Origin: Micromonospora craterilacus
GTDB lineage: Bacteria > Actinomycetota > Actinomycetes > Mycobacteriales > Micromonosporaceae
Direction: 5' to 3'
Assembly (NCBI RefSeq): GCF_003236315.1
Contig: NZ_POTY01000003.1
Span: 1 to 64,000 of the forward strand
DNA: 64,000 nucleotides
A program made the translations under genes and the position numbers. Positions 1 through 64,000 of this stretch are shown here, piece after piece (the first letter of the stretch is position 1; every line of letters starts with the position of its first letter). The notes under the pieces were generated by a model. It searched no databases and was not told the origin of the DNA. It saw nothing but the letters and a program-made list of their open reading frames with translations.

Positions 1-1753
1 GGGCTTCGAGGCTGTGCCCGAGCAGCGGGAGCCAGCCTGCTCGGTAGGCGTCCCGGCATGCTTGGCGGCGTACCTTGCCGCTGCTGGTTTTCGGGACGGC
101 ACCGCGGCGAGCCAGCGCGACGGCGTGTACGTGCAGGCCGTGGCGTGCGGCGATGGCCTGTCTGATGGCGGCCGCAACCGCGGTGGTCTCTTCCTCGCTG
201 AGGTTCTCCGCGTTGACCTCGTGCACGATCACCAGCTGTTCGTCGGTGTCGTCGGCTGGGTCGTCGGAGAAGGCGGCGCCGCAGGACGGGCGCAGGGCCG
301 GGTGGCTTGACTGGACGGTCCATTCCAGATCGGTGGGGTGATGGTTCTGGCCCCGGACGATGATCAGGTCCTTGCGCCGACCGACGACGTAGAGCTCGCC
401 GTCGACCAGCGCGCCGAGGTCGCCGGTGCGCAGGTGGGTGCCGGGCGGTCCGTCGGCGCGGGTCGCACCGAAGGTGGCGGCGGTGGCCGCCGGGTCCTGC
501 CAGTAGCCGGCGGCGACACCGGGACCGCGAATCCAGATCTCTCCCACGGTGCCGTCGGCGACCGCCCGGCGATTCTCCGGGTCGACCACTGTGACGGTGG
601 TGTCGGCCACCGGACGGCCGCTGCTGGCGGCCCGGCGGCTGTCGGCGGCGCCGGTGGCCGGGATCAGCCGGCCGGCACGTACCTGGGCCGCGTCGACGTC
701 GAGGATGCGCGGAGGTGCGTTGCGGGGCGCTCCGGCAACGATCAGCGTGGCCTCGGCAAGGCCGTAGCAGGCGAAGAACGCCTCGGCGGAGAAGCCGGAG
801 ACGGCGAAGGCCGCGGTGAAACGGCGCATGGTCGTTTCCCGGACGACTTCGGCTCCGTTGTAGGCGCCCCGCCAGCAGGACAGGTCGAGCCGCCGCCGCG
901 ACGCGTCGTCGGTCCGGCTGACGCACAGCTCGTAGGCGAAGTTGGGGCCGCCGGCGACGGCCGCGCGGTACCGGTCGATCGCTTTCAGCCACCGGATCGG
1001 GCGGGCCAGGAAGGCCGCCGGGGGCATCAGGACCGACAGGGCCCCGAGGTAGAGCGGCTGCAGCGCGTTGGCGATCATCCCCATGTCGTGGAACAGCGGC
1101 AGCCAGCCCACGAAGGTGGAGTCCTCGTCGTTGATCAGCGATGACGCGATCGCCCGCTCGTTGGCCATGATGTTGCCGTGCGTCACCATGACGCCCTGCG
1201 GTTGCCGGGTCGAGCCGGAGGTGTACTGCAGGAACGCGAGTGCCTCCGAGTGCAGTTCAGGCCGGCGCCAGCCGTCGGCGGCGGCAACCGGTACCTCGGT
1301 CACATCGAGGTGGATGCCGGGCTGCCCGGTGCCGTCGTCGACTGGGTGTGGCCGGGGGGCGAGGAGGAACCGGGGTCGGGCGTCGCGGGCGATCCAGCCG
1401 AGCCGGTCCGCGCCTGGCCGGGTGGTCGGTGCGTCGCAGGGTACGGCGATGACGCCGGCGTAGAGACAGCCGAGGAAGGCGGCCATGTAGTCGAGGCCCG
1501 CCTCGGCCGGGTAGGCGACCAGTGCCCGTGGCGGCGTGCCCGCCGCGTCCTGGCCCGCGGCCAGGTGCTGCAGCGTGGCCGCGACGGCGCGGGCCCGCGC
1601 GTCGATGTCGGCGAAGGTGAGGCGTTCCGTCTCCTCCTCGCCGTCGGGCAGCAGGCAGTAGGCGGGCCGGTGGGGCTGCGCGGTGGCGCGGTGGCGCAGG
1701 ACGTCCACGAGGGTCGGCAGGCCGTACGGCGGGGCCGGCGGTGGGAGACTCAC
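1..1753 (-). CDS. Fatty acyl-AMP ligase (FAAL), C-terminus cut by window edge
   Basis: Adenylate-forming enzyme that would activate a fatty acid as acyl-AMP and load it onto a carrier domain of the assembly line. The reading frame is open from GTG at 1753 to the left edge (584 codons), close to full FAAL length, so only the last residues are missing. Visible motifs are YTSGSTRQPQGVMVTHGN (ATP loop), WLPLFHDMGMI, AGGPNFAYELC and CYGLAEAT, all typical of FAALs rather than CoA ligases, and a C-terminal GKVRRQACRDAY. The start lies 6 nt after the NRPS stop codon, so the two genes are translationally linked. A GTG overlapping the NRPS stop is out of frame and was rejected. FAAL next to an NRPS normally signals lipo-initiation of a lipopeptide. 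The chain length of the acid cannot be read from sequence. Confidence 0.93.
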   Translation of the reverse strand, partial: MSLPPPAPPYGLPTLVDVLRHRATAQPHRPAYCLLPDGEEETERLTFADIDARARAVAATLQHLAAGQDAAGTPPRALVAYPAEAGLDYMAAFLGCLYAGVIAVPCDAPTTRPGADRLGWIARDARPRFLLAPRPHPVDDGTGQPGIHLDVTEVPVAAADGWRRPELHSEALAFLQYTSGSTRQPQGVMVTHGNIMANERAIASSLINDEDSTFVGWLPLFHDMGMIANALQPLYLGALSVLMPPAAFLARPIRWLKAIDRYRAAVAGGPNFAYELCVSRTDDASRRRLDLSCWRGAYNGAEVVRETTMRRFTAAFAVSGFSAEAFFACYGLAEATLIVAGAPRNAPPRILDVDAAQVRAGRLIPATGAADSRRAASSGRPVADTTVTVVDPENRRAVADGTVGEIWIRGPGVAAGYWQDPAATAATFGATRADGPPGTHLRTGDLGALVDGELYVVGRRKDLIIVRGQNHHPTDLEWTVQSSHPALRPSCGAAFSDDPADDTDEQLVIVHEVNAENLSEEETTAVAAAIRQAIAARHGLHVHAVALARRGAVPKTSSGKVRRQACRDAYRAGWLPLLGHSLEA

Positions 1754-1759
1754 CGCCGC

Positions 1760-4700
1760 TCACCCGCTCGTCAGCACGGTGGCCGGCGGGTTGGCCACGG
1801 CGCGGGCCCGGTCCACGGCCTCGGCGAACGAGGTGACGGTGCTGGCGTCGAAGATGGTCCGCACCGGCAGGTGCAGGCCGAAGACCTTGTTGGTGCGGGT
1901 GACCACCTGCATTGCGCGCAGTGACTCGCCTCCCAGGTCGAAGAAGTCGTCGTCGGCGCCGACGGCGTCCACGCCCAGTACCTGTTCCCACACCGCGGCT
2001 ATCACCTGCTCGGTGTCGGTACGCGGGGCCGACGGCGCGGTCGCCCGGGCGGCGGTGCGGTCGACGGCGGGCAGGGCGCTGCGGTCGACCTTGCCGGTGC
2101 CGGTCAACGGCAGTGCGTCGAGCCGGACGATGGTGGCGGGCACCATGTACTTCGGCAGCCGGTCCCGCAGGTACTGCTGCAGGCCGGCGGCGTCGGGCGG
2201 GTCCATCGAGGTCACCGCGACGTAGGCGACCAGGGCCAGTTCCCCGCCGCCGTCGGCGCGCGCCACCACCACCGCGCGGGTGACTGCGGGGTGGATGTCG
2301 AGCACACCTTCGATCTCGCCGAGCTCGACCCGGAAACCGCGGATCTTCACCTGGTGGTCGGTGCGGCCGAGGAACTCCAGTTGGCCGTCCGTCGTGTGCC
2401 GGACCAGGTCCCCGGTGCGGTACATGCGCGCGCCGGGCTGGGCCGCGAAGGGATCGGGGAGAAAGCGGGCGGCGGTGCGGCCGGGCCTGCCGAGGTAGCC
2501 TCGGGCGACGCCGGCGCCGCCGAGGAGGAGTTCGGCTGGCACCCCGATCGGTACCGGCTGACCGTGGGCATTGAGCGCGTACGCCCGGACTCCGGCCACG
2601 GGCTGACCGATCGGCAGTTGGCTGCGGTACGGGATCGGCTCACCTGTCCAGGCGGTCGCCCAGACGGTGGCCTCGGTCGGCCCGTACTCGTTGACGAGCC
2701 GCGCGGCCGGCGCCACCCGCCGGGCCGCCGCGTGCAGGTCCTTCGTACTGGCCTCGCCGGCCGCGATCATCACCTGCAGGGTGGACAGCTGCCCTGGTTC
2801 GGCCTGCTCGAGGAGGGTGGACAACAGCGACGGCACGGCGAGGGTGTGGGTGATGTTCTCCTCGGCGAGGTGGCGCAGCAGGCGGGCGGGTTCGAGCTGA
2901 CTGCCCTCGGTGGGCAGGTACACCGCCCCGCCCGTGCACAGCGGCCAGAACAGCCCGGCGATCGAGCTGTCGAAGACCAACGATGAGACGAGGAGGAACT
3001 TCGCCGGCGCCTGCCGGTACCACTGGGTGCGGGCCAGGGTCGAGTTGACCAGGCTGCGGTGGGTCACGCCGACGTGTTTCGGGGCGCCCGTGGATCCCGA
3101 GGTGGAGATCACGTAGGCGAGGTTGTCGGCTGCGGTCGGGACACCGGTGACGGCGGTGGGCCGGCTCGGCGGTTCCACGAACGGAGGCCGGTCGCGCAGC
3201 GCGAGCACGGGCGCGGTGGTGATCCGGTGCAATTGGCCGGGTTCGGTGAGGACGACGACCGGTCGGAGTTGGCCGGCGATGCTGTTGAGCCGTTCGTCGG
3301 GATGGTTCGGGTCCATCGGGAGGTAGGCGGCACCGGATCGCAGGACCGCCAGTACCGCCACGATTGTCGGGACGCTGCGGCCGGCGAGCAGGCCGACCAG
3401 GCGCTCCGGGCCGGCGCCGTGCTCCTGCAGGGTCCGCGCGAGCCCTCCGGCCCGGCGGGTCAGTTCGGCGTAGGTGAGGGTGCCGGTGGGCGCGCTGACC
3501 GCGACCGCGTCGGGGGTGGCCCGGGCCTGCGCCCAGATGAGGTCGGGCAGCCGCGCGTCGCCCCCCAGGGCGGGCCCACCGTTGGCGAACTCATCGAGTA
3601 CGCGGGTCAGCTCCGGTTCGGACAGCAGGGCGGTGCGGTGGTATGCCGCCTCGGGTTCGCTGACCATGGCTGTCAGGACCCGCTGGTAGTCCTTCGCCAT
3701 CTGGTCCATCAGCTCGGCGTCGAACTGGAGGTTGTCGTACTCGATGCGGATCTCGAGCTGTCCGTTGTCCCGGTTCAGCCGGAAGATGGCGCAGAACGGG
3801 AAGGTCGATTCGCCGTACAGCTCGGTCGCGACGTGCTCGATGCCGCGGGCCCGCCACCGGTCCAGTTCCCGGAAGACGTGGTAGTCGGTGAAGAAGAAGA
3901 GCGTCTCGGCCAGCGGCTCGTTGCCCTGGTGCCGCTTCAGCTCGGCCATCGGCAGCCGCCGGTACGGCAGGGAGCGTTGCTCGCTGGCCAGCGTATCGGC
4001 GATCAGGTCCAGCCAGGTGCCGCCGGTCATGGCGACCCGCACCGCGAGGCTGTTGACGAACAGGCCGATCGCGGTGCTTCCGTCAGCCTGCTCGGGGCGC
4101 CCGTTCGTGACGGTGTAGGTGAGGGTGTCCGGCTGCCCGTGGTAGTGGTTCATCACGGCCAGGTGACCGGCGAGCAGGACGCTCTTGAGCGGTACGGCGT
4201 GATCCAGGGCGAGCCGCTTGAGTCGGTCGGACAGGTCGGTGGAGATCGGCACCGCGATCCGGACGATTTCCCGGGCGCCCTTGTCGGCGGTGGGTGCGGC
4301 GTTCAGCCGGGGCAGCCGCATCAGGGTGGCGTCGCGCAGGTACTCCGACCAGAAGGTGATGTTCTCGGGGCGGCGCAGCGCCTCGATCTCGAGTGCGACG
4401 GCGTCACGCATGGACGAGCGCGGCGGCGCTGGGGTCCACGACTCGCCGAAGGTGATTGAGAAGTAGTGCCCGAACAATTCGGTCACCATCAGCGCCTCGC
4501 TCCAGCCGTCCACGATTTCGTGGTGGAAGCCGTAGGTGAACTGGAACGTCGCGTCGTCGAGCCGCTGCACCATGAACCGGATGAGCGGATACTCCTCGAG
4601 TTCGAAGCCGCGCTGCTTCTCGCTGTCCACCCACGCCTCGATGTGTCGTTGCTGTTCGTCGGGGGTGCGGCCGCGTAGGTCGGCGTAGGAGAGCGGGTCG

Positions 4701-7700
4701 GGGAAGCCTCGGTGCACGAGCTGCAGGGGGCGGCTGAACGTGGTCTGGTCGAACGAGGTCCGCAGCATCGGGTGCCGCTCGACCAGTTGCCGGATCACCG
4801 AACGCAGCGCGTCCACGTCCAGCGGCGCCGTGAGCCGTACCGAGGCGATGGCGTGGTAGACGGCGGACTTCGCTGCGAAGTCCCGGTGGAAGATCATGCC
4901 TTCCTGTAGGAGGTTGAGCGGGAAGGCGTCCTCGACGTCGGCGGGCATCAGCGCCCGGTCTTCGGCGGAGACGAGGCTGAACGGGGCGGTCGCCGGCTCG
5001 GCGACCATCGGCTGCCCGGTCACTTCCTGGGCGAGGGCCCGGACGGTCGGCCAGCGGTGCAGGTCGGCGACCGTGACCGCGACGCCGCGGGCCTGGGCCC
5101 GGCTGGCCACCATCACGCTGCGGATCGAGTCGCCGCCGATGGTGAAGTAGTTGTCGTCGACGCCGACCCGGTCCCGGCGCAGCACCGCGGCGATCGCCCC
5201 GGCGAGGATCTCCTCGGTTTCGGTGCGCGGCGCCAGGTACGGCGTGCTCGCTTCGGGGTCGACCGTCGCCTGTGCCGCGAGTGCCGCCCGGTCGAGCTTC
5301 CCGTTGGCCGTCAGTGGCAGCTGGGCGACAGTGCGGACGTCGGCCGGGACGAGGTACTCCGGCAGCCGCTGCCGGCAGTAGGCGACGAGGTCGGCCGAGG
5401 ACGGTGCGGCAGCCGGCGCGACAACGACGTACGCGACGAGATGATTGCGGCTCGGCTCGCCCGGCGCGGACCCGGCGGCGACCGCGGCCTGCACCACCTG
5501 AGGGTGTCCGGCCAGCACGGTCTCCACCTCGCCGGGTTCGATCCGGTAGCCGCGCACCTTCAGTTGATCGTCCGTGCGGCCGAGGAAGATGAGCTCGCCT
5601 GCGGCGTCACGGCGGGCGTGGTCCCCGGTGCGGTAGGCACGTGCGGTCGGGTCGGCCGGATCGGTGACGAACCGCCGCCGGGTGAGCTCCGGCCGATTCA
5701 GGTAGCCGTCGGCGACACCGGCGCCGGCGATGACGATCTCCCCGACCGCACCGTCCGGAACCGGAGCGCCGAATCGGTCGAGCAGGTGGATCCGGGTGCC
5801 CGCGATCGGGTCGCCGAGCGGCACCGGGCCGGATGCCGGCGTGTCCGGGTGAATCTGGTACGCGCACGATCCGACCACGGTCTCCGTAGGCCCGTACTCG
5901 TTGACGATGGTGATGCCGGCGGGTTGGGCCCGCAGGTCCGCCAGTTGCTCGCCACGCAGCGGCTCGCCACCCAGAACCAGGGTGCGCACCTGCGTGGCCA
6001 ACCGCGCCGCCGGGATGACCGCCAGCAGCGCGTCCAGTTGGGACGGGGTGAGCTTGAGCAGGGTGACGTCGGGTTCGTCGCGCAGCACCGCGACGAGTCC
6101 GGCCAGGCCCGGTCCGTCCGGGACCAGTCTGCACCGCTGCCCGACGAGCAGCGGTCCGAGTAGCGCGGTGAGGGTCAGGTCGAATCCGGCGGAGGTGTGC
6201 ACGACGGTGCCGCCGCCGTCGCCGAGCCGGTACGCCCGCGCCGCCCAGCCCAGGTAGTTGAGCAGGCCGTGGTGGGTGACCGGCACACCGTTGGGCACCC
6301 CGGTGGAGCCCGAGGTGTACATCACGTAGGCGATGTCGCTGCCGCGGCCGACGGCGAGCTCCGCCCCGACCTGCTCCGGAACGGGCGCGGTCAGGTCGAG
6401 TCGTACCGGGTGCACCTGCGGTGGCAGGTCCTCGGTGGCGGTGCCGGGACCGAGGACCGCGAGCCGGGCCTCGACGTCCGCTGCGATAAACCGCACCCGT
6501 TGCGCCGGCTCGGCGAGGTCGACCGGCACGTACGCCGCGCCAGTCTTGGTCACGGCGAGCAGCGCGACGACGAGTTCCGCGCCGCGAGCGGCCCGGACCA
6601 GCACCCGTTGCCCGGCGCCCGCGCCGGCGGCCGCCAACCGCACGGCGAGCGCCGTGGCCGTTTCCTCCAGCCGCTCGTACGTCAACTGGTGGACACCGTC
6701 GTCGACGGCGACGGCGAGCGGTGTCCGGGCGGCCTGACTGGCGAACGCGTCGTGCAGGGTCGCCGGGCCGGTCGGCACGGTTGTCGGGCCGGACCGGCCG
6801 GTGCGCAGCCGCTGTGCCTCGCCGGGCAGCAGCAGGCTGACCGCGTCCACAGCCGGGGCGTCCTGGCCCACCAGCCGGTCCAGAACGACCCGGAACCGGT
6901 CGAGCAGCGTGGCCGCCGCCGGCGGTGGCAGCCGCTCGGAGTCGTAACCGAGGTGGACCCGCACACCGTCGGGTGCCAGGGTGAGCCGCAGCGCGACCGG
7001 TGCGCCGACGCAGCCGATGGCGGCCAGTGGCGGTGGCGGGTCGTCAACGGTGCGGTCCGCTGTACCGCCGTCGAGCTGGTCGACGTGGTGGACCCACTCG
7101 AACACCGGTGCCCGCCGTGCCGGCGGCGTTGCCGCCGGCTGGAGATCGTCGACGTGTTCGGCGGCATCCAGCAGGATCCGGTGTACCTGGGCCACCGCGT
7201 CGGGCCAGCTGGTGCCCGCAGCGAACCGGCAGACCACCGGTGCCTGCCGGGCGTACGGTCCGACCGCCCGGCGTAGCTCCGGGGCCGCCCGGGCGGGCAG
7301 CAGCACGTCGCAGAGCACGTCCCGTTCGCCGGCGATCCGCCAGAGCAGGACGGCCCAGGCGGTCGCGGCGACGGCACCGGGGGTGGTGGTCGTCGCGGTG
7401 GCGACGGATCGTATGGCGGCCCATGTTGCGGGGGAAAGAGTTCGGCTGTCGACCTGCCACGGTCCGGTCACGACGGTGTCGGCGAGCAGACCCTGCAACG
7501 CCACGGCAATGGCCGGGTCGCGGTGCGGTTCCCAGTACGCCCGCCGTGTCGTGCCCTGCGCATCGGCGAGCAGGTCGTGGTGCCAGGCGGCGAAGTCGGC
7601 GTACTGGACGGCCACCTCGGAAAGCGGGCGGCCCTGGTATGCCGCGACGATCTCGGCGGCGACGATGCGCAGGGATTCGTCGTCGGTGACCGCGGCATGC

Positions 7701-8122
7701 CCGGTCAGGACGAGCACCGGCGATTCGGGGCAGTGGACCAGGGTGATCCGGGCGGCAGGCCCGTGTTCGAGGTCGATCTGGTCTCGTTCGGCGGCGAGAA
7801 TTCGCCACAGTGGGTCACCGTCGTCCGCGCTTCCCGCCGGCGGGGCGTCAACCCGATCCACCACCGCGTCGAGTCCGTGGTCGGCTTCGTCGATGACCTG
7901 GACGGGAACCTGGTGTTCGGTCGCGGACCGCACTCGGGTCCGCAGGGCCTCGTGCCGGTGTCGGACCTGGCGCACCGCCGCCGCGAGCCGGTCCGGATCA
8001 CATCCAACACCCGATGTGGCGGCAGGAAGCGGGTACGCCGCCTGTACCCAGGCCGCCGGCAGCTGGTGCGTCTGCCGTTGCACCGGCGAGACCCGGAACC
8101 CGGCGATATCGGCTTCCTCCAC
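1760..8122 (-). CDS. Two-module NRPS, C*-A-T-C-A-T
   Basis: Nonribosomal peptide synthetase of 2120 aa. Order: an N-terminal condensation-type domain (about 1-420), A1 (about 445-930, core YVMYTSGSTG near 600), T1 (GGDS near 997), a standard C domain (HHEIVDG near 1202), A2 (STSGSTGAPK near 1676) and T2 (GGESLRAM near 2062). No thioesterase, epimerase or reductase follows. In the first C-like domain the HHxxxDG motif is altered to GHAAVTDDE, so its activity is doubtful. Aligning A-domain core motifs by eye gives A1 code D-L-T-K-V-G-E-V-G, close to known Asn/Asp codes, and A2 code D-S-A-L-I-A-E-V-W, which I cannot assign. GTG start at 8122, preceded by AAAGGGA. It follows the ArsR gene by 54 nt and precedes the FAAL by 6 nt, so the three probably form one transcript. 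Confidence 0.96.
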   Translation of the reverse strand: MEEADIAGFRVSPVQRQTHQLPAAWVQAAYPLPAATSGVGCDPDRLAAAVRQVRHRHEALRTRVRSATEHQVPVQVIDEADHGLDAVVDRVDAPPAGSADDGDPLWRILAAERDQIDLEHGPAARITLVHCPESPVLVLTGHAAVTDDESLRIVAAEIVAAYQGRPLSEVAVQYADFAAWHHDLLADAQGTTRRAYWEPHRDPAIAVALQGLLADTVVTGPWQVDSRTLSPATWAAIRSVATATTTTPGAVAATAWAVLLWRIAGERDVLCDVLLPARAAPELRRAVGPYARQAPVVCRFAAGTSWPDAVAQVHRILLDAAEHVDDLQPAATPPARRAPVFEWVHHVDQLDGGTADRTVDDPPPPLAAIGCVGAPVALRLTLAPDGVRVHLGYDSERLPPPAAATLLDRFRVVLDRLVGQDAPAVDAVSLLLPGEAQRLRTGRSGPTTVPTGPATLHDAFASQAARTPLAVAVDDGVHQLTYERLEETATALAVRLAAAGAGAGQRVLVRAARGAELVVALLAVTKTGAAYVPVDLAEPAQRVRFIAADVEARLAVLGPGTATEDLPPQVHPVRLDLTAPVPEQVGAELAVGRGSDIAYVMYTSGSTGVPNGVPVTHHGLLNYLGWAARAYRLGDGGGTVVHTSAGFDLTLTALLGPLLVGQRCRLVPDGPGLAGLVAVLRDEPDVTLLKLTPSQLDALLAVIPAARLATQVRTLVLGGEPLRGEQLADLRAQPAGITIVNEYGPTETVVGSCAYQIHPDTPASGPVPLGDPIAGTRIHLLDRFGAPVPDGAVGEIVIAGAGVADGYLNRPELTRRRFVTDPADPTARAYRTGDHARRDAAGELIFLGRTDDQLKVRGYRIEPGEVETVLAGHPQVVQAAVAAGSAPGEPSRNHLVAYVVVAPAAAPSSADLVAYCRQRLPEYLVPADVRTVAQLPLTANGKLDRAALAAQATVDPEASTPYLAPRTETEEILAGAIAAVLRRDRVGVDDNYFTIGGDSIRSVMVASRAQARGVAVTVADLHRWPTVRALAQEVTGQPMVAEPATAPFSLVSAEDRALMPADVEDAFPLNLLQEGMIFHRDFAAKSAVYHAIASVRLTAPLDVDALRSVIRQLVERHPMLRTSFDQTTFSRPLQLVHRGFPDPLSYADLRGRTPDEQQRHIEAWVDSEKQRGFELEEYPLIRFMVQRLDDATFQFTYGFHHEIVDGWSEALMVTELFGHYFSITFGESWTPAPPRSSMRDAVALEIEALRRPENITFWSEYLRDATLMRLPRLNAAPTADKGAREIVRIAVPISTDLSDRLKRLALDHAVPLKSVLLAGHLAVMNHYHGQPDTLTYTVTNGRPEQADGSTAIGLFVNSLAVRVAMTGGTWLDLIADTLASEQRSLPYRRLPMAELKRHQGNEPLAETLFFFTDYHVFRELDRWRARGIEHVATELYGESTFPFCAIFRLNRDNGQLEIRIEYDNLQFDAELMDQMAKDYQRVLTAMVSEPEAAYHRTALLSEPELTRVLDEFANGGPALGGDARLPDLIWAQARATPDAVAVSAPTGTLTYAELTRRAGGLARTLQEHGAGPERLVGLLAGRSVPTIVAVLAVLRSGAAYLPMDPNHPDERLNSIAGQLRPVVVLTEPGQLHRITTAPVLALRDRPPFVEPPSRPTAVTGVPTAADNLAYVISTSGSTGAPKHVGVTHRSLVNSTLARTQWYRQAPAKFLLVSSLVFDSSIAGLFWPLCTGGAVYLPTEGSQLEPARLLRHLAEENITHTLAVPSLLSTLLEQAEPGQLSTLQVMIAAGEASTKDLHAAARRVAPAARLVNEYGPTEATVWATAWTGEPIPYRSQLPIGQPVAGVRAYALNAHGQPVPIGVPAELLLGGAGVARGYLGRPGRTAARFLPDPFAAQPGARMYRTGDLVRHTTDGQLEFLGRTDHQVKIRGFRVELGEIEGVLDIHPAVTRAVVVARADGGGELALVAYVAVTSMDPPDAAGLQQYLRDRLPKYMVPATIVRLDALPLTGTGKVDRSALPAVDRTAARATAPSAPRTDTEQVIAAVWEQVLGVDAVGADDDFFDLGGESLRAMQVVTRTNKVFGLHLPVRTIFDASTVTSFAEAVDRARAVANPPATVLTSG

Positions 8123-8176
8123 GGCGGGTTCCCTTTCGCGTCGGTCGGGCGCCGGCTCGCTGATGTGCCGGCCGGG

Positions 8177-8557
8177 TCAGATCCAGTCGGGGCCGATCCG
8201 GCTGCAGGAACTGAGGTGGTCGCACTGGTCGCTGGCGACGATCTGCGCGACGGCGAGCACGTCACGCAGCCGGGGGTCGGCGATCCGGTACACGCCTCGG
8301 CGGGACACCCGGTCGACTTCGACGAACCGGCACCAGCGCAGGCAGGCGAGATGGTTCGACACACGGCTCTGCGGCACGTTCAGGATGCTGACAAGTTCGC
8401 TGACGCTGCGTTCCCCGTCGAGCAGGAGCCGCAGGATGGCCAGCCGGGTCGGGTCGGACAGCACCCGGAAGAAGCGGGCATCGGCGACGGCGGTCTCGAC
8501 CGGCGACTGGGTGGTGGTGGTATCCGTTTTGGCTCCGCTGGCAGGAGCTGGCGTCAT
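8177..8557 (-). CDS. ArsR/SmtB repressor, CmtR-like (ArsR1)
   Basis: Winged-helix metal-type repressor of 126 aa. The core runs FRVLSDPTRLAILRLLLDG through the recognition helix VPQSRVSNHLACLRWC. Cys72 and Cys76 form a C-x3-C in the recognition helix, and Cys112 and Cys118 sit in the C-terminal tail. Mycobacterial CmtR uses Cys57, Cys61 and Cys102 for Cd/Pb; the interval from Cys76 to Cys118 (42) nearly equals CmtR's 61 to 102 (41). I infer a metal- or thiol-responsive repressor. It heads the NRPS-FAAL genes and a dyad operator overlaps its own promoter, so autoregulation is likely. A putative -10 TAGGAT ends 6 nt before the ATG, suggesting a leaderless mRNA. Confidence 0.93.
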   Translation of the reverse strand: MTPAPASGAKTDTTTTQSPVETAVADARFFRVLSDPTRLAILRLLLDGERSVSELVSILNVPQSRVSNHLACLRWCRFVEVDRVSRRGVYRIADPRLRDVLAVAQIVASDQCDHLSSCSRIGPDWI

Positions 8558-8571
8558 GGCGCGATCCTAAA

Positions 8572-8585
8572 ACAGGATGTCCTGA
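8572..8585. promoter_or_regulatory. Dyad operator A1 in the ArsR1-NRPS-FAAL promoter
   Basis: ACAGG-ATGT-CCTGA, a 5-4-5 inverted repeat with one arm mismatch, 15 nt from the ArsR1 start. It lies between a weak -35 (TGTCGT) and the -10 TAGGAT on the minus strand, where a bound repressor would block RNA polymerase. The nearby ATCCT-AAAAC-AGGAT (8564-8578) is an overlapping second dyad. Assignment to ArsR1 is inference. Confidence 0.6.
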
Positions 8586-8611
8586 TACGACAGAGCCGAA
8601 TCGACGGCGGT

Positions 8612-9892
8612 TCATCCGTCGCCGGCCGGCGACGGCTGCCCGCCGATGCGGTGGACGGTGACCCCCGGCCGGTCGGTCACGACGTGCCAGGGGTCGACCA
8701 CCACGGAGCCCGCCGCGAAGGGGTACCCGGTGAACTCGGGTTCCGGGCAGCCGATGAAGTAGGCGCGGGCGGCGGCGGCAGGCGGCCGGCCGATCAGATC
8801 CGCAGGCGTGGCGACGACCTCGGCCGTGGCGCCCGCGAAGTGGAGCATGGTCACCATGAGCGCCGAGGAGCTGCCGGTCTGCAGGTCCGTGCCCGGTTTG
8901 AAGGCGGTGCCCAACACCGTCATCGGGAGGGGGCCGGCGTACTCGGCGAATCGCCGGGCCAGCCACTCCACGTACGCCTGCCGGGTCCGCAGGACGCCGG
9001 TGAACAGGTCGGCCTCGCCGCCGTGCGCCCGGAACAGCCAGGAGAGCGCGATGTTGTCCCGCGGATGGCAGGGCCCGCCGTCGCCCATGCCTGGGCTGAG
9101 GTATGCCGCGCTGGTCAGGCGTTGGTCCCCGCTGCGGATGATCCGCAGGACGTCCCCGGCGTCCGCGCCGGTCTCGTGCGCCATCCACTGGACCAGGTTG
9201 GCGACGGTCACCTTGGCGCTGACGAACGTGTTGTAGACGACCTTGGCGAGTTCGGCGGTCTCGTACGAGACCTCGAACAGCGGTGCGTCGGCGAGGCTGG
9301 CGAGCACCGTCGACACGGTGCCGTGGCGGTAGGTTGCCGGGGCGCCGATCATGGTGAACTCCGGCCGGCTCAGGTCCTGCGCGACGCGTCCCATGCCGAC
9401 GAACTGTGGACAGTAGAGGATCGGGTGCGCGGTGGCGACCGGCAGGATCTGTGCGCGGATGGTCCCGGGCAGCACGGTGGACATCACGCCGATCTCGATC
9501 GGCCCGGGCGCGTGGGCGGCCACGTCGCTGACGGCACGCCGCAGCGCGGTGTAGTCGAAGTCCGCTCGGGAGTCCGGCAGCGGGGTGATGCCCTCGTACA
9601 TTGGGCGATGCGGTGTCTCCACCACCACGAAGACGCAGTCCGCTGCGGACAAAAGCTCGGGTAGCGGTGCGAACCGCAGGGGTACGGTGTCGTCCACCAA
9701 GTCGACGAGGGTGCCCTCACCGTCCGGTCCGCGTTCGTACCGGGACAGCGCGGCGGTGCGCATCCGGGCGTCGTCCCGGTCGTATCCGATGACCTGGTAG
9801 CCCCGTAGGGCGAGCGCCGCTGCGACCGGTAGACCGAGCTTGCCGAGCCCAACGACGCCGATCGTTACCGCCATAGCGTGCAACTTGACCAT
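8612..9892 (-). CDS. UDP-glucose/GDP-mannose 6-dehydrogenase family protein
   Basis: NAD-dependent nucleotide-sugar dehydrogenase that would oxidise C6 of an NDP-hexose to a uronic acid. The N-terminal Rossmann motif is GVVGLGKLGLP, and the catalytic Cys lies in GDGGPCHPRDNIAL, which matches the GGxCxPxD signature. A C-terminal UDP-binding region contains GTAFKPGTD. Full length is 426 aa; an internal ATG seven codons in (9874) begins directly at MAVTIGVVGLGK and may be the true start. It is divergent from the VOC-glycosyltransferase operon, and two dyads lie in the shared 105-bp intergenic region. In this context it most likely supplies a sugar acid for decoration of the product. Confidence 0.93.
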   Translation of the reverse strand: MVKLHAMAVTIGVVGLGKLGLPVAAALALRGYQVIGYDRDDARMRTAALSRYERGPDGEGTLVDLVDDTVPLRFAPLPELLSAADCVFVVVETPHRPMYEGITPLPDSRADFDYTALRRAVSDVAAHAPGPIEIGVMSTVLPGTIRAQILPVATAHPILYCPQFVGMGRVAQDLSRPEFTMIGAPATYRHGTVSTVLASLADAPLFEVSYETAELAKVVYNTFVSAKVTVANLVQWMAHETGADAGDVLRIIRSGDQRLTSAAYLSPGMGDGGPCHPRDNIALSWLFRAHGGEADLFTGVLRTRQAYVEWLARRFAEYAGPLPMTVLGTAFKPGTDLQTGSSSALMVTMLHFAGATAEVVATPADLIGRPPAAAARAYFIGCPEPEFTGYPFAAGSVVVDPWHVVTDRPGVTVHRIGGQPSPAGDG

Positions 9893-9917
9893 GGGTGCGG
9901 TTGCCGCACAAGGCCCG

Positions 9918-9935
9918 CATCAGGTTTCCCTGATG
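9918..9935. promoter_or_regulatory. Dyad operator A2, upstream of the nucleotide-sugar dehydrogenase
   Basis: CATCAGG-TTTC-CCTGATG, a perfect 7-bp inverted repeat with a 4-nt spacer. Its core TCAGG-N4-CCTGA (9920-9933) has the same geometry as operator A1. It sits 26 nt before the upstream start of the leftward dehydrogenase, in the divergent promoter region. Confidence 0.6.
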
Positions 9936-9965
9936 GATGAACATCGGCCCGAGTCGGACAGTGAT

Positions 9966-9985
9966 ACATCTGGCTTCCCGGATGT
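9966..9985. promoter_or_regulatory. Dyad operator A3, upstream of the VOC-GT1 operon
   Basis: ACATCTGG-CTTC-CCGGATGT, 8-bp arms with one mismatch and a 4-nt spacer. It overlaps the upstream edge of a putative -10 (TACGGT, 9986-9991) which ends 6 nt before the GTG at 9998, consistent with a leaderless operon repressed from this site. The right half-site (CCGGA) matches the operators of the right half of the locus, so it looks like a hybrid site. Confidence 0.55.
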
Positions 9986-9997
9986 TACGGTACCGGC

Positions 9998-11542
9998 GTG
10001 CGGGTGCGACCGACGCCACCGCCGGCCCGCCGGCCGGGCACAGTCGCCTGCCTGACCGTCGGCGACATCGGCAAGGCCGTCGCCTACTACGAGCAGTTCT
10101 TCGGCTTCCGGGCCCGCCTCGTCGAGTCCGCCGCCGCCTGGTTGACCGGCCACGGCACAACGCTGCGGCTCCGCCTCGGACCGCCGACGACCGCCGGAGC
10201 CGACGACCGCCCGGACCCGGACGCGGTGCTGTACGTAGGCCAGCCCGAGGTGCTGCGGCGGCGACTCGACGACTGGGGCGCGCACCTGACCAGCGGCACC
10301 ACCCTGGGCGAGCAGTGGCGGGGCTACTACGCGGTGCGCGACTGCTACGGGAACCTGCTGGCTTTCGGAGCGACCGGCGCGCCGGCGGCGCTGCTGCGAC
10401 CGCTTTACGAAGCCGGCGACGGCGCGCGGCGCTGGCTCGGACGGCAGATCGGCGACCGCGACCAGCGCCGGGAGTCGCGCCGGCTACGGGACTTCCACCA
10501 GCGGCACCAGATCCCCCAGGGCGCGTACTACCTGCACGTCACCACCGGGCTGCTGCACTGGCTGCTCGCCTGCGAACGACGCCTTCCCCCCGAGCTGCCC
10601 GTGGTGGTGGTCGGCTCCGGACTGACCGCGCAGGAGTCGGACTGGCTCGCACGCCAGCTGCCACGACCGTTCCACCACATAGCTGCACGCCGGGACGACG
10701 CCGGCGTCCTGGAACTCGTCTTCGCCGCCGCCACCGGCGACTTCGGCTGGATCGAGCCGGGCTGCCTGGTGCTCGACCACCGGGTGCTCACCGACCTCGC
10801 GGCACCCGCGGACGGCGTCGCCCTGCGGTGCGCCTGGTCGTACGACGCCGGGCTCGGGGCTCCGCTGGCCGCACCCTACCTGCTGTTCTTCGACGCCGAC
10901 GCGATCCGTCAGGTGCGAGCAGCGGTCCCCGGCATCTCCCCTGGCATCTACGCCTACGACCGGTTCAACCGGCAGGTCGACGGCGAGCGGTGGTACACCC
11001 GCACCCCGAGCCGCCAGCAACGGCGACGGTTGGCGGCGGTGGCGCCCCGGGCGGCCGACGGGCGCCCGGCGACCCCGCTCGGCACGTCCTTCTACGACAC
11101 CACCGTGCTGTACCAGCTGGCCGCGCGGACCTGCGGGTGGTCGGTACGCCCGGTGCGGTCGCTGCGCGCCAACAACCACGTCCGGGGCGACGCCGTGCAG
11201 GACGACGCCTCCGACGAGCTGGTCTACATCGGCGCGCTCGGCTACGCGGACCCGCTGGAGGAGTTCAGCGGCTTCTTCCACGACGGTGCGGTACGGCAGC
11301 GCTACCTGTTCGCCGAGTACGTCACCTTGCAGCCGGTGGCGGACCAGCTGCCGGACAGTTACCGGGCGCGCCTGGCGGCGGTTGTCGAAGCGATGGCCGC
11401 ACAGGGCCTTCGTCCGGACGACGCCCACGCCGCGGTCCGCGACTACCTGTGCACCGTGCTCGGACTCTCCGCTGCGGCCACCGCTTCGGTGCTGCAGGCC
11501 GACAACTCGGGGCCGACAGTTCAGGAGGCGTTAGTTGAGTGA
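9998..11542 (+). CDS. VOC (glyoxalase-like) domain fused to a glycosyltransferase-like domain (VOC-GT1)
   Basis: A 514-aa fusion. Residues about 14-130 resemble a VOC/glyoxalase fold (CLTVGDIGKAVAYYEQFFGF, ending YGNLLAFGA). The rest (about 185-490) is a domain I cannot name with certainty. It carries TGLLHWLLACERRLP, a Rossmann-like VVVVGSG, GDFGWIEPGCLVL and FFDADAI, which suggest a GT-A-like glycosyltransferase. It is paralogous over its whole length to the gene at 30289-31821, with matching GLLHW, SDWL/VDWL, RPFHHI/RPLHNI and DFGW/NFGW blocks. The paralog has WLDIDCF where this one has WIEPGCL, so a D-x-D is lost here. GTG at 9998 has no Shine-Dalgarno but a well-placed -10, hence probably leaderless. 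It is first in an operon with DUF5990, carbamoyltransferase and SGNH genes. Confidence 0.8.
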   Translation: MRVRPTPPPARRPGTVACLTVGDIGKAVAYYEQFFGFRARLVESAAAWLTGHGTTLRLRLGPPTTAGADDRPDPDAVLYVGQPEVLRRRLDDWGAHLTSGTTLGEQWRGYYAVRDCYGNLLAFGATGAPAALLRPLYEAGDGARRWLGRQIGDRDQRRESRRLRDFHQRHQIPQGAYYLHVTTGLLHWLLACERRLPPELPVVVVGSGLTAQESDWLARQLPRPFHHIAARRDDAGVLELVFAAATGDFGWIEPGCLVLDHRVLTDLAAPADGVALRCAWSYDAGLGAPLAAPYLLFFDADAIRQVRAAVPGISPGIYAYDRFNRQVDGERWYTRTPSRQQRRRLAAVAPRAADGRPATPLGTSFYDTTVLYQLAARTCGWSVRPVRSLRANNHVRGDAVQDDASDELVYIGALGYADPLEEFSGFFHDGAVRQRYLFAEYVTLQPVADQLPDSYRARLAAVVEAMAAQGLRPDDAHAAVRDYLCTVLGLSAAATASVLQADNSGPTVQEALVE

Positions 11543-11921
11543 CGTTCAGGTGAGGCTGACCATCGTGGCCGACGGGTTGCCCTCGACGGCGGACACGTTC
11601 GAGGTCGGTCTGCAGGCCGGGAAGGACCGGCTGCTGGCCGGGACCCCGACCGACGACGGTGGCCTGCGGTACGAGTGTGAGGTGGCTGCCACGAGCCGGC
11701 CGGACGGCTCGACGGGATTCCGCGGCGAGTGTGTGCACGGGCCGACGGCCGAGCGTTTCCTCTACCTCAGCGTACGGGCTCCCGGTGGCGACAGCTGGTA
11801 TCGACGCATCAAGATCATGCTGCCGCGGGGTCCCGACCTCGGCACCGGCCGGCTGACCATCCGGGTACGCGACGAGGGCCGGGCTCGGGCCGCCGTCGTC
11901 ACCGACTGGACGCCGGCCTGA
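11535..11921 (+). CDS. DUF5990 family protein
   Basis: A 128-aa single-domain protein with the pattern I recall for DUF5990: GLQAGKDRLLAG, then FRGECVHGPTAERFLYLSV and WYRRIKIML. Function is unknown. The start is TTG at 11535, supported by GGAGG eight nt upstream, and overlaps the preceding stop. Members of this family are usually single genes, so finding one translationally coupled inside a biosynthetic operon is unusual. No signal peptide or membrane segment. Confidence 0.8.
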   Translation: MSDVQVRLTIVADGLPSTADTFEVGLQAGKDRLLAGTPTDDGGLRYECEVAATSRPDGSTGFRGECVHGPTAERFLYLSVRAPGGDSWYRRIKIMLPRGPDLGTGRLTIRVRDEGRARAAVVTDWTPA

Positions 11922-11934
11922 ACCGCCCACGACC

Positions 11935-13692
11935 ATGATCGTCGTCGGCGTCTCCGCGCTCTACCACGACGCTGCGTGCGCGGTCCTGGTCGACGGCGAA
12001 CTGGTCGCCGCCGCCCAGGAGGAACGGTTCACCCGGAGACGCTACGAGCCGGCGATGCCCGCCCAGGCGATGCGGGCCTGCCTGCGCCAGGGCGGACTGA
12101 CGATCGCCGACGTCGACCGGATCGCGTACTACGAGAGCCCGGCCGCCCGGCTCAGCCGTCAACTCTGGCAGGGCCTGCCGGATCTGCCGTCCGCCGCGCC
12201 GCACTGGTTCGGCCGCCTCGACGCGGATCGGCCGTACCGTGAGATCCGCGAGCTGCTCGGTTACGACGGACCGGTCATGTCGGTGACCCACCACGAGGCC
12301 CACGCGGCAAGCGCCTTCTACTGCTCGGGTTTTGCCGAGTCGGCGCTGCTCACGGCCGACGCGGTCGGCGAATGGACCACGACCAGCTACGGTCGGGGCG
12401 GCCCGGAGGGCATCGAACTGTTCGAGGAGGTGTCGTTTCCCCACTCGTTGGGCCTGCTCTACAGCGCGGTTACCAGCTACCTGGGGTTCGACGTCAACAG
12501 TGACGAATACAAGGTGATGGGGCTGGCGCCGTACGGGCGACCGACCCTCGTCGGCCGGGTCGAAACGCTCGTCGAGAACCTCGCCGGCGGCCAGTTCCGC
12601 CTCGACCAGAGCTGCTTCGACTTCTCCACCCCGGACCGGATGTACCGGGATGCGTTGGCGCAGCGGATCGGCGCGCCGCCGAGAGCCAGGGACGAGCCCG
12701 TGACCCAGTTCCACCGGGACCTCGCCCGCAGCGTGCAACACGTGCTGGAGGAGATCCTGCTGGACAAGGTCCGCTATCTGTCGCGGCAGACCGGCAGCGA
12801 CAACCTCAGCTACGCAGGCGGGGTAGCCCTCAACTGCGTCGCCAACGCCCGGATCCGCCGCGACGGTCCGTTCACCGCGCACTTCATCCAGCCCGCCGCG
12901 GGCGACGCCGGCGGCGCGATCGGTGCCGCCGCGATCGTGCACCATCGGGAGACCGGCACCTACACCCGCCGGCGGCTGTCGGACGCCCGGCTCGGTCCCG
13001 CCTACGACACCGGTGAGCTGCAACGGGCGCTGGACCTCGCCGGCGTGCCCTACCTCAGCTACCGCGGCCGGGAGGGCGACCTGGTCGCGGACGTGGCGGC
13101 AATGATCGCCGCCGGCAAGGTCGTCGGCTGGTACCAGGGCCGGATGGAGTTCGGGCCACGCGCCCTGGGCGCCCGGTCGATCCTCGCCGACCCGCGCGGT
13201 CGCGACACCCGCGATCACCTCAACGCCCTCGTCAAACAGCGCGAGGCGTTCCGCCCCTTCGCACCGGCTGTCGCCGCCGAAAGGGCCCGGGACTTCTTCG
13301 ACCTCGATGTCGCCTCGCCGTTCATGCTCGACGTCGCCCAGGTACGCGATCCCGACGCGCTTCCGGCGGTGACCCACGTGGACGGCTCCGCCCGCCTGCA
13401 GACCGTCGACGCCGCCGTGAACCGCCGCTTCCACGCGCTGCTCACCGCGTTCGGGGCGCTGACCGGATACCCGATCCTGCTCAACACCTCTTTCAACCTG
13501 CGCGGCGAACCGATCGTCTGCACACCGGCCGACGCCCTCGCGGGTCTGGTCCGCTGCCGGCTGGACGCCCTCGCCGTCGAGGACATCGTGCTGCGACGCG
13601 CCGACCTGCCCCCCGATTGGCACGACATCGTCGATGACGTCGCGCCGGTCCGCCCGGGCGGCATCCCCACCGACGTCTACAGCTTCGTCTAG
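11935..13692 (+). CDS. O-carbamoyltransferase (NodU/CmcH/TobZ type)
   Basis: Would transfer a carbamoyl group from carbamoyl phosphate, via carbamoyl-AMP, to a hydroxyl, often of a sugar. At 585 aa it has the family's usual length. Visible signatures are VSALYHDAACAVLVDG and QEERFTRRR at the N-terminus, the metal-binding SVTHHEAHAASAFYCSGF, GVALNCVANA, and the C-terminal YrdC-like block QGRMEFGPRALGARSILADPR with NTSFNLRGEPIV. The ATG is 13 nt after the DUF5990 stop. It sits between sugar-related genes, so carbamoylation of a sugar or of the lipopeptide is the likely tailoring step. Confidence 0.95.
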   Translation: MIVVGVSALYHDAACAVLVDGELVAAAQEERFTRRRYEPAMPAQAMRACLRQGGLTIADVDRIAYYESPAARLSRQLWQGLPDLPSAAPHWFGRLDADRPYREIRELLGYDGPVMSVTHHEAHAASAFYCSGFAESALLTADAVGEWTTTSYGRGGPEGIELFEEVSFPHSLGLLYSAVTSYLGFDVNSDEYKVMGLAPYGRPTLVGRVETLVENLAGGQFRLDQSCFDFSTPDRMYRDALAQRIGAPPRARDEPVTQFHRDLARSVQHVLEEILLDKVRYLSRQTGSDNLSYAGGVALNCVANARIRRDGPFTAHFIQPAAGDAGGAIGAAAIVHHRETGTYTRRRLSDARLGPAYDTGELQRALDLAGVPYLSYRGREGDLVADVAAMIAAGKVVGWYQGRMEFGPRALGARSILADPRGRDTRDHLNALVKQREAFRPFAPAVAAERARDFFDLDVASPFMLDVAQVRDPDALPAVTHVDGSARLQTVDAAVNRRFHALLTAFGALTGYPILLNTSFNLRGEPIVCTPADALAGLVRCRLDALAVEDIVLRRADLPPDWHDIVDDVAPVRPGGIPTDVYSFV

Positions 13693-15765
13693 GTGGTCGA
13701 CATGACCGGTGATCGGCGACTGCGCGCCGCGTTGGAGCAGCTCGCCCAGTTGCTCGCGGACAGCCGGGGAACGGTGGTGTTGACCGACCTGCAGCACGCC
13801 GCGCGGCGGCGGGACGACGCCCGACACCTCGCGCCGACCGCGAGCGACGACACGATCGGGCCGTGGCGGATCGCGCCGAGCCCGGACGGGGTGGCGCTGC
13901 TCCGTCGACCCGACCAGCCGGACCTTGCCCACGCCGACTGGTCGCCGGTCACCGACATTCCCGGTGCCGGAGCGGCCCGGCGGGTGGTCCTGCTCGGCGA
14001 GTCGGCCGCCCGTGGCTGGCCGCACGGCCCCGGCTTCACCCCGGCCGGCGTGCTCGCCGGCCAGCTGGCCCGGGCCGGCGACTACCAGTGCGTGGACCTG
14101 TCCAAGACCGGGGCCGACGGCCACGACCTCTGCCACGTCGCCGAACGTGTCGCGGCACTCCAACCGGATGTGATCGTGTCGTTCGCCGGCAACAACTGGG
14201 CCCTGCCACCGCCCGGCCTGACGGCGGCCGGTCCGGCCACCACGGAGCGCCCCGACGGCCTCGATCTGCACCACGAGCTCGCCGACGCGCTCGCCGCCGG
14301 CGGCTACCCCGGCCTGCGGCGGGCATTCCAGTCGGCCGTGGTGCTGCCGCCGGCGCGCCGCTATCTCGACCTGCTCGCCGCTGCCCGGCAGAACTGCGGC
14401 GCGGAGATCATCATCGTGGTGCCCGAGTTCAACCTGCGGGGCTGGACGCCACCGGCGGACATCGAGACCACCGCCCTGCCTGCGTCCGCCCTGCGGCAGT
14501 GGTACGCGTTGCGGGCCGAGGCGCAGCACGCACTCACCGACAACCGCCCGCAGGAGGTGCCGGCGCTGGCCCGGCGCATGGCGCAGCTGGACGGCGGCTG
14601 CAGCCCGATCCCCGGGCATCTGCTCGGCCTCGCCGCCACCCGGCTCGGCGACGGCGCACTGGCCCGCCAGGGCTTCGAGCAGTCCCGCGACGCGGTGTGC
14701 GGCCTGCTCGTCCGGTACACCCCCCGGGCGGTCCGCGCCGTACAGGATCTTCTGGTGTCCTATGCGGACGCCCACGGCTGGCCGTGCGTCGACCTGCGGA
14801 AGGTGCTCGCCGCAGCGGACCTGCCCGACCTGCCCGACGAGTCCAACTTCCACGACTACTGCCACCTGTCCGACACCGGCATCGAACGGGCTATGGCGGC
14901 GGTCACGGACGCGATCTGCCGCCGGCCGCCGGGCTCGACCCGTCCCGGTGCCGGGCTGCCCGACCCCGAACCACGTGGCTTCGTCCTGGCACGGGCCGCC
15001 GCCCACCTGGCGTACCAGGGACAGCCGGCCGACGCCGTCCGGGCCCGGCTCGCTGCGGCGCTGCGGCTGGCGCCGTCCGTACGGCCGCTGCTCGCGGACA
15101 CCCGGGACGTGCTCGCCGCACCGAAGCCGGCCTGGACGCACCCGGCCGTTACCCGGCTGGCGGGAGACGCACAGGTCTGGCCGTTCATCGCCGCCCTGGC
15201 GGCGCAACCCGCCCTGTCCCCGGAGCTGTGGACCCTTCGATCCTGCCTCGACGACCTGCTGGCCGACGACGAGCCGGAGCGCGCACCGGCATCCGACGCC
15301 GGCCGACACCCGGCACGCCAGGAGATCGACCTCGTCGCCGCACCGCACCCCGACGGTCATCCGCTCCCGAACTGGGCTGCTCCCCGGGCCCATCACCACG
15401 CGACCGCTCGACGCTCGGTTTTCGGCTTCGCGGTCGACGCACCGGTCGACGGCATCCTGTCGATCGCCTACCGCATGCCGACCGGCTCCGGCTCGACGGC
15501 CGAGGTGTACTGCGGACCGACCCGGTTGGGCGACCTGCCACCGTCCCCGGTGTGGGCCTCGACCCGGTTGGCGGTCCCCACGGACGCGCTGCGTCCCGGA
15601 GTCAACTGGATCACGGTGATCTGGCCGCCCGAATGCCGGGATCCGACCGGCCAGGTGGAGCGCGACGCGGAGGCGCTGGGCTGCGGCAGGCCCGCGTACG
15701 TGCTGCCACTGTTCGGCGAGGTCCACGAGGCCCGGCTGCTCCTGTCCGCCGGCAGGGGCCAGTAA
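13693..15765 (+). CDS. Large SGNH/GDSL-like hydrolase with extra C-terminal domain
   Basis: A 690-aa protein. Block I is VVLLGESAARGW (Ser in GES), block III is SFAGNNW, and block V is NFHDYCHLSDTGIE with Asp and His, which together make an SGNH-fold esterase or acyltransferase. Typical SGNH enzymes are about 200-350 aa; here there is a tetratricopeptide-like stretch in the middle and an unrecognised C-terminal 140 residues rich in beta-type sequence (VFGFAVDAPVDGILSIAY). GTG at 13693 abuts the preceding stop; ATG at 13702 is an alternative. No signal peptide. Because no thioesterase domain exists in the visible NRPS/PKS, a role in release or O-acylation is possible, but this is inference. 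Confidence 0.78.
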   Translation: MVDMTGDRRLRAALEQLAQLLADSRGTVVLTDLQHAARRRDDARHLAPTASDDTIGPWRIAPSPDGVALLRRPDQPDLAHADWSPVTDIPGAGAARRVVLLGESAARGWPHGPGFTPAGVLAGQLARAGDYQCVDLSKTGADGHDLCHVAERVAALQPDVIVSFAGNNWALPPPGLTAAGPATTERPDGLDLHHELADALAAGGYPGLRRAFQSAVVLPPARRYLDLLAAARQNCGAEIIIVVPEFNLRGWTPPADIETTALPASALRQWYALRAEAQHALTDNRPQEVPALARRMAQLDGGCSPIPGHLLGLAATRLGDGALARQGFEQSRDAVCGLLVRYTPRAVRAVQDLLVSYADAHGWPCVDLRKVLAAADLPDLPDESNFHDYCHLSDTGIERAMAAVTDAICRRPPGSTRPGAGLPDPEPRGFVLARAAAHLAYQGQPADAVRARLAAALRLAPSVRPLLADTRDVLAAPKPAWTHPAVTRLAGDAQVWPFIAALAAQPALSPELWTLRSCLDDLLADDEPERAPASDAGRHPARQEIDLVAAPHPDGHPLPNWAAPRAHHHATARRSVFGFAVDAPVDGILSIAYRMPTGSGSTAEVYCGPTRLGDLPPSPVWASTRLAVPTDALRPGVNWITVIWPPECRDPTGQVERDAEALGCGRPAYVLPLFGEVHEARLLLSAGRGQ

Positions 15766-15768
15766 CGG

Positions 15769-18700
15769 TCAGATCAACACGTCGTCGTCGCCCGCCAGAT
15801 TGTCCTCCGGCTCCGGTCGCTGCGCACCATCGAGGCGGGCGGCCAGGGTGCGGATCGTCGGGGCGCCGAAGAACTGCGCGACGGGCAGCGTCACCCCGGT
15901 CGCCTCGCGGACGCGGGCAAGCATCCGGAGCGCCACAAGGGAGTCGCCACCCAGCTCGTCGAAGAAGTGGTCGTCGATTCCCAGCCGGTCGAACCCCAGC
16001 AGCTCGCTCCACAGGTCAGCGAGGACCTGCTCGGTCCGCGTCTCCGGCGCCGGATGCCGGTCCGGCTGTTCCGGACCTCGGCGCGCACCCGGTACCGGAA
16101 CCATCGTCTCCAAGAGCGCGACATGCGCCTGTGGGGTGTACGCGGCGTGCACGGCGAGGAGTTCGTCGAGCGGCTGGGTAGAGATGATCACTGTCGGGGC
16201 GGGGCGGTGCGTGAGCACCCGGCGGAAGATTTCCGTTCCTTCCGCCGCGGTGATGCCGTGCAGGATGTCGCTGTCGGGTCGCAGTGCCGTCGGCGAGGAC
16301 GGGGCGTAGCGGCCGGCGAGCCGGCGCTGCGCCGCCGCCCACATGCCGGCCTCCAACCAGTCGGTCCAGGCCACGGCGAGCACGCCGGGCGGTGCTGTCG
16401 GGTCGTCGGCGCGGTGTGCGGCGTAGGCGTTGAGGAACTCGTGGCCGGCGAGGTAGCCGACCTCGCCGAACTTCAGGTGGTGCAGCACGGTGCCGATCGA
16501 GGAGCTGAGGAGGACGAACTCGGGGCGTTGGTCGCCGAGCGCCGCGACGAGCGAGAGGGTGCCCTCGATCTTGGCGGCCGCCGCGGTCACCGTGTCGTCC
16601 CTGGTGCGACGTTGGATCATGCCGCCGAAGTCGGGTACGCCGGCCGCGTGGATCACGCCGGTGATCGGGCCGTGCCGGGTCACCACCCGCTCGACGACGC
16701 TGCGCATGCCGGCCCGGTCGGTCACGTCGACCTGGGCGATGTCGACCTGTCCCCCGGCTTCCTGCATCCGCCGCAGGCGGCGGATCGACAGCGCCGTCGG
16801 GTCGTCCTCGGGATGCGCCCGGAGCCACGCCGTCCATTCCTCGGGTGCCGGGAACCGCTCGCGTCGGGTCAGGACGACGGTCGCGGGCAGCGATGCGAGC
16901 GAGGCGGCCAGGCTGAGACCGATACCGCCGAGCCCACCGACCACGAGGTACACGCCGCCGGGTCGCAGTGCGTCGCCGAACCGGTCGGGTTCGGGCAGGC
17001 GGGCCGGCTCGAACCCGGGTAGCCACCGGCGTCCCCCACGGTAGGCGACCGCTGGCCGGGACTGGTCGGCGACGAGTTCGCCGACCACGTGCCGGGCGTC
17101 CCGATCCGGGTCGCCGCCTTCGGGCAGGTCGATGCTGTCGCATCGGACCCATGGCAGCTCACGCGGCACGACCTTGGTGACCGCGTACACGGTGGCCTGG
17201 CCGGGGTTGGCGAGGTCACCCCCGACAACGTCCTGCGCGGCGCGGGTGACGACCGACAGCCGCACGGCTCCGGCCGCCGTTTCGCCGAGACCACGGGCGA
17301 TCGCCAGCAGGTGGTGCAGCCCGTACTCCTGGTCCCGGAGGCTGGTCTCCGCCGCCGGCCCGACCGGCAGGTCCGCCAGCCAGGCATGCACCACCAGATC
17401 GGGGCGGACCGAGGCGAGGATCCGCCGCACGGCCTCGTCGTCACCAGGCTCGACGGACACGTCCCCATGGTTCGCCGCCGGGCTCGACGGGGTCGAGCGC
17501 CCGGGGGTGGGCCGGACCACGGTGACCTGGCAGCCACGCGCGCTGAGTTCCTCGCCGACCCGGTCGCCGAGCGGACCGGCGGCGAACAGTAGACAGGTCC
17601 CCGGTACGGCCGATCTGGCCGGCATCGGCGCCCGCCGCCAGGTCGGCGTGTAGCACCAGTCCGCCATGTCGGGCTGCCGGGCGGGCAGGGCGGCCGGGAG
17701 CCCGGTCGGCGGGCTTTGGTGTTCCCCGGCGACGGCTTGCACCAGGATCAACGCGGCGTCGCCGCGGTCGCCGCCGGCGGCTGCCTCGGGCAGGACGACG
17801 CCGCGGTGACCGGGGAGTGCGTTCACGGCGGTACGCCAACCGTCATGGTCCAGCAGCGGTGTGCGGTCGCGCAGCCGGTCGGCGAACGACCACCACCCCT
17901 CGGACAGGCCCCACACCATGGACAGCCACCGGTGGGTCGCGGTGGTCTCGACCAACCCCAGCACCCCGCCGGGTGCCAGCAGCCGGGTCAGCCGTCGAAG
18001 CGTGTCCGGCACGTCCGGGGTGGCGTGCACCACGTCGAGGCCCACGACCAGGTCGTAGCCGCCGGACGGGTAGCCCTGGGCGACGTGGTCCCGGGTGACG
18101 TCGAACAGCCCGACGCGTATCGGCGCACGGCCGCGCTCCGCCTCCCGGCGCAGGTGCGCGACGAACATCGGTGAGATGTCGGTGGCCTGATAGTCGGCCC
18201 GGCTGCCGAGCGCGGTGACGAGCTGCCGGGTGAGCCGCCCCGCACCGGCGCCGACCTCTAGCACCCGCATTGGGCGTTCGTGGCCTGCGGTGAGGTGGTC
18301 GGTGAGCCGGGTCAGAGCCTGGATCTGTCGGTCGACGTCGTCGGCCGGCCGCTGGTCGCCGGCCTGGCCGAGTACCCGCTGCAGGAAGTCACCGCGTCCC
18401 TCGGGGTAGAGGACGGCGAGCGCCGCGCCGGGTTCCCGAAGGGCGTCACGGTAGTGGCGTACGCAGTGCCGCACCAGTTCGACGACTCCGCGGTACGCGG
18501 GGAACCCGGCGACGAGACGCTGGGCGAGCAGGTCCGGGTCCGGGTCGGCCGCCCGCTCGGCGAACACCACCTCGTCACCCGCACGGACCAGGACGGCGTC
18601 CTCGGCCAGAATGTCCAGCAGGTAGCTGACCAGGCGGCGGTAGGCGGGCAGGGGTCGCAACCGGGCGTCGAGGTCGGCGAGCCGGTGCCGGGCACCCGCG

Positions 18701-21594
18701 GCGGTGTCCACTCCCGTCTCGGTGAGGAATCGCAGTGCCAGTGCCGCGCAGAGCTGGTCACATGCCGCAGCGGCCGTCGCGATGTCCGGATCGGCGGCGC
18801 CGTGCGGACGCGACAGCTGGTCGAGGCTCTCGGTGTGGGCGGTGATGTCGACGACCGCCGGCTCGACCCGTTGCCCGCCGGGCTGGTCCGCCCCGGCCGG
18901 AGGCTCGATCCAGATGCGGCGCCGGCGCAGCGGGCGAGCGGGGAGTGGACGGCGGGCCGGTGGTGCGGGTCGCAGTAGCGCCGGTCGGTCCACGTTGACG
19001 CCGGCGGTCCACAGCCGTGCCGCCGTGGTCGCCAGCGACGCCCGTACCGCCCGGGTGTCGCCCTCCGGCCCGGAGGGTGGCAGCACGCTGTGCACGACGT
19101 GCGCCGGCGTACGGTGCGGGTGCCGCAGCGCCAGCGCGCCCAGCGCCGCGCCCGGGCCGACCTCCACGAGCACCGCGTCGTCGAGTCGCAGCGCCTGCCC
19201 CAGCGCGGCGTCGAACCGGACCGGCTCCCGCAACTGCCGTACCCAGTAGTCGATGTTGCTCAGGTCGTCCGCCGATGCTGGTCCGCCAGCTATTCCGGAG
19301 ATCACCGTGATTCCGGCGGCCCGGCGGGTCGTGAGGGCCACCTCCTTGCGGTAGTCCGCGAGGATGCCGTCCACCGCGGGCGAGTGGTACGCCCGGTTGA
19401 CGGGTAGGCGGTGGGTGGTGACGCCCGCTCGCCGCAGCCGATTGGCCAGCGCCGTCACGGCCGCCACCGGACCGGAGACCACGCACTGGTCCGCGGCGTT
19501 GACGGCGGTGACCGTCAGGCCCTGTCCGGGCAGATCGTGGAGGCGGCTGGGGGAACTGGCGACCGCCAGCATCGCGCCGGGCGGCAGCTGCGCCGACAGT
19601 CGGCCACGGGCCGACACGAGACGCAGCGCCTCCGGCAGATCGAACACGCCGGCGACGGTGGCTGCGGCGTACTCACCCAGGCTGTGTCCGAGCACGAGGG
19701 ACGGCTCGATCCCCCAGCCGCGCAACGTCTGCGCGAGCGCGTACTCGACCGCGAACAGCGCGGGCTGCGCGATGGTCGGATCGTCGCCGCCCGCACCTCT
19801 CAACGCGGCCCACAGGTCGACGCCGCATGGCAGCAGGGCGGCGGCGCACGTACGCAGGTGGTGGGCGAGGGCCGGTTCGTCCTCGGCCAGGTCGGCGAGA
19901 GCCGCCGGCAGGGCGCCCTGGCCGGGAAACAGGAACACCACGGGCCGGTCGGAGATCGCGACCGCCTCGGTCCGCCGGTCAGGCAGCAGCTGACGCAGGT
20001 CGCGGTTCGGTGGGGCGGTGTCGAGCGCCGCGGCGGTGGCGTCGGCGGTCTCGGCGACGACCGCGGCGCGGTGCGTGTAGGCGCGCTGCCCGGCCGCGGT
20101 GATCGTCAGTTGCGCCAGCGCGGTGCGCTCTGGTGGCGGGTAGTCGGGCTGGCGTAGCCGCGCGGCGACTCGTCCCCGCGCCTCGGCGAGGGCATCGGCG
20201 TCGCAGGCGGACAGCAGCAACGGTTGCCAGCGCCGCCGTGCTGGCTCCGCAGCCGGTGTCGGGGCCTGCTGCACGACGAGGTGGGCGTTGGTGCCGCCGA
20301 TCCCAAAGGCACTCACCCCTGCCCGGCGAGGCCCGTCGGGCTGCCGCCAGGCGGTGGTGGTGGGGTTCAAGCGGAACGGGGTCTCCGCCAGCCCGAGGCT
20401 GCGGTTGGCCGGCAGGCAGTGCAGGCTGGCCGGCAGGAGCCCGTGCTCGACCGCCAGAATCGTCTTGATCAGACCGGCCACGCCGGCTGCCGCGTCGAGG
20501 TGTCCGATGTTCGGCTTGACCGAGCCTATGGCGCAGTACTGGCGTCGGCCGGTGGTTTCCCGGAAGGCTCTGGTGAGGGCTCTGATCTCGACGGCGTCGC
20601 CGAGCGGTGTGCCGGTGCCGTGCGCCTCGACGTACCCGATGGCGTCGGCGGCGAGGCCGGCGACGGCCTGGGCCTCCGCGATGACGGCGGTCTGTCCGTC
20701 GGCCCCGGGTGCCGTGTAGCCGGACTTCGCCGCGCCGTCGTTGTTCACCGCCGACCCGACGACGAGGGCGTGGACGTGGTCACCGTCGCGGCGGGCGTCG
20801 GAGAGCCGTTTGAGCAGGACGACACCGGCACCGCTACCACCCACCGTGCCGGCCGCGTCGGCGCCGAAGGCACGGCACCGGCCGTCCGGGGAGTAGATGC
20901 CGTCCTCCCGGTAGACGTAGCCCTGGCGGGCCGGGACCTGGAGCGACACGCCACCGGCCAGCGCGAGGTCGCATTCCCCGGCCTGCAGTGCCTGCACGGC
21001 GAGGTGCACCGCGACCAGGGAGGACGAACAGGCGGTCCCCACCGCGATGCTGGGCCCGGTGAGGCCGAGCTTGTAGGAGACCGTCGACGGCAGGAAGTCC
21101 TTGTCGTTGTGGATCAGCAGCGGGAAGCCACCGACCTGGTCGAGCAGCCGACCGTGCGGTAGCAGGTTCCGGATCAGGTACGCGCTGAGTCCGGCGCTGA
21201 GGTACACCCCGACCGGGCGGTCGAGGGTGGCGGGGTCGTATCCCGCCGTGTCGAACGCATCCCACGCCACCTCGAGGCAGATCCGGTGCTGTGGGTCCAT
21301 GAGCTCGGCTTCCCGGGGCGTGAATCCGAAGAACTCGGCGTCGAAGAGGTCGTCACCCTCGAGCACCCCTTCGGCACCGACGAATCGCGGGTCGCGGGCA
21401 CGTCGCGGTTCGGTCCCACGCGCGATCGCGTCGTCCGGTGTCCACCTGGTGATGCTCTCGATGCCGGCGCAGAGGTTCGCCCAGTAGGTGCCGATGTCGG
21501 GTGCTCCCGGAAACCGGCCGGCCATGGAGACCACCGCCACCGGTTCGGCGCCGGCCGGGTCGTCAGCGGCCGGTCGGCTCGGCGTCGTCGTCAT
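15769..21594 (-). CDS. Type I PKS module, KS-AT-MT-KR-ACP
   Basis: Modular polyketide synthase of 1941 aa. KS has GTACSSSL near 190, EAHGTGTPLGD and NIGHLDAAAG. AT has GHSLGEYAAA near 635 and AYHS at the specificity site, which favours malonyl-CoA. A C-methyltransferase has VLEVGAGAGRL near 1111 and GLDVVHATPD. KR has GGLGGIGL near 1550 and keeps SSS and Tyr, although the usual Asn of YxxxN reads His. ACP has LGGDSLVAL near 1883. There is no dehydratase, enoyl reductase or thioesterase. I chose ATG at 21594 because GGAGGTG lies just upstream; the open frame to 21711 has no such site. It overlaps the NRPS by 32 nt. Expected chemistry: a malonate unit, alpha-C-methylated and reduced to a beta-hydroxyl. 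Confidence 0.95.
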   Translation of the reverse strand: MTTTPSRPAADDPAGAEPVAVVSMAGRFPGAPDIGTYWANLCAGIESITRWTPDDAIARGTEPRRARDPRFVGAEGVLEGDDLFDAEFFGFTPREAELMDPQHRICLEVAWDAFDTAGYDPATLDRPVGVYLSAGLSAYLIRNLLPHGRLLDQVGGFPLLIHNDKDFLPSTVSYKLGLTGPSIAVGTACSSSLVAVHLAVQALQAGECDLALAGGVSLQVPARQGYVYREDGIYSPDGRCRAFGADAAGTVGGSGAGVVLLKRLSDARRDGDHVHALVVGSAVNNDGAAKSGYTAPGADGQTAVIAEAQAVAGLAADAIGYVEAHGTGTPLGDAVEIRALTRAFRETTGRRQYCAIGSVKPNIGHLDAAAGVAGLIKTILAVEHGLLPASLHCLPANRSLGLAETPFRLNPTTTAWRQPDGPRRAGVSAFGIGGTNAHLVVQQAPTPAAEPARRRWQPLLLSACDADALAEARGRVAARLRQPDYPPPERTALAQLTITAAGQRAYTHRAAVVAETADATAAALDTAPPNRDLRQLLPDRRTEAVAISDRPVVFLFPGQGALPAALADLAEDEPALAHHLRTCAAALLPCGVDLWAALRGAGGDDPTIAQPALFAVEYALAQTLRGWGIEPSLVLGHSLGEYAAATVAGVFDLPEALRLVSARGRLSAQLPPGAMLAVASSPSRLHDLPGQGLTVTAVNAADQCVVSGPVAAVTALANRLRRAGVTTHRLPVNRAYHSPAVDGILADYRKEVALTTRRAAGITVISGIAGGPASADDLSNIDYWVRQLREPVRFDAALGQALRLDDAVLVEVGPGAALGALALRHPHRTPAHVVHSVLPPSGPEGDTRAVRASLATTAARLWTAGVNVDRPALLRPAPPARRPLPARPLRRRRIWIEPPAGADQPGGQRVEPAVVDITAHTESLDQLSRPHGAADPDIATAAAACDQLCAALALRFLTETGVDTAAGARHRLADLDARLRPLPAYRRLVSYLLDILAEDAVLVRAGDEVVFAERAADPDPDLLAQRLVAGFPAYRGVVELVRHCVRHYRDALREPGAALAVLYPEGRGDFLQRVLGQAGDQRPADDVDRQIQALTRLTDHLTAGHERPMRVLEVGAGAGRLTRQLVTALGSRADYQATDISPMFVAHLRREAERGRAPIRVGLFDVTRDHVAQGYPSGGYDLVVGLDVVHATPDVPDTLRRLTRLLAPGGVLGLVETTATHRWLSMVWGLSEGWWSFADRLRDRTPLLDHDGWRTAVNALPGHRGVVLPEAAAGGDRGDAALILVQAVAGEHQSPPTGLPAALPARQPDMADWCYTPTWRRAPMPARSAVPGTCLLFAAGPLGDRVGEELSARGCQVTVVRPTPGRSTPSSPAANHGDVSVEPGDDEAVRRILASVRPDLVVHAWLADLPVGPAAETSLRDQEYGLHHLLAIARGLGETAAGAVRLSVVTRAAQDVVGGDLANPGQATVYAVTKVVPRELPWVRCDSIDLPEGGDPDRDARHVVGELVADQSRPAVAYRGGRRWLPGFEPARLPEPDRFGDALRPGGVYLVVGGLGGIGLSLAASLASLPATVVLTRRERFPAPEEWTAWLRAHPEDDPTALSIRRLRRMQEAGGQVDIAQVDVTDRAGMRSVVERVVTRHGPITGVIHAAGVPDFGGMIQRRTRDDTVTAAAAKIEGTLSLVAALGDQRPEFVLLSSSIGTVLHHLKFGEVGYLAGHEFLNAYAAHRADDPTAPPGVLAVAWTDWLEAGMWAAAQRRLAGRYAPSSPTALRPDSDILHGITAAEGTEIFRRVLTHRPAPTVIISTQPLDELLAVHAAYTPQAHVALLETMVPVPGARRGPEQPDRHPAPETRTEQVLADLWSELLGFDRLGIDDHFFDELGGDSLVALRMLARVREATGVTLPVAQFFGAPTIRTLAARLDGAQRPEPEDNLAGDDDVLI

Positions 21595-24500
21595 CGGCTT
21601 CACCTCCGCGACGTCTGAGGGCGGCCCGGCGTGCGGCCGCGCGGGCCCGTCCCCGGCCGGCGGCAGCGTCGGACGGCCGGTGAGCGGGTGCGGCGTTGCC
21701 GGCGGCGGCATGCTCGGTGCGGCCCGATCCTTGCAGCCGGTCCGCGAGCGCGGCGATGGTCGGCCACTGCAACAGGTCGACCACCTGCAGGTCGCCGTCG
21801 ATCGCGGCGCGCAACTGACCGTAAAGCTTGAGCAGCAGCAGGGAGTTGCCCCCGAGGTCGAAGAAGCCGTCGTGCACGCCGACGTCCGGCCGGTCCAGGA
21901 CGGAGCACCAGACGCGGGCGATGGTCCGCTCCAACTCGGAACGGGGCGGCACGGCGGTGGTTCGGGCGGGTGCGACGCCGGCGGCGTGCTCGGCGAGCCG
22001 GCGCCGATCCAGTTTGCCGTTGTCCGTGCGGGGCAGCCGGTCCAGGGTCGACCAGGCGGTCGGGGTCATCACCGGGGGCAGCCGTTGCCGCAGGTAGGCC
22101 GCCAGCTCGCCAGGTTCGGGCGGCACGGGACCGGGGACGGTGAACGCAACGAGCCGCTCGTGTGGCGCGGCGGTGTGCACCACCGCGACGTCTCGGACCG
22201 CCGGGTGGTCGCGCAGGACTCGCTCGATCTCCTCGAGTTCGATCCGCACACCCCGCACCTTGATCTGACGGTCCAGCCGGCCGAGGAACCAGATCGTGCC
22301 GGTCCTCCCACGCCGCGCCAGGTCACCGGTCCGGTACAGCCGGTCCCCCGTCGCCGGCCCGAGGTGGTCCGGCACGAACAGCTCGGCGGTGAGCGCGGGA
22401 CGGTGCAGGTAACCCCGGGCCAGCGGCGGGCCACCGACGAGCAGGGTGCCGCGCATGCCGTCGGGCACCGGATGTCCGTCGGTGTCGACAAGCCAGATCC
22501 GCGCCCCGGCGACCTCACTTCCGATCGCGGGGGGCCCGTCGCCGTCGCCCACCATGCCGCTGGTGACGTACGTGGTCGCCTCGGACGGTCCGTAGAGGTT
22601 GCGGACGGTCAGGTCCGGCAGGTGGTGACGCAGCCGGGAGACGAGCTCACGGGGCAACGGCTCGCCGGCCAGGTTGGCGCACCGGAGCCCGGCCGGCAGC
22701 GCGTCGGCGTCGATGAGTGCGTCGAGCACCGAGGGCACCGTGTTAACCAGGGTTGCCTGCGGGGCGGCCGGGTGCGGCGGGAGTGCCTGCGGGCGGTCGA
22801 CCAGGATAACCGCGCCACCGGCAACGAGCGGGGCGAACAGTTCGAAGATCGACAGGTCGAAGCCGACGGAGGTGAGGGCAACGAGGCCGGCGAGCGCGTC
22901 GCGGCCGAACTCCCCCGTCGCCCAGCGCAGGAAGTTGACGGCTCCTGCCTGGGTGATCGCCACACCTTTGGGTAGGCCGGTGGAGCCGGAGGTGAACAGG
23001 ACGTACGCCAGGTTGGCCGGGTCGGTCGGCACCCGCGGCCGGCGGCGCGGCCGACCGCGCGCGACGGTGTCGCCGGCGTCGATGAGCAGGGTCGGACCGC
23101 GGTGACCGGCCTGCGCCGCCAGTGCGGTGGTGGTGACCAACAGCGTCGCCCGGGCCTGCGTCAGCATCAGCCGTATCCGGTGAGCCGGCAGGTCGGGATC
23201 CAGCGGCAGGAAGGCGGCACCGGCTTTGACCACGGCAAGAAGGGTGGCGAGGAGGTCCGGGGTGCGTGGCAGGTACACCCCGACCACCTGCTCCGGTGCG
23301 ATGCCACGAGCCCGCAGCTCGTGTGCGAGCTGGTTCGCGCGGCGATCGAGGGCGGCATAGGTCACCTGTTCGTGGTGACCGTAGACGGCGACGGAGTCGG
23401 GTTGCCGGTCGGCTGTCTGTTCGACGAGGCGGGCGAGGCCGTCTGGCGCGCCGCTGGACTCGATCCGTCGGCGGTACGGCGCGGCCGTGCTTCCGGACAC
23501 CGCGAGGGCCCCGATCGGGCGCTGCGGATCGGCCATGCCCGCCCGCAGCAACTCGCCGACGTGCTGGGCAAAGGTTTCCAGCGTGTCGGCGCGGCACTCG
23601 GCCGCGTCGGCTTCGAAGGTCAGTGCCACCCGGTCGGCCGTGGCGGTGACGGTGAGGCTGAGGTGGTATTTCGCGGCCGGGGTCGGCGGTGGCAGCGACG
23701 TGGTGACCACGCCGGGCAGCCGGGGTGCGGACGGTTCGGTCTGGTAGGTGAGCAGCACCTGGAACAGCGGGGTGTGCCGTGGCGATCGTGGTGGGCCGAC
23801 CACGTCGACGATGGTCTCGAAGGGGGTGTGCCGGTGCTCCACGGCGTCCAGCAGCGTGTCGCGGCACTGGCGGACGAGAGCGTCGAGAGTGGTGGCGGGG
23901 GTGGGTCGCAGGCGTAGCGGCAGCGGGTTGAGCCGGAGCCCGATGTGGGCCAGGTCGGTAGGGGTTTCGCGGAGGCTGACCGGGGTGCCGATGACAAGGT
24001 CGTGGTGGCCGGTGTAGCGGTGGATCGTGGCCGCGAGCCCGGCCAGCAGGGCCATGGCCATGGTGGCGGATCGGTGGCGGGCGAAGCGGCGGAGGTGGTC
24101 CACCTCGTCGGAGCCGAGGATGGTGGTGTACGTGACAGCGGCCGGTGTCCGGGGCCGGCCGGTGGGTGCGGCGTCGGGTGGCCAGATCGAGACGGGAGTC
24201 GGCGGGCCGGACATCTGCCGCCGCCAGAACGTGAGATCGTCCGCCGGTCGGTCATGGTCGTCCGGCGGGTGGACCGGCGCGTCGTCGTCAGTGTCGGAGC
24301 CACCCCGGCCGCGGTCCTCCAGTGTTGCGGGCGGGGGTCGTCCCGCGGCCAGTGCGGCGCTCAGTGAGGTCAGGTCGGCGCTGAGAGGGGCCAGGCTCGC
24401 CCCGTCGAACACGATGTGATGTGTCGAGAAGACCAGGACATGCTCGTCGCGGCGGACGCGCAGCAGGGTCCAGCGGGTGACCGGGCCGGCGGCGAGGTCG

Positions 24501-24835
24501 ATCGGGCGGCGGGCGATGCCCCGCACGACGGCGGGAACCTGCGCGGCGGGCAGTTCGACCAGTGCCATCGGATCAATCGCTCGGCGGTCTACCCGTCGCC
24601 ACAACTCGCCGTCGCGCTCGACGTAGCGGGAGCGCAGTGCCGGGTGCTTGCGCATCAGGGCGACGACCGTCAGACGGAGGGTCGCCAGGTTGAGCAACCC
24701 GTCGATGCGGATCGGCAGGCACACGTGGTATGCCGGGTCGTCCGGGGCGATCCGGTGCAGCAGCCAGAGCCGCCGTTCGGCCGGCGTGACGGCGAGGTCG
24801 TCGGGATCGTCCGGCCGGTACGGCGATCCACCCAC
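21563..24835 (-). CDS. Single-module NRPS, C-A-T
   Basis: A 1090-aa synthetase. C domain with intact HHIVFDG near residue 140; A domain with LFTSGSTGLPKGVAIT near 613 and YRTGDLARR, NGKLDRR; T domain with DLGGNSLLLL near 993. Reading specificity residues by eye against GrsA gives D-L-F-N-N-A-L-T-Y, which resembles Ala codes, so alanine is a tentative prediction. The 3' end overlaps the PKS start by 32 nt, indicating translational coupling, and the pair would add one amino acid then one methylated ketide. A dyad operator lies 33 nt upstream of the start, between it and the ArsR2 gene. Basic, low-complexity tail after the T domain (GRGRARAAARRAALRRR) may be a docking region. Confidence 0.95.
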   Translation of the reverse strand: MGGSPYRPDDPDDLAVTPAERRLWLLHRIAPDDPAYHVCLPIRIDGLLNLATLRLTVVALMRKHPALRSRYVERDGELWRRVDRRAIDPMALVELPAAQVPAVVRGIARRPIDLAAGPVTRWTLLRVRRDEHVLVFSTHHIVFDGASLAPLSADLTSLSAALAAGRPPPATLEDRGRGGSDTDDDAPVHPPDDHDRPADDLTFWRRQMSGPPTPVSIWPPDAAPTGRPRTPAAVTYTTILGSDEVDHLRRFARHRSATMAMALLAGLAATIHRYTGHHDLVIGTPVSLRETPTDLAHIGLRLNPLPLRLRPTPATTLDALVRQCRDTLLDAVEHRHTPFETIVDVVGPPRSPRHTPLFQVLLTYQTEPSAPRLPGVVTTSLPPPTPAAKYHLSLTVTATADRVALTFEADAAECRADTLETFAQHVGELLRAGMADPQRPIGALAVSGSTAAPYRRRIESSGAPDGLARLVEQTADRQPDSVAVYGHHEQVTYAALDRRANQLAHELRARGIAPEQVVGVYLPRTPDLLATLLAVVKAGAAFLPLDPDLPAHRIRLMLTQARATLLVTTTALAAQAGHRGPTLLIDAGDTVARGRPRRRPRVPTDPANLAYVLFTSGSTGLPKGVAITQAGAVNFLRWATGEFGRDALAGLVALTSVGFDLSIFELFAPLVAGGAVILVDRPQALPPHPAAPQATLVNTVPSVLDALIDADALPAGLRCANLAGEPLPRELVSRLRHHLPDLTVRNLYGPSEATTYVTSGMVGDGDGPPAIGSEVAGARIWLVDTDGHPVPDGMRGTLLVGGPPLARGYLHRPALTAELFVPDHLGPATGDRLYRTGDLARRGRTGTIWFLGRLDRQIKVRGVRIELEEIERVLRDHPAVRDVAVVHTAAPHERLVAFTVPGPVPPEPGELAAYLRQRLPPVMTPTAWSTLDRLPRTDNGKLDRRRLAEHAAGVAPARTTAVPPRSELERTIARVWCSVLDRPDVGVHDGFFDLGGNSLLLLKLYGQLRAAIDGDLQVVDLLQWPTIAALADRLQGSGRTEHAAAGNAAPAHRPSDAAAGRGRARAAARRAALRRRGGEADDDDAEPTGR

Positions 24836-24867
24836 GCGGCGCTCCTGACGGCTTCAACCACGAAGAA

Positions 24868-24881
24868 TCCGGTAAACCGGT
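24868..24881. promoter_or_regulatory. Dyad operator B1 upstream of the C-A-T NRPS
   Basis: TCCGG-TAAA-CCGGT, a 5-4-5 inverted repeat with one arm mismatch, in the 91-nt gap between ArsR2 and the NRPS start. It matches the operators at 26689, 28895 and 30235 in sequence and spacing. Confidence 0.55.
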
Positions 24882-24926
24882 TTTCGTCGATGTTAGACAC
24901 GCGGCGAGTGGCGGGACAAGGGCTCG

Positions 24927-25277
24927 TCAGAGCGCGCGGCAGGTGGTGATCGCCGCCTCGTTCTCGCTGAGGAACGTCCGAGCCAGCCTGAGGAACTCCT
25001 GCGCCCTCTCGTCGGCGACCCGGTAGATGAGCCGGCGCCCGCGTCGCTCCACGGTGAGGAATCCACACCAGACCAGACAGTGCAGGTGTTCTGACGCGCG
25101 CGACTGCGGGATGCTCAGCCGCTGGAACAGTTCCGACTGCGACAGCTCGCCATGCTCGATGATCAGCTCGATGATGCTCAGCCGCCGGGCCTCGCCGAGC
25201 GTGCGGAACACGCGGGCGAGCAGCTCCCGTTCCGGTAGTGGCGTGTTGTCGGGGGCGACAGTGGCCGGCCGTCCCAT
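24927..25277 (-). CDS. ArsR/SmtB repressor, CmtR-like (ArsR2)
   Basis: A 116-aa winged-helix repressor. The DNA-binding helix reads LSIPQSRASEHLHCLVWC, with Cys67 and Cys71 in C-x3-C and Cys113 near the C-terminus (AAITTCRAL). These three positions have nearly the same spacing as the Cd/Pb ligands Cys57, Cys61 and Cys102 of CmtR. It is a paralog of ArsR1 (8177-8557), which likewise stands immediately before an NRPS gene. ATG at 25277 is preceded by GGGAGG. It lies between the DUF169 gene and the NRPS-PKS pair on the same strand. I infer that it represses the genes with TCCGG-N4-CCGGA sites. Confidence 0.93.
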   Translation of the reverse strand: MGRPATVAPDNTPLPERELLARVFRTLGEARRLSIIELIIEHGELSQSELFQRLSIPQSRASEHLHCLVWCGFLTVERRGRRLIYRVADERAQEFLRLARTFLSENEAAITTCRAL

Positions 25278-25388
25278 TCGGTCGAACCTCCCGGAGGCGT
25301 CCCGCCGGCGCGGCGCCGGCCGCGGCCTGCATGGCCGTTCGACCGACGCTACGCCATCGGCTGGTGGATGCCTACCAACTGCGAACGG

Positions 25389-26108
25389 TCACGATGCGGT
25401 GACCGCCGCCAGTCGGCTCTGGTAGAAGCCGAGCATCTTGCCGTTGGCCTCGGCGGTGGACCTCAGGGCCGCGGTGAACGACTCGATCTGGTCACCGGGC
25501 ACGACGGCGAGCATCCGGTCGTCGGCGATGCTGGTGAAGGTCCGCATGCCGATGCAGCCGAACGAGAGGGTCGGCGTCGCGGAGCCGAGGGCCAACGGGA
25601 TCGCGGCGCAGGCCGGGCGTCCACCCACCCGGGCCGGGGTCGCCGCCCAACTCGCCGTGCCGATGGCCTCGTTGAACACCATCGCCTGCTTTGGGGTCAG
25701 CCACATCACCACCGCCTTCGGGGTGACGGGAAACGATCCCAGCGGCCCGTAGACGGCACCACCGGCGTTGCCGCCCACCGAGGGAATCTTGGCGCCCTCC
25801 TCAGCGCCCAGGTAGGACCATCCGCACATGGTTTCCACCAGGCCGCCGAGCTCCTGCATGACCTCGGCGGGCATATCGAAGCCCATGACCATGGAACCCA
25901 CCGGGCAGTTGTAGTGCTGCGCTGCGGCCGCGAAGAACACCTCCTGCTCGCCCCGCCGCCAGAAGGCGCAGGCCGAGGGGGACACAGCGGTGGTCGTCTC
26001 GACCCCGTCAGGGACCTGCTCCACGAACGCGACCGCGACCGGCGGCTGCTCAAGGTCGAGCAGCGCGCTGATCTCCGTGGCGGCGTCCCGGTACTGCGGC
26101 ATGGTCAT
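25389..26108 (-). CDS. DUF169 family protein
   Basis: A 239-aa soluble protein with the DUF169 pattern: LEQPPVAVAFVE near the N-terminus, SACAFWRRGE, HYNCPVGSMVMGF and FGCIGMRTFT. Six cysteines, including those in SACAFW, YNCPVG, ETMCGW, RPACAA and FGCIG, make metal or cofactor binding plausible, but the family has no defined reaction that I know. Two in-frame ATGs at 26108 and 26102 compete; neither has a strong Shine-Dalgarno. It precedes ArsR2 on the same strand with a 111-nt gap and follows the terminator-like hairpin at 26198. Confidence 0.85.
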   Translation of the reverse strand: MTMPQYRDAATEISALLDLEQPPVAVAFVEQVPDGVETTTAVSPSACAFWRRGEQEVFFAAAAQHYNCPVGSMVMGFDMPAEVMQELGGLVETMCGWSYLGAEEGAKIPSVGGNAGGAVYGPLGSFPVTPKAVVMWLTPKQAMVFNEAIGTASWAATPARVGGRPACAAIPLALGSATPTLSFGCIGMRTFTSIADDRMLAVVPGDQIESFTAALRSTAEANGKMLGFYQSRLAAVTAS

Positions 26109-26197
26109 TTGATGCCCCGATCATGAGCGGTAGGGATGGACCTGTGCTGGTGACGCTGATGGATCACTTCGGCGCAGATGTGTGCCAGGACCTGAAA

Positions 26198-26229
26198 GGC
26201 TCGACGTGCCCCGTTCGACACGTCGAGCC
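26198..26229 (-). terminator. Hairpin after the 50-aa peptide gene
   Basis: Perfect 11-bp inverted repeat GGCTCGACGTG / CACGTCGAGCC with a 10-nt loop. There is no U tract, as is common in actinomycetes. It separates the peptide gene from the DUF169 gene on the same strand, so the peptide pair is probably its own transcription unit. Confidence 0.7.
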
Positions 26230-26250
26230 ACAGCTACCCGATCGGGCCGA

Positions 26251-26403
26251 CTAAAGCACCACCGACTCGGACGTCGAGTAGTCGACGGACGCGATTTCCG
26301 GGGGACACTCGCTGTCCACCGGCTCCACGTATCCGCCGAACACACGCGCGAGCTCCTCGTCGGTCATTTCGAGCGCCGAGAGCTCCGCTTCAACCTGGGC
26401 CAT
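26251..26403 (-). CDS. 50-aa double-glycine-type peptide, candidate RiPP precursor
   Basis: Encodes a 50-residue acidic peptide. Residues 1-24 end MTDEELARVFGG, very like the helical leader and GG cleavage site of Nif11/bacteriocin-type precursors. The following 26 residues begin YVEPVDSECPPEIASVDYST and end ESVVL, with one Cys, five Ser, one Thr and two Tyr, so they offer modification sites. The start ATG at 26403 is strongly supported by GGAGGTGAGGTT directly upstream, and it is 34 nt downstream of a membrane-peptide gene. A CCAEP-tail radical SAM gene under an almost identical promoter lies 1 kb away. No C39 peptidase/exporter is visible. Precursor status is inference; it could instead be a small regulator. 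Confidence 0.65.
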   Translation of the reverse strand: MAQVEAELSALEMTDEELARVFGGYVEPVDSECPPEIASVDYSTSESVVL

Positions 26404-26437
26404 AACCTCACCTCCTTCCGGCCGCCTGCCACGGCTG

Positions 26438-26647
26438 TCATCGCAGCCGTGCGAACTGGACGACCAGCCCGGCCAGGACCAGGAACAGCAGCAGCAGAAC
26501 AAGCCACAGTGCCCGGAACACGGCGGGCCGGACTCCGCGCGGAAAAATCTCAGGACGCTGCGCCGCCGGCGGTGGGACGGCCTCGGCCATCGACGCCAGG
26601 CGGGTTGATTGCTCGGGCAGCACTCCCACCTCCCGTGCCATCGCCAC
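26438..26647 (-). CDS. Small one-helix membrane protein
   Basis: A 69-aa protein with a Pro-rich N-terminal half (AVPPPAAQRPEIFPRG) and one strong hydrophobic segment, ALWLVLLLLFLVLAGLVV, followed by QFARLR. Start is GTG at 26647 (VAMAREV), with an ATG two codons later as alternative. It is the first gene of a two-gene unit with the 50-aa peptide and lies 42 nt from dyad operator B2. Not recognised as a family. It could anchor, export or protect against the peptide. Confidence 0.6.
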   Translation of the reverse strand: MAMAREVGVLPEQSTRLASMAEAVPPPAAQRPEIFPRGVRPAVFRALWLVLLLLFLVLAGLVVQFARLR

Positions 26648-26688
26648 AATGACGTTCTTCGTTGCGGGCGCTCACCGATACGGAACCT

Positions 26689-26702
26689 TGCGGAAAACCG
26701 GA
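26689..26702. promoter_or_regulatory. Dyad operator B2 within the membrane-peptide promoter
   Basis: TGCGG-AAAA-CCGGA, a 5-4-5 repeat with one mismatch. On the minus strand a consensus -35 TTGACA ends just before it and TTCCGT follows at 17-nt spacing, so the dyad fills the promoter spacer. The ankyrin gene starts 113 nt to the right, so this could also serve the divergent direction. Confidence 0.6.
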
Positions 26703-26814
26703 TGTCAACACCCGGCCGGACAGGCCTGCTCGCCTCCACGTGCAACTGGCATCCGGTTCTCCCGATACCTACGATGTCCGAAAGGTACGTGTGCACAACC
26801 ACCGGGAGCACATC

Positions 26815-27390
26815 GTGTCCGAAAGCCAGGACAAGTCCGCGCCGCTGTTCACCGCCGTCGCGAATGGATCAATCGAGGCGGCCACGGCGGCACTCGATGC
26901 GGGTGCGATCGTCGATACGCGGGACGACGACGGCTGGTCGGCGTTGGATCGCGCCGCCGGCCGCGGCGACACGCCGATGGTGCAGCTACTGCTCGACCAC
27001 GGTGCCGACCCGTTCGGCACCGGGCCGGAGCAGCGCACGGCGTACGACATCGCCGTCGCGGCGGGCCGGTTGGACACTGCCCGGGCGCTGCGATCGGTGC
27101 AGGTGCGCCTCGACCCGACCAGCGCCGACGATCACCTGTGGCGGCCGTACTGCAAGGCGTATCAGCTGGGCCAGCTACGTGTCGCCGCCGGATGGGACGC
27201 GGCCGCCCGGGCGGACGAGTTGACCGACGACAGCGTTGTCTTCCTGCACGACGACTACACGGTGACCCGCGCCATGTGGCCGGGCGAGGATGTCGTGTTC
27301 GATGCGGTAACCCCTGATTGGATCACCTTCTGCCAGCAGGTGCTGACGTTCGCCGTCCCGGACGAGTTGGACCTGGTCCCGAAACCCTAG
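26815..27390 (+). CDS. Ankyrin-repeat protein
   Basis: A 191-aa soluble protein. Residues about 10-100 hold ankyrin repeats: APLFTAVANGSIEAATAALD, WSALDRAAGRGDTPMVQLLLDHGADP and TAYDIAVAAGRLDTARAL. The C-terminal half (LTDDSVVFLHDDYTVTRAM to the end) is not recognised. I chose GTG at 26815 because GGGAG precedes it by a good distance; the frame is open back to ATG 26662, but that part has no Shine-Dalgarno and crosses operator B2. Its stop overlaps the radical SAM stop by 3 bp on the opposite strand. Ankyrin repeats usually mediate protein binding, so it may be an adaptor for the peptide system. Confidence 0.82.
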   Translation: MSESQDKSAPLFTAVANGSIEAATAALDAGAIVDTRDDDGWSALDRAAGRGDTPMVQLLLDHGADPFGTGPEQRTAYDIAVAAGRLDTARALRSVQVRLDPTSADDHLWRPYCKAYQLGQLRVAAGWDAAARADELTDDSVVFLHDDYTVTRAMWPGEDVVFDAVTPDWITFCQQVLTFAVPDELDLVPKP

Positions 27391-28856
27391 AGCAGGGGTT
27401 CCAGCTGGCTGCGAACCGGCTCCGCACAGCAGAACCAGGGCTCGGTCAGGTAGGGAACTGCCACCGAGGTGCTCGCTGTCGGTTCCAACGCGGCCAGCTT
27501 CTCCGCCTCCGGTCCACCCAGCAGCTGCGCAGCATGCTGCCGTACCCGATCGAAGACCTCGACTCGGCTCCACCCGACGCGTGCGGCATCCTCGGCGACG
27601 GCGAAGACGGCACTTTGCAGCTCGTCCATCAGCGGATCCGGATGGGTCCAGCGGTAACACAGTCCCTCGGGGTCGAACGTTCCGAGGTGCTCCTGCATGT
27701 CGGTACGGTCGAGCAGCCGTGACCCCGCGGGGACCAGTAGGCGGATGGCGTACTGCACCGCAGCCACCGACTCCACCAGACCCAGGTTGCAGACCGCCGT
27801 CAGGAAGTCCGCGTAGCTTTCCCGCGACGTCCACGGGGTGAACGCCACGAACGTCGGGTTGACCGCGATCCCGACCTCTCTCAACGTGCGAAGGGCGACG
27901 ACGAGATCCTTCGTGGTGTGTCGCTTGTCGAACACCTCGAGAACGGTGTCGTCGAAACTTTCCACCGCGGTGGTGACGAGCACGCAGCCGGTGTCGCGCA
28001 GCAGCGGCATCATCTGCGGATGGGCGACCAGGTGTTCTACCTTGATCGTCACGTCGTAGCTGAGGGCCGGGAACCGCTCGTGCAGGCGGGTGACAATCGC
28101 GGCGGCGTGCGTCGGCCCATTGAGAAAATCCGGATCGCCGAACGTGATGTGCTCGGCGCCCGTCTCGACCAGGGCGGCCACGTCCGCATCGACGACGTCA
28201 CGCTGAACGACGCGGAAGCGTCCGCCGTACACCGGCACGATCGGACAATGTCGGCAGACGTGCTTGCAGCCGCGGCTGGCCTCGGTGTAGCCGACAGTCC
28301 GTCGGGTGCCGTCGGGCAGTTGCAGCGAGGCGTACGACGTCAGTGGTGGCAGTCCCGCCCGGTCGGGCTGCCGGAACGTCTGTCGGTCCAGGGAGATCAG
28401 CGGCAGCGTCTGCCGTACCGGCGGGTGAGGTAAGGCCGGCGGCGATTGCGAAAGTTCGGACACAAGGGCGCTCAGCGGCGCCTCGAACTCGCCGCCGAGG
28501 ACGGTGTCGACGCCGAGCGCACGCAGGAGGCTCTCGTTGACCGGCGCGTAGAGGCCGTACGCGCACAGGTGTGCCGTGGGGTTGAGGACGCGCACCCGTG
28601 GGATGAGCTCGACCGCCATCCGGGTGGCCGTGTGCATCGGTAGATAGAAGGCGACCACCTCGGCAGCCTTGACGGACGCCTCGGGGAACGACTCAACAGC
28701 GAGATCGACTGCCGTCACCTCGGCGCCTGCAGCGCGCAACCAGGCCGCCGGTGAGGCAAGCCCGAAGGGCTGATGGCCGAGTTCGTACGTCGACAGCAGT
28801 AGCACGGGTATCGGTCGGCGGGCGCGTTCCCTGTCCTGCGTGGCAGCAGTACTCAC
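27387..28856 (-). CDS. CCAEP-tail radical SAM protein
   Basis: A 489-aa radical SAM enzyme. Residues about 17-135 form a Rossmann-like domain in the position of a B12-binding domain but without DxHxxG. The Fe-S motif is C197-x3-C201-x2-C204 (RGCKHVCRHCP). The C-terminus reads WFCCAEP with Cys476 and Cys477 (codons TGC TGT at 27431-27426), 12 residues before the end. I recall a family named for this CUAEP/CCAEP tail, in which some members carry selenocysteine. The start is GTG at 28856 with GAGAGGA upstream. Its promoter (TTGACT, then dyad B3) almost duplicates that of the membrane-peptide gene, so they are probably co-regulated. The substrate is unknown; the 50-aa peptide is the obvious local candidate. 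Confidence 0.88.
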   Translation of the reverse strand: MSTAATQDRERARRPIPVLLLSTYELGHQPFGLASPAAWLRAAGAEVTAVDLAVESFPEASVKAAEVVAFYLPMHTATRMAVELIPRVRVLNPTAHLCAYGLYAPVNESLLRALGVDTVLGGEFEAPLSALVSELSQSPPALPHPPVRQTLPLISLDRQTFRQPDRAGLPPLTSYASLQLPDGTRRTVGYTEASRGCKHVCRHCPIVPVYGGRFRVVQRDVVDADVAALVETGAEHITFGDPDFLNGPTHAAAIVTRLHERFPALSYDVTIKVEHLVAHPQMMPLLRDTGCVLVTTAVESFDDTVLEVFDKRHTTKDLVVALRTLREVGIAVNPTFVAFTPWTSRESYADFLTAVCNLGLVESVAAVQYAIRLLVPAGSRLLDRTDMQEHLGTFDPEGLCYRWTHPDPLMDELQSAVFAVAEDAARVGWSRVEVFDRVRQHAAQLLGGPEAEKLAALEPTASTSVAVPYLTEPWFCCAEPVRSQLEPLL

Positions 28857-28894
28857 CGCGTTTCCTCTCGCGCGATCCGCGATTCAGCGAAGCA

Positions 28895-28908
28895 TCCGGC
28901 TAACCGGA
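28895..28908. promoter_or_regulatory. Dyad operator B3 within the radical SAM promoter
   Basis: TCCGG-CTAA-CCGGA, a perfect 5-4-5 inverted repeat. On the minus strand it follows a -35 TTGACT directly and precedes TTCGCT at 17-nt spacing. Fourteen bases, GTTGAC(A/T)TCCGGTT, are shared with operator B2 with a single difference. Confidence 0.65.
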
Positions 28909-28931
28909 AGTCAACCACTGCCGCCGATGTC

Positions 28932-30131
28932 TCACGCAGGGGCGGCACAGGTGGACGAGGCGGTGGCACCGGCCAGCCGTTGCTTGAAGAAGGCGAGGAT
29001 CTCGGGCAGGGCGGCGGGCAGGACGTCGACGTGTCCCTTGCCGGGAAAGAGCTTTGCGGTGATCATCGCGCTCGCGGCGCAATATCGCTGGCGCAACTCG
29101 CGCGCATTTCGCAGGGGGATCGTGTCGTCGACCTCACCGTGCACAAGCATGATCGGCACGTCCGGCGCCGTGCCGCCGAGCTCGTTCTTCGCCAGCAGCG
29201 CCCGGACCTCGGGTGCATCCAGGACAGCGCCGGTGCCGTAGGTGTCCGTCCTACCGTCGGCGTACTCCCCTAGAATCTCGTCTACGCACTTGCCGGGGAT
29301 CTGGTCGAGGGCGGTGCTGCCGGCCGCCGTCAGTCCGTCCATCGCGACCTGCGGATACGCCGTCCGGTAGCCGTGCGCAGTCATCAGGACGTAGCCGAAG
29401 TAGGGACCACCGGCGAGCTGAGCGTCGAGTTCGTCGAGACCCGCCGGGACGGCGACTCCCGCCGCTCCGACCAGACGGATGTCGGGTGCGTACTTGGCGT
29501 GGATCTCGGCCGCGTACAGCGCGGCCGCGCCCCCCTGCGACTGCCCGAGAATGAAAGCGCTCGCACCGGTCGCGTCGAACAGTTGGCTGCCGGCGCGGAT
29601 CGAATCCAGGACGTTGCGCGCCGATGCCTCGTTGACCATGAAGGGGTGTTCGCCCGGTGTCCCCAGCCCCTCGTAGTCCGAGGCGACGAAGATCGCACCC
29701 TCCGCGATGGCCCGCCGCACCAGGGCAAGTGAGTCTCCAGCACCTCGGGCGTAGCCACGCGACGGGGCACAACTGTCGTCCAGACCGACCGTCCCGTGGG
29801 CCCAGGCCAGAATCGACCGCGGACCGGCCGACGCCGGTTCCTCCGGCTGGAACGCCACGCCGGACACGGCGACCAGGTCACCACTCGTCGCCGTGGACCA
29901 GTAGAGAATGGCGAACCCGGTCAGCCCGTCCGGGCTCGGCACCGGTCTGGCCCAGATGAGCTGCCCCGGTTTGGCGTCGGCCGGCCGGGTGGGCGGCTGG
30001 TAGAAGGCGTCACCGGCCGGCCCGGGGGTCACCAGCGGGGCGGCGGTGCCGGCCTCGGGTGGGCTCGTGCCGTCGCAGCCGGCTCCGGCGAGCACACCGA
30101 GGATCGTGAGAAGTGCGAGGGCGCGCCGCAT
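28932..30131 (-). CDS. Secreted lipase/esterase (LIP family), lipoprotein
   Basis: Alpha/beta hydrolase of 399 aa of the secretory lipase type. Residues 1-20 (MRRALALLTILGVLAGAGC) form a lipoprotein-type signal ending in Cys. The nucleophile elbow is GQSQGG, the acid lies in HGEVDDTIPL, and the His in GKGHVDVLP. The oxyanion region is AWAHGTVGLDDSC. ATG at 30131 was chosen because it starts the signal peptide; the frame is open to 30302 but the extra part runs through the divergent promoter. It lies between the radical SAM gene and VOC-GT2. It may hydrolyse an external ester, or be an unrelated neighbour. Confidence 0.9.
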   Translation of the reverse strand: MRRALALLTILGVLAGAGCDGTSPPEAGTAAPLVTPGPAGDAFYQPPTRPADAKPGQLIWARPVPSPDGLTGFAILYWSTATSGDLVAVSGVAFQPEEPASAGPRSILAWAHGTVGLDDSCAPSRGYARGAGDSLALVRRAIAEGAIFVASDYEGLGTPGEHPFMVNEASARNVLDSIRAGSQLFDATGASAFILGQSQGGAAALYAAEIHAKYAPDIRLVGAAGVAVPAGLDELDAQLAGGPYFGYVLMTAHGYRTAYPQVAMDGLTAAGSTALDQIPGKCVDEILGEYADGRTDTYGTGAVLDAPEVRALLAKNELGGTAPDVPIMLVHGEVDDTIPLRNARELRQRYCAASAMITAKLFPGKGHVDVLPAALPEILAFFKQRLAGATASSTCAAPA

Positions 30132-30234
30132 GCGACGCAGGCTACCAACCGGGCGGAGCAGATGACATGGATCGTCGTGGGGCGCCGTGCCGGCTCTGGC
30201 GGCTGAACCGCGACAGGCGGTAGCGTCTGTCAGA

Positions 30235-30248
30235 TCCGCGATTCCGGA
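30235..30248. promoter_or_regulatory. Dyad operator B4 upstream of VOC-GT2
   Basis: TCCGC-GATT-CCGGA, a 5-4-5 repeat with one mismatch and matching flanking A/T. It is 41 nt before the ATG at 30289 and just downstream of a possible -10 (TAGCGT, 30221-30226). Same geometry as B1-B3. Confidence 0.5.
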
Positions 30249-30288
30249 TGCCAGGACGGCACCACCGTGACACTGAGGAGCGGACGCG

Positions 30289-31821
30289 ATGGGTGGCATC
30301 AACCGCGAACACGTCCGGTTGCACGGTGTCCCCTGTCTCCTGGTCGACCAGGTCGTCGAAGCCGCCGAGTACTACCGGGACCGGCTCGGGTTCACCCACG
30401 TCGAACTGCTCGAAGATCCCCCGGTCGCGGCGGTGGTCCGGCGAGGTTCCGCCGCGGTACTGCTGCAGGCCGTGACGCAGTCGGGCGACGTGTCGTTACG
30501 CCAGTTCGCGGAGCAGGCCTGGGACGCCCTGTTCGAGGTGGACGACATCGAGGCCCTCGCCACCGACCTACGTCGACGTCACGCTGACGTCCAGGTCGGA
30601 CTCGGTATCACCCCCGTGTCGAACCGCACCCTCGAAGTACGCGACAAGTGGGGCAACGTGCTTGCGTTCGCCGAACGCGCCGACCGCCGGCGGCTGAACG
30701 CACGCCGTATCGCCCGGGCAGCGGTACCGGCACCGGTGCGCAGATCCTGGGCGCAGGCCCGCCGCGACCGTGAGGATCGTCCACACCAGCGGGAGCTACA
30801 CCGTTTCTGCCGATCACTTCGCGGCTCCGACCCGTTCTACATGTACTTCACCCGTGGGCTGTTGCACTGGGTCTACCAGGCACAGCGGCACGTCCCGGCC
30901 GACGTCAACCTCGTTCTCCTCGGCTCCGACCTGCCCGACGCCGAAGTCGACTGGCTTCGGGCGAACGTCGACCGCCCACTGCACAACATCCGCCTCGGCG
31001 TCGATGACAACACGACCTGGGAGTTCCTCTTCAGCGCCAACGACCGTAACTTCGGCTGGCTCGACATCGACTGCTTCGTCCTCGCCCCGCAGCTGTTCAC
31101 CGAGATGGCGACGATCGCCGACGATGTCGCGGTCAACGGGATCTGGACCTACCCGGTGGCCGACGGGCTACCGATCGCCTGCACCCACTTCGCCTTCGTC
31201 AACCTCCAGGCGGCCCACGCGCTGCAACGAGGTGGAGCCGCGATGAGCCCGACGAACTACGACTGGAACGGCTCGAACATCTCTCTGATGCATCCCCGGA
31301 CCCATTGCCGGGTGCCCAGCCCCCGCCAGCGCCGGGAACTTCTGAAAGTGCTGCCGCCGGACGCGCACGGCCGACCTTGCCCACCCGGCGGCAGCCCCTT
31401 CTTCGACACGCTTGTCGCCTACCAGGTCAGCGCGTACGCCAACGGGTACCGAACCCACCCGGTACGGCCACTCGCGCACCGTACCGAGGACTCACTCGGC
31501 GAGACCGCGAACGGGAAACGGGTCTGGCAGCAGGACATGAGCCCGGAGGTCGTGCACGTTGGCGGCGTGAGCTACTACCAGCGCTACTTCCACTCACCGG
31601 CGCTGCGGGCGATGTATCTGGCCGCGGAGTACGCGATGCTGCGGGGCCTGGTCGACCGTCTGCCCGCGTCCTACGGCGGCCGCCTCGCCCGCATCACCAC
31701 GGGCCTCGCCCATCACCGGCTACGGCCGTCCGACGCCGTCGCGTTGGTCCACCACCACCTGACCGAGGACCGCGGCCTTCCGGGGCCCGCAGCCGACCAG
31801 GTCCTCGGCGGGAAGCCCTGA
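30289..31821 (+). CDS. VOC domain fused to a glycosyltransferase-like domain (VOC-GT2)
   Basis: A 510-aa paralog of VOC-GT1. Residues about 10-135 form the VOC part (CLLVDQVVEAAEYYRDRLGF, ending WGNVLAFAE). The remainder has RGLLHWVYQAQRHVP, NLVLLGSDLP, NFGWLDIDCFVL with a D-x-D, and HPRTHCRVPSPRQRR. The D-x-D suggests a nucleotide-sugar-dependent glycosyltransferase, but the domain is not one I can name. ATG at 30289 has GAGGAG upstream. It is a single-gene unit divergent from the lipase and carries operator B4. The two paralogs bracket the locus at 10 kb and 31 kb and share operator-bearing promoters, which places both in the pathway. Confidence 0.82.
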   Translation: MGGINREHVRLHGVPCLLVDQVVEAAEYYRDRLGFTHVELLEDPPVAAVVRRGSAAVLLQAVTQSGDVSLRQFAEQAWDALFEVDDIEALATDLRRRHADVQVGLGITPVSNRTLEVRDKWGNVLAFAERADRRRLNARRIARAAVPAPVRRSWAQARRDREDRPHQRELHRFCRSLRGSDPFYMYFTRGLLHWVYQAQRHVPADVNLVLLGSDLPDAEVDWLRANVDRPLHNIRLGVDDNTTWEFLFSANDRNFGWLDIDCFVLAPQLFTEMATIADDVAVNGIWTYPVADGLPIACTHFAFVNLQAAHALQRGGAAMSPTNYDWNGSNISLMHPRTHCRVPSPRQRRELLKVLPPDAHGRPCPPGGSPFFDTLVAYQVSAYANGYRTHPVRPLAHRTEDSLGETANGKRVWQQDMSPEVVHVGGVSYYQRYFHSPALRAMYLAAEYAMLRGLVDRLPASYGGRLARITTGLAHHRLRPSDAVALVHHHLTEDRGLPGPAADQVLGGKP

Positions 31822-31939
31822 CCGAACAGCCGGTGGTCACTTGCGGACCCGCGTCGATAGGCTCCGGCCAAGGCACTGACCAGCGCCGATGTCGTCGCGT
31901 CGTGATGGCCCGACCGCAGGACACCTCCGGAGGTCGTAG

Positions 31940-32566
31940 GTGCGGACGTTACCTCTCCCCGAACTGAGCGAGGTCCAGAACGAGCTCGTCCGCCAGGCAT
32001 TCCTCCGTCTCCTGCACAGCGGGAATCCGGTTCCCGAGACGCAGCTGAATGTCGCGACGGCGGCCGGCCACGTTGACGTGCACCACGAACTTGACGCGCT
32101 GGTCGCCGCCGGACGCGTCCGGCGCGACGACAACTTGCGGGTGACCGGCGCCCTCGGGCTGACGCTGGAAACCACTCGGCATCGCCTCCTGCTCGCCGGA
32201 CGGACCTGGCACACCTGGTGTGCGATCGACGCCCTCGGCATCCTCGGCGCGCTCGACGCCTCGGGCAGCATCCATTCGACGTCGCCGCCGGACGGTCGCG
32301 TCGTCGAGATTCACTTCGAGCAGGGACGCCCTGCTCGGGGCGACCTCTCCGCCGTGGTCTACGTACCGACATACCGTCCGGGGGCATCCGTCGTGGCGAC
32401 GTGGTGCCCCAACGTCAACTTCTTCGAATCGTCGAGCGTGGCAGCGGTTTGGGCGTCCGGTGCCGGGGTGGACGGGGAGTGCCTCCCGCTCGTGGCCGCG
32501 TGTGACCTGGCCGCCACCCGCTGGCGAGAGCGGCTCACGCCGAGCGGATCCGCAATCACCGGGTGA
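31940..32566 (+). CDS. Alkylmercury lyase (MerB)-like protein
   Basis: A 208-aa protein with an N-terminal winged-helix-like part (residues 10-75) and a MerB catalytic part. Cys94 and Asp97 in WHTWCAIDALG and Cys156 in TWCPNVNFF correspond to the C96/D99/C159 triad of E. coli MerB, which cleaves the C-Hg bond. GTG at 31940 is supported by GGAGGT upstream. No mercuric reductase gene is in the window; a MerR regulator and a thioredoxin-like gene follow within 1.5 kb. It could act on organomercury or another organometal, or have drifted in function. Confidence 0.85.
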   Translation: MRTLPLPELSEVQNELVRQAFLRLLHSGNPVPETQLNVATAAGHVDVHHELDALVAAGRVRRDDNLRVTGALGLTLETTRHRLLLAGRTWHTWCAIDALGILGALDASGSIHSTSPPDGRVVEIHFEQGRPARGDLSAVVYVPTYRPGASVVATWCPNVNFFESSSVAAVWASGAGVDGECLPLVAACDLAATRWRERLTPSGSAITG

Positions 32567-32676
32567 GTCGCCGTTGGGGCACTGCCGAGCCGAGTCGCTT
32601 TGCCGATAGCCCACGCACTCCCACTGAGTTAAGCTGATAGAGATTCGTTAATGCATGGTCATGATGGGAGAGCACC

Positions 32677-33396
32677 ATGCGCGCGACCCGACTGGCCGGT
32701 CTGTTGCTCGGCATCCTCAGCGCGGCAACCCTGACCGCCAGCCAGGCGGTCGCCGCGCCATCAGAGCGAACCGACGAGGAAACGCTGAAGGTCTTCCTTG
32801 AGGCGGTCGCCGCGACCCGCAGCACGGACTACAAGCTTGCCGTACGGGCGGACCGGGACATGCTCACCGGCGCCGTCTCAACGGCAGCCCGTGCCACCGA
32901 GGTCACCCATCTCACCGAATACTCGCAGTCCACGTTCGTGACGGTTCCCGACCGGATGTACGCCCAGGGCGAGTTCGGCTTCGGACCCGAGGCGTTCATC
33001 GAGCTCATCTTCGGACTCATGCGCGTGAACTGCGCGTTCGCCGCAGTCGCCGATCCGGCGATGGGGCTGAGCATGGCCGGGGCGGCCACCACCGCCGACA
33101 AGAGCGACGACCGCACGATTCGCGGCACGTTCGATCTGTCCCGGATCGACGGACCGGAAAACACGATGATGACCGTGAAGCATCTGAGGACCATCCTCAC
33201 GGCGAAGGCCACCGCGATTCCCTTCACGGCCGTCATCGAGGATCGCTATGTCCGGTCGTTCGAAACGGTGCTCCCCCGCGCCGACGGCACCCGACTGGTG
33301 TACCGGATGGAGCTGTCGGAGATCGGAGCGACGAACAAGATCGCTGTCCCGCCCGGCGGAAAGATCATCCCGGCGCCACCCGAGCTCTACGAGTAA
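32677..33396 (+). CDS. Secreted protein of unknown function
   Basis: A 239-aa protein with a Sec signal peptide (LAGLLLGILSAATLTASQAVAA, cut after AxA near residue 27). The mature part contains DRMYAQGEFGFGPEAF and ends in PPGGKIIPAPPELYE; the arrangement loosely resembles LppX/LprG-like lipid-binding folds, but there is no lipobox and I do not assign it. ATG is preceded by GGGAGAG. It converges on the MerR gene with a 4-nt gap. Confidence 0.8.
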   Translation: MRATRLAGLLLGILSAATLTASQAVAAPSERTDEETLKVFLEAVAATRSTDYKLAVRADRDMLTGAVSTAARATEVTHLTEYSQSTFVTVPDRMYAQGEFGFGPEAFIELIFGLMRVNCAFAAVADPAMGLSMAGAATTADKSDDRTIRGTFDLSRIDGPENTMMTVKHLRTILTAKATAIPFTAVIEDRYVRSFETVLPRADGTRLVYRMELSEIGATNKIAVPPGGKIIPAPPELYE

Positions 33397-33400
33397 CGCC

Positions 33401-33889
33401 TCACGGCGTACCCGAGTCGCTGCCGGTGCGGCGGCCTGATCCGATGCCCCGTTGGTCGGGTCGAACGTCATGCCGGCGTTCGGGCCGCCGCGCTCCCACC
33501 ATGACGATCTGACAGATGTCCGTTCCGGAACACTGCGACGGGTCGAGCGCCTCAGCTCTGTCCGCGAGATGCCGCAGTTCCCGCTCGGCGGTCTCAAGTT
33601 CCGCGATGCGCGCGCGGACCTGCGCCAGGTGCCGGCCGATGAGATCGGCGACCTGCGTACATGGCGCATGCCCGCCGTCGCGAACGGCCAGAATGCTGCC
33701 GATATCGGCGAGAGTCAGCCCAGCCGCCTGGGCGGTGCGGATGAACCGCACGCGGGCCAGGATCTCCTGCGGGTAGTCACGGTAGCCCGCCGCCGTCCGT
33801 TTCACCTTCGGCAAGAGCTCGATCTCTTCGTAGAACCGTAGGGTCTTGGCGTTCACGCCGCTGGCGGCGGCAAGCTCACCGATACGCAT
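33401..33889 (-). CDS. MerR-family heavy-metal regulator
   Basis: A 162-aa regulator. The N-terminal HTH is MRIGELAAASGVNAKTLRFYEEI, followed by the dimerisation helix (QVRARIAELETAERELRHL). Cys77 (HAPCTQV), Cys120 and Cys126 (QCSGTDIC) sit where metal-sensing MerR proteins keep their thiolate ligands. The last 35 residues are Arg/Gly-rich and disordered in appearance. It is divergent from the thioredoxin-like gene, and a classical MerR promoter-operator lies between them. Probable ligands are Hg, Pb, Cd or Zn. Confidence 0.93.
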   Translation of the reverse strand: MRIGELAAASGVNAKTLRFYEEIELLPKVKRTAAGYRDYPQEILARVRFIRTAQAAGLTLADIGSILAVRDGGHAPCTQVADLIGRHLAQVRARIAELETAERELRHLADRAEALDPSQCSGTDICQIVMVGARRPERRHDVRPDQRGIGSGRRTGSDSGTP

Positions 33890-33906
33890 GAGGCAACCGT
33901 ACGCCC

Positions 33907-33938
33907 TTGACCTTCCACCACGCTGGAAGGTTTATCGT
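33907..33938 (+). promoter_or_regulatory. MerR-type promoter with long spacer and dyad operator
   Basis: A -35 TTGACC and -10 TATCGT are separated by 20 nt (19 if TTATCG is used), longer than normal. Centred in the spacer is a perfect dyad, ACCTTCCA-CCACGC-TGGAAGGT (33910-33931). This is the hallmark of promoters activated by MerR untwisting of DNA. It drives the thioredoxin-like gene. Confidence 0.85.
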
Positions 33939-33973
33939 GCCGAGCACGAACGGCCACCGAAGGGTAGGAGATC

Positions 33974-34300
33974 ATGCTGGTCACGCTGCTCTCAGTTCCG
34001 GGCTGCCCGCACGCCGCTGTGCTCAGCCACCGGCTCGACGAAGCGATCGCCGGCCGCACCGACGTGACCGTCATCCACCAGGTCGTACGCGAGCCGGCCG
34101 AAGCCGACCGCACCGGCATGCACGGCTCTCCGACGATCCTCGTCGACGGCACTGACCCCTTCCGTCGGCCAGACGAACCAACCAGCCTCTCCTGCCGCCT
34201 GTACCGCAAGATGGATGGCGGCGACCAAGGGATGCCAACGGTCGAGGAACTTCGCCGCGCGCTAATGAAGCAAGCCGTGTGCGGCGAGGGGGCTGCGTAG
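33974..34300 (+). CDS. Thioredoxin-fold protein linked to MerR
   Basis: A 108-aa protein with a thioredoxin-like start (VTLLSVPGCPHAAVL) in which the CxxC is reduced to one Cys, a cis-Pro-type strand MHGSPTILVDGTDPF, and Cys near LSCRLYRK and AVCGEG. Small proteins of this kind often accompany organomercury lyases and MerR regulators in actinomycetes. ATG is preceded by GGTAGGAG. Directly under the MerR-type promoter, so it is probably metal-inducible; it might bind or hand over the metal. Confidence 0.82.
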   Translation: MLVTLLSVPGCPHAAVLSHRLDEAIAGRTDVTVIHQVVREPAEADRTGMHGSPTILVDGTDPFRRPDEPTSLSCRLYRKMDGGDQGMPTVEELRRALMKQAVCGEGAA

Positions 34301-34371
34301 ATTGCCAGCCGGATCGAAGAAGGAGCCAGAGAGCAGCAACGCTGTTGTCTTCGATTTCTTCGCATCCTGCG

Positions 34372-35211
34372 CTACTCCTGGTCCCACACGCCGGTCGCCG
34401 CGGTGTCCGCGGCGTAGTCGGCAAAGTCCCGGGGTGCCCGGCCCAGGGCGCGCTGAACCCCGTCGGCCAAATGGCCGTTGCGGCCATCCAGCACGGTCGT
34501 GAACAGGTACGTCAGCAACTCGACGACCCCGACCGGAACGCCCTCGGCGGTGAGCGCGTCCGCGTACTGCCCGGGAGACACCTGCACGAAGTCGATGCTC
34601 CGGCCGGTCGCCGTGGAGATCTCGGCGATCGCCTCGCCGAAGGTGAGCAATCGGGGCCCGGTCAGCTCGTAGAGCTGACCCGCGTGCCCGTTCCCGGTCA
34701 GTGCCGCCACGGCCACCTCGGCGATGTCGTCGGCGTCCACGAACGGCTCGGGTACGGTCCCGACCGGCAGGACGACCTCACCGCCACGCACCGGCTCCAG
34801 CAGGTAGTCCTCGCTGAAGTTCTGGCTGAACCAGCTCGACCGCAGAATTGTCCACTCCACTCCGGAGGACTGGACGAGCCCCTCAGTGACCTGGGCCTCC
34901 TCCTCACCGCGGCCGGACAGCAGCACCAACCGGGAGACCCCGGACGCCACCGCAAGTTCGGTGAACGCACCGACCGTCTCAGGTGCGCCCGGCACGGCGA
35001 GGTCCGGGTAGTAGGAGACATACACCGTGTCGATGTCCCGCAGCAGCGGCGCCCAGGTCGCCTGGTCGGTCCAGTCGAAGGGCTGCTGGGCGGAGCGGGA
35101 ACCGACCCGGGCCGGCACTCCGCGTCGGCGCAGGCGTTCCACGATGCGGCGGCCGGTCTTGCCGGTGCCGCCGAGGACCAGGATCGTCTTCTGCTCTCGT
35201 TCGTTCGTCAT
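34372..35211 (-). CDS. NmrA-like NAD(P)-binding protein
   Basis: A 279-aa atypical short-chain dehydrogenase/NmrA-type protein. The nucleotide-binding motif is ILVLGGTGKTGRRI; further blocks are VLLSGRGEEEAQ, WTILRSSWFSQNF and PFVDADDIAEVA, standard for this family. No catalytic YxxxK is evident, so it may be a redox sensor or an azoreductase/quinone-type reductase. It is divergent from the AraC regulator at 35284, the usual partner arrangement, which suggests control by that protein. Confidence 0.92.
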   Translation of the reverse strand: MTNEREQKTILVLGGTGKTGRRIVERLRRRGVPARVGSRSAQQPFDWTDQATWAPLLRDIDTVYVSYYPDLAVPGAPETVGAFTELAVASGVSRLVLLSGRGEEEAQVTEGLVQSSGVEWTILRSSWFSQNFSEDYLLEPVRGGEVVLPVGTVPEPFVDADDIAEVAVAALTGNGHAGQLYELTGPRLLTFGEAIAEISTATGRSIDFVQVSPGQYADALTAEGVPVGVVELLTYLFTTVLDGRNGHLADGVQRALGRAPRDFADYAADTAATGVWDQE

Positions 35212-35283
35212 ACCGACCAGTGAAGTGCAGCGGCGTGAGACGGCACATAGCCAATGCTCGCGATTTTGTGTTTAGTCGTCTAC

Positions 35284-36222
35284 ATGGACGCAGTCGTAGG
35301 TCTTCTCGACGGCCCCCGGGCCCAGCGCGCATTCCTGCTGCGTTCGGTCCTGACCCCACCGTGGTCGATAGCGATCAGAGACAAGGCGCCGCTCACCCTG
35401 GTGGCCATGGTCCGAGGCGACGCCTGGGTCGTTCCCGACGAGGGCGCGGCCGTACGGCTGAACCCTGGGGATGTGGCGATCATCCGCGGCCCCGACCCGT
35501 ACACCGTCGCCGACGACCCGGCCACGGCGCCGCAGGTCGTCATTCATCCGGGCCAGCGCTGCACCAATACGGATGGGCAGGAACTGTCCGAGATGACCGA
35601 GTTGGGGGTACGGACCTGGGGCAACAGTTCGGACGGCCCAACGATGCTGCTCACCGGCACGTACACGATGCAGGGCGAGGTCAGCCGACGGCTCCTGAAC
35701 GCGCTGCCGCCGCTGCTGGTCGTTCCCGGCGACTCCTGGGACTCGCCGTTGGTCCCGCTGCTGGCCACCGAGATCGTTAAGGACGACCCCGGTCAGGAAG
35801 CGGTCCTCGACCGGCTGCTCGACCTACTGCTCATCGCGGTGCTGCGCGAATGGTTCGCGCGCCCTGGAATCAAGGCCCCGGGCTGGTACCAGGCGCACAG
35901 CGATCCCGTCGTCGGTCGGGCCCTGCAAATGCTCCACAACAGTCCGGCCCAGCCCTGGACCGTGGCGTCACTGGCCGCCAAGACCGGGGTCTCCCGGGCG
36001 GCGCTGGCCCGCCGCTTCACCGCGTTGGTCGGCGAACCGCCCATGTCCTACCTCACCGAATGGCGGCTGGCTCTCGCCGCCGACCTGCTCCGCGAGCCCG
36101 ACGCCACCGTCGGCGCGGTCGCCCATCAGGTGGGTTACGGCAGCTCCTTCGCCCTGAGTACCGCCTTCAAACGCCGCCGTGGCGTAAGCCCCCGGGAGCA
36201 CCGGATGACCGCCGGGACGTAG
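35284..36222 (+). CDS. AraC-family regulator with cupin sensor domain
   Basis: A 312-aa regulator. The N-terminal half is a cupin (WVVPDEGAAVRLNPGDVAIIRG), and the C-terminal half has two HTHs (TVASLAAKTGVSRAALARRF and VGAVAHQVGYGSSFALSTAF, ending GVSPREHR). ATG at 35284 starts the cupin (MDAVVGLLDG); the frame is open to 35254 without a better site. It is divergent from the NmrA-like gene and probably controls it. Confidence 0.93.
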   Translation: MDAVVGLLDGPRAQRAFLLRSVLTPPWSIAIRDKAPLTLVAMVRGDAWVVPDEGAAVRLNPGDVAIIRGPDPYTVADDPATAPQVVIHPGQRCTNTDGQELSEMTELGVRTWGNSSDGPTMLLTGTYTMQGEVSRRLLNALPPLLVVPGDSWDSPLVPLLATEIVKDDPGQEAVLDRLLDLLLIAVLREWFARPGIKAPGWYQAHSDPVVGRALQMLHNSPAQPWTVASLAAKTGVSRAALARRFTALVGEPPMSYLTEWRLALAADLLREPDATVGAVAHQVGYGSSFALSTAFKRRRGVSPREHRMTAGT

Positions 36223-36241
36223 CGGGGCGCTGTCCGCGAGT

Positions 36242-37135
36242 TCAGGTGGCAACCTGGGCGGCGTTGCGCAGACGTGTGGCGTCCTGGCTTGGTGGGACGC
36301 CGAACTGGCGACGGTATTCGCGGCTGAACTGCGACAGGCTGCCGTAGCCAACGCGGCGGCTGACGGCCGCGATGTCGTCGGCGTACGCGGCGAGTTGGAG
36401 TCGGGCATGCTGGAGCCGGATCTGTTTCTGGAACTGGATCGGGCTCATCGCGGTGACGGCATGGAAGTTGCGGTGGAAGGCGGACACGCTCATGCCCGCT
36501 TGTTGCGCCACCTCCTCGACGAGGAAGCGCTGCATGTAGTTGTCGCGGATCCATCGCACGGCACGGGCGACGTGGCTGAGGCTGCTGTCGGGCAGGCCGA
36601 GTTGGCGGACCATCGCGCCTTGGCCGCCGGTGATGAGCCGCCAGAGGATCTCGCGTTTGACCAGCGGCGCAAGCACAGGGATGTCACGCGGCTGGTCGAG
36701 CAGGCGGACGAGTCGGACGACGGCGTCGAGGAGCTCGGCGGACGCGGTGCTGACGGCGAGGCCGGCCGGCACGTCGTTGCCGATGTCCGGCAGGTCGCCG
36801 GGTGCCACCTGAAGCAGCACGTCGGCAACGGCGGTCGGGTCGAGTTTCAGGCCGACGCCCAGGCCGGGAAGCTCCGGGCTGGCCACGGTGAAATGACTGC
36901 TCACGGGCAGGTCGACAGATGCGACGAGGTACTGCCCAGCACCGTAGTGGTAGACGCGATCATTCAGCGCCAACCGCTTGGTGCCTTGGGCCACCACTGC
37001 GAGCACCCTGCCGAAGATGGCCGGTGTCGGCGGGTACGGCCGGTCGGCCTTGAAGATCAACACATCGTCGATCCCGGTGGTGAGGTCGGGTCGGGCGTGG
37101 CGGGCCAACAGGCAGCGGAGCTCGTCGAGGGCCAT
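36242..37135 (-). CDS. AraC-family regulator, AraC_N type
   Basis: A 297-aa regulator. The N-terminal domain (ALNDRVYHYGAGQYLVASVD) is the AraC_N type, and the C-terminal HTH pair includes FLVEEVAQQAGMSVSAFHRN and IAAVSRRVGYGSLSQFSREY. I prefer ATG at 37135 (MALDELRCLLARH) because the 24 upstream residues are atypical. It is a single gene, tail-to-tail with the preceding AraC gene, with no clear target beside it. Confidence 0.92.
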   Translation of the reverse strand: MALDELRCLLARHARPDLTTGIDDVLIFKADRPYPPTPAIFGRVLAVVAQGTKRLALNDRVYHYGAGQYLVASVDLPVSSHFTVASPELPGLGVGLKLDPTAVADVLLQVAPGDLPDIGNDVPAGLAVSTASAELLDAVVRLVRLLDQPRDIPVLAPLVKREILWRLITGGQGAMVRQLGLPDSSLSHVARAVRWIRDNYMQRFLVEEVAQQAGMSVSAFHRNFHAVTAMSPIQFQKQIRLQHARLQLAAYADDIAAVSRRVGYGSLSQFSREYRRQFGVPPSQDATRLRNAAQVAT

Positions 37136-37426
37136 GCGTGCGATTAAACCCCCGGCGAGGCGGTGCCCCCAACCTGGCGGGATGATGCGGGCCCCGGCGT
37201 CACGCACCCCGTCAAATCGGGCAGGATCGAGCTAGACTTCGCGGCTTTTGGGCAAGCCGCTACCGGTCTTGGACTGGTTTCATGTGTGTTCAGGTGTCCG
37301 GCTGTGCCCGAGGAGCAGAAGTGACCGATGAGCAGCGCCGCCAGGTGCGGATCGGCGTCAACGACGTGACGCGACGATCCGCCGGGCGCGGCCGGGGCAC
37401 ATCGCGTCCGGCACCGTGAGGCTGGC

Positions 37427-40183
37427 ATGGCGACCAGCAAACTCTTCGGCCGCCACGCCGAGGTTGAGCAGCTGTCCGATTTCGTGACCGGCGTACGGAA
37501 CCGCGGCGATGCGTGGCTGATCCGGGGTGAGCCCGGCGTAGGCAAGTCCTCCCTGATTGCCGCCGCGGCGGACCTCGCTGTCGCGGCGCAGATGCGACTG
37601 TTGCGGGCGTCCGGGTCGGAGTTCGAGGCCGACGTCAGTTACTCGTGCCTCAACCAGTTGCTCCTGCCGGTCCACGCCGATCTTGAGCGCCTTCCCCCCG
37701 GTCCGCGGGAGGCGCTGGCGGTGGCGCTCGGCTTTCGTGCCGGTCCGCCGCCGGACGCGCTGCTGGTCTGCAACGCCGCTCTGCTGCTGGTCAAGGCGGT
37801 CGCCGCCGATGTACCGGTGGTCCTGCTCGTCGACGACATCCAATGGATCGACCGGGCCAGTGCGGTCGTGCTCAGCTTCATCGCCCGTCGCCTGGACGGT
37901 TGCCGGGCCGGCCTGCTGGCGTCCGCCAGGACGGGAACGGCGAGCCTGCTTGATCCGCGGGGACTGACCGAGATCGTCGTCCCGCCGCTCGACGACGAGG
38001 CGGCCGGGCACCTGGTCGACGCCACCTTTCCGCAGCTGACACCTCGTATCCGGCAGCGGCTGCTGGACCTCGCCCAGGGCAATCCGCTGGCCTTGATGGA
38101 GTTGCCCTCGACGTTGGTGGGTGCTGTCCACCGTACGGCGGCGCGACCGGAAGTGGTTCCGCTCAGTGAGCGGCTGCAAGCGCTGTTCGCCGCACGTATC
38201 GCCGAGCTGCCGGAGCCGACCCGCCAGTTGCTGCTGCTGGCAACGTTCGAGGGCACCGGCGACATCCGGGTTCTGCGCGCCGTTCCCGACGATCAGCCTG
38301 GTCTTGCCGACCTCGCCCCGGCGGAACGGGCGCAACTTGTGCGGGTGGATGATGCCACCGCCCGGATCGCGTTCCGGCACCCGCTGATCCGATCGGCGAT
38401 CGTGGCGATGTCCACCCATGAGGAGCGCCGCAACGCACACGTCGCCCTCGCCGACGCACTACGCGGGGACCAGGAACGCCGGGCCTGGCACCTGGCGGCG
38501 GCCGCCGTCGGACCGGACGAGGCGGTGGCGGAGCTGCTGGAGGACGCGGCACATCGCGTCATGCTCCGCGGGGACGCGTTCGCCGCCGTCGCGGCGCTGA
38601 TCCGCGCCGCCGAGCTGAGCCTGACGAGTTCCGGCCGGGGCCGGCGCCTCGCCGAGGCCGCGTACATCGGTGCCGAGGCCAGCGGCGCCATCGACGACGC
38701 GAAGACGTTGCTGACCGATGCGCGCCGGGCCGCGCCGGACGGCACCGGTTCCCTGCACGCGGCCAACGCGGCGGCCTTCCTGATGCTCAACGGCGACGGT
38801 GACGTGAACACCGCGCACCGTCTCCTCGTCGGCGCCATCGAGACCGGCGACCACGGTTACCGGGCCGAGGATCCTGCGCTGATCGAGGCCATGCACACGT
38901 TGCTGCTGTTGTGCTGGTACGGCAGCGCCCCCGAGTACTGGGAGCCGTTCTACCAGGCGCTGGGCCGGCTGCAACCGCAGCCGCCCGAGGTCCTTGCCCT
39001 GGCGAGCAGGACCTTTCCTGACCCGGTGCGCACCGGGGCGTCGGCGCTGCCGCAGATCGACGCGATCCTCGACTCGCTGCCGGACGACGCCGATCCCACC
39101 CGGATCATGCGGATCGGCACGGCCTCGGTCTACCTGGATCGCCTGGCCGACTGCCGCGAGTCCTCCTGGCGGCTCGTACAGCACGGCCGGGACGGGGGGC
39201 CACCCCGGCGGCACCTCGGCGCCCTCATGCACCTGTGCCTGGACGACTACCTCGTCGGCCGCTGGGACGAGGCCGAGGAACTCGCGCGGGAGGGCCAGCG
39301 GGTCTGCGCTGAGGGCGGTTTCTCGTTCTTCGCGTGGTACTTCCGGTACAACCGGGCGATCATCACCGCCGGGCGGGGTCGCTTCGACGAGGCGTACGCC
39401 CTCGCCGACGAGATGAGCCACTGGGCACTTCCCCGTGGTGTGTCGGCGGCAGCATTGTTCGCCCATCATCCGCGTACCCTGGCCGCGCTGGGCCAAGGCG
39501 ACTGGGATGCCGCCTTCCGCCATGCCGCCGCCATGAGCCCGCCCGGCGTGCTCGCCTCACATGTGCCGCACTGCACCTGGGTGATGTTCGACCTGGTTGA
39601 GGCGGCGGTCCGGACCGGGCGGATGGTCGAGGCCAGAGCGCACGTCGAGGCGATGCGGTCCGCCGATGTTGCCGCGCTGTCGACCCGGATGGCGCTCATC
39701 CTGGCGGGCGCGGAGGTCCTGGTCCTGGATGACGAGGCGGCGGCGACGCGGCTGGAGGAACTGCTGGCCACTCCGGCGGCGGAGCGGTGGCTGTTCGAGG
39801 CGTCCCGGATCCGGCTCGTCCTCGGCGAGAAGCTTCGCCGGGCCAGGTCGCCGTCCCATGCCCGCCGGCACCTGCTGGCCGCGCGGGACGGATTTGTGGC
39901 CATGGCCGCCACGCCGTGGCTCGAACGTACCCACGCCGAACTGCGCGCCACCAAGTACCGGCTCACCGACGTACCGTCTGATGGTCCGCTCGCCCTGACC
40001 GCGCAGGAACTCCAGATCGCGCAACTGGCGGCAACCGGTCTGACCAACAAGCAGATCGCCGAGCGCCTGTACCTGTCGCACCGCACCGTGGGTGCGCACC
40101 TGTACCGGATCTTTCCCAAGCTCGGCGTCGCCTCGCGTGCCGGACTCAGGGATGCCCTGTCGCCCGGCCCTGATCCCCGGTAG
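37427..40183 (+). CDS. LuxR-family LAL-type ATPase regulator
   Basis: A 918-aa large ATP-binding regulator of the LuxR family. Walker A is GEPGVGKSSL (residues 38-47), and Walker B is VVLLVDDIQWID. A long helical sensor region follows, then a C-terminal HTH (ALTAQELQIAQLAATGLTNK, ERLYLSHRTVGAHLYRIFPK). LAL proteins often activate secondary-metabolite or sugar-use operons. It lies 6 kb from the biosynthetic genes, so a pathway role is possible but unproven. ATG is preceded by GAGG. The 3' end overlaps the convergent ferritin-like gene by 38 nt. Confidence 0.95.
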   Translation: MATSKLFGRHAEVEQLSDFVTGVRNRGDAWLIRGEPGVGKSSLIAAAADLAVAAQMRLLRASGSEFEADVSYSCLNQLLLPVHADLERLPPGPREALAVALGFRAGPPPDALLVCNAALLLVKAVAADVPVVLLVDDIQWIDRASAVVLSFIARRLDGCRAGLLASARTGTASLLDPRGLTEIVVPPLDDEAAGHLVDATFPQLTPRIRQRLLDLAQGNPLALMELPSTLVGAVHRTAARPEVVPLSERLQALFAARIAELPEPTRQLLLLATFEGTGDIRVLRAVPDDQPGLADLAPAERAQLVRVDDATARIAFRHPLIRSAIVAMSTHEERRNAHVALADALRGDQERRAWHLAAAAVGPDEAVAELLEDAAHRVMLRGDAFAAVAALIRAAELSLTSSGRGRRLAEAAYIGAEASGAIDDAKTLLTDARRAAPDGTGSLHAANAAAFLMLNGDGDVNTAHRLLVGAIETGDHGYRAEDPALIEAMHTLLLLCWYGSAPEYWEPFYQALGRLQPQPPEVLALASRTFPDPVRTGASALPQIDAILDSLPDDADPTRIMRIGTASVYLDRLADCRESSWRLVQHGRDGGPPRRHLGALMHLCLDDYLVGRWDEAEELAREGQRVCAEGGFSFFAWYFRYNRAIITAGRGRFDEAYALADEMSHWALPRGVSAAALFAHHPRTLAALGQGDWDAAFRHAAAMSPPGVLASHVPHCTWVMFDLVEAAVRTGRMVEARAHVEAMRSADVAALSTRMALILAGAEVLVLDDEAAATRLEELLATPAAERWLFEASRIRLVLGEKLRRARSPSHARRHLLAARDGFVAMAATPWLERTHAELRATKYRLTDVPSDGPLALTAQELQIAQLAATGLTNKQIAERLYLSHRTVGAHLYRIFPKLGVASRAGLRDALSPGPDPR

Positions 40184-40763
40184 CCGGCGGGGGCCGGCGA
40201 GCGGCGGAGCACGGCGCACTGAGGTCGGCGGCCTGCGCCTCCTTCTCTTCGAGCAGCCGTTCCAACAGCCGTCGGGTGGTGGGATCGTCGTCGCCGACCC
40301 AGCGCACCGCCTCCTGCAATGTCTGGACGAGGATCCGCGCCCCGACCAGGTCCTGGGTCACGATGCCGGCGAGGTCGCCGTCGGGGAACGTCTGGAATGC
40401 CACCCGGGAGCGGCCGGCCAGGTGCTGCGGATCGTGGTCGGCGGCGAACCCGAGCTGCCGGATGCGCGCCGCAAGCAGCCGCGCACCCGCGCGGTCCCGG
40501 TCGGCACAGGCGTAGAGGAACTCCGCGATCGTCCGGTCCGCTGGTGCGCGGACGAGTAGCGCGTGCTGCTCGTGTTGCAGCGACGACACGACCAGGCTGG
40601 CCAGCAACACGTTCAGTAGCCCGGCCACCGCCGTCAGCTCGGCGCGGTTCGACGGTGTGACCGGCCCGTCGTCCAGGTCCAGCAGGGCCCGATCGCGAAC
40701 CTCGCGCGTCCGTACTGCTGGTGGTGGCGGTCCGGCGGGTTCCCGCCCGGCATGCCTCGTCAT
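40146..40763 (-). CDS. Degenerate ferritin-like/bacterioferritin-related protein
   Basis: A 205-aa helical protein. LLNVLLASLVVSSLQHEQHA, FQTFPDGDLAGIVTQDLVGA and WVGDDDPTTRRLLERLLEEK match the layout of a bacterioferritin-like four-helix bundle. The diiron E-x2-H near the last helix reads EKEAQAADL, so the His is missing and iron oxidation may be lost. A Pro/Arg-rich tail follows. It is a single gene, convergent with the LAL gene. Confidence 0.65.
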   Translation of the reverse strand: MTRHAGREPAGPPPPAVRTREVRDRALLDLDDGPVTPSNRAELTAVAGLLNVLLASLVVSSLQHEQHALLVRAPADRTIAEFLYACADRDRAGARLLAARIRQLGFAADHDPQHLAGRSRVAFQTFPDGDLAGIVTQDLVGARILVQTLQEAVRWVGDDDPTTRRLLERLLEEKEAQAADLSAPCSAARRPPPATGDQGRATGHP

Positions 40764-41090
40764 GCATTCGATGGTCGAACGTCAGTCGCCGCCGTACATC
40801 TGTCAAACGACCTAACGCCCCTACCACCGCGGCCGGCGATCCGCCGCACCGGCCGGCACCTGGGCCGCGTGGCCGGAGCGGCTCGGCCTGGGTGCGAGCG
40901 GGGCCAACGGACCGGGCTGGCCGCCGGTGACGCCGTAGTCCGCTAAGCGCGTGTGGCAGCGACCCGCAAAGTCGCAGACAGATGACTGATGAGCGGGACC
41001 GGTCCGCGCCGAAGAGTGGAGCACACCCCCAGCCGAGTCGGCCCCCGCCGAGATCAGGCGAGCTCACCAGGATCAAGGAGACATACCACC
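40764..41090. other. Intergenic stretch without a recognised gene
   Basis: No credible coding frame is seen here. It must hold the promoters of the ferritin-like gene (leftward) and of the ABM/esterase operon (rightward), but no strong promoter or repeat is evident. GGAGA before 41091 is the ribosome-binding site of the next gene. Confidence 0.5.
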
Positions 41091-41396
41091 ATGACTGTCA
41101 ACCACGGATTCCACGCCATCATGACCGCGCAGCCGGGCCGCGGTGACGAGCTGGTCGGCCTGCTGCTCGACGCGCCATCGCTGCCGAACGAGGACTGCGT
41201 CGTCTTCCTGGTCAGCCGCTCCAGCACCAACCCGGATGTCGTCTCCGTCGCCGAGGGCTGGACCAGCCGGGAGGCGCACGCCCGGTTCTTCGCCGCCGAG
41301 CAGGCGCAGGCATTCGTCGCGCGGCTCCAGCCGCTGCTGGCCGGCGAGTCGCACTACACCGACGCGGTCCCCATCGGCGGCAAGCCCACGTTCTGA
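41091..41396 (+). CDS. Antibiotic biosynthesis monooxygenase (ABM)-domain protein
   Basis: A 101-aa small ferredoxin-like-fold protein: FHAIMTAQPGRGDELVGLLL, then CVVFLVSRSSTNPDVVSVAE and EGWTSREAHARFF, characteristic of the ABM/YgiN family. ATG at 41091 has GGAGA at proper distance. It is first in an operon with esterase, methyltransferase and the truncated SDR. Members act as cofactor-free quinone or polyketide monooxygenases, or in heme degradation; the substrate here is unknown. Confidence 0.88.
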   Translation: MTVNHGFHAIMTAQPGRGDELVGLLLDAPSLPNEDCVVFLVSRSSTNPDVVSVAEGWTSREAHARFFAAEQAQAFVARLQPLLAGESHYTDAVPIGGKPTF

Positions 41397-41433
41397 GCAT
41401 CCACCGCAACCACTGACGCCTCAGGAGCCGACC

Positions 41434-42435
41434 ATGACCCTGACCCGACCCGGCATCGATCCCGAGCTGCGGACGCTGCTCGCGGACCTGCCCCTGTCAT
41501 CCGAACTCAACCCCGAACTGCTCGCGCAGATCCGCCAGCTCCCCTCGACACCGGTGGACACCCTCCTCGAGCGTCGCGCCGTCGAGCGGCGCGAGGTCAC
41601 CATTGCCCGCCCGGACGGCGCCCAGATTCCGGTGTCGATCTTCAGCCCGCAACGGACCGACGGCTTCACCGCGGCGCCGTGCGTCTACTGGCTGCACGGC
41701 GGCGGCATGGTTATGGGAGACCGCTTCTCCCAGATCGACATCCCGCTCGAATGGCTGGACCGCTTCGGCGCTGTGGTGGTCACGGTGGACTACCGGCTGG
41801 CACCGGAGGCCACCGGCACGACCCTGGTCGACGACTGCTACCACGGCCTGCTCTGGACCGCTGAGCACGCCGCCGCACTGGGCATCGACCCCGCCCGCCT
41901 GATCGTCGCCGGGATCAGCGCCGGTGGTGGCCTCGCCGCCGGCGTCACGCTGATGGCCCGCGACCGCGGCACCCCGGCGATCGCCGCCCAGGTTCTCATC
42001 TGCCCCATGCTCGACCACCGCAACACCACCACGTCGAGCCGGCAGTATTCAGGCGAACCGGGTGTGTGGACCCGCGAGATGAACGAGTTCGGATGGCGGT
42101 CGGTGCTCGGTGACCTTCAGGACGCCGACGTGCCCGACTACGTCTCACCCGGCACGGCCGAGGATCTCTCCGACCTGCCGCCCACCTACATCGACGCCGG
42201 TACGGCGGAGGTCTTCCGCGACGAGGACGTCGCCTACGCCACCCGCATCTGGGCCGCCGGTGGACAGGCCGAGCTGCACATCTGGGCCGGCGGCTTCCAC
42301 GGCTTCGACGCCCTCTTCCCCCGCACCCGCGTCTCTGCGGCGGCCCGCCGCACCCGCAACAAATGGCTGACCCGGGTGTTGACCTCGCTCGACGCCAGCG
42401 AGCGCCACGCCGTCGGAACGAGCACCGCACCATGA
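41434..42435 (+). CDS. Alpha/beta hydrolase, HSL-type esterase
   Basis: A 333-aa esterase. The oxyanion motif is WLHGGGMVMGD, the nucleophile elbow GISAGGG, the acid lies in the DAGTAEVFRDED region, and the His is in GGFHGFDALF. These define the hormone-sensitive-lipase family. ATG at 41434 has AGGAG upstream. Its stop overlaps the methyltransferase start (ATGA). Cytoplasmic; the natural ester is unknown. Confidence 0.94.
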   Translation: MTLTRPGIDPELRTLLADLPLSSELNPELLAQIRQLPSTPVDTLLERRAVERREVTIARPDGAQIPVSIFSPQRTDGFTAAPCVYWLHGGGMVMGDRFSQIDIPLEWLDRFGAVVVTVDYRLAPEATGTTLVDDCYHGLLWTAEHAAALGIDPARLIVAGISAGGGLAAGVTLMARDRGTPAIAAQVLICPMLDHRNTTTSSRQYSGEPGVWTREMNEFGWRSVLGDLQDADVPDYVSPGTAEDLSDLPPTYIDAGTAEVFRDEDVAYATRIWAAGGQAELHIWAGGFHGFDALFPRTRVSAAARRTRNKWLTRVLTSLDASERHAVGTSTAP

Positions 42436-43130
42436 CCGCCCTCGCCGCGACCCAACCCAACCCGGCCGCCGCGCCGTCACCAGCGCCGGGCAACGACGAC
42501 CGTGCCGCATTCCTGCGCGAGTTTCTTCGCGCCCCGTTCACCGTCGCCGCCCTCACCCCCAGCGGCCGGCCGCTGTCCGAGGCGGTCACCGCGACCGTGC
42601 CCCGCACCGGCGAGCCGCTGGTCGTGGAACTCGGCGCCGGCACCGGCGCGTTCACGGCGGCGATCCAGCAGCGGCTCACCGGCCGCGGGCGGCACCTGGC
42701 CATCGAGATCAACGCCCGGTTCGCCGAACGCCTGGTCGCTCGCTACCCCGGGGTCGACCTCGCCGTCGCCGATGCCCGCGGCCTGCGCGACATACTGACG
42801 CAACGCGGCCACGACCGCGCGGACGTGATCGTGAGCGGGCTGCCATGGGCCGCGTTCACGCCGGGCCGCCAGGACGACCTGCTCGACGCGGTGACCGACA
42901 GCCTGGCCCCGGACGGCGCGTTCACCACCTTCGCGTACGCGCACACGCGGTGGGCCCCGCCGGCCCTCCGGCTGCGGCGCATGCTGCGCGCGCGCTTCGA
43001 AGAGGTCGTGCCCAGCCGGACGTTGTGGGCCAACCTGCCACCGGCGTTCGTCTACTACTGCCGCAGGCCACGCACGCCACTCCCGACCTCCGCCAGTGGG
43101 TCGACGAACGAACGGGTGAGTCAACCATGA
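42432..43130 (+). CDS. SAM-dependent methyltransferase, PmtA-like
   Basis: A 232-aa class I methyltransferase. LREFLRAPFTVAALTPSGRP followed by VVELGAGTGAFTAAIQ and HLAIEINARFAERL resembles phospholipid N-methyltransferases and rRNA dimethylase-like proteins; VIVSGLPWAAF fits motif IV. It starts in an ATGA overlap with the esterase and ends in an ATGA overlap with the SDR. Phosphatidylethanolamine methylation is the likeliest role, but a small-molecule substrate is possible. Confidence 0.85.
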   Translation: MTALAATQPNPAAAPSPAPGNDDRAAFLREFLRAPFTVAALTPSGRPLSEAVTATVPRTGEPLVVELGAGTGAFTAAIQQRLTGRGRHLAIEINARFAERLVARYPGVDLAVADARGLRDILTQRGHDRADVIVSGLPWAAFTPGRQDDLLDAVTDSLAPDGAFTTFAYAHTRWAPPALRLRRMLRARFEEVVPSRTLWANLPPAFVYYCRRPRTPLPTSASGSTNERVSQP

Positions 43131-43567
43131 AGATCGCCATCGTCAGCGGCAGCAGCTCCGGGGTCGGACAGAGCACCGCCGTTCAAGTCGCTCGACGCGG
43201 GAACGGCGTGATCCTGACCTACCACGGCAACCAGGCCGGGGCATTGGAGACGGTCGCGATGATCGAGAAGGACGGCGGCGCGGCCGTCGCGCTGCCGCTG
43301 GACGTCGGCAACACCGCAGCCTTTCCGCCCTTTCGCGAGGCCGTCGCGGCGGCACTGCGCGACAGGTGGCAGCGAGACACCTTCGACTTCCTCGTCAACG
43401 CCTTCGAGCGCTTCCCCGAGGTGATCCCGGGCCTCGCGGCGAAGACCGCGCTCGGCCGGCTCGGCGAACCGGACGATATCGGCATGTTCATCGCGGCGCT
43501 GCTCTCCGAAGAATGCCGCTGGATCACCGCTCAGGACATCGAGGTCTCCGGCGGCTACAACCTCTGA
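43127..43567 (+). pseudogene. Short-chain dehydrogenase with central catalytic region deleted
   Basis: A 146-aa remnant of a ~250-aa SDR. The N-terminus has the cofactor motif IVSGSSSGVGQSTA and the middle reaches RDTFDFLVN, where NNAG should follow. Instead the frame jumps to the C-terminal segment LAAKTALGRLGEPDDIGMFI and EECRWITAQDIEVSGGYNL. The NNAG, catalytic Ser and YxxxK are gone. The frame is preserved, so this is an in-frame deletion of roughly 100 codons. It is translated in an ATGA overlap but should lack SDR activity. Confidence 0.85.
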
Positions 43568-43575
43568 GTGCTCCA

Positions 43576-43617
43576 CCGGTCAGAGGCAGGGCGCGGCATC
43601 GCCCTGCCCCTGACCGG
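43576..43617 (+). terminator. Terminator hairpin after the SDR remnant
   Basis: A 17-bp stem with one mismatch: CCGGTCAGAGGCAGGGC, 8-nt loop, GCCCTGCCCCTGACCGG. It lies 9 nt after the SDR stop and closes the ABM/esterase operon. Confidence 0.8.
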
Positions 43618-43636
43618 CAGCCGCCAGCACGCACAC

Positions 43637-43658
43637 CTTTTATCTCTATATATAAAAG
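43637..43658. promoter_or_regulatory. AT-rich inverted repeat upstream of the secreted PA14 protein
   Basis: CTTTTAT-CTCTATAT-ATAAAAG, 7-bp arms with an 8-nt spacer, an AT-only patch rare in this DNA. A second weaker pair, CGATGG...CCATCG, follows at about 43669-43697. Both lie in the 174-nt leader between the operon terminator and the strong ribosome site (AGGAGGAA) of the gene at 43791. Promoter or operator function is inference. Confidence 0.45.
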
Positions 43659-43790
43659 TTCCGCTACATCGATGGAAAGTGTTAGTGTCGGCCATCGAAC
43701 TTTCGTGTTGCGAAACCGTACTAACTCGTCCAAAGAAGGAAGATGTGTCGCCCTTCACGGCCGGGTCCCCCGCCTAAAACAGGAGGAACC

Positions 43791-46700
43791 ATGACCGCAC
43801 CGAGCCGACGGCGCGGGCGCCGTCGCGCCGCGCTCGCGGCCGCGGGTGCCGCTCTGGCGACCCTGCTCGCCGCCGCCCCCGTCACCTCGGCCACGGCCGC
43901 ACCCGTCACCGCCGACGTCCCGCCGCAGGAACCCGGCGTCACCCTGCGCTCGTACGACATGGGCGTTCCGCTGTCGGCACTGTGCACCCTCAAGCCCGCC
44001 CAGACGCCGAACGTCGACAAGCTCATGCCGCAGATCAACTGGACCACCACCGACGAGTTCGGCCTGTCCGACCGATTCATCAGCCACGTCATCGCCAACC
44101 TCGCCGTGCCGACCGACGGCGCCTACACGTTCCGGCTCACCAGCGACGACGGGTCCCGGCTCACGATCGACAATCAGCTCGTCGTCGACCACGACGGCCT
44201 GCACGCCGAGACCTCCCGGGAGGGATCGGTGACCCTGAGCGCCGGCCTGCACCCGTTGTTCGTCGAGTACTTCGAGAACGGCGGTGACCAGGTGCTGCGG
44301 CTCGAGTGGCGGCCCCCCGGCGCCGACGGGTTCTCGCTCGTGCCAACCGCCGCGCTGAGCACGGACGCCGGCGTCGTACGCGTCACCGCCCCCGGGTGGA
44401 AGTACTGCGAGGGCGCGGCCGACTCGGCCGGCGACGGCCTGCCGCTCGACCGGGTGCATCCGGGCTACACCCTCACCGACCTGCGTCCCGAGGGGTTCCA
44501 GCCGCAGGTCACCGGCATGGCCTTCACGCCCGGCGGCGACCTGGTGCTCTCGACCTGGGGCGGCACCGACAACGCGACCGGCGAGGTCTACGTGGTCAAG
44601 AGCGTCACCGGCCGGACCACCCCTGGGCAGGTGACCTACCGCAAGTTCGCGGAAGGGCTGCGCGAGCCTCAGGGAGTGGCGGTGGTCGACGGCACGGTCT
44701 ACGTCACCCAGAAGCACGAGCTGACGGCCCTGCGCGACACCGACGGCGACGGCCGCGCGGACGACTACAAGACGGTGGCGACCTGGCCGTGGGGCGGCAA
44801 CTTCCACGAGTTCGCGTTCGGCCTGCTCTACCGCGACGGGTACTTCCACCTCAACCTCTCGGTGGCCATCAACTACGGCGGCGCCACCACCGTGCCCCAG
44901 CCCGCGCCGAACCGTGGCACCTCGATCAAGGTGCACGCCAAGACCGGCAAGATCACCTACGTCGCCGGGGGGCTACGCACCCCCAACGGGATCGGGTGGG
45001 GGCCGCGTGGCGAGGTCCTCGTCACGGACAACCAGGGCGGCTGGCTGCCCGCCTCCAAGCTGGTCGAAATCCAGGACGGCGCGTTCTACAACCACTACAC
45101 GACACCCACCGGCCCGTTCGACGACAAGCCGGTGACCCGGCCCATCGTCTGGATCCCGCAGAACGAGATCGGTAACTCGCCGTCCACACCGGTGCTGCTC
45201 AAGCAGGGCCCGTACGCGGGGCAGTTGGTCGTCGGCGACGTGACCTACGGCGGCCTGCAGCGCGTCTTCCTCGAGAAGATCGAAGGGCAGTACCAGGGTG
45301 CCGTGTTCCGGCACACGCAGGGCCTGGAGGCCGGCGTCAACGAGGTCACCCTCGGCCCCGACGGCGCGATCTATGTGGGTGGCCTGGGCGCCGGCGGCAA
45401 CTGGGGCCAGGAGGGCAAACTCACCTACGGCCTGCAGAAGCTCACGCCCAACGGCACCTCGGTCTTCGACGTCAAGCAGATGCGCGCCTCGCATGTCGGA
45501 TTCGAGCTGGAGTACACCAAGCCGCTGTCGGCCGAGACCGCACGGCAGCTCGCCGACGCGTACCAGGTGACGCAGTGGCGCTACGGCGCCACCAGCCAGT
45601 ACGGCGGGCCCAAGCTCGAACTGGAGACGCTCACGGTGAGCAAGGCCGAGCTGTCGGGCGACCGCCGCACCGTCAAGCTGAAGATCCCGGGCCTGAAGGA
45701 GAGCCGCGTGGTGCACGTACGCTCCCCGCGTCCGTTCTCATCCGCTGACGGCGAGGAGCTGTGGAACACTGAGGCCTGGTACACGCTCAACGAGATCCCG
45801 GGCCGAGTGGTGCAGCCGCAGACGTTCTTCGAGGCCGAGGAGGGCCGAACGACTGCTGTCGGCATGGCCACCGACCACGCCGGCTACTCCGGCGCCGGCT
45901 TCGCCGCCGGTTTCGCCTCGGACGGCTCGTCGACCCGCATCTCCGTCGAGGTTCGCGAGGCCGGCACGTACGACCTGGCGATGCGCTACAGCAACGGCCC
46001 GAACCCCTACTCGGGTGAGAAGCAGCTGAGCCTGTACGTCAACGGTGCACGGATCGAGCAGACGGTCTTCCCCTCCACGGTGACCTGGAAGGAGTGGGGC
46101 ACCGTCAGCACCACCGTGCGTCTGAACAAGGGCCGCAACCTGGTCGAGTACCGCAAGGAGGCCGCCGACTCCGGGCACGTCAACCTGGACGTGCTCGCCG
46201 TCCGGCCGCACGGCAAGCGGATCACGCTGTTCAACGGCGGTGACCTCACCGAGTGGCAACACACCGACGGACGCGAACCCGAGTGGGCGGTCGCCAACGG
46301 CGCCATGACGGTACGCAACGGGGACCTGCGCACCATGCAGGCCTTCGGCGACTTCCGCCTGCACGTCGAGTTCAACCTGCCGCTCTACCCGCCGGACGTG
46401 ACCGGCCAGGCACGGGCCAACAGCGGCGTGTACCTGCAGGACCGCTACGAGATCCAGGTACTGGACTCGTTCGGCGTCGACCCGCCGCAGACCAACGACG
46501 CCGCGGCCATCTACCAGCAGAAGGCCCCCGACGTGAACGCGGCGCGGCCGCCGCAGACCTGGCAGACCTACGACATCGTCTACCGGCAGGCCCGCTACGA
46601 CGCCGCCGGCAACAGGGTCGAGAAGCCGCGCGTCACCCTCGTCTGGAACGGCGTCACGGTGCACGACGACGTCGAGATCCAGGGCCCGACCGGCGGCAGC

Positions 46701-46796
46701 CGGCCCGAGGGTCCGGCGACGGGCGCGATCCGGCTACAGGACCACGGCGACCCGGTCCAGTACCGCAACATCTGGATCGAGCCGCTTGACCCGTAG
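43791..46796 (+). CDS. Secreted PA14/beta-propeller/CBM/DUF1080 protein
   Basis: A 1001-aa exported protein. The signal peptide has a twin-Arg-like RRRGRRRAAL start and ends near AxA at residue 37. Domains in order: PA14 (about 75-190, TFRLTSDDGSRLTIDNQLVV), a sorbosone-dehydrogenase-like six-blade propeller (about 225-660, GMAFTPGGDLVLSTWGG, RTPNGIGWGPRGEVLVTDNQ), a CBM6-like domain (about 680-800, FEAEEGRT) and a DUF1080/3-keto-disaccharide hydrolase-like domain (about 810-1000, ITLFNGGDLTEW). Such proteins act on extracellular glycans or their oxidised sugars. ATG 43791 has AGGAGGAACC. The gene stands alone between two terminators. Confidence 0.93.
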   Translation: MTAPSRRRGRRRAALAAAGAALATLLAAAPVTSATAAPVTADVPPQEPGVTLRSYDMGVPLSALCTLKPAQTPNVDKLMPQINWTTTDEFGLSDRFISHVIANLAVPTDGAYTFRLTSDDGSRLTIDNQLVVDHDGLHAETSREGSVTLSAGLHPLFVEYFENGGDQVLRLEWRPPGADGFSLVPTAALSTDAGVVRVTAPGWKYCEGAADSAGDGLPLDRVHPGYTLTDLRPEGFQPQVTGMAFTPGGDLVLSTWGGTDNATGEVYVVKSVTGRTTPGQVTYRKFAEGLREPQGVAVVDGTVYVTQKHELTALRDTDGDGRADDYKTVATWPWGGNFHEFAFGLLYRDGYFHLNLSVAINYGGATTVPQPAPNRGTSIKVHAKTGKITYVAGGLRTPNGIGWGPRGEVLVTDNQGGWLPASKLVEIQDGAFYNHYTTPTGPFDDKPVTRPIVWIPQNEIGNSPSTPVLLKQGPYAGQLVVGDVTYGGLQRVFLEKIEGQYQGAVFRHTQGLEAGVNEVTLGPDGAIYVGGLGAGGNWGQEGKLTYGLQKLTPNGTSVFDVKQMRASHVGFELEYTKPLSAETARQLADAYQVTQWRYGATSQYGGPKLELETLTVSKAELSGDRRTVKLKIPGLKESRVVHVRSPRPFSSADGEELWNTEAWYTLNEIPGRVVQPQTFFEAEEGRTTAVGMATDHAGYSGAGFAAGFASDGSSTRISVEVREAGTYDLAMRYSNGPNPYSGEKQLSLYVNGARIEQTVFPSTVTWKEWGTVSTTVRLNKGRNLVEYRKEAADSGHVNLDVLAVRPHGKRITLFNGGDLTEWQHTDGREPEWAVANGAMTVRNGDLRTMQAFGDFRLHVEFNLPLYPPDVTGQARANSGVYLQDRYEIQVLDSFGVDPPQTNDAAAIYQQKAPDVNAARPPQTWQTYDIVYRQARYDAAGNRVEKPRVTLVWNGVTVHDDVEIQGPTGGSRPEGPATGAIRLQDHGDPVQYRNIWIEPLDP

Positions 46797-46820
46797 TTTC
46801 GCCAGTGGCCAGCACGCGGA

Positions 46821-46851
46821 CGGCCGGGACCGGGTTCGCCCGGCCCGGCCG
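46821..46851. terminator. Bidirectional hairpin with TTCG loop
   Basis: CGGCCGGGACCGGG-TTCG-CCCGGCCCGGCCG, a GC-rich stem with one bulge and a TTCG tetraloop, between the convergent PA14 and Nudix genes. Likely terminator for both. Confidence 0.75.
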
Positions 46852-46883
46852 CCCGCATGGCGGCCGCCCCAGCGCCCGGCGCG

Positions 46884-47330
46884 TCACCAGCCCCGCAATG
46901 ACAACGAGTCGCCTCTCGCGATCGCCGCCAGCCCTTCCGCCACGTAGTCGGCGAGGTCCGACGGCAGCGCCGAAGCCTCCACCCAGCACAGCTCGCTGCA
47001 TTTGCCGGGCTCGGCGATGAACGGCTCGCCGCTCCAGCGCTCCACGGCGAAGAACAGGTGGAAGTACTCACGATCTCCGGGATGCTCCGGCGCGGAGTGC
47101 ATGAGCAGGGCAAGACGACAGCGCTGCGGATCAGCCTCGATCCCGAGTTCCTCCCGCAGTTCCCGCACGAGACCCGTGACGGCATCTTCACCGCCGTCGA
47201 GATGCCCGGCCGGCAGGCTGAGCTGACCGTCGCGGTAGCCGGTCGCCGAACGGCGGATAAGAAGTACCCTCCCCCGGTCCTGGAGAATGCCGTAGACGGC
47301 AGCGGCGACGCGAAAGGGTTCGGCGGGCAC
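46884..47330 (-). CDS. Nudix hydrolase
   Basis: A 148-aa Nudix protein. The Nudix box GHLDGGEDAVTGLVRELREE is complete apart from conservative changes (Gx5Ex7REUxEE: G..E..V.ELREELGI). It hydrolyses a nucleoside diphosphate derivative, and the substrate cannot be inferred. The N-terminus is FRVAAAVYGILQDRGRVLLI. It converges on the PA14 gene. Confidence 0.93.
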   Translation of the reverse strand: MPAEPFRVAAAVYGILQDRGRVLLIRRSATGYRDGQLSLPAGHLDGGEDAVTGLVRELREELGIEADPQRCRLALLMHSAPEHPGDREYFHLFFAVERWSGEPFIAEPGKCSELCWVEASALPSDLADYVAEGLAAIARGDSLSLRGW

Positions 47331-47469
47331 AGCCAGACCCTATGCCCGCCCGCATCGGCCCGCCGCACCCCGTCGACCACGGGTCCCAGCGCAACGTCGA
47401 CCGGTCGGCGGATACGGTGGGGCGGCGATCGGTGACACGCGGGGCAACCCGGGACGGGAGACGCTTGAA

Positions 47470-47799
47470 ATGATCTTCATCACCGCGAAGTTCCGGGTGC
47501 TGCCCGAGCACGCCGACCGGTGGCCGGAGATCGCCGCCGACTTCACCCGGGCCGCCCGCGCCGAGCCGGGGTGCCTGTGGTTCGACTGGTCCCGCAGCGT
47601 CGACGACCCGACGGAGTACGTGCTGGTCGAGGCGTTCCGCGACGGTGACGCCGGTGCGGCGCACGTGCAGTCCGAGCACTTCAAGCAGGCGCAGCAGAGT
47701 CTGCCGCCGCACCTCGCCGAGACGCCGCGCATCGTCAACTTCACGGTGCCGCAGGACGACTGGTCCGAACTCGGCGAGATGGCCGTCCCCGGCCGCTGA
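47470..47799 (+). CDS. ABM/YgiN-type monooxygenase-like protein
   Basis: A 109-aa protein with the ABM fold: MIFITAKFRVLPEHADRWPE, CLWFDWSRSVDDPTEYVLVE and FKQAQQSLPPHLAETPRI. Family members include YgiN quinol monooxygenase. ATG at 47470 is preceded by GGGAG. A single gene. Confidence 0.88.
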   Translation: MIFITAKFRVLPEHADRWPEIAADFTRAARAEPGCLWFDWSRSVDDPTEYVLVEAFRDGDAGAAHVQSEHFKQAQQSLPPHLAETPRIVNFTVPQDDWSELGEMAVPGR

Positions 47800-47856
47800 C
47801 CACTACCGGTACCAGGCCGGACGGGCGAGATCTGCTCGGCGCATCCACCCCGCTCG

Positions 47857-48189
47857 TTATGGTCGGATGTCCAGGGCCCCGATCAGGCCGTCGCGGATGG
47901 TGAAGCGGTGCCGCAGCCGGACCGGGCTGCCCGGGAAGGTGCCCGTGATCAGGGTGGTCACCACGAAGTTGCCGCCGGCCTCCTCCTCGACCTGCTCCGG
48001 TACGGCGTCGTAGGCGAACTCGGCGGCGGTCCGCTCGCGCCAGGCGCGGATCGCCGCCGGTCCCTCGTACGTCTGGTCCTCGTCGGCGACGATCGCGTTG
48101 TCGGCGAAACAGGCGACGAAGGCGTCGATGTCCGTTTCGCCGATCACCCGGTAGTAGCGGTCGATCACGTCGGGAACCGTGGCCGTCAT
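47857..48189 (-). CDS. SnoaL/NTF2-like protein
   Basis: A 110-aa alpha+beta-barrel protein: VIDRYYRVIGETDIDAFVAC, FADNAIVADEDQTYEGPAAI and the C-terminal RHRFTIRDGLIGALDI. It resembles SnoaL-like polyketide cyclase/NTF2 proteins of unknown substrate. ATG is preceded by GAGGAG. It is followed on the same strand by no further gene. Confidence 0.88.
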   Translation of the reverse strand: MTATVPDVIDRYYRVIGETDIDAFVACFADNAIVADEDQTYEGPAAIRAWRERTAAEFAYDAVPEQVEEEAGGNFVVTTLITGTFPGSPVRLRHRFTIRDGLIGALDIRP

Positions 48190-48274
48190 GTGCCATCTCC
48201 TCGATCGGGACGCACGGGCGCGTCGCGGGTCGTCGCGCCTGGGTTACCACGAATGCGCCCCGATAGGCATCTGC

Positions 48275-48706
48275 TCAGTCGAAGTCGGCCGGGCTGAACT
48301 CCCGCGGCTCCACCAGCACCAGCCAGTTGCCGGAGTTGTCGCGGGCCACGGCCTCCACCCCGTACGGGCGCTCCTCCGGCTCCTGGAGGAACTCGACCCC
48401 CTTGGCCCGCAGCTCGTCGTACGTCTTGCGGCAGTCGTCGACGCCCAGGCCGACGCCGAAGAGGCTGCCCTCGTCCTGCGCCCGGCGGAACATGCCGGCC
48501 ACCTCCGGCGACAGCGGCGGCCCCGGCACGGTCAGGTTCACCTGTAGTTCGGGCTGGCTGGGGTGCTTCACGGTGCACCACCGGTAGGAGCCGTCACCGA
48601 TGGTGACATCGGTGTGTTCGGCGAACCCGAGCACGTCGATGTAGAAGGCCTTGGCGGCGTCGATGTCCTTGACGAAGACGCTGGTGATGGAGACGTTGGT
48701 AATCAT
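48275..48706 (-). CDS. VOC/glyoxalase-fold protein
   Basis: A 143-aa protein with paired beta-alpha-beta-beta-beta modules: VFVKDIDAAKAFYIDVLGFA at the start and VDDCRKTYDELRAKGVEFLQ then RDNSGNWLVLVEP at the end. Function could be dioxygenase, isomerase or antibiotic binding. It is a separate single gene, not related to the VOC fusions beyond the fold. An AraC regulator gene lies just upstream on the same strand. Confidence 0.9.
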   Translation of the reverse strand: MITNVSITSVFVKDIDAAKAFYIDVLGFAEHTDVTIGDGSYRWCTVKHPSQPELQVNLTVPGPPLSPEVAGMFRRAQDEGSLFGVGLGVDDCRKTYDELRAKGVEFLQEPEERPYGVEAVARDNSGNWLVLVEPREFSPADFD

Positions 48707-48758
48707 GCGGCCAGGCTAGGCAGGGCCGGGGGCGTCCGGCTTCTCCTATCGTGCGACG

Positions 48759-49178
48759 TCACCCGCGCCGCTCGGCGAGCCCCCACATGAACACGAAGCA
48801 GCCCGGGATCCGCGGCGCCCCGGTGCTCGCCCAGCGGCGCTGGAACTCGCTGGGCGTCTCGCCGACGAGTTCGGAGAACCGGCTGCTGAAGGAGCCGAGG
48901 CTGGCGAACCCGACGGCGTGGCAGACCTCGGTCACCGTGAGGTTGGTGGCCCGCAGCAGGTCCTGGGCCCGTTCGATGCGCCGCTGGGACAGGTACGCCG
49001 CCGGCGACCGGCCGTACGTGGCGGTGAACAGCCGCTGGAAGTGGTGCTTGCTGATGCCGGCGACCGCCGCGACGGCCGCGAGATCCAGCGCCTCGGTGTA
49101 GTGGCGGTCCATGTGGTCGCGGGCCCGTCGCAGGTGCACCAAGAGGTCACCCGGGACCCGGAGGGGTGGAGGGCTCAT
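48759..49178 (-). CDS. Short AraC-type HTH regulator
   Basis: A 139-aa protein that is only the AraC DNA-binding domain (LAAVAAVAGISKHHFQRLFT, then VTEVCHAVGFASLGSFSSRF) plus a short tail (FVFMWGLAERRG). I chose ATG 49178 (MSPPPLRVPGD). It is 52 nt upstream of the VOC gene on the same strand and may control it. Confidence 0.9.
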   Translation of the reverse strand: MSPPPLRVPGDLLVHLRRARDHMDRHYTEALDLAAVAAVAGISKHHFQRLFTATYGRSPAAYLSQRRIERAQDLLRATNLTVTEVCHAVGFASLGSFSSRFSELVGETPSEFQRRWASTGAPRIPGCFVFMWGLAERRG

Positions 49179-49346
49179 CACCGTCGAGCCTAGGCACCAG
49201 ATCGACGCCGGACGCCGTAACACCCAGTATCCGTAACGGACGGGCCTGGTCGGGCGCTCTCTACCAGTGTAGACAGGATCCTGATCATGATGGCCGGGCC
49301 GGGCCTTTCCCGGGCGCCGTGGTCTGACTCAGAGGAAGGGGGCCTG

Positions 49347-50576
49347 GTGCGGGTCGAACTGCAACGCATCGTCGATGCCGTCGCCGCCCATGCCGGCCGT
49401 CCCGCCCTGATCGAGGACCGACGGCAACGCGTCGTCGTCTACAGCGAACAGACCGGCACGGTGGACGAGGTCCGCCGGGCCTCGATCCTGCGCCGGCAGA
49501 CCGTCCCCGAGGTGATCGCCTGGCTCCGCGACTTCGGCATCGCCGACGCCCGGGCGGCGGTGCGTACGCCGGCCTGCCCGGAGCTGGACCTGCTGCCCCG
49601 GCTGTGCGTGCCGGTGCGCCACCACGACCTGCTGCTCGGGTTCGTCTGGTTCATCGATCCCGACGGCACCATGGCCGACGTCGACCTGGCGGCGACCGGG
49701 CTGCTCAAGGAGCTGTCCCTGGCCCTGTACCGGGAGAACCTGCTCGGCGAACTGGCCGCGCAGAGCGAGGCCGAGGCGGCGTGGACGCTGCTCGCCGACA
49801 GCCCGGACACCCGCGACCAGGCGGTCCGGGCGCTGCTGGAGGCGGGGATGATCGCCGCCGACGGGCCGCGGATCGCGCTCGTCGCCCGGCTCGTCGCGCC
49901 CCGGCAGCGGCAGCCGGACGAGCGGGCCCGGATCGCGCTGGAGCAGTCGCTGGTGGCGGCCCGACGGCGGGCCGGCACCCGGGAGGCGCTGCACCTGGTC
50001 CGGCACGACCACGGGGTGCTGCTGCTGCCCGCCGAACCGTCGGCCGGCCGGCCCACCCCGGAGGTCGCCGCCCGGCATCTCGACGACGACCTGCAACACG
50101 TCACCCGCAGCCTCGGCTCGGTGGAACGGACCGTGGTCGGGGTCGGCCGGACCAGGCCACGCCTGGCCGACGTCGTCGAGTCGTACGGCGAGGCGCTGCA
50201 CGCCGCGCGGATCGGCGCGCAACTGCCGACGCTGGGCCGGGTGGTGCTCTGGTCCGGCCTGGGCATCTACCGCGTGCTGGCCCGGCTCGGCGAGCAGCAG
50301 CTCACGGTGGCCGACGTCCACCCGGGGCTGGCGCGGCTGCTGCCCGTACCGGGTAACCAGGCGCTGCTGGCGACGCTGGAACGGTACCTGGACCTGGCGG
50401 GCAACGCCCACGCCACCGCGGCCGAGCTGCGGCTGCACCGCACCACGCTCTACTACCGCCTGCAACGCATCGAGGAACTCGCCGGCACCGACCTCAAGGA
50501 CGGCGCCGAGCGGCTCTGCCTGCACCTGGCGTTGAAGCTGGCCCGGTTGACCGGCCATCACCGACCGGAGGGGTGA
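49347..50576 (+). CDS. PucR/CdaR-type regulator
   Basis: A 409-aa regulator. The N-terminal half looks like a sensor region (RRQTVPEVIAWLRDFGIADA, VPVRHHDLLLGFVWFID), and the C-terminal PucR HTH ends LDLAGNAHATAAELRLHRTT and YYRLQRIEELAGTDL. GTG 49347 is chosen because GAGGAAGGGG precedes it. It lies directly before the carbohydrate ABC operon on the same strand (128-nt gap), so it may regulate that operon. Confidence 0.93.
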   Translation: MRVELQRIVDAVAAHAGRPALIEDRRQRVVVYSEQTGTVDEVRRASILRRQTVPEVIAWLRDFGIADARAAVRTPACPELDLLPRLCVPVRHHDLLLGFVWFIDPDGTMADVDLAATGLLKELSLALYRENLLGELAAQSEAEAAWTLLADSPDTRDQAVRALLEAGMIAADGPRIALVARLVAPRQRQPDERARIALEQSLVAARRRAGTREALHLVRHDHGVLLLPAEPSAGRPTPEVAARHLDDDLQHVTRSLGSVERTVVGVGRTRPRLADVVESYGEALHAARIGAQLPTLGRVVLWSGLGIYRVLARLGEQQLTVADVHPGLARLLPVPGNQALLATLERYLDLAGNAHATAAELRLHRTTLYYRLQRIEELAGTDLKDGAERLCLHLALKLARLTGHHRPEG

Positions 50577-50704
50577 CCGGCTCCGACAGGCGTAGCAGAC
50601 CGGAACGAAGATCTTCGACAGGTGCCCGATGACCGGGCGGTACGGCGGTCCATAGGTTCGGCGGGGCCCGAGCATTCGGGCCGTCACCGGATTGGGGGTA
50701 GTGC

Positions 50705-51538
50705 GTGGTCGGGCGCTGGCTCGGGCGGTACGTCCTGCCCGCCCTCGTCGCGGCGCTCTTCGTCGCCCCGCTGTGGTTCATGGTGGTCGGCTCGCTGCGG
50801 CCGACCGGTTCCCCGCCGCCCCGCACGCTGGAGCTGTGGCCGGCGGAACCCACCACGGCCGCGTACGCCCGCCTGCCGGAGCTGGTCCCGCTGTTCCGCT
50901 ATCTGGCGAACTCCGCGCTGGTGGTGGCGCTGGCCGTGCCGCTGACCGTGCTGGTCGCCTCGCTGACCGGGTTCGGGCTGCGGCTGTTGTCCCGGCCCGC
51001 ACGGCGGCGCGCACTGATCGGGCTGCTGGTGCTGCTGCTGGTGCCGGTCACCGCCGTGTGGGCGACCCGGTTCGAGGTGTTCCGGCTGGCCGGGGTCGTC
51101 GACACGTACCTGCCGCTGCTGGCACCGGCGGCCCTCGCTGTCAGCCCGTTCCTGGTCCTGCTGTACGCGTGGAGCTTCGGCGGCGTGCCGGACAGCCAGT
51201 TGCAGGCGGCCCGGCTGGAGGGTGCCGGATGGCTCACCATCTGGCGGCGGCTGGCGCTGCCGCAGGTCAAGCCGGCGACGCTCGCGGTCGCGGTGCTGGC
51301 CTTCACCTTCCACTGGGCCAACTTCATCGACCCGCTGCTCTACCTGACCAGCGGTGACCGTTACACCTGGCCCCTCGGGCTCCGCTTCCTCCTGCTGCTC
51401 AACCCGACCGACTGGCCGCTGCTGATGGCCGGCAGCGTGGTCGCCACCGCGCCGTGCGTGCTGGTGTTCCTGCTGGCCCAGCGGGTCCTGCTGGCCGACG
51501 ACCCGTTGGCGGCGCTTCGATCGAAAGGACGACCATGA
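50705..51538 (+). CDS. Carbohydrate ABC transporter permease (MalG-like)
   Basis: A 277-aa inner-membrane permease with six hydrophobic segments beginning VLPALVAALFVAPLWFMVVG. The EAA loop reads EGAGWLTIWRRLALPQVKPA. GTG 50705 has no strong Shine-Dalgarno. First of five genes linked by ATGA/GTGA overlaps (permease, binding protein, ATPase, permease, lipoprotein). Confidence 0.92.
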   Translation: MVGRWLGRYVLPALVAALFVAPLWFMVVGSLRPTGSPPPRTLELWPAEPTTAAYARLPELVPLFRYLANSALVVALAVPLTVLVASLTGFGLRLLSRPARRRALIGLLVLLLVPVTAVWATRFEVFRLAGVVDTYLPLLAPAALAVSPFLVLLYAWSFGGVPDSQLQAARLEGAGWLTIWRRLALPQVKPATLAVAVLAFTFHWANFIDPLLYLTSGDRYTWPLGLRFLLLLNPTDWPLLMAGSVVATAPCVLVFLLAQRVLLADDPLAALRSKGRP

Positions 51539-52818
51539 CCCCGACCTGGCGGCGCGCCTGCGCGGCCCTGCTCACCGTCGCACTCGCCACCGCCGGTTGC
51601 ACCTCCGGTGACGGGAAGGCGGACCGACCCGGCATCACGGTGGTGCTGTTCGGCGACGCCGAGGAGGTCGCGGGCTACCGCAGCCTGGTCGACGGCTTCA
51701 CCGACGCCAACCCGGACATGGATGTCACCCTGTCCCCGGTGGCCACCCAGGACGAGCTGATGGCGCGGCTCACCACCTCGTTCGCCGGGGGCCAACCGCC
51801 GGACGTGTTCCTGATGAACTACCGCCGGTACGGGCAGTTCGCCGGGCAGGGCGCGATCGAGCCGGCGCAGTCGTACCTGGACGCCAGCAGCGCGATCAAG
51901 GAAAGCGACTTCAGCCCGCGCGCGTTGGACGCGTTCCGGTTCGACGGTCAGAAACTGACCTGCCTGCCGCAGAACCTGTCCTCGCTGGTCGTCTACTACA
52001 ACGCCGACCTGTTCCAGGCCGCCGGCGTCGCCACGCCGGCACCCGGCTGGTCCTGGGACGACTTCCTGGCCGCCGGGAAGGCGCTGACCGGCGACGGCCG
52101 GTACGGGATCGGCGTGGAGGCGTCCATCGCCCGGCTCGCGCCGTTCGTCTGGTCCAACCGTGGTGAGCTGGTCGACGACGAGAACCGGCCGACCACGCTG
52201 ACCCTGCGCGCGGACCCGGCCGCCCGCGAGGCCGTCGACTGGTTCCTCGACCTGCAACTGCGCCACCGGGTCGTGCCGCCGGACGCGGAGGAGCAGAGCG
52301 AGTCGAGCGAGGCCCGCTTCCTGCGCGGCACCCTCGGCATGTACCTGAGCAGCCGGGTCGCCGTGCCCACCCTGCGGACCATCACCGGGTTCACCTGGGA
52401 CGTCGCGTCGCTGCCGGTCGCACCGGGCGGGGTGCCGGCGTCGATCCTGCACAGCGACGCGTACTGCATGAGCGCCGGTCTGCCCGACCACCGGCCGGCG
52501 TGGCGGTTCATCGAGTACGCGATGGGTGCCAGCGGGCAGCAGACGCTCGCCGAGTCGGGCCGGACCGTCCCGTCCCGGCTGGACGTGGCCGGCTCGCCGG
52601 CGTTCCTGGACCCGGCCAAGCCGCCGCGCTCGTCGCAGGTCTTCCTCGACGCCGAACCGCACCTGCGCGCCACCCCACGCACCGCCACCTGGGCCCGGGT
52701 CGAGAAGGAGGCGAACAAGCTGCTGGAGGAGGTGTTCTACGGCCGGGTCGACCGGGAGGAGGGACTGCGCCAGCTGGAGGAGACCGTCCGTCCACTGTTT
52801 ACGCCGGCGGGCAAGTGA
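51535..52818 (+). CDS. Extracellular sugar-binding lipoprotein
   Basis: A 427-aa solute-binding protein. The signal (CAALLTVALATAGC) ends in a lipobox Cys near residue 22. Family 1 binding-protein features are EEVAGYRSLVDGFTDANPDM and the hinge block QNLSSLVVYYNADLFQAAGV. It starts in an ATGA overlap with the permease. The sugar is unknown. Confidence 0.93.
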   Translation: MTPTWRRACAALLTVALATAGCTSGDGKADRPGITVVLFGDAEEVAGYRSLVDGFTDANPDMDVTLSPVATQDELMARLTTSFAGGQPPDVFLMNYRRYGQFAGQGAIEPAQSYLDASSAIKESDFSPRALDAFRFDGQKLTCLPQNLSSLVVYYNADLFQAAGVATPAPGWSWDDFLAAGKALTGDGRYGIGVEASIARLAPFVWSNRGELVDDENRPTTLTLRADPAAREAVDWFLDLQLRHRVVPPDAEEQSESSEARFLRGTLGMYLSSRVAVPTLRTITGFTWDVASLPVAPGGVPASILHSDAYCMSAGLPDHRPAWRFIEYAMGASGQQTLAESGRTVPSRLDVAGSPAFLDPAKPPRSSQVFLDAEPHLRATPRTATWARVEKEANKLLEEVFYGRVDREEGLRQLEETVRPLFTPAGK

Positions 52819-53822
52819 ACGAGCCTCGAGGCACCATCCGGCTGGCGGCGCTGACCCGGTCGTACGGCCGGACCACCGCCGTCGACGGCGTCGACCTGGA
52901 CGTGTCGGCCGGGGAGCTGATCACCCTGGTCGGGCCGTCCGGGTCGGGCAAGTCGACGATCCTGCGGCTGATCGCCGGGCTGGACCGCCCCGACGGCGGC
53001 CGGGTCCTGGTCGACGGCGCCGACGTCGCCGGGGTGCCGCCGCACCGCCGCGCGGTGGCGATGGTCTTCCAGGACTACGCGCTGTTCCCGCACCTCACCG
53101 TGCTGAGCAACCTCACCTTCGGGCTGCGGGTACGCCGGGTGCGGCGGGCCGAGGCCGACCGGCGGGCCCGCGCCGCCGCCGACCGGCTCGGCATCGGCGA
53201 CCTGCTGGACCGCTACCCCGACCAGATGTCCGGCGGCCAGCGCCAGCGGGTGGCGCTGGCCCGGGCGCTGCTCCGCGACCCCAGCGTCTACCTGCTCGAC
53301 GAGCCCCTCGCCAGCCTGGACGCGCCGCTGCGTTTCGCCACCCGGGCGGATCTGCTCGCCCTGCACCGGGAGCTGCGCACCACCACCATCCACGTCACGC
53401 ACGACCAGCACGAGGCGATGACCCTCGGCGACCGGGTGGTCGTCCTCGCCGACGGGCGGGTACGCCAGGTCGGCCCACCCCAGCAGGTGTACGACGAGCC
53501 GGCCGACACGTTCGTCGCCGGGTTCCTCGGCAGCCCGCCGATGAACCTGGTTCCCGGCGGTGGAGTGCTCGGCGGCGATCCGGCGCTGACGCTCGGCGTA
53601 CGCCCGGAGGACCTGACGCGCGACGACGCGGGGCCGATCACCGCGACCGTCGAGGCGGTGGAGGCGCTGGGCAGCGAGGCGATCCTGCTGACCCGCTGCC
53701 CGGACCGCACCCGGTTGATCGTCCGCACCGGTCCCCGCCCCGGTGTCGCCCCCGGCGACGAGGTACGGCTGCGCGCCGACCGGCTGCACCAGTTCGACGC
53801 GGCCACCGGGCGGCGCCGGTGA
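52815..53822 (+). CDS. ABC transporter ATPase (MsmX/UgpC type)
   Basis: A 335-aa ATPase. Walker A GPSGSGKSTIL, Q-loop FQDYALFPHL, signature MSGGQRQR, Walker B VYLLDEPLASLD and H-loop VTHDQHEAM; a C-terminal OB-type regulatory domain follows (TLGVRPEDL). GTG at 52815 overlaps the preceding stop (GTGA). Confidence 0.95.
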   Translation: MNEPRGTIRLAALTRSYGRTTAVDGVDLDVSAGELITLVGPSGSGKSTILRLIAGLDRPDGGRVLVDGADVAGVPPHRRAVAMVFQDYALFPHLTVLSNLTFGLRVRRVRRAEADRRARAAADRLGIGDLLDRYPDQMSGGQRQRVALARALLRDPSVYLLDEPLASLDAPLRFATRADLLALHRELRTTTIHVTHDQHEAMTLGDRVVVLADGRVRQVGPPQQVYDEPADTFVAGFLGSPPMNLVPGGGVLGGDPALTLGVRPEDLTRDDAGPITATVEAVEALGSEAILLTRCPDRTRLIVRTGPRPGVAPGDEVRLRADRLHQFDAATGRRR

Positions 53823-54694
53823 GCCGCCCCCGTTCACCGCTGACCGGCTGGGCGTTCCTCGCCCCGTACGCGATCGCGGTGGCCGTGCTGGTCGCGGTGC
53901 CGGTGCTGCTCAACGTGGGGTACGCGTTCACCGACCACACCGGACTGACCCGCGACCCGCAGTTCGTCGGGCTGGCCAACGTCCGCCGACTGCTCGACGA
54001 CCGGTTCCTGCTGGACAGCCTGGAGGCGTCGCTGTTCCACGTGGCGCTGGCCGTACCGGTGCGGTTCCTCGCCGCGGTGGGGCTCGGCCTGCTGCTCGCC
54101 GCCCCGCGTCCCGGCGGGCGCTGGTTCCGCACCGCCGTCTACCTGCCCACGGTCATCCCGGACGTGGCGCTCGCGGTGCTGTTCCTGTGGGTGCTCAACC
54201 CGTTGTACGGGCCGCTGAACCAGTTCCTGGGGCTGTTCGGGCACGCCGGGTACAACTGGCTCGCCGACCCGACCACCGCGCGGATCGGCGTGGTGCTGAT
54301 GCTCGCGTTCCCGATCGGCGAGGGGTTCATCGTGGTCCTCGCCGCCCGCCGGCTGCTCGACGGCCGGCTGTACGAGGCGGCGGCGCTGGAGGGCTGCGGG
54401 CCGTTCGGGCAGTTGCGCCGGCTCACCCTGCCGCTGCTGGCACCGGTGCTGGTGCTGCTGGCGGTGCGGGACATCATCCTCACCCTGCAGGTCAACTTCG
54501 TGCCGGCGTACGTGCTCACCGACGGCCGGCCGGCCAACGCCACCCTGTACCTGCCGGTCTACATCTTCGACCAGGTCTTCGAGTTCTCCGGCTTCGCGTA
54601 CGGCTCGCTGGTGACGATCCTGCTGATGCTGATCACCGCTGTGATCATCACCGGGCTGCTGATCGCCGTCCGACGGTGGCGGGTGCTGCGATGA
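53819..54694 (+). CDS. Carbohydrate ABC transporter permease (MalF-like)
   Basis: A 291-aa permease with six membrane segments (first: FLAPYAIAVAVLVAVPVLLN) and EAA loop EAAALEGCGPFGQLRRLTLP. It begins in a GTGA overlap with the ATPase gene and ends in an ATGA overlap with the lipoprotein gene. Confidence 0.92.
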   Translation: MSRPRSPLTGWAFLAPYAIAVAVLVAVPVLLNVGYAFTDHTGLTRDPQFVGLANVRRLLDDRFLLDSLEASLFHVALAVPVRFLAAVGLGLLLAAPRPGGRWFRTAVYLPTVIPDVALAVLFLWVLNPLYGPLNQFLGLFGHAGYNWLADPTTARIGVVLMLAFPIGEGFIVVLAARRLLDGRLYEAAALEGCGPFGQLRRLTLPLLAPVLVLLAVRDIILTLQVNFVPAYVLTDGRPANATLYLPVYIFDQVFEFSGFAYGSLVTILLMLITAVIITGLLIAVRRWRVLR

Positions 54695-55179
54695 AGTGGC
54701 ATCCTGCTGCGGTGAGATTCCGGGCCTTCGTCGCCGCCGTCGCCGTGCTCCCGCTGTTGGCCGCCTGCGGCGGCGGTACGCCGTCAGCGACCGGCGGCCC
54801 CCGGGACATGCTGGCGAACCTGCCCAGCTGCGACCGGGTGCCGCTGGACCAGGATCCGGAGGTTGCCGCCGACGTGCCGGGGCTGATGCTGCCCGACGGC
54901 GCCCGGGTCACCAGTGTGGTCGAGCAGGGTGTGCTGACCAGTGTGGAGGCCACTGTCCGGATGTCCCCGTTGGACGTACGCGCGCACTACGAGCAGCGCA
55001 CCGACATCGACCTGCTGCGGGTCGAGGACGAGATCTTCGAGACCGAGGTGCTGGCCAGGGCGCAGGACCGGCGGATGTATCTGCGGGCCGGGGCGCTGTG
55101 CGCGGACGCCACCACGCTGACCGTCATGGTCGGTCCGGACTCCGAAGAGGCCGGGCTGCCCGAGTTCCGTTCGGGCTGA
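54691..55179 (+). CDS. Lipoprotein of unknown function
   Basis: A 162-aa protein with lipoprotein signal AVLPLLAACGGG (lipobox LAAC). The mature part contains two further Cys (PSCDRVP, GALCAD) that could form a disulphide. It is the last gene of the ABC operon by an ATGA overlap, so a role beside the transporter is likely. No family recognised. Confidence 0.82.
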   Translation: MKWHPAAVRFRAFVAAVAVLPLLAACGGGTPSATGGPRDMLANLPSCDRVPLDQDPEVAADVPGLMLPDGARVTSVVEQGVLTSVEATVRMSPLDVRAHYEQRTDIDLLRVEDEIFETEVLARAQDRRMYLRAGALCADATTLTVMVGPDSEEAGLPEFRSG

Positions 55180-55297
55180 CCTCGACATCTGTCCTAACTG
55201 GGCGGCAGCTTTCCCGACAGCTGCCCGGTGACGTTCGCCGATGCGGTGTCTAGCGTGCGCACACAGGACCGTACGCGTCCGGACAGGAGACACCCCC

Positions 55298-57688
55298 ATG
55301 AAACTCATGCTCGCCCGACGTCGTCGCGGGCTGACGGCGACAGCGCTGCTGGCGCTGGTCGCCACGGCCGCGTTGACGGCGTCGTCCATTGCCGCACCGG
55401 CGGTACCGTCGCTGGCCACCAGCTTCCCCACCGGTCCCATGGAAGTGCCCGACGAGTGGATGACCGCCCAGCGGATGAGTGACGGCAGCACCGACCTGTC
55501 CGCCGCCAAGTACGCCAACGCCCGCGGCGAGGCCAACCAGCTCGTCGCCAAGACCCGCAACTCCTACCGGCCGCTCGCCGACCGGCCCTGGTCCTTCTTC
55601 GGCCCCGCCAACATCGGCGGTCGGGTCGTCGACATCGCGGTGGACCCGCAGGTGAACGACCAGGTGTTCATCGCCGCCGCCTCCGGCGGCGTGTGGAAGT
55701 CCAGCGACGCTGGGGCCACCTTCACCCCCGCGTGGCCGGACGGCTGGGGTCAGGCCATCGGCGCGGTCGCCATGACCAGCGACGGCGTCCTCTTCGCCGG
55801 CACCGGCGAGGCGCAGCCCGGTGGTGGCTCCATCACCTTCGGCGGCGACGGCGTCTACCGCTCCGCCGACCGGGGCGCCTCCTGGGAGCGGGTCGGCCTG
55901 GCCGACAGCCACGCCATCGCCCGGTTCGCGATCGACCCCAGCAACGAGTCCCGGATCTTCGCGGCGGCCGCGGGGAACCTGTTCGTGCCCGGCGGCGAGC
56001 GCGGCGTCTACCTCAGCGAGGACGGCGGTGACAACTGGCGGCAGGTCCTCGCCCCGCCGAACGACACCACCGGTGCCACCGAGGTCGTCATCGACCCGAG
56101 CAACCCCGCCCGGATGTACGCCGCCATGTGGGACCACCGGCGTGAGCCGCACCAGCGCACCTACGGTGGCGCCGGTTCCAGCCTCTGGCGTTCCGACGAC
56201 GGCGGCGCGACCTGGCAGCGGATGACCACCGGCCTGCCCACCGACGCCGACCAGGGTCGCTGGGGTCTCGCGCTCGCGCCGAGCAACCCGCAGCGCCTCT
56301 ATGCGTACGTGGGCACCGCCATCGGCCCGTTCCGGGCCTTCTACCGCTCCGACAACGGCGGCGACACCTGGACGCAGACCCCGGTCAGCTCCGGTCAGGC
56401 GTCGCAGTCGACGTTCAGCTGGTGGTTCGGCAAGCTCTTCGTCGACCCGGGCAACGAGAACCACGTGTTCCTCATGGGCGTCAACCTGATGCGTTCCACC
56501 AACGGCGCGCAGAGCTTCTCGTCCGTCGGTGGGGTGCACGCCGACCAGCACGCCATGCGCTGGGACCCGAAGATCCCGGGCCGGGTCTACCTCGGCAACG
56601 ACGGCGGCTTCTACCGGTCGCAGAACAACGGCGCCAGCGGTTGGGTGAAGTCCACCGACGAGCGGTACACGCAGTTCTACACGGTCGACGTGGCGCAGAC
56701 CGACCCGAGCCTGAAGGTCGGCGGCACCCAGGACAACGGCTGCAACCGCGGCTACAACGGCGTCGGTGGCCCCTGGAACGCCATCGGTTGCGGTGACGGC
56801 CTGCAGACGTTGATCCACCCGGAGAACCCGAACATCGTCTTCGGGTGCAGCCAGTACGGCGCCTGCTACCGGTCGGAGAACGCCGGCGGCACGCCGCGCC
56901 AGAACATCGGCACCGGCCAGACCACGTCGCAGCGACGCAACTGGCTCACCCCGCTGCAGTTCGACCCGACCGACCCGAACGTCATGTACTACGCCGGCAA
57001 CATCGTGAACCGGTCGACGGACAACGGTCGTACCTGGACCGCGATCAGCCCCGACCTGACCGACGGCGGCCCGAACGACCCGTCCGGCTACCCGTGGGGC
57101 ACGATCACCACGCTCGCCGCCGCGCCCACCGACGGCAACACGCTGTACGTCGGCACCGACGACGGCAAGCTCTGGTGGACCAACGACCTCGGCGCGAACT
57201 GGCACCAAGTCGACCCGGCGCAGCTGCCCGGCACCTGGGTGACCCGCGTCGCGGTCAACCCGAAGGACGCGAACATCGCGTACGCCACGTTCTCCGGCTT
57301 CCGCTCCGGCAGCAGCCGGGCGCACGTGAAGTTGACCGTTGACGGTGGGCGCACCTGGACCGACATCGGGCAGGGCCTGCCCGACGCGCCGGTCAACTCG
57401 GTGATCCCGACCGCCGACGGGCTGCTGCTGGTCGGCACCGACGTCGGGGTCTACGTGTCCGCCTGGCACGGCGGCGAGTGGGCCGCGCTCGGCGAGAACC
57501 TGCCGAAGGCGGCGGTAATGTACCTGCGCTACCACGAGCCGTCGCGGCAGCTCACCGCCGCGACGTTCGGCCGGGGCATCTACGACCTCACGGTGCCGCG
57601 GTGCCCGGCGTCCTCCACCAAGCTGCCCCTGAAGAACCCGGGGGTCGGTGTGGTGGGCGTCCTGTCGTCCTGCAACGCAAGTAAGTAG
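55298..57688 (+). CDS. Secreted BNR/Asp-box repeat protein (sortilin/VPS10-like propeller)
   Basis: A 796-aa exported protein. The signal peptide ends near AxA (SSIAAPAVP). Repeated Asp-box motifs such as SSDAGATF, SADRGASW, SEDGGDNW, SDDGGATW and SDNGGDTW define one or two beta-propellers of the BNR/xyloglucanase or VPS10 type. Such folds bind or cut polysaccharides; no clear catalytic residues are identified here. ATG 55298 has AGGAG upstream. A strong hairpin follows the gene. Confidence 0.93.
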   Translation: MKLMLARRRRGLTATALLALVATAALTASSIAAPAVPSLATSFPTGPMEVPDEWMTAQRMSDGSTDLSAAKYANARGEANQLVAKTRNSYRPLADRPWSFFGPANIGGRVVDIAVDPQVNDQVFIAAASGGVWKSSDAGATFTPAWPDGWGQAIGAVAMTSDGVLFAGTGEAQPGGGSITFGGDGVYRSADRGASWERVGLADSHAIARFAIDPSNESRIFAAAAGNLFVPGGERGVYLSEDGGDNWRQVLAPPNDTTGATEVVIDPSNPARMYAAMWDHRREPHQRTYGGAGSSLWRSDDGGATWQRMTTGLPTDADQGRWGLALAPSNPQRLYAYVGTAIGPFRAFYRSDNGGDTWTQTPVSSGQASQSTFSWWFGKLFVDPGNENHVFLMGVNLMRSTNGAQSFSSVGGVHADQHAMRWDPKIPGRVYLGNDGGFYRSQNNGASGWVKSTDERYTQFYTVDVAQTDPSLKVGGTQDNGCNRGYNGVGGPWNAIGCGDGLQTLIHPENPNIVFGCSQYGACYRSENAGGTPRQNIGTGQTTSQRRNWLTPLQFDPTDPNVMYYAGNIVNRSTDNGRTWTAISPDLTDGGPNDPSGYPWGTITTLAAAPTDGNTLYVGTDDGKLWWTNDLGANWHQVDPAQLPGTWVTRVAVNPKDANIAYATFSGFRSGSSRAHVKLTVDGGRTWTDIGQGLPDAPVNSVIPTADGLLLVGTDVGVYVSAWHGGEWAALGENLPKAAVMYLRYHEPSRQLTAATFGRGIYDLTVPRCPASSTKLPLKNPGVGVVGVLSSCNASK

Positions 57689-57721
57689 GTCGTCCACGGC
57701 CGTCTCCCGGCCGGGACGTCC

Positions 57722-57756
57722 GGAGGCCACCTCCCCCGTGCGGGGAGGTGGCCTCC
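57722..57756. terminator. Perfect 15-bp bidirectional hairpin
   Basis: GGAGGCCACCTCCCC, loop CGTGC, GGGGAGGTGGCCTCC. It lies 33 nt after the BNR gene and 8 nt before the convergent pyridoxal kinase stop, so it probably serves both. Confidence 0.88.
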
Positions 57757-57764
57757 ACCGTCTG

Positions 57765-58616
57765 TTACCGAAGCCGCCGGGCGGGAAACCGTGCCGGCGG
57801 GTCGGCGATCGCCTGCTGGGCGGCGATCAGCTGGATCTCCCGGGTGCCCGCCGCCAGCGTCGCCTCCAGCACCGCGAAGATCGAGGCGGTGGTGCGCTCC
57901 AGCGCCGTCGCGGGCGATCCGGTCGTGCGCAGGTGGGCGAGGTACAGCGCGGCGGTGACGTCACCACCGCCGTTCGGGCTGATCGGCAGCAGCGGGGTGG
58001 TCACCGCCCAGGCGCCCTCGTCCGACACGGCCACCACCTCCAGCGAGCCGGCCGGCACGTCGCCGTGCAGCACGCTGGTGACCAGCACGTGCCGCGGCCC
58101 GGTGGCGCGTACCACGTCGACCGCCGCCAGCAGCTCGTCGACTGAGTTCGTCGGGCGGCCGGCGAGGAACTCCAGCTCGAACTGGTTCGGGGTGACGATG
58201 TCGGCCCGGGGAACCACCACGTCGCGCAGATACTCCGGGATGCCCGGCCGGACGAACATCCCCCGCCCGACATCGCCCATCACCGGGTCGCAGCAGTAGA
58301 CCGCGTCCGGGTTGGCGGTCTTCACCAGGGCCACCGCGTCGAGGATCACCGCACCCATCGCCGGGTCACCCTGGTAGCCGGACAGGATCGCGTCGGCGTC
58401 GCCGAGCACCCCCCGGTCAGCGATACCGGCGATCACCTCGGCGACGTCGGCCGGGGCCAGCAGCGGCCCGCGCCATGCGCCGTACCCGGTGTGGTTGGAG
58501 AAGTGCACGGTCAGCACCGGCCAGACCTCGTGCCCGAGCCGTTGCAGCGGGAACACGGCGGCGGAGTTGCCGACGTGGCCGTAGGCGACCGAGGACTGGA
58601 TGGACAGGATCTTCAC
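57765..58616 (-). CDS. pdxY: Pyridoxal kinase
   Basis: A 283-aa ribokinase-fold kinase that phosphorylates pyridoxal in the PLP salvage pathway. The N-terminal ILSIQSSVAYGHVGNSAAVF is diagnostic, with CDPVMGDVGRGMFV and the catalytic Asp in the NGGGDVTAAL anion-hole motif. GTG 58616 is chosen because the family starts at this point; the longer open frame runs into the next genes. Housekeeping. Confidence 0.95.
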   Translation of the reverse strand: MKILSIQSSVAYGHVGNSAAVFPLQRLGHEVWPVLTVHFSNHTGYGAWRGPLLAPADVAEVIAGIADRGVLGDADAILSGYQGDPAMGAVILDAVALVKTANPDAVYCCDPVMGDVGRGMFVRPGIPEYLRDVVVPRADIVTPNQFELEFLAGRPTNSVDELLAAVDVVRATGPRHVLVTSVLHGDVPAGSLEVVAVSDEGAWAVTTPLLPISPNGGGDVTAALYLAHLRTTGSPATALERTTASIFAVLEATLAAGTREIQLIAAQQAIADPPARFPARRLR

Positions 58617-58713
58617 CGTCTCATCATGGCGGTTGCGGATCCTCGATCGGCCCAGGGTCCGGATCTTCGTGACGAACTCTCGGCGAGCCGGTCGGATCGG
58701 GTGCCGTCCGAGG

Positions 58714-59010
58714 TCATCCGGGCTGCTGACGCTCGTGTCGGTCTGGTTCGGCCGGCACGGTTGCTGTACTTCGCTGCGGTGCGTCCGGCGGCTGCCTGGC
58801 CCAGCCGATGAAGCGGCGGTGCAGTGCACCGGCCGGTGCCCAGGGCATGTCCTCTGCCGCTTGGACGAGGTAGGCGCCGAGGTATAGAGCCAACGACACC
58901 GGGGCGTCGGCGTACTCCGCCCGCAGCTCCCGCCGCCGGGTGGGGCAGGGCCAGGGCAGGTCGCAACCACCACAGCTCCAAATCGGCAACACCGGGCCGT
59001 GGGTGGTCAC
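58714..59010 (-). CDS. Small Cys-containing protein of an XRE-linked cassette
   Basis: A 98-aa protein. VLPIWSCGGCDLPWPCPTRR carries a C-x2-C plus a third Cys, followed by PVSLALYLGAYLVQAAEDMP. I recognise the pattern from proteins beside XRE regulators in Micromonosporaceae, sometimes labelled flavin reductase without evidence. GTG at 59010 overlaps the preceding stop. Function unknown. Confidence 0.72.
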   Translation of the reverse strand: MTTHGPVLPIWSCGGCDLPWPCPTRRRELRAEYADAPVSLALYLGAYLVQAAEDMPWAPAGALHRRFIGWARQPPDAPQRSTATVPAEPDRHERQQPG

Positions 59011-59165
59011 CGCACACCTTCCAGAAACCGGGCCACGCTCGCGCGGGCCTGCCGACTGGTCGCCCAATCCACCTGCCAGCACGGGTACGGCGTCAGCCGC
59101 GACCACCACACCCGGCAACCGACGCACATGCCGTCGAGCCCTTGAACATGGATCGAGAGGATCAT
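59007..59165 (-). CDS. 52-aa small protein of the XRE-linked cassette
   Basis: Reads MILSIHVQGLDGMCVGCRVW and ends FLEGVR; a C-x2-C and a later Cys (YPCWQ) suggest zinc binding. ATG 59165 has GGAGCGG upstream and the stop overlaps the next start (GTGA). Too short for most gene callers. Confidence 0.65.
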   Translation of the reverse strand: MILSIHVQGLDGMCVGCRVWWSRLTPYPCWQVDWATSRQARASVARFLEGVR

Positions 59166-59182
59166 CCGCTCCGGGCCGCCGC

Positions 59183-59413
59183 TCACTGCTCACCCACCTG
59201 CGGCCAGTGCCCACGCCTGATCGGTATCCGGTGCCGGGCACGGCACGGCAGGTCGGCCCCACAGCGACAGATGCGCCGGTGGAACTGCGAGGACCACACC
59301 GGCCGATGCCGCCGCGCGAAGGTCAACGCGGTGGCGGAGATGTACTCGTCGTACGAGACGCGCCGGCTGCTCACGGTTGACCGGCCGGACGAGCTGGCCA
59401 CGCGTCGGGTCAC
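59183..59413 (-). CDS. Small Arg-rich protein of the XRE-linked cassette
   Basis: A 76-aa protein. The C-terminal block has ICRCGADLPCRARHRIPI, a Cys-rich motif that recurs in neighbours of XRE regulators in related genomes. GTG 59413 is preceded by GGAGGG and overlaps the preceding gene by a GTGA junction. Function unknown. Confidence 0.65.
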   Translation of the reverse strand: MTRRVASSSGRSTVSSRRVSYDEYISATALTFARRHRPVWSSQFHRRICRCGADLPCRARHRIPIRRGHWPQVGEQ

Positions 59414-59625
59414 CGGAGGCCCTCCGGTCGGCGTGCGCTGAGCTGATCTGCCAATTCGTGGTGGCCCTGGCACCGCCGTAGTTGCCTCGCGTGGTCGAGT
59501 AGACGCTGCTGCGCCGCCGTTTGCTCAACGTCCTGGTACCGCTGCCCGGTCCCGGGCGGTGGCGGAGGCTGAGGCCGTCGAAACAGCCACCGCGTCAGCG
59601 CGCACAGCTCAGACCAGATCACCAC
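59410..59625 (-). CDS. Small hypothetical protein of the XRE-linked cassette
   Basis: A 71-aa protein, VVIWSELCALTRWLFRRPQP, then a polyproline linker and QTAAQQRLLDHARQLRRCQG. Start GTG 59625 is a choice by pattern; the frame is open to 59649. Its stop overlaps the next start. First of four coupled small genes. Function unknown. Confidence 0.6.
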   Translation of the reverse strand: MVIWSELCALTRWLFRRPQPPPPPGTGQRYQDVEQTAAQQRLLDHARQLRRCQGHHELADQLSARRPEGLR

Positions 59626-59779
59626 AGACTCGCCCCCTTGATCGAGCAACAGGAGGCGGCGACGAGGTTCCGTCCGGCCCTATCGGGTGTCAAGCAGGCA
59701 CAGGCTCGCCGCCGCCAGTGACGGGAACGCTACGAGTGGTCACCGATGGTGGCGGGGAGAGTTTGTACCTGAGGGAGGG

Positions 59780-60976
59780 TTACCCAGTCAGTCCGATGGC
59801 GAGGGCCAACTCTCGGGCGTCCTCACCAACCGTGCCCGGCCGGTTCGACAGCTCCAGCGCGACAGTGCGGGCGTAAGGGTTGTGTCGCACGGTGTCGACG
59901 CTCTCCCGCAGCGCCCGGCCGAGCAGGTGCACCGCCGCGACCTCCCCCCGGTCCAGCATGTGCGCCCGAGTGGCCTCGATCAGCGCGGCCGCCCGGCGGG
60001 TGTGCGAGGGCAACGCCCGGTAATCGGTGGTGTCGGCCCGGTGCACGGCCTCACCCGGCCGGCACAGGTCCGTCGCTATGGTGACCGCGTACGCCGCACA
60101 CGCCGCCGGCCCGAACATCAGCCACGGATGGGCGTACCCACCACCAAGCCGGCTCGCGGCCGAGTCGCCGGCATCCCACGCCCGCCACGCCCGACCAGCC
60201 CGACCAGCCTTGCTATGCCCTAGCGCGATGCCGAGCTGTACCTGACCCCACCGCGCCAGCTGCTCACCACCCGCCGCCGGGTCGACCAATTCCGCAGCCT
60301 CGACCAGCACCTGCTCGGCGGCGTCGACCTGGTTCGCACCCCGATAGACGTGCGCGTAGTACCAGGCGGCAACCGCCATCGCAGCAGGGTCGTCAGCGTC
60401 CTGAGCAGCCGACATCGCCCGGTCGGCAGCAAGCCACACCAACTCCGGATACGGCTGGTGCGCCAGGTACAACTGCACCAGGTGATAGACCCGCGCCAGC
60501 TCCACCAACGCCTGCCGACGGCCCCCGCCATCGAGCATCCGGACGCTCTGCTGCACATCAGTCAGCAACCCCGGAAGCACCGTCGCCACCGCCGTACGCT
60601 CGGCCGTCGACCGATGCCACAACGCCCACGCTTGATCAACCAGATCACGCATCACGACAGCCGGCGTCACCACACCCACCGGCACGGAAGCCCGCTGCAT
60701 CACCGCAGCCACCTTGCCGACCTCGGAATGCCCGGCCCTGGTCACCGACGCCACCGGCAAAGACTGATCACCAGTCAGATCCGCAAGATCTGAAATGTCG
60801 AGCACCTCAGCCAGCCGCAGCAACATCGGCAGGCGGGGCGGCAGAAGCCGACCATTCTCCAGCGCCTTGACCCACTCCGCGCTACGCCCGACCAACCCAC
60901 CAAGAACCGGCCGGGTCTTCCCCGCACGCTCGCGATACATCCGAAGGCGCGCACCAAAGGTCGCGGTATCGTTCAT
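59780..60976 (-). CDS. XRE-family regulator with TPR-like sensor region
   Basis: A 398-aa regulator. The N-terminal HTH_3 runs FGARLRMYRERAGKTRPVLG through GRSAEWVKALENGRLLPPRL. The rest is alpha-helical and TPR-like (DAAEQVLVEAAELVDPAAGG). Long XRE-TPR regulators of this type are numerous in actinomycetes and usually sit beside small partner genes, as here. ATG 60976 has GGGAGACG upstream. Confidence 0.9.
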   Translation of the reverse strand: MNDTATFGARLRMYRERAGKTRPVLGGLVGRSAEWVKALENGRLLPPRLPMLLRLAEVLDISDLADLTGDQSLPVASVTRAGHSEVGKVAAVMQRASVPVGVVTPAVVMRDLVDQAWALWHRSTAERTAVATVLPGLLTDVQQSVRMLDGGGRRQALVELARVYHLVQLYLAHQPYPELVWLAADRAMSAAQDADDPAAMAVAAWYYAHVYRGANQVDAAEQVLVEAAELVDPAAGGEQLARWGQVQLGIALGHSKAGRAGRAWRAWDAGDSAASRLGGGYAHPWLMFGPAACAAYAVTIATDLCRPGEAVHRADTTDYRALPSHTRRAAALIEATRAHMLDRGEVAAVHLLGRALRESVDTVRHNPYARTVALELSNRPGTVGEDARELALAIGLTG

Positions 60977-60979
60977 CAT

Positions 60980-61349
60980 CGTCTCCCAGGTAGCGGTCTG
61001 GGCAGGGACCACCGGCCACTACCCCGGCAGACCACCACAGTCGACGGTACCCGCGTCCACCGTCTGATCGCGCCCCACCACGGCGGCAAATGCCGTAACC
61101 GTCAGGTGGGGGATTTCGAGCTTCGCCAACCCCGACCGAGAGCGACCCCGACCCCTCGCTTGTAAGTTCTGGGCGCTTTGTCCGAGAGCGTCCGTCCGCG
61201 CCGCTCACCTGGAATCGCCGTCCGTCGAACGCTCGCCACGGTGCACCACGTTCGGGGTTGTTGCTGTCAGCGCTGGATCTGCCCTTGGCATTCATCGAGA
61301 AACCATGGGATGGCGGTGGCATGGGGCGTCACGCTGAAGCAGCGTTCGC
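60980..61349. other. Intergenic region upstream of the XRE gene
   Basis: About 370 bases without a convincing gene; open frames here show no family resemblance. It holds the XRE promoter on the minus strand and the 3' end of the DUF5959-like gene. No clear repeat seen. Confidence 0.5.
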
Positions 61350-61763
61350 CTACCCGCAGGCTGCTACCAGAGCGTGAACGCGTTGGCGGTGCTGGGTGAC
61401 CCAGTCCTCGGGCAGAACCACCGGGACGCGGACGGTGACCATCGAACCGAATTCGTCTTCGACCACGACCTCAGGACAGTCGCGTTCCCCGGTGAGCTGT
61501 ATGAAGACAGACGGCCCCCGGCTCATCCTCATCCAAGCGATATCCTCGCCCGCGCCGAGACGATCCAAGGCTTGAGCCCACTCCCGTAGATTGGAGGTCC
61601 ACAGCGCTAGGTCGATGCGGCCACGCACGAACGGTGTCTCGACCACGATCTGCGCAGCCAGTGCGTTGGGCCAACTGCGGTGCCGCCCCAGGACCTTCAC
61701 GCTAACGCTGTTCCCCTCGTCGTCAGCGAGCACTATCAGATCCATGGAGGCGATCTCGGCCAC
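61350..61763 (-). CDS. DUF5959-like protein
   Basis: A 137-aa soluble protein: MDLIVLADDEGNSVSVKVLG, RIDLALWTSNLREWAQALDR and RGPSVFIQLTGERDCPEVVV. I associate this pattern with DUF5959, whose function is unknown. GTG at 61763 or ATG seven codons in. A single gene. Confidence 0.78.
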   Translation of the reverse strand: MAEIASMDLIVLADDEGNSVSVKVLGRHRSWPNALAAQIVVETPFVRGRIDLALWTSNLREWAQALDRLGAGEDIAWMRMSRGPSVFIQLTGERDCPEVVVEDEFGSMVTVRVPVVLPEDWVTQHRQRVHALVAACG

Positions 61764-62079
61764 GACTTGAGCCTAGCCTTGGCCCCACCAGCCAACGGAC
61801 CCTCGGCATCCGCAGAACCAGCGGATTAAGAAGATGGCTTCAGACAGACACGCCGTTCTTCCACTGCCAAGACTAAGCGCTGGCGATCCTGCCATCCCGA
61901 TGCTCCTATGGATGTCAAGCTCCGTCGGCTGCCGTCTCGCTGGCGGAGCTTGACTCCTTCGTCCCGAACGAATGATCACGGGTCATTGGCCAGGCACGAT
62001 GCTCAGCGTGAGCTGCTGAAACAGTCCCACGCCGTCCGTCAACGTCCAGCGCCGTGCACACCCGTTGTCACCCCGCTTG
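61764..62079. other. Intergenic stretch without a gene
   Basis: About 315 bases of lower GC than the surroundings. The short frames present do not look coding. No strong repeat or promoter noticed. Confidence 0.45.
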
Positions 62080-62547
62080 TCACTCAGCCCGAAGCGCACA
62101 CGCGTGCCATGGCTTGTCCCATGTCGCCCACAGCCGCGCCTCATCGATGACATCGGGACCGGCGCAGAGCAGCACTGACAGGAGAGCGGCGAGCTTGGCG
62201 AAGACAACCGCTGACGAGCCGAATCGGCCTTCGGCCACGCCAGTAATGACCAGCCCACCGCCGAGAAACACGTTCGCAGCACCCAGCGCACCGTGATACT
62301 CGGGCTCAGTCAGGCCGAGCGTGACGTGGTCGCCCGCGACCACCAAAGTGCCAGGCTTCGGATCGAGCGAGAACGTGCCTTCATGTCCACGAGCTGCGCG
62401 GCCGACGAGCAGACCGTACGAAGATGGATGCCCCAATCGCCCTCGATACTCCACGCCTATGGCATCCGCGCTCGCCCGGATTGGCCCATCGTCGCCGGTC
62501 CAGACGATGAGCTGCGAGTACTGGCTGCGGACGAATGCTCGACGCAT
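62080..62547 (-). CDS. Hypothetical protein
   Basis: A 155-aa protein: MRRAFVRSQYSQLIVWTGDD, then SYGLLVGRAARGHEGTFSLD and PGTLVVAGDHVTLGLTEPEY, with a hydrophobic stretch FAKLAALLSVLLCAG near the C-terminus. No family recognised. ATG 62547 has no Shine-Dalgarno, but TACGGT ends 6 nt before it, the position expected for a leaderless start. The open frame extends to 62802 but codon use there looks non-coding. Confidence 0.6.
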   Translation of the reverse strand: MRRAFVRSQYSQLIVWTGDDGPIRASADAIGVEYRGRLGHPSSYGLLVGRAARGHEGTFSLDPKPGTLVVAGDHVTLGLTEPEYHGALGAANVFLGGGLVITGVAEGRFGSSAVVFAKLAALLSVLLCAGPDVIDEARLWATWDKPWHACALRAE

Positions 62548-63111
62548 CGAACCACCGTAGCGACAGACCAGCGCGCCGTTGCCATCCCTGTCTGCCGCCG
62601 ACCCGCCCGCCTGGGGAGCGGGCCGCCGCCGGCCCGCCATATCATCAACGGGACCTTGACGGCTCGTACGGACGTTCTCGGCGCTCCGGCTGGCTCGGTC
62701 CGCGCACGTCTCTGACGTCGGACGGTTGTCCGCTGCCCGCCGTACCCGGCCCTCAACGTCCGACCTCGTTGCTGTCACCGTAGCTGTCCGACACCGACCC
62801 ACCCGGCTACGTCGGCCGATTTCGGTTGCGTTGATCCCGTAGCCTCACCCAGCCGCCACCCCGTCGACCGTACCCCGACGCGTCGCGCATCCGATGACCT
62901 CTCTTGAACCTCCTCGCGCCACGGTGACCGGCAGGAGGCATGCGCAGTCGGATCACGGGATCGGACCGCTGTCGCTGGTAGCGCCGGCATCGGAGGCCCG
63001 ACTGCGCGCGCAGCCCCGCGCCAATGTTGACTCCGCTTCACTCGGCGGTGGGAGTCGAATCTCGCACCTGAGCAGGATGAGTTCAGCCTGGAACACACCA
63101 AGCATGTAGGT
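62548..63111. other. Long intergenic region
   Basis: About 560 bases between divergent genes with no convincing coding frame. It must hold promoters of both neighbours. No conserved repeat was recognised. Confidence 0.45.
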
Positions 63112-64000
63112 ATGTCTAGTCTTCTTCGGACACTGAAGATCGTCACGACCAGCGCGACACTGGTGGTCTCGATCGCTGTCGTACCCGCATCCGCCGCCGC
63201 GCAGCCCGGCCCGTCGGCCGGGCCGGCCGGCGGACCGTCCTCCGGTGGTCCTGCCGCCAGCGGGCTGCATCGCGCCGAGTTGCGCGCTGCGCTCGCCGCG
63301 GTGCCCGAAGCCGGCGTCCCAGGCGTGCTGGCCGCCGTGCGCGACGGCCGGCATGACTGGCGCGACGCTGCCGGCCAGGCGTTTCTGACCAGGCCTCGAC
63401 CGATGCAGCCACAGATGCGACACCGCATCGGCAGCATCACCAAAACGTTCGTCGCCACCACCGTGCTGCAACTCGTCGACGAGGGCCGGCTGGGTCTCGA
63501 CGACCCGATCGGGCAGTGGCTGCCGGACATCGTGCCGGGTGAGCCCGGCTCCCAGGTCACCGTCCGGATGCTGCTGAACCACACCAGCGGTATCGGCAAC
63601 TACACCAACGCGATGATCGACTCGTACGGGGCGATCAACCAGATGCAGGTCACCACGTACGCTCCGGCCGACCTGGTCGCCATGGGCCTGGCCATGCCGC
63701 CGACCAACGCCCCCGGCGCCAGTTTCAACTACTCGAACACCAACTACGTGCTGGCCGGACTGTTGATCGAAGCGGTCACCGGCAACGGTGCGGCGGCCGA
63801 GGTGCAGCGGCGCATCCTGCGGCCGCTGAAGCTCACCGGGACGAGCTTCCCCGGCAACGATCCGACGATCCGCGGCCCGCACGGTGGCGCCTACTTCGCC
63901 CCGTTCGGGGTTCGCGACCTCAGCGAGTTCAACATGAGTTGGGCGTGGACGGCGGGCGAGATGATCGCCACCACGGCGGACCTGAACACGTTCTTCCGGG
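63112..64000 (+). CDS. Secreted class C beta-lactamase-type serine hydrolase, C-terminus cut
   Basis: The frame is open to the right edge (296 codons). It has a signal peptide (ATLVVSIAVVPASAAAQPGP), a disordered Gly/Pro/Ser linker, then a D-Ala-D-Ala carboxypeptidase/beta-lactamase fold: SxxK is SITK in HRIGSITKTFVATT, and YxN is YSN in GASFNYSNTNYVLAGLLIEA. NHTSGIGNYT is typical. Substrate could be peptidoglycan stem peptide or an ester. Confidence 0.9.
   Translation, partial: MSSLLRTLKIVTTSATLVVSIAVVPASAAAQPGPSAGPAGGPSSGGPAASGLHRAELRAALAAVPEAGVPGVLAAVRDGRHDWRDAAGQAFLTRPRPMQPQMRHRIGSITKTFVATTVLQLVDEGRLGLDDPIGQWLPDIVPGEPGSQVTVRMLLNHTSGIGNYTNAMIDSYGAINQMQVTTYAPADLVAMGLAMPPTNAPGASFNYSNTNYVLAGLLIEAVTGNGAAAEVQRRILRPLKLTGTSFPGNDPTIRGPHGGAYFAPFGVRDLSEFNMSWAWTAGEMIATTADLNTFFR

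Follow-up and report, generated by a model that had tools for sequence, protein, structure and literature searches.

This analysis indicated that a large NRPS/PKS cluster, conserved across three genera of actinobacteria, appears to be controlled by two ArsR repressors whose operator codes differ; the cluster lies in the window (the whole stretch of 64,000 nucleotides of Micromonospora craterilacus DNA that was analysed; Table 1). Metal-sensing repressors of the ArsR family have been described mainly in resistance operons. In the present case, sequence comparisons make it likely that two autoregulated paralogs, each with a thiol metal site and its own half-site code, control the cluster and are released by a soft metal.

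From a mechanistic point of view, ArsR1 would bind TATCAGG-N4-CCTG(A/T)T, and control its own operon with NRPS-A together with the sugar-dehydrogenase promoter. ArsR2 would bind ATCCGG-N4-CCGGAT; its targets would be its own operon (genes for the membrane peptide, the GG peptide, DUF169 and ArsR2), NRPS-B together with the PKS, the radical-SAM gene and GlyGT2-MerB, with the ankyrin gene as a probable further target. In the clearest cases, the operator takes up the gap separating the -35 hexamer from the -10 hexamer, so that a bound repressor would obstruct RNA polymerase. The inducer would be a soft metal with an affinity for thiols, Hg(II) or an organomercurial being the most likely; it would bind C72/C76/C118 of ArsR1 (C67/C71/C113 of ArsR2), and the metal-bound repressor would leave the DNA, switching biosynthesis on. 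We infer both DNA binding by the two proteins and their release by metal, and the product would probably be made only in the presence of a toxic metal, most likely mercury. If this is true, a silent cluster could be activated directly by addition of the metal, the paralogs constitute a natural system in which operators are divided through one recognition-helix residue, and the cluster is a lead to a metal-dependent, possibly metal-containing natural product.

Table 1. Genes and candidate operators of the cluster, in window coordinates.
Feature	Position	Strand	Remarks
NRPS-A, two C, two A and two T domains	1760..8122	-	Pfam; downstream of ArsR1
ArsR1, three-Cys ArsR repressor	8177..8557	-	C72/C76/C118; recognition helix SRVSNHLACLRWC
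Predicted ArsR1 autoregulatory operator (dyad 8572)	8570..8588	-	coding strand GTCGTA-TCAGGACATCCTGTTT-TAGGAT-CGCGCC-ATG
Nucleotide-sugar dehydrogenase-like gene	8612..9892	-	Pfam
Candidate operator CATCAGG-TTTC-CCTGATG (dyad 9920)	9918..9935		perfect 7-4-7; upstream of dehydrogenase gene
Hybrid candidate operator CATCTGG-CTTC-CCGGATG (dyad 9969)	9967..9984		upstream of 9998 operon
GlyGT1, glyoxalase-like and second-domain protein	9998..11542	+	first gene of operon
PKS module KS-AT-MT-KR-ACP	15769..21711	-	Pfam
NRPS-B, C-A-T	21563..24835	-	Pfam
Candidate TCCGG-type operator AATCCGG-TAAA-CCGGTTT (dyad 24868)	24866..24883	-	between ArsR2 and NRPS-B
ArsR2, three-Cys ArsR repressor	24927..25277	-	C67/C71/C113; recognition helix SRASEHLHCLVWC
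DUF169 protein	25389..26108	-	Pfam 84 bits; in ArsR2 operon
Small GG-type-leader peptide	26251..26403	-	one Cys after leader (MAQVEAELSALEMTDEELARVFGGYVEPVDSECPPEIASVDYSTSESVVL); equivalents in Rhizocola and Goekera
Small membrane peptide	26438..26647	-	first gene of ArsR2 operon; start 26647 or 26641
Candidate operator of ArsR2 operon (dyad 26689)	26687..26704	-	between promoter hexamers, TTGACA-TCCGGTTTTCCGCAAGG-TTCCGT
Additional TCCGG-type site CATCCGG-TTCT-CCCGATA (dyad 26752)	26750..26767	+	before ankyrin gene
Ankyrin-repeat protein	26775..27390	+	Pfam; start inferred from domain position
Radical-SAM protein, CUAEP/CCAEP-tail family	27387..28856	-	NF040546 625 bits (cut-off 500); tail WFCCAEP
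Candidate operator of radical-SAM gene (dyad 28895)	28893..28910	-	coding strand TTGACT-TCCGGTTAGCCGGATGC-TTCGCT
Candidate operator upstream of GlyGT2-MerB (dyad 30235)	30233..30250	+	GTCAGA-TCCGCGATTCCGGATGC-CAGGAC
GlyGT2, glyoxalase-like and second-domain protein	30289..31821	+	orthologs 681 and 630 bits
MerB-like organomercurial lyase	31940..32566	+	Pfam PF03243 84.5 bits (cut-off 27); catalytic C-A-I-D and C kept

Family placement of the repressors and the possible inducing metal

ArsR1 and ArsR2 scored 60.6 and 28.4 bits against Pfam HTH_5 (cut-off 22), and 83 and 70 bits against NF033788 (cut-off 55). Their three cysteines, as described in the first-pass annotation of this DNA, were confirmed at the stated positions, and the alignment columns of C72, C76 and C118 show no variation among eight relatives. 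The extra Cys112 of ArsR1 is not invariant in this alignment, and was dropped as a third ligand since it is missing in Catenulispora. The same annotation had termed both repressors CmtR-like, which holds for the CmtR-spaced cysteine site and fails for the family: both proteins fall below the cut-off of the CmtR equivalog profile (63.0 and 38.9 against 150 bits) and outside the CmtR clade (support 100/97). CmtR of Mycobacterium tuberculosis, a Cd/Pb sensor, has the same layout, with a C-x3-C in its recognition helix and a single C-terminal Cys, whereas the distance to the last Cys is one residue longer here.

The nearest ArsRs were MerA-linked in all seven genomes found (five non-redundant loci); ArsR1 and ArsR2 join such repressors at only 89/67, and the MerA-linked clade itself (100/97) excludes both. 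The mer ArsR of the Streptomyces lividans type likewise combines the ArsR fold with a C-x3-C in the recognition helix and a C-terminal Cys. It adjoins a mercuric reductase, whereas the predicted targets here are NRPS, PKS and radical-SAM genes, in a genome that holds no MerA over cut-off and thus no merA adjacent to either repressor; the two paralogs with different half-sites are a further difference. Some MerA-linked relatives have ATCCGG-N4-CCGGAT upstream: the ArsR2-type sites match those before one MerA-linked ArsR (L107) and before a Rhizocola MerA, and the ArsR1 sites differ from this mer-type sequence by one base per arm.

Mercury is the likeliest inducer, at somewhat under an even chance, because the repressors appear to group with mercuric-reductase-linked ones and because the cluster encodes a C-Hg lyase resembling MerB and a radical-SAM enzyme that is ArsL-like, with a Cys-Cys tail. 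ArsR-type repressors do occur in actinobacterial mer operons (PMC3466566). The lyase, with its catalytic residues, occupies the same place in all three clusters, and its WCAIDAL and WCPNVNFF segments align to MerB (PDB 5c17, 3f2g). Against mercury stand the missing MerA, the score of the lyase under the NCBIfam MerB cut-off (84 against 200 bits) and the low support of the tree grouping; so do the use of the same Cys pattern for Cd/Pb by CmtR and the handling of arsenic by ArsL, a relative of the radical-SAM protein.

It is indeed quite possible that the repressors respond instead to Cd(II)/Pb(II), Zn or Cu, in the manner of CmtR or of metallophore regulation, or to As(III), as in an ArsL-type organoarsenical pathway. 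Among PDB entries, CmtR (2jsc, 49 bits) matches ArsR1 best, and the spacing of its cysteines is almost identical; ArsL is the nearest characterised family of the radical-SAM protein, and arsQML is inducible by As(III) (PMC8552651). By contrast, the tree places both repressors outside the CmtR clade and, at low support, with MerA-linked ArsRs, the cluster contains the MerB-like lyase, and no ArsM or arsenic pump was found among the cluster genes scanned by profile search. The arsQML arsinothricin cluster resembles the present one in its ArsR, its ArsL radical-SAM enzyme and its metalloid-inducible biosynthesis (PMC8552651). It differs in that we found here a large NRPS/PKS, two ArsRs, no ArsM-like gene and a CCAEP-tail enzyme which is not ArsL by cut-off (292 against 450 bits for NF040542) and belongs to the NF040546 family.

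Whether mercury or arsenic is concerned, it is rather doubtful that the product is a peptide-polyketide with a true carbon-metal bond. In such a pathway, the Cys-Cys (or Cys-Sec) tail of the CCAEP-tail enzyme would take up the metal, which the enzyme would then attach to an amino acid; the MerB-like lyase would protect the producer, and the two ArsRs would switch the pathway on only with that metal. HgcAB-like mercury-methylation genes were present only in Rhizocola, and hence were not retained as a general part of the cluster.

Candidate operators in the two halves of the cluster

ArsR1 has orthologs in Rhizocola (70%), Goekera (62%) and Catenulispora (61%), and the order ArsR1 then NRPS-A is the same in the first two. 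The promoter site TATCAGG-N4-CCTGTT was kept in four genera, with a spacer that varies (ACAT in the window, TCTT in Rhizocola, CTGA in Goekera and CAAT in Catenulispora). The ArsR1 transcript of the window is apparently leaderless. A perfect Catenulispora site at 6223 (CATCAGGCTAGCCTGATG) precedes a different ArsR (6298), and was excluded from the evidence on ArsR1. Site 9920 is without good flanking hexamers; a TCAGG-type site is also found upstream of the Rhizocola dehydrogenase ortholog, and none was detectable in the divergent dehydrogenase/GlyGT1 promoter of Goekera, although ArsR1 is present there. The GlyGT1 operon continues to 15765 with DUF5990, carbamoyltransferase and SGNH-like genes.

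ArsR2 has a Rhizocola ortholog (164 bits), and the candidate operator of its operon promoter (26689) is identical in that genome; Goekera retained the TTGACA and TTCCGT hexamers and lost the dyad. Site 24868, only partly between promoter hexamers, has a counterpart at the corresponding position in Rhizocola (L021 13112) and none in Goekera. An eighth dyad at 26752, TCCGGTTCTCCCGA, had been missed earlier; it is flanked by a 4/6 match to TTGACA and by TACGAT at -10 spacing.

The first-pass annotation had proposed a shared regulon. Predicted ArsR operators do extend across the cluster, but the comparison favours two parallel regulons, with ArsR1 acting on TCAGG and ArsR2 on TCCGG, because Goekera lacks both ArsR2 and the TCCGG sites, yet retains ArsR1 together with the TCAGG site of that repressor. 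Rhizocola possesses ArsR2, and its promoters of NRPS-B, of the peptide operon and of the radical-SAM gene carry TCCGG sites (P 0.011-0.056), whereas such sites were at chance level in Goekera, whose genome is without ArsR2 (P 0.57-0.96). Binding of both ArsRs, or of heterodimers, to all dyads through overlapping specificity is improbable: it would agree with the Q-S-R-x-S-x-H common to both proteins, with the outer CATC/GATG and GG/CC bases common to the dyads and with the hybrid 9969, but not with this joint loss, nor with half-sites that differ between the left and right halves, matching the positions of the two arsR genes. With two parallel regulons, 9969, read as TCTGG/CCGGA in agreement with its earlier description, may be shared between ArsR1 and ArsR2. 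The inner triplet tracks the recognition helix (CGG for mer-type repressors and ArsR2, AGG for ArsR1, GCC-like for ATPase-linked ones), and we infer that the half-site is set by N68 in ArsR1, giving A, and by E63 in ArsR2, giving C.

Number, position and class of the dyads

All seven dyads listed previously (those of Table 1 other than 26752) were present, and the arms are perfect in just two of them, 9920 and 28895. The arms reach about 7-4-7, with an outer extension CATC...GATG that the annotation did not contain. As it had argued, number alone is weak evidence (5 TCAGG-type matches against 1.8 expected, 15 TCCGG-type against 8.7) and position is what matters: rather than an equal density, bases 1-34300 hold 9 intergenic matches in 1,288 bases and 9 coding matches in 33,012 bases (7.0/kb against 0.27/kb), a 26-fold enrichment (binomial P = 5.3e-9) in a comparison that covers the window only. 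The remaining window holds 1 intergenic and 8 coding matches, and the intergenic enrichment is confined to the cluster. The consensus was derived from these same sites, which makes the P values somewhat optimistic and leaves the cross-species evidence unaffected; single dyads mostly carry one mismatch, with a per-promoter P of only 0.001-0.06. The genome contains 14 instances of the extended site with at most one mismatch, of which 4 are in the window (P = 5.5e-6), one of them (27627) inside a gene. The other 10, read individually, include none beside an arsR gene, and about half lie in predicted genes.

Beyond this cluster, YATC-N10-GATR with palindromic inner arms was found upstream of 21 of 36 actinobacterial three-Cys ArsR genes, against 1.06% of control segments. 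This anchored test replaced a histogram of spacer lengths in 7-bp inverted repeats upstream of such genes, in which no clear N4 peak emerged because palindromes are abundant in GC-rich controls. These sequence patterns support a reading of the dyads as putative ArsR-type operators in promoters across the cluster. That they serve another, unlinked regulator, or are chance palindromes in GC-rich promoters, is highly improbable: the exact TCMGG-N4-CCKGA core is common (104 places in the 7.3 Mb genome, a count uninformative as evidence) and the consensus was self-derived, but enrichment is limited to the cluster, footprints are conserved while spacers vary, dyads and ArsR2 are lost jointly, and operators of this class also precede unrelated three-Cys arsR genes. 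The ArsR protein Rv2034 was footprinted on an 8-4-8 palindrome; unlike the proposed system, it is unresponsive to the metals tested and its arm sequence is different, while the 4-bp spacer, the position near the start codon and autorepression are as proposed here (PMC3338718).

Position of the dyads in the cluster

Re-reading of the window sequence recovered all seven dyads listed by the first-pass annotation, with their arms (TCAGG-N4-CCTGA or TCCGG-N4-CCGGA type, 9969 being a hybrid), as well as the cysteines of both repressors, ArsR1 (C72/C76/C118) and ArsR2 (C67/C71/C113); an eighth site of equal quality was found at 26752, upstream of the ankyrin gene. The exact core TCMGG-N4-CCKGA, present at 104 places in the 7.3 Mb genome, is not rare by itself, and the annotation's argument that position rather than number carries the evidence was indeed borne out by a comparison of intergenic with coding frequency, made within the window. 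Within bases 1-34300, one-mismatch matches numbered nine in 1,288 intergenic bases (including one overlapping pair, 30235 and 30243) vs. nine in 33,012 coding bases, or 7.0 vs. 0.27 per kb (P = 5.3e-9), and the dyad with its flanks, approximately CATCMGG-N4-CCKGATG, occurred with at most one mismatch at 14 genome places, four of them inside the window (P = 5.5e-6), both P values being favourably biased because the consensus was derived from the same sites. The bias was absent from the remainder of the window (one intergenic and eight coding matches), and none of the other ten genome places of the extended motif adjoins an arsR gene.

Most sites lie between promoter-like hexamers; 9920 and 24868 fit this spacing less well than the other six. 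The natural reading is that a repressor bound to the dyad would keep RNA polymerase from the promoter. At the arsR1 promoter of the window, TAGGAT, CGCGCC and ATG come after the dyad, so that the message appears to be leaderless.

Dyads placed between hexamers at -35/-10 spacing, and other features of the cluster and its right edge
Feature	Position (strand)	Description
Dyad	8572	GTCGTA-N16-TAGGAT
Dyad	9969	GATACA-N17-TACGGT
Dyad	26689	TTGACA-N17-TTCCGT
Dyad	26752	CTGGCA-N18-TACGAT
Dyad	28895	TTGACT-N17-TTCGCT
Dyad	30235	GTCAGA-N17-CAGGAC
Extended-motif match	27627-27644	One mismatch, within radical-SAM coding sequence; probably chance
GlyGT1	9998-11542	Paralog of GlyGT2; N-terminal part glyoxalase-like
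GlyGT2	30289-31821	Paralog of GlyGT1; N-terminal part glyoxalase-like
GG-leader peptide	26251-26403 (-)	Overlooked small gene, ArsR2 operon; single Cys after leader
Membrane peptide	26438-26647 (-)	Overlooked small gene, ArsR2 operon; one helix
Radical-SAM protein	27387-28856 (-)	CUAEP/CCAEP-tail family, 625 bits
MerB-like C-Hg lyase	31940-32566 (+)	Downstream of GlyGT2, apparently second gene of its operon
MerR-family regulator	33401-33889 (-)	Just right of cluster; best match mercury MerR, 93 bits, under cut-off
DF-family (seleno)protein-like	33974-34300 (+)	Just right of cluster

Conservation and operator class

With the radical-SAM protein as query, a near-complete cluster was located in Rhizocola hellebori and Goekera deserti, ArsR1 immediately preceding NRPS-A in both; Catenulispora rubra shares the radical-SAM gene, DUF169 and ArsR1. 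A TATCAGG-N4-CCTGTT site occupies the promoter of arsR1 or its operon in all four genomes, window included (score 10 in Goekera), with conserved arms and a variable spacer (ACAT, TCTT, CTGA, CAAT). In Rhizocola, ArsR2 is present and TCCGG-type sites are retained between ArsR2 and NRPS-B, upstream of the peptide operon, where the site is identical to 26689, and in the interval from GlyGT2 to the radical-SAM gene. ArsR2 was not found in the Goekera genome, where the homologous promoters score at chance for the dyad (P 0.57-0.96; 0.003-0.056 in the window and Rhizocola); its peptide-operon promoter retains TTGACA and TTCCGT and has lost the intervening dyad.

Among 36 distinct arsR genes of sampled actinobacteria whose products have a C-terminal Cys along with C-x3-C in the recognition helix, 21 are preceded, at up to 180 bp, by YATC-N10-GATR with palindromic inner arms, vs. 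1.06% of control segments, the pattern having been prompted by some of the same genes. The inner triplet is GCC-like upstream of ATPase-linked ArsRs (STVS[KA]H), CGG for MerA-linked ArsRs and ArsR2 (SRASEH), and AGG for ArsR1 (SRVSNH). This tracking of ArsR type, together with the upstream sites, supports the prediction that the dyads of the cluster are bound by its ArsRs, and points to ArsR1 N68 and ArsR2 E63 as one possible specificity position. A footprinted palindrome with a 4-bp spacer offers a precedent in the ArsR protein Rv2034 (PMC3338718). In Catenulispora, a perfect CATCAGGCTAGCCTGATG lies within a longer palindrome (locus L023, 6223-6240), upstream of a different, CVCDL-type ArsR gene.

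Predicted regulation and inducer

Two sets of targets are predicted from sequence. ArsR1 would repress the operon that it belongs to, which includes NRPS-A, and also the dehydrogenase promoter. ArsR2 would repress the operon that encodes it together with the membrane peptide, the GG peptide and DUF169, and likewise NRPS-B/PKS, GlyGT2-MerB and the radical-SAM gene, with the ankyrin gene as a probable further target; site 9969 may be seen by both. A thiophilic metal at the three-Cys site would release both repressors.

The CmtR likeness proposed earlier holds for the cysteines and fails for descent, both ArsRs being below the CmtR cut-off and outside the CmtR clade. They join MerA-linked ArsRs instead (tree support 89/67) but lie outside the MerA-linked clade itself (100/97); these relatives adjoin mercuric reductase in 7 of 7 genomes (three near-identical), and a perfect CATCCGG dyad stands immediately upstream of a MerA gene in Rhizocola. 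ArsR-type repressors were already known from actinobacterial mer operons (PMC3466566). Hg(II) or an organomercurial is tentatively our leading candidate inducer, at somewhat under even chances; other metals are a less probable choice, As(III) is slightly less probable again, and a response to no metal is improbable. A Rhizocola locus 80 kb from its cluster (L175) carries an HgcAB-like fusion, CpaM methyltransferase, heavy-metal P-type ATPase, DUF169, MerA, two mer-type ArsRs, and ATCCGG dyads at 6766 and 18120.

Enzymes and peptides of the cluster

The radical-SAM tail reads WFCCAEP, reminiscent of the two cysteines at the C-terminus of mercuric reductase. Among the relatives read, about half have CC and half C-TGA, the TGA codon taking the place of the second Cys, consistent with selenocysteine. 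ATP-grasp amino-acid ligases are frequent neighbours at other CUAEP-family loci (20 of 139 neighbouring proteins), which suggests that these enzymes may make an unusual amino acid. After the CUAEP/CCAEP-tail family, the next family for the radical-SAM protein of the window is ArsL, which builds a C-As bond (PMC8552651).

The catalytic Cys-Asp-Cys of the MerB-like lyase is conserved in all three clusters (window, Rhizocola, Goekera), and MerB was found in just 15 of the 198 actinobacterial genomes sampled. Since the M. craterilacus genome has no MerA above cut-off, this lyase does not obviously serve ordinary mercury resistance. Catenulispora, Nonomuraea and a Pseudonocardiales genome also have MerB-like genes near a CUAEP-tail radical-SAM gene.

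Both small ArsR2-operon peptides have counterparts in Rhizocola and Goekera, and look like a RiPP-type precursor within an NRPS/PKS cluster. The second domain of the GlyGT pair matched no family in a Pfam search. This pair, the carbamoyltransferase and the NRPS-flanked KS-AT-MT-KR-ACP PKS form a layout that we take to recall bleomycin-type clusters. Window position 1 is a contig end, so that the cluster lacks its left end, an adenylation-domain gene and what lies past it; the Rhizocola version is longer.

What the first reader, a model, noticed from the sequence alone, without database searches (positions are those of the whole stretch)
26251..26403. 50-residue peptide with Nif11-like leader end and a Ser/Cys/Tyr-rich core
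The ribosome-binding site is excellent, the leader ends MTDEELARVFGG, and the 26-residue remainder has features of a modifiable core but no obvious class. It is easily missed by gene callers.
Basis: partly seen in the sequence, partly recalled or inferred. Interest (0 to 1): 0.7.

Follow-up and report, generated by a model that had tools for sequence, protein, structure and literature searches.

The report
Ribosomal peptide inside bleomycin-type gene cluster
A real but easily missed 50-residue secreted-peptide precursor, with a conserved front half and a variable back half, is built into a bleomycin-like antibiotic gene cluster that also carries the matching cutter-exporter, so this kind of antibiotic cluster may make a ribosomal peptide as well.

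Summary
On the minus strand, 26251-26403 encodes a 50-residue peptide behind a near-perfect ribosome-binding site, with a 24-residue leader ending in Gly-Gly and a 26-residue acidic, one-cysteine core. It is not Nif11-like. Orthologues lie at the same position in two other genera, Rhizocola and Goekera: leaders are conserved (10 and 8 of 14 residues), cores are not above chance. All three follow a small hydrophobic protein and end in an RNA hairpin. The surrounding cluster is a bleomycin-family NRPS/PKS line. Each of the three genomes holds exactly one C39 peptidase, part of a peptide-cleaving ABC exporter with intact Cys/His/Asp. In Rhizocola and Goekera it lies inside this same cluster; in the window's genome it lies on another contig beside a cluster NRPS. 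Upstream is a CCAEP-tail B12-type radical SAM enzyme, related to ArsL. An unrelated Catenulispora operon with the same enzyme family also carries a C39 exporter followed directly by a GG-leader peptide. Best reading: a GG-leader precursor cleaved and exported by the cluster's own PCAT. Modification by the radical SAM enzyme is plausible but unproven. Most novel open reading: a ribosomal-peptide/bleomycin hybrid.

The parts
26251..26403 (-). 50-aa GG-leader precursor peptide (stop 26251-26253)
   Evidence: syntenic orthologues L003:12431-12547 and L004:12405-12527
26332..26403 (-). leader MAQVEAELSALEMTDEELARVFGG, conserved
26254..26331 (-). core YVEPVDSECPPEIASVDYSTSESVVL, variable, acidic, one Cys
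26404..26417 (-). ribosome-binding site AAGGAGGTGAGGTT; GGAGGTGAG shared by all three orthologues
26198..26229 (-). RNA hairpin just after the stop (13-bp stem, 6-nt loop), no U-tract; hairpins follow the stop in all three loci (z -4.33, -1.86, -4.80)
26680..26708 (-). 29-nt element TTGACA...GGTTCCGT, identical in Rhizocola upstream of the same operon; TTGACA and GGTTCCGT also present in Goekera; likely promoter
26438..26647 (-). 69-aa hydrophobic protein, one membrane helix judged by eye from the sequence, directly upstream of the peptide; conserved in all three loci, no family
27387..28856 (-). CCAEP-tail radical SAM protein (NF040546), next best ArsL
25389..26108 (-). DUF169 protein, between peptide and ArsR in the window only; also beside this enzyme family elsewhere
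24927..25277 (-). ArsR-family regulator with CmtR-type Cys triad; orthologue in Rhizocola, not found in Goekera
21563..24835 (-). NRPS C-A-T
15769..21711 (-). PKS KS-AT-MT-KR-ACP, the bleomycin-type single PKS module
8612..9892 (-). UDP-glucose/GDP-mannose dehydrogenase, conserved in all three clusters
8177..8557 (-). second ArsR, closest solved relative CmtR (2jsc), Cys triad
1760..8122 (-). NRPS C-A-T-C-A-T, best match to the BlmX homologue of plasmid pAMDE1
2..1753 (-). AMP-binding domain with DIP2-like C-part, runs off the contig start; start of the next NRPS
26662..27390 (+). ankyrin-repeat protein (start uncertain), divergent from the peptide operon, conserved in all three
28932..30302 (-). 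secretory-lipase-like hydrolase (PF03583), homologues in all three clusters
30289..31821 (+). protein with Ble/glyoxalase-type N-part and unassigned C-part, conserved in all three
31940..32566 (+). MerB-like protein with the Cys/Asp/Cys residues kept

Best explanation
The ORF is a GG-leader precursor peptide belonging to a bleomycin-family NRPS/PKS cluster. The conserved acidic leader delivers it to the cluster's peptidase-containing ABC transporter (PCAT), whose C39 domain cuts after Gly-Gly and exports the 26-residue core. SHOWN by sequence: ORF, ribosome-binding site, conserved leader and divergent core, synteny in three genera, a single C39 protein per genome located beside this cluster's NRPS genes, intact C39 residues. 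INFERRED: translation, cleavage and export (about 0.8). INFERRED and weaker (about 0.35): before export the core, perhaps its single Cys, is modified by the neighbouring CCAEP-tail radical SAM enzyme, which co-occurs with DUF169, ArsR, PCAT and a different GG peptide in a Catenulispora operon.
For: Conserved leader, variable core and GGAGGTGAG site in 3 of 3 cluster-bearing genomes. Peptide profile strong in 3 of 14 genomes that hold the radical SAM family, only the three cluster-bearing ones. C39: exactly one match in each of the three genomes, against 41 of 200 family genomes with any C39 (those 41 include the window's genome and Rhizocola). The C39 protein is a full PCAT (C39 + ABC membrane + ATPase), 61% identical among the three, in the same run of genes as cluster NRPSs in Rhizocola and Goekera and beside an NRPS on contig C177 of the window's genome. 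C39 Cys, His and Asp kept in 3 of 3; the peptide is the only convincing SD+GG-leader ORF in the three regions (two poor matches on C177). Full-length match to PCAT1 and ComA structures. Independent case: Catenulispora operon with radical SAM, DUF169, ArsR, PCAT and GG peptide on one strand, PCAT 46-48% identical to the other three.
Against: Only three orthologues. No proof of translation. The PCAT lies 62-67 kb from the peptide in Rhizocola and Goekera and on another contig in the window's genome, so the link there is by homology. Most members of the radical SAM family lack such a peptide: 3 GG-leader hits in 105 loci and C39 within held flanks in 1 of 105. The radical SAM protein has no RRE or SPASM family match, and its model resembles B12-type enzymes of small molecules such as AprD4 and OxsB.
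Confidence: 0.7

Rival explanations
1. Unmodified secreted peptide: a bacteriocin-like or pheromone-like GG peptide exported by the PCAT, with the upstream small hydrophobic protein as immunity or partner protein; the radical SAM enzyme only makes a building block for the NRPS/PKS product.
For: GG peptide + small membrane protein + PCAT is the usual set for class II bacteriocins and peptide pheromones (recalled). PCAT aligns full length with ComA. The orthologues' best weak hits include a pheromone model (15.6 bits against 85) and bacteriocin_sig (17.9 against 15.7, one orthologue). The radical SAM family usually occurs without a peptide.
Against: Core is acidic (net -6, -7, -3), unlike most bacteriocins. 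No sensor kinase among the neighbours scanned. The Catenulispora operon pairs the same enzyme family with a GG peptide.
Confidence: 0.35
2. Carrier or scaffold peptide: a small-molecule unit is built on the peptide (as in pearlin pathways or amino-group carrier proteins, recalled) and the leader marks the conjugate for export.
For: Acidic short peptide with a similar C-terminal end (SESVVL / EEAMEM / EEAMVM) inside a small-molecule assembly line.
Against: No peptide aminoacyl-ligase (LanB-type) was seen among the cluster proteins scanned; core similarity is not above chance.
Confidence: 0.12
3. Regulatory leader ORF: translation of the short ORF controls read-through of the following hairpin into the NRPS genes (attenuation), the peptide itself being unimportant.
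For: Hairpin directly after the stop in all three loci, two of three far below shuffles, and the large NRPS gene follows.
Against: Amino-acid sequence of the leader is conserved through synonymous changes and ends in GG with a cognate C39 exporter; no U-tract terminator; no run of regulatory codons.
Confidence: 0.06
4. Chance open frame in GC-rich DNA.
For: The + strand is also open here and long spurious frames are common.
Against: Syntenic orthologues with conserved leader and SD in two other genera; shuffle tests 1, 0, 0 of 20000.
Confidence: 0.02

Closest known systems
Bleomycin-family clusters (bleomycin, tallysomycin, zorbamycin; Alteromonas pAMDE1 cluster, PMC3777966)
   Same: Single PKS with KS, AT, methyltransferase, KR and carrier domain; CATCAT NRPS; a two-module NRPS that best matches the BlmIV homologue; A-T with nitroreductase-type domain; MbtH, TauD (SyrP type), Asp-beta-hydroxylase; GT9 and sugar-kinase/cytidylyltransferase genes.
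   Different: Adds a ribosomal GG peptide, a small hydrophobic protein, a CCAEP radical SAM, two CmtR-like ArsR, MerB, ankyrin protein and a PCAT; pAMDE1 has a cyclic-peptide ABC exporter instead.
RiPP/polyketide hybrids: lipolanthines (microvionin), goadvionins (recalled)
   Same: Ribosomal precursor and PKS/NRPS genes in one actinobacterial cluster.
   Different: Those are lanthipeptides with Lan enzymes and a dedicated acyltransferase (recalled); no Lan enzyme was seen here. Covalent joining is untested.
GG-leader bacteriocins and pheromones with PCAT/ComA
   Same: Leader pattern E-L-x-x-V-[FY]-G-G, full PCAT with intact C39 residues.
   Different: Embedded in a bleomycin-type line, acidic core, no family cut-off reached by the window peptide.
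CUAEP/CCAEP-tail radical SAM (seleno)proteins, NF040546, and ArsL
   Same: Window enzyme scores 625.5 bits (cut-off 500) to NF040546; ArsL model second, 291.9 bits against its own cut-off of 450. ArsL moves the 3-amino-3-carboxypropyl group of SAM to As(III) (PMC8552651, passages).
   Different: No paper holding the word CUAEP was found; most members have no GG peptide nearby.
Nif11-type precursors
   Same: Ends in a double-glycine-type motif.
   Different: No Nif11 model match; leader is 24 residues, far shorter than Nif11 leaders (recalled).

Membership tests
GG-leader peptides processed by C39/PCAT | Short leader ending in Gly-Gly with conserved hydrophobic/acidic positions | tested here: met
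   conserved leader ending E-L-x-x-V-[FY]-G-G in three genera
GG-leader peptides processed by C39/PCAT | Cognate C39 transporter with intact Cys/His/Asp in the cluster | tested here: met
   in the window's own genome the PCAT is on another contig
GG-leader peptides processed by C39/PCAT | Cleavage after GG and export | not testable with these tools
   Needs biochemistry
Nif11 RiPP precursors (TIGR03798/PF07862, accessions recalled) | Nif11 leader domain match | tested here: not met
   not among hits at E up to 1
TIGR04149 radical-SAM-modified RiPP | Score at or above curated cut-off 25 | tested here: not met
   12 bits; Catenulispora peptide 16.4
RiPP (post-translationally modified) | Core is enzymatically modified | not testable with these tools
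   No mass data
RiPP (post-translationally modified) | Modifying enzyme with RiPP-type recognition or SPASM domain in the operon | tested here: inconclusive
   the radical SAM protein shows B12-binding and radical SAM parts only; RRE was not tested with a dedicated model
Bleomycin-family cluster | One PKS module KS-AT-MT-KR-ACP and CATCAT NRPS with best match to the family homologue | tested here: met
   NRPS2 1168 bits to the BlmX homologue against 592 next; comparator is pAMDE1 only
Bleomycin-family cluster | Product of bleomycin type | not testable with these tools
   No chemistry
CUAEP/CCAEP radical SAM NF040546 | Score above 500 bits and C-terminal C-[CU]-A-E-P tail | tested here: met
Lipolanthine/goadvionin-type hybrids | Lan-type enzymes acting on the precursor | tested here: not met
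   None among the cluster proteins scanned with Pfam

The most novel reading that the evidence does not exclude
The core peptide, altered by an ArsL-like B12 radical SAM enzyme at its single Cys, is covalently joined to a bleomycin-type metallo-glycopeptide and leader-cleaved on export by the PCAT: a ribosomal/non-ribosomal hybrid of the bleomycin class.
Probability: 0.12. Interest if true: 0.93.

Novelty: new variant of a known kind. Interest (0 to 1): 0.72.

Why it matters
Bleomycin-family lines are among the best-studied NRPS/PKS systems, and the one compared in detail here (pAMDE1, PMC3777966) is not described with a ribosomal peptide partner. A conserved GG-leader precursor with its own C39 exporter inside such a cluster in three genera makes a testable case for a ribosomal component of this class. 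It also gives the CUAEP/CCAEP radical SAM (seleno)protein family a candidate peptide substrate, in two unrelated gene neighbourhoods.

Tried and rejected
Direct searches for the peptide were uninformative: BLAST-type search of 200 family genomes found only the window's own copy, and the 84,980-species pattern scan found none. The orthologues came from searching the neighbouring radical SAM protein and reading the syntenic gap. The first Goekera start (GTG, 43 aa) was replaced by the ATG at 12405 because the SD fits it.

A profile of the three peptides over 394 class genomes gave 9 genomes with E up to 0.05, one being the window's own; the other eight score 16-18 bits, six of them in frames of 196-1181 aa and two in frames of 95 and 150 aa, and were taken as chance without close study (one was translated in an uninformative frame). 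The profile was built from these same sequences, so self-scores prove nothing.

Nif11 membership rejected. A metal/organometal theme (MerB, CmtR-like ArsR, ArsL-like enzyme) was considered as the peptide's role; MerB is near 6 of 104 and DUF169 near 8 of 104 loci of the enzyme family (flanks of unequal length), so it is not general, and I leave it as background. Plasmid searches with cluster NRPS/PKS proteins or DNA returned only generic NRPSs at the top until pAMDE1 was opened by accession. The glyoxalase-type protein had no plasmid match. The radical SAM structure model showed no peptide-binding domain. DUF5990 of the window did not match that of pAMDE1 at 1e-6. Paper searches: 0 papers with 'CUAEP'; none of the ten listed of 32 papers ties, by title or abstract start, a bleomycin-family cluster to a precursor peptide. 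Papers seen: PMC8552651 and PMC5322559 passages only; PMC3777966 abstract, passages and sections 11-13; all others search listings only.

Full report
THE ORF. The finding's coordinates hold a 50-residue frame on the minus strand, MAQVEAELSALEMTDEELARVFGG/YVEPVDSECPPEIASVDYSTSESVVL, behind AAGGAGGTGAGGTT-ATG. Codon-position GC is 0.70/0.40/0.84, as in the called genes of this GC-rich window (compare). No family cut-off is reached: Pfam and NCBIfam give only Bacteriocin_IIc (13.4 bits, cut-off 27.1) and TIGR04149 (12 bits, cut-off 25). Nif11 is not among the hits.

ORTHOLOGUES. The gene upstream on the same strand (27387-28856) is a CUAEP/CCAEP-tail radical SAM protein (625.5 bits, cut-off 500; ArsL second with 291.9). 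A scan with it returned 80 loci out of 265 relatives. Two, Rhizocola hellebori (65% identical; Micromonosporaceae) and Goekera deserti (60%; Geodermatophilaceae), keep the neighbouring ankyrin, glyoxalase-type, MerB, NRPS and PKS genes. In both, the gap downstream of the radical SAM and ankyrin genes holds a small hydrophobic protein and then a GG peptide: MIETLEMSESELAAVFGG/EPTIGNDTIEEPPCEEAMEM and MDEKELEALELDDAELSTVYGG/MEAQARCAEAAYEEAMVM. All three have GGAGGTGAG before the start. Over 14 leader positions identity is 10, 8 and 7, with 6 of 10, 4 of 8 and 6 of 7 identical residues using different codons; full-peptide scores are reached by 1, 0 and 0 of 20000 shuffles; core-only scores by 4568, 3125 and 428 of 5000. 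So the leader is kept and the core is free to vary, apart from one Cys, acidity and perhaps the last six residues.

OPERON SIGNS. The upstream small hydrophobic protein is conserved, with 14 invariant columns among three. A 29-nt element TTGACA...GGTTCCGT is identical upstream of the operon in the window and Rhizocola; Goekera keeps TTGACA and GGTTCCGT at like spacing. Its 23-nt form occurs once in the window's genome with up to 3 mismatches allowed. A hairpin follows the stop in all three loci (z -4.33, -1.86, -4.80), without a U-tract in the window.

THE EXPORTER. Each of the three genomes has exactly one C39 peptidase; 41 of 200 genomes of the window's family have any (including the window's and Rhizocola's). 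In Rhizocola it is at C7:164189-166447, directly after an NRPS; in Goekera at C48:140937-143159, overlapping a cluster gene; in the window's genome on contig C177 next to an NRPS and a gene that matches the Rhizocola sugar-kinase/cytidylyltransferase. The window's cluster runs off the start of its contig, so C177 is probably its other end; this is inferred. The Rhizocola protein is C39 + ABC membrane + ATPase; the three are 61% identical and keep the C39 Cys, His and Asp, and the window's matches PCAT1 and ComA over its full length. In the three regions scanned, the peptide is the only convincing SD+GG-leader ORF (two poor matches on C177).

THE CLUSTER. Domains in the window and Rhizocola match the bleomycin-family pattern described in PMC3777966 (sections 11-13 read): one PKS with KS, AT, methyltransferase, KR and carrier; CATCAT NRPS; further NRPSs, an A-T protein with a nitroreductase-type domain, MbtH, TauD, Asp-beta-hydroxylases, GT9, PfkB/cytidylyltransferase. 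Against the pAMDE1 cluster the large genes pair off one to one: NRPS2 with the BlmX homologue (1168 bits, next 592), the 2537-aa Rhizocola NRPS with its counterpart (1035, next 620), the 2481-aa NRPS with the BlmIV homologue (915, next 589), the single PKS with the single PKS (375). ORF numbers of pAMDE1 were assigned by gene order and by the roles named in the paper. The smaller C-A-T NRPSs do not pair with a counterpart of their own, and the comparator is one cluster whose product is itself inferred. Names of Blm genes beyond those in the paper are recalled. pAMDE1 has a cyclic-peptide ABC exporter in its cluster rather than a PCAT; the plasmid carries a C39-domain protein elsewhere, about 60 kb away.

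AN INDEPENDENT CASE. A scan of 105 radical SAM loci for SD-started GG-leader ORFs gave 3 hits (3 of 1381 candidate ORFs in 104 of these loci). Besides the two orthologues, the third is in Catenulispora rubra, in a run of seven genes on one strand: radical SAM, DUF169, ArsR, ATP-grasp, PLP decarboxylase, PCAT, GG peptide MAETTTVTELELAPVEESNEISEAELEDITGG/AYAPTCTNAVCCVNQ. Its PCAT is 46-48% identical to the other three. The window too has radical SAM, DUF169 and ArsR around its peptide. None of 13 other genomes of the Catenulispora genome's family has the enzyme.

WHAT SPEAKS AGAINST. The enzyme family mostly occurs without such a peptide; C39 lies within held flanks in 1 of 105 loci. Only three orthologues exist. 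The structure model of the enzyme (mean pLDDT 86.5) is closest to AprD4, OxsB, TsrM and MgmA, mostly enzymes acting on small molecules; no peptide-binding domain is visible. The core's modification is therefore open.

CONCLUSION. Best supported: a GG-leader precursor, cut and exported by the cluster's PCAT (0.7 for the statement as a whole). Modification by the radical SAM enzyme about 0.35. A covalent hybrid with the bleomycin-type product is not excluded (0.12).

Noticed in passing
window 31940-32566 (+): MerB-like protein (84.5 bits, cut-off 27) with Cys/Asp and second Cys kept in all three clusters; an organomercurial-lyase-type enzyme inside an antibiotic cluster.
   Followed up: partly
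window 24927-25277 and 8177-8557 (-): Two ArsR regulators with an invariant C-x3-C plus C-terminal Cys, the CmtR pattern (recalled), also in Rhizocola and Goekera: the cluster may answer to a soft metal.
   Followed up: partly
L009, L016, L030, L034 and others, end of the radical SAM gene: The tail dyad appears as CC, C-TGA, TGA-C and stop-stop before AEP, i.e. apparently Cys/Sec in all four arrangements (the stop codons in L009 were not read individually).
   Followed up: no
window 30289-31821 (+) and 9998-11542 (+): Two ~510-aa paralogues (34% identical), the first with a bleomycin-resistance-type N-part and an unassigned C-part holding a DID motif, perhaps a glycosyltransferase.
   Followed up: partly
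L006 10001-16632, L008 3843-11367: Other actinobacterial CUAEP loci: Nonomuraea radical SAM with methyltransferase, DUF169 and two MerB-like matches; Pseudonocardiales MAG with DUF169, radical SAM, aminotransferase, weak WelO5-like match, MerB and GCS2.
   Followed up: no
window 11899-15726 (-): 1275-aa frame with no Pfam match and unusual codon-position GC (0.90/0.53/0.76); coding strand uncertain.
   Followed up: no
L005 12152-12295 (+): Catenulispora GG-leader peptide with three Cys in a 15-residue core, directly after a PCAT.
   Followed up: partly
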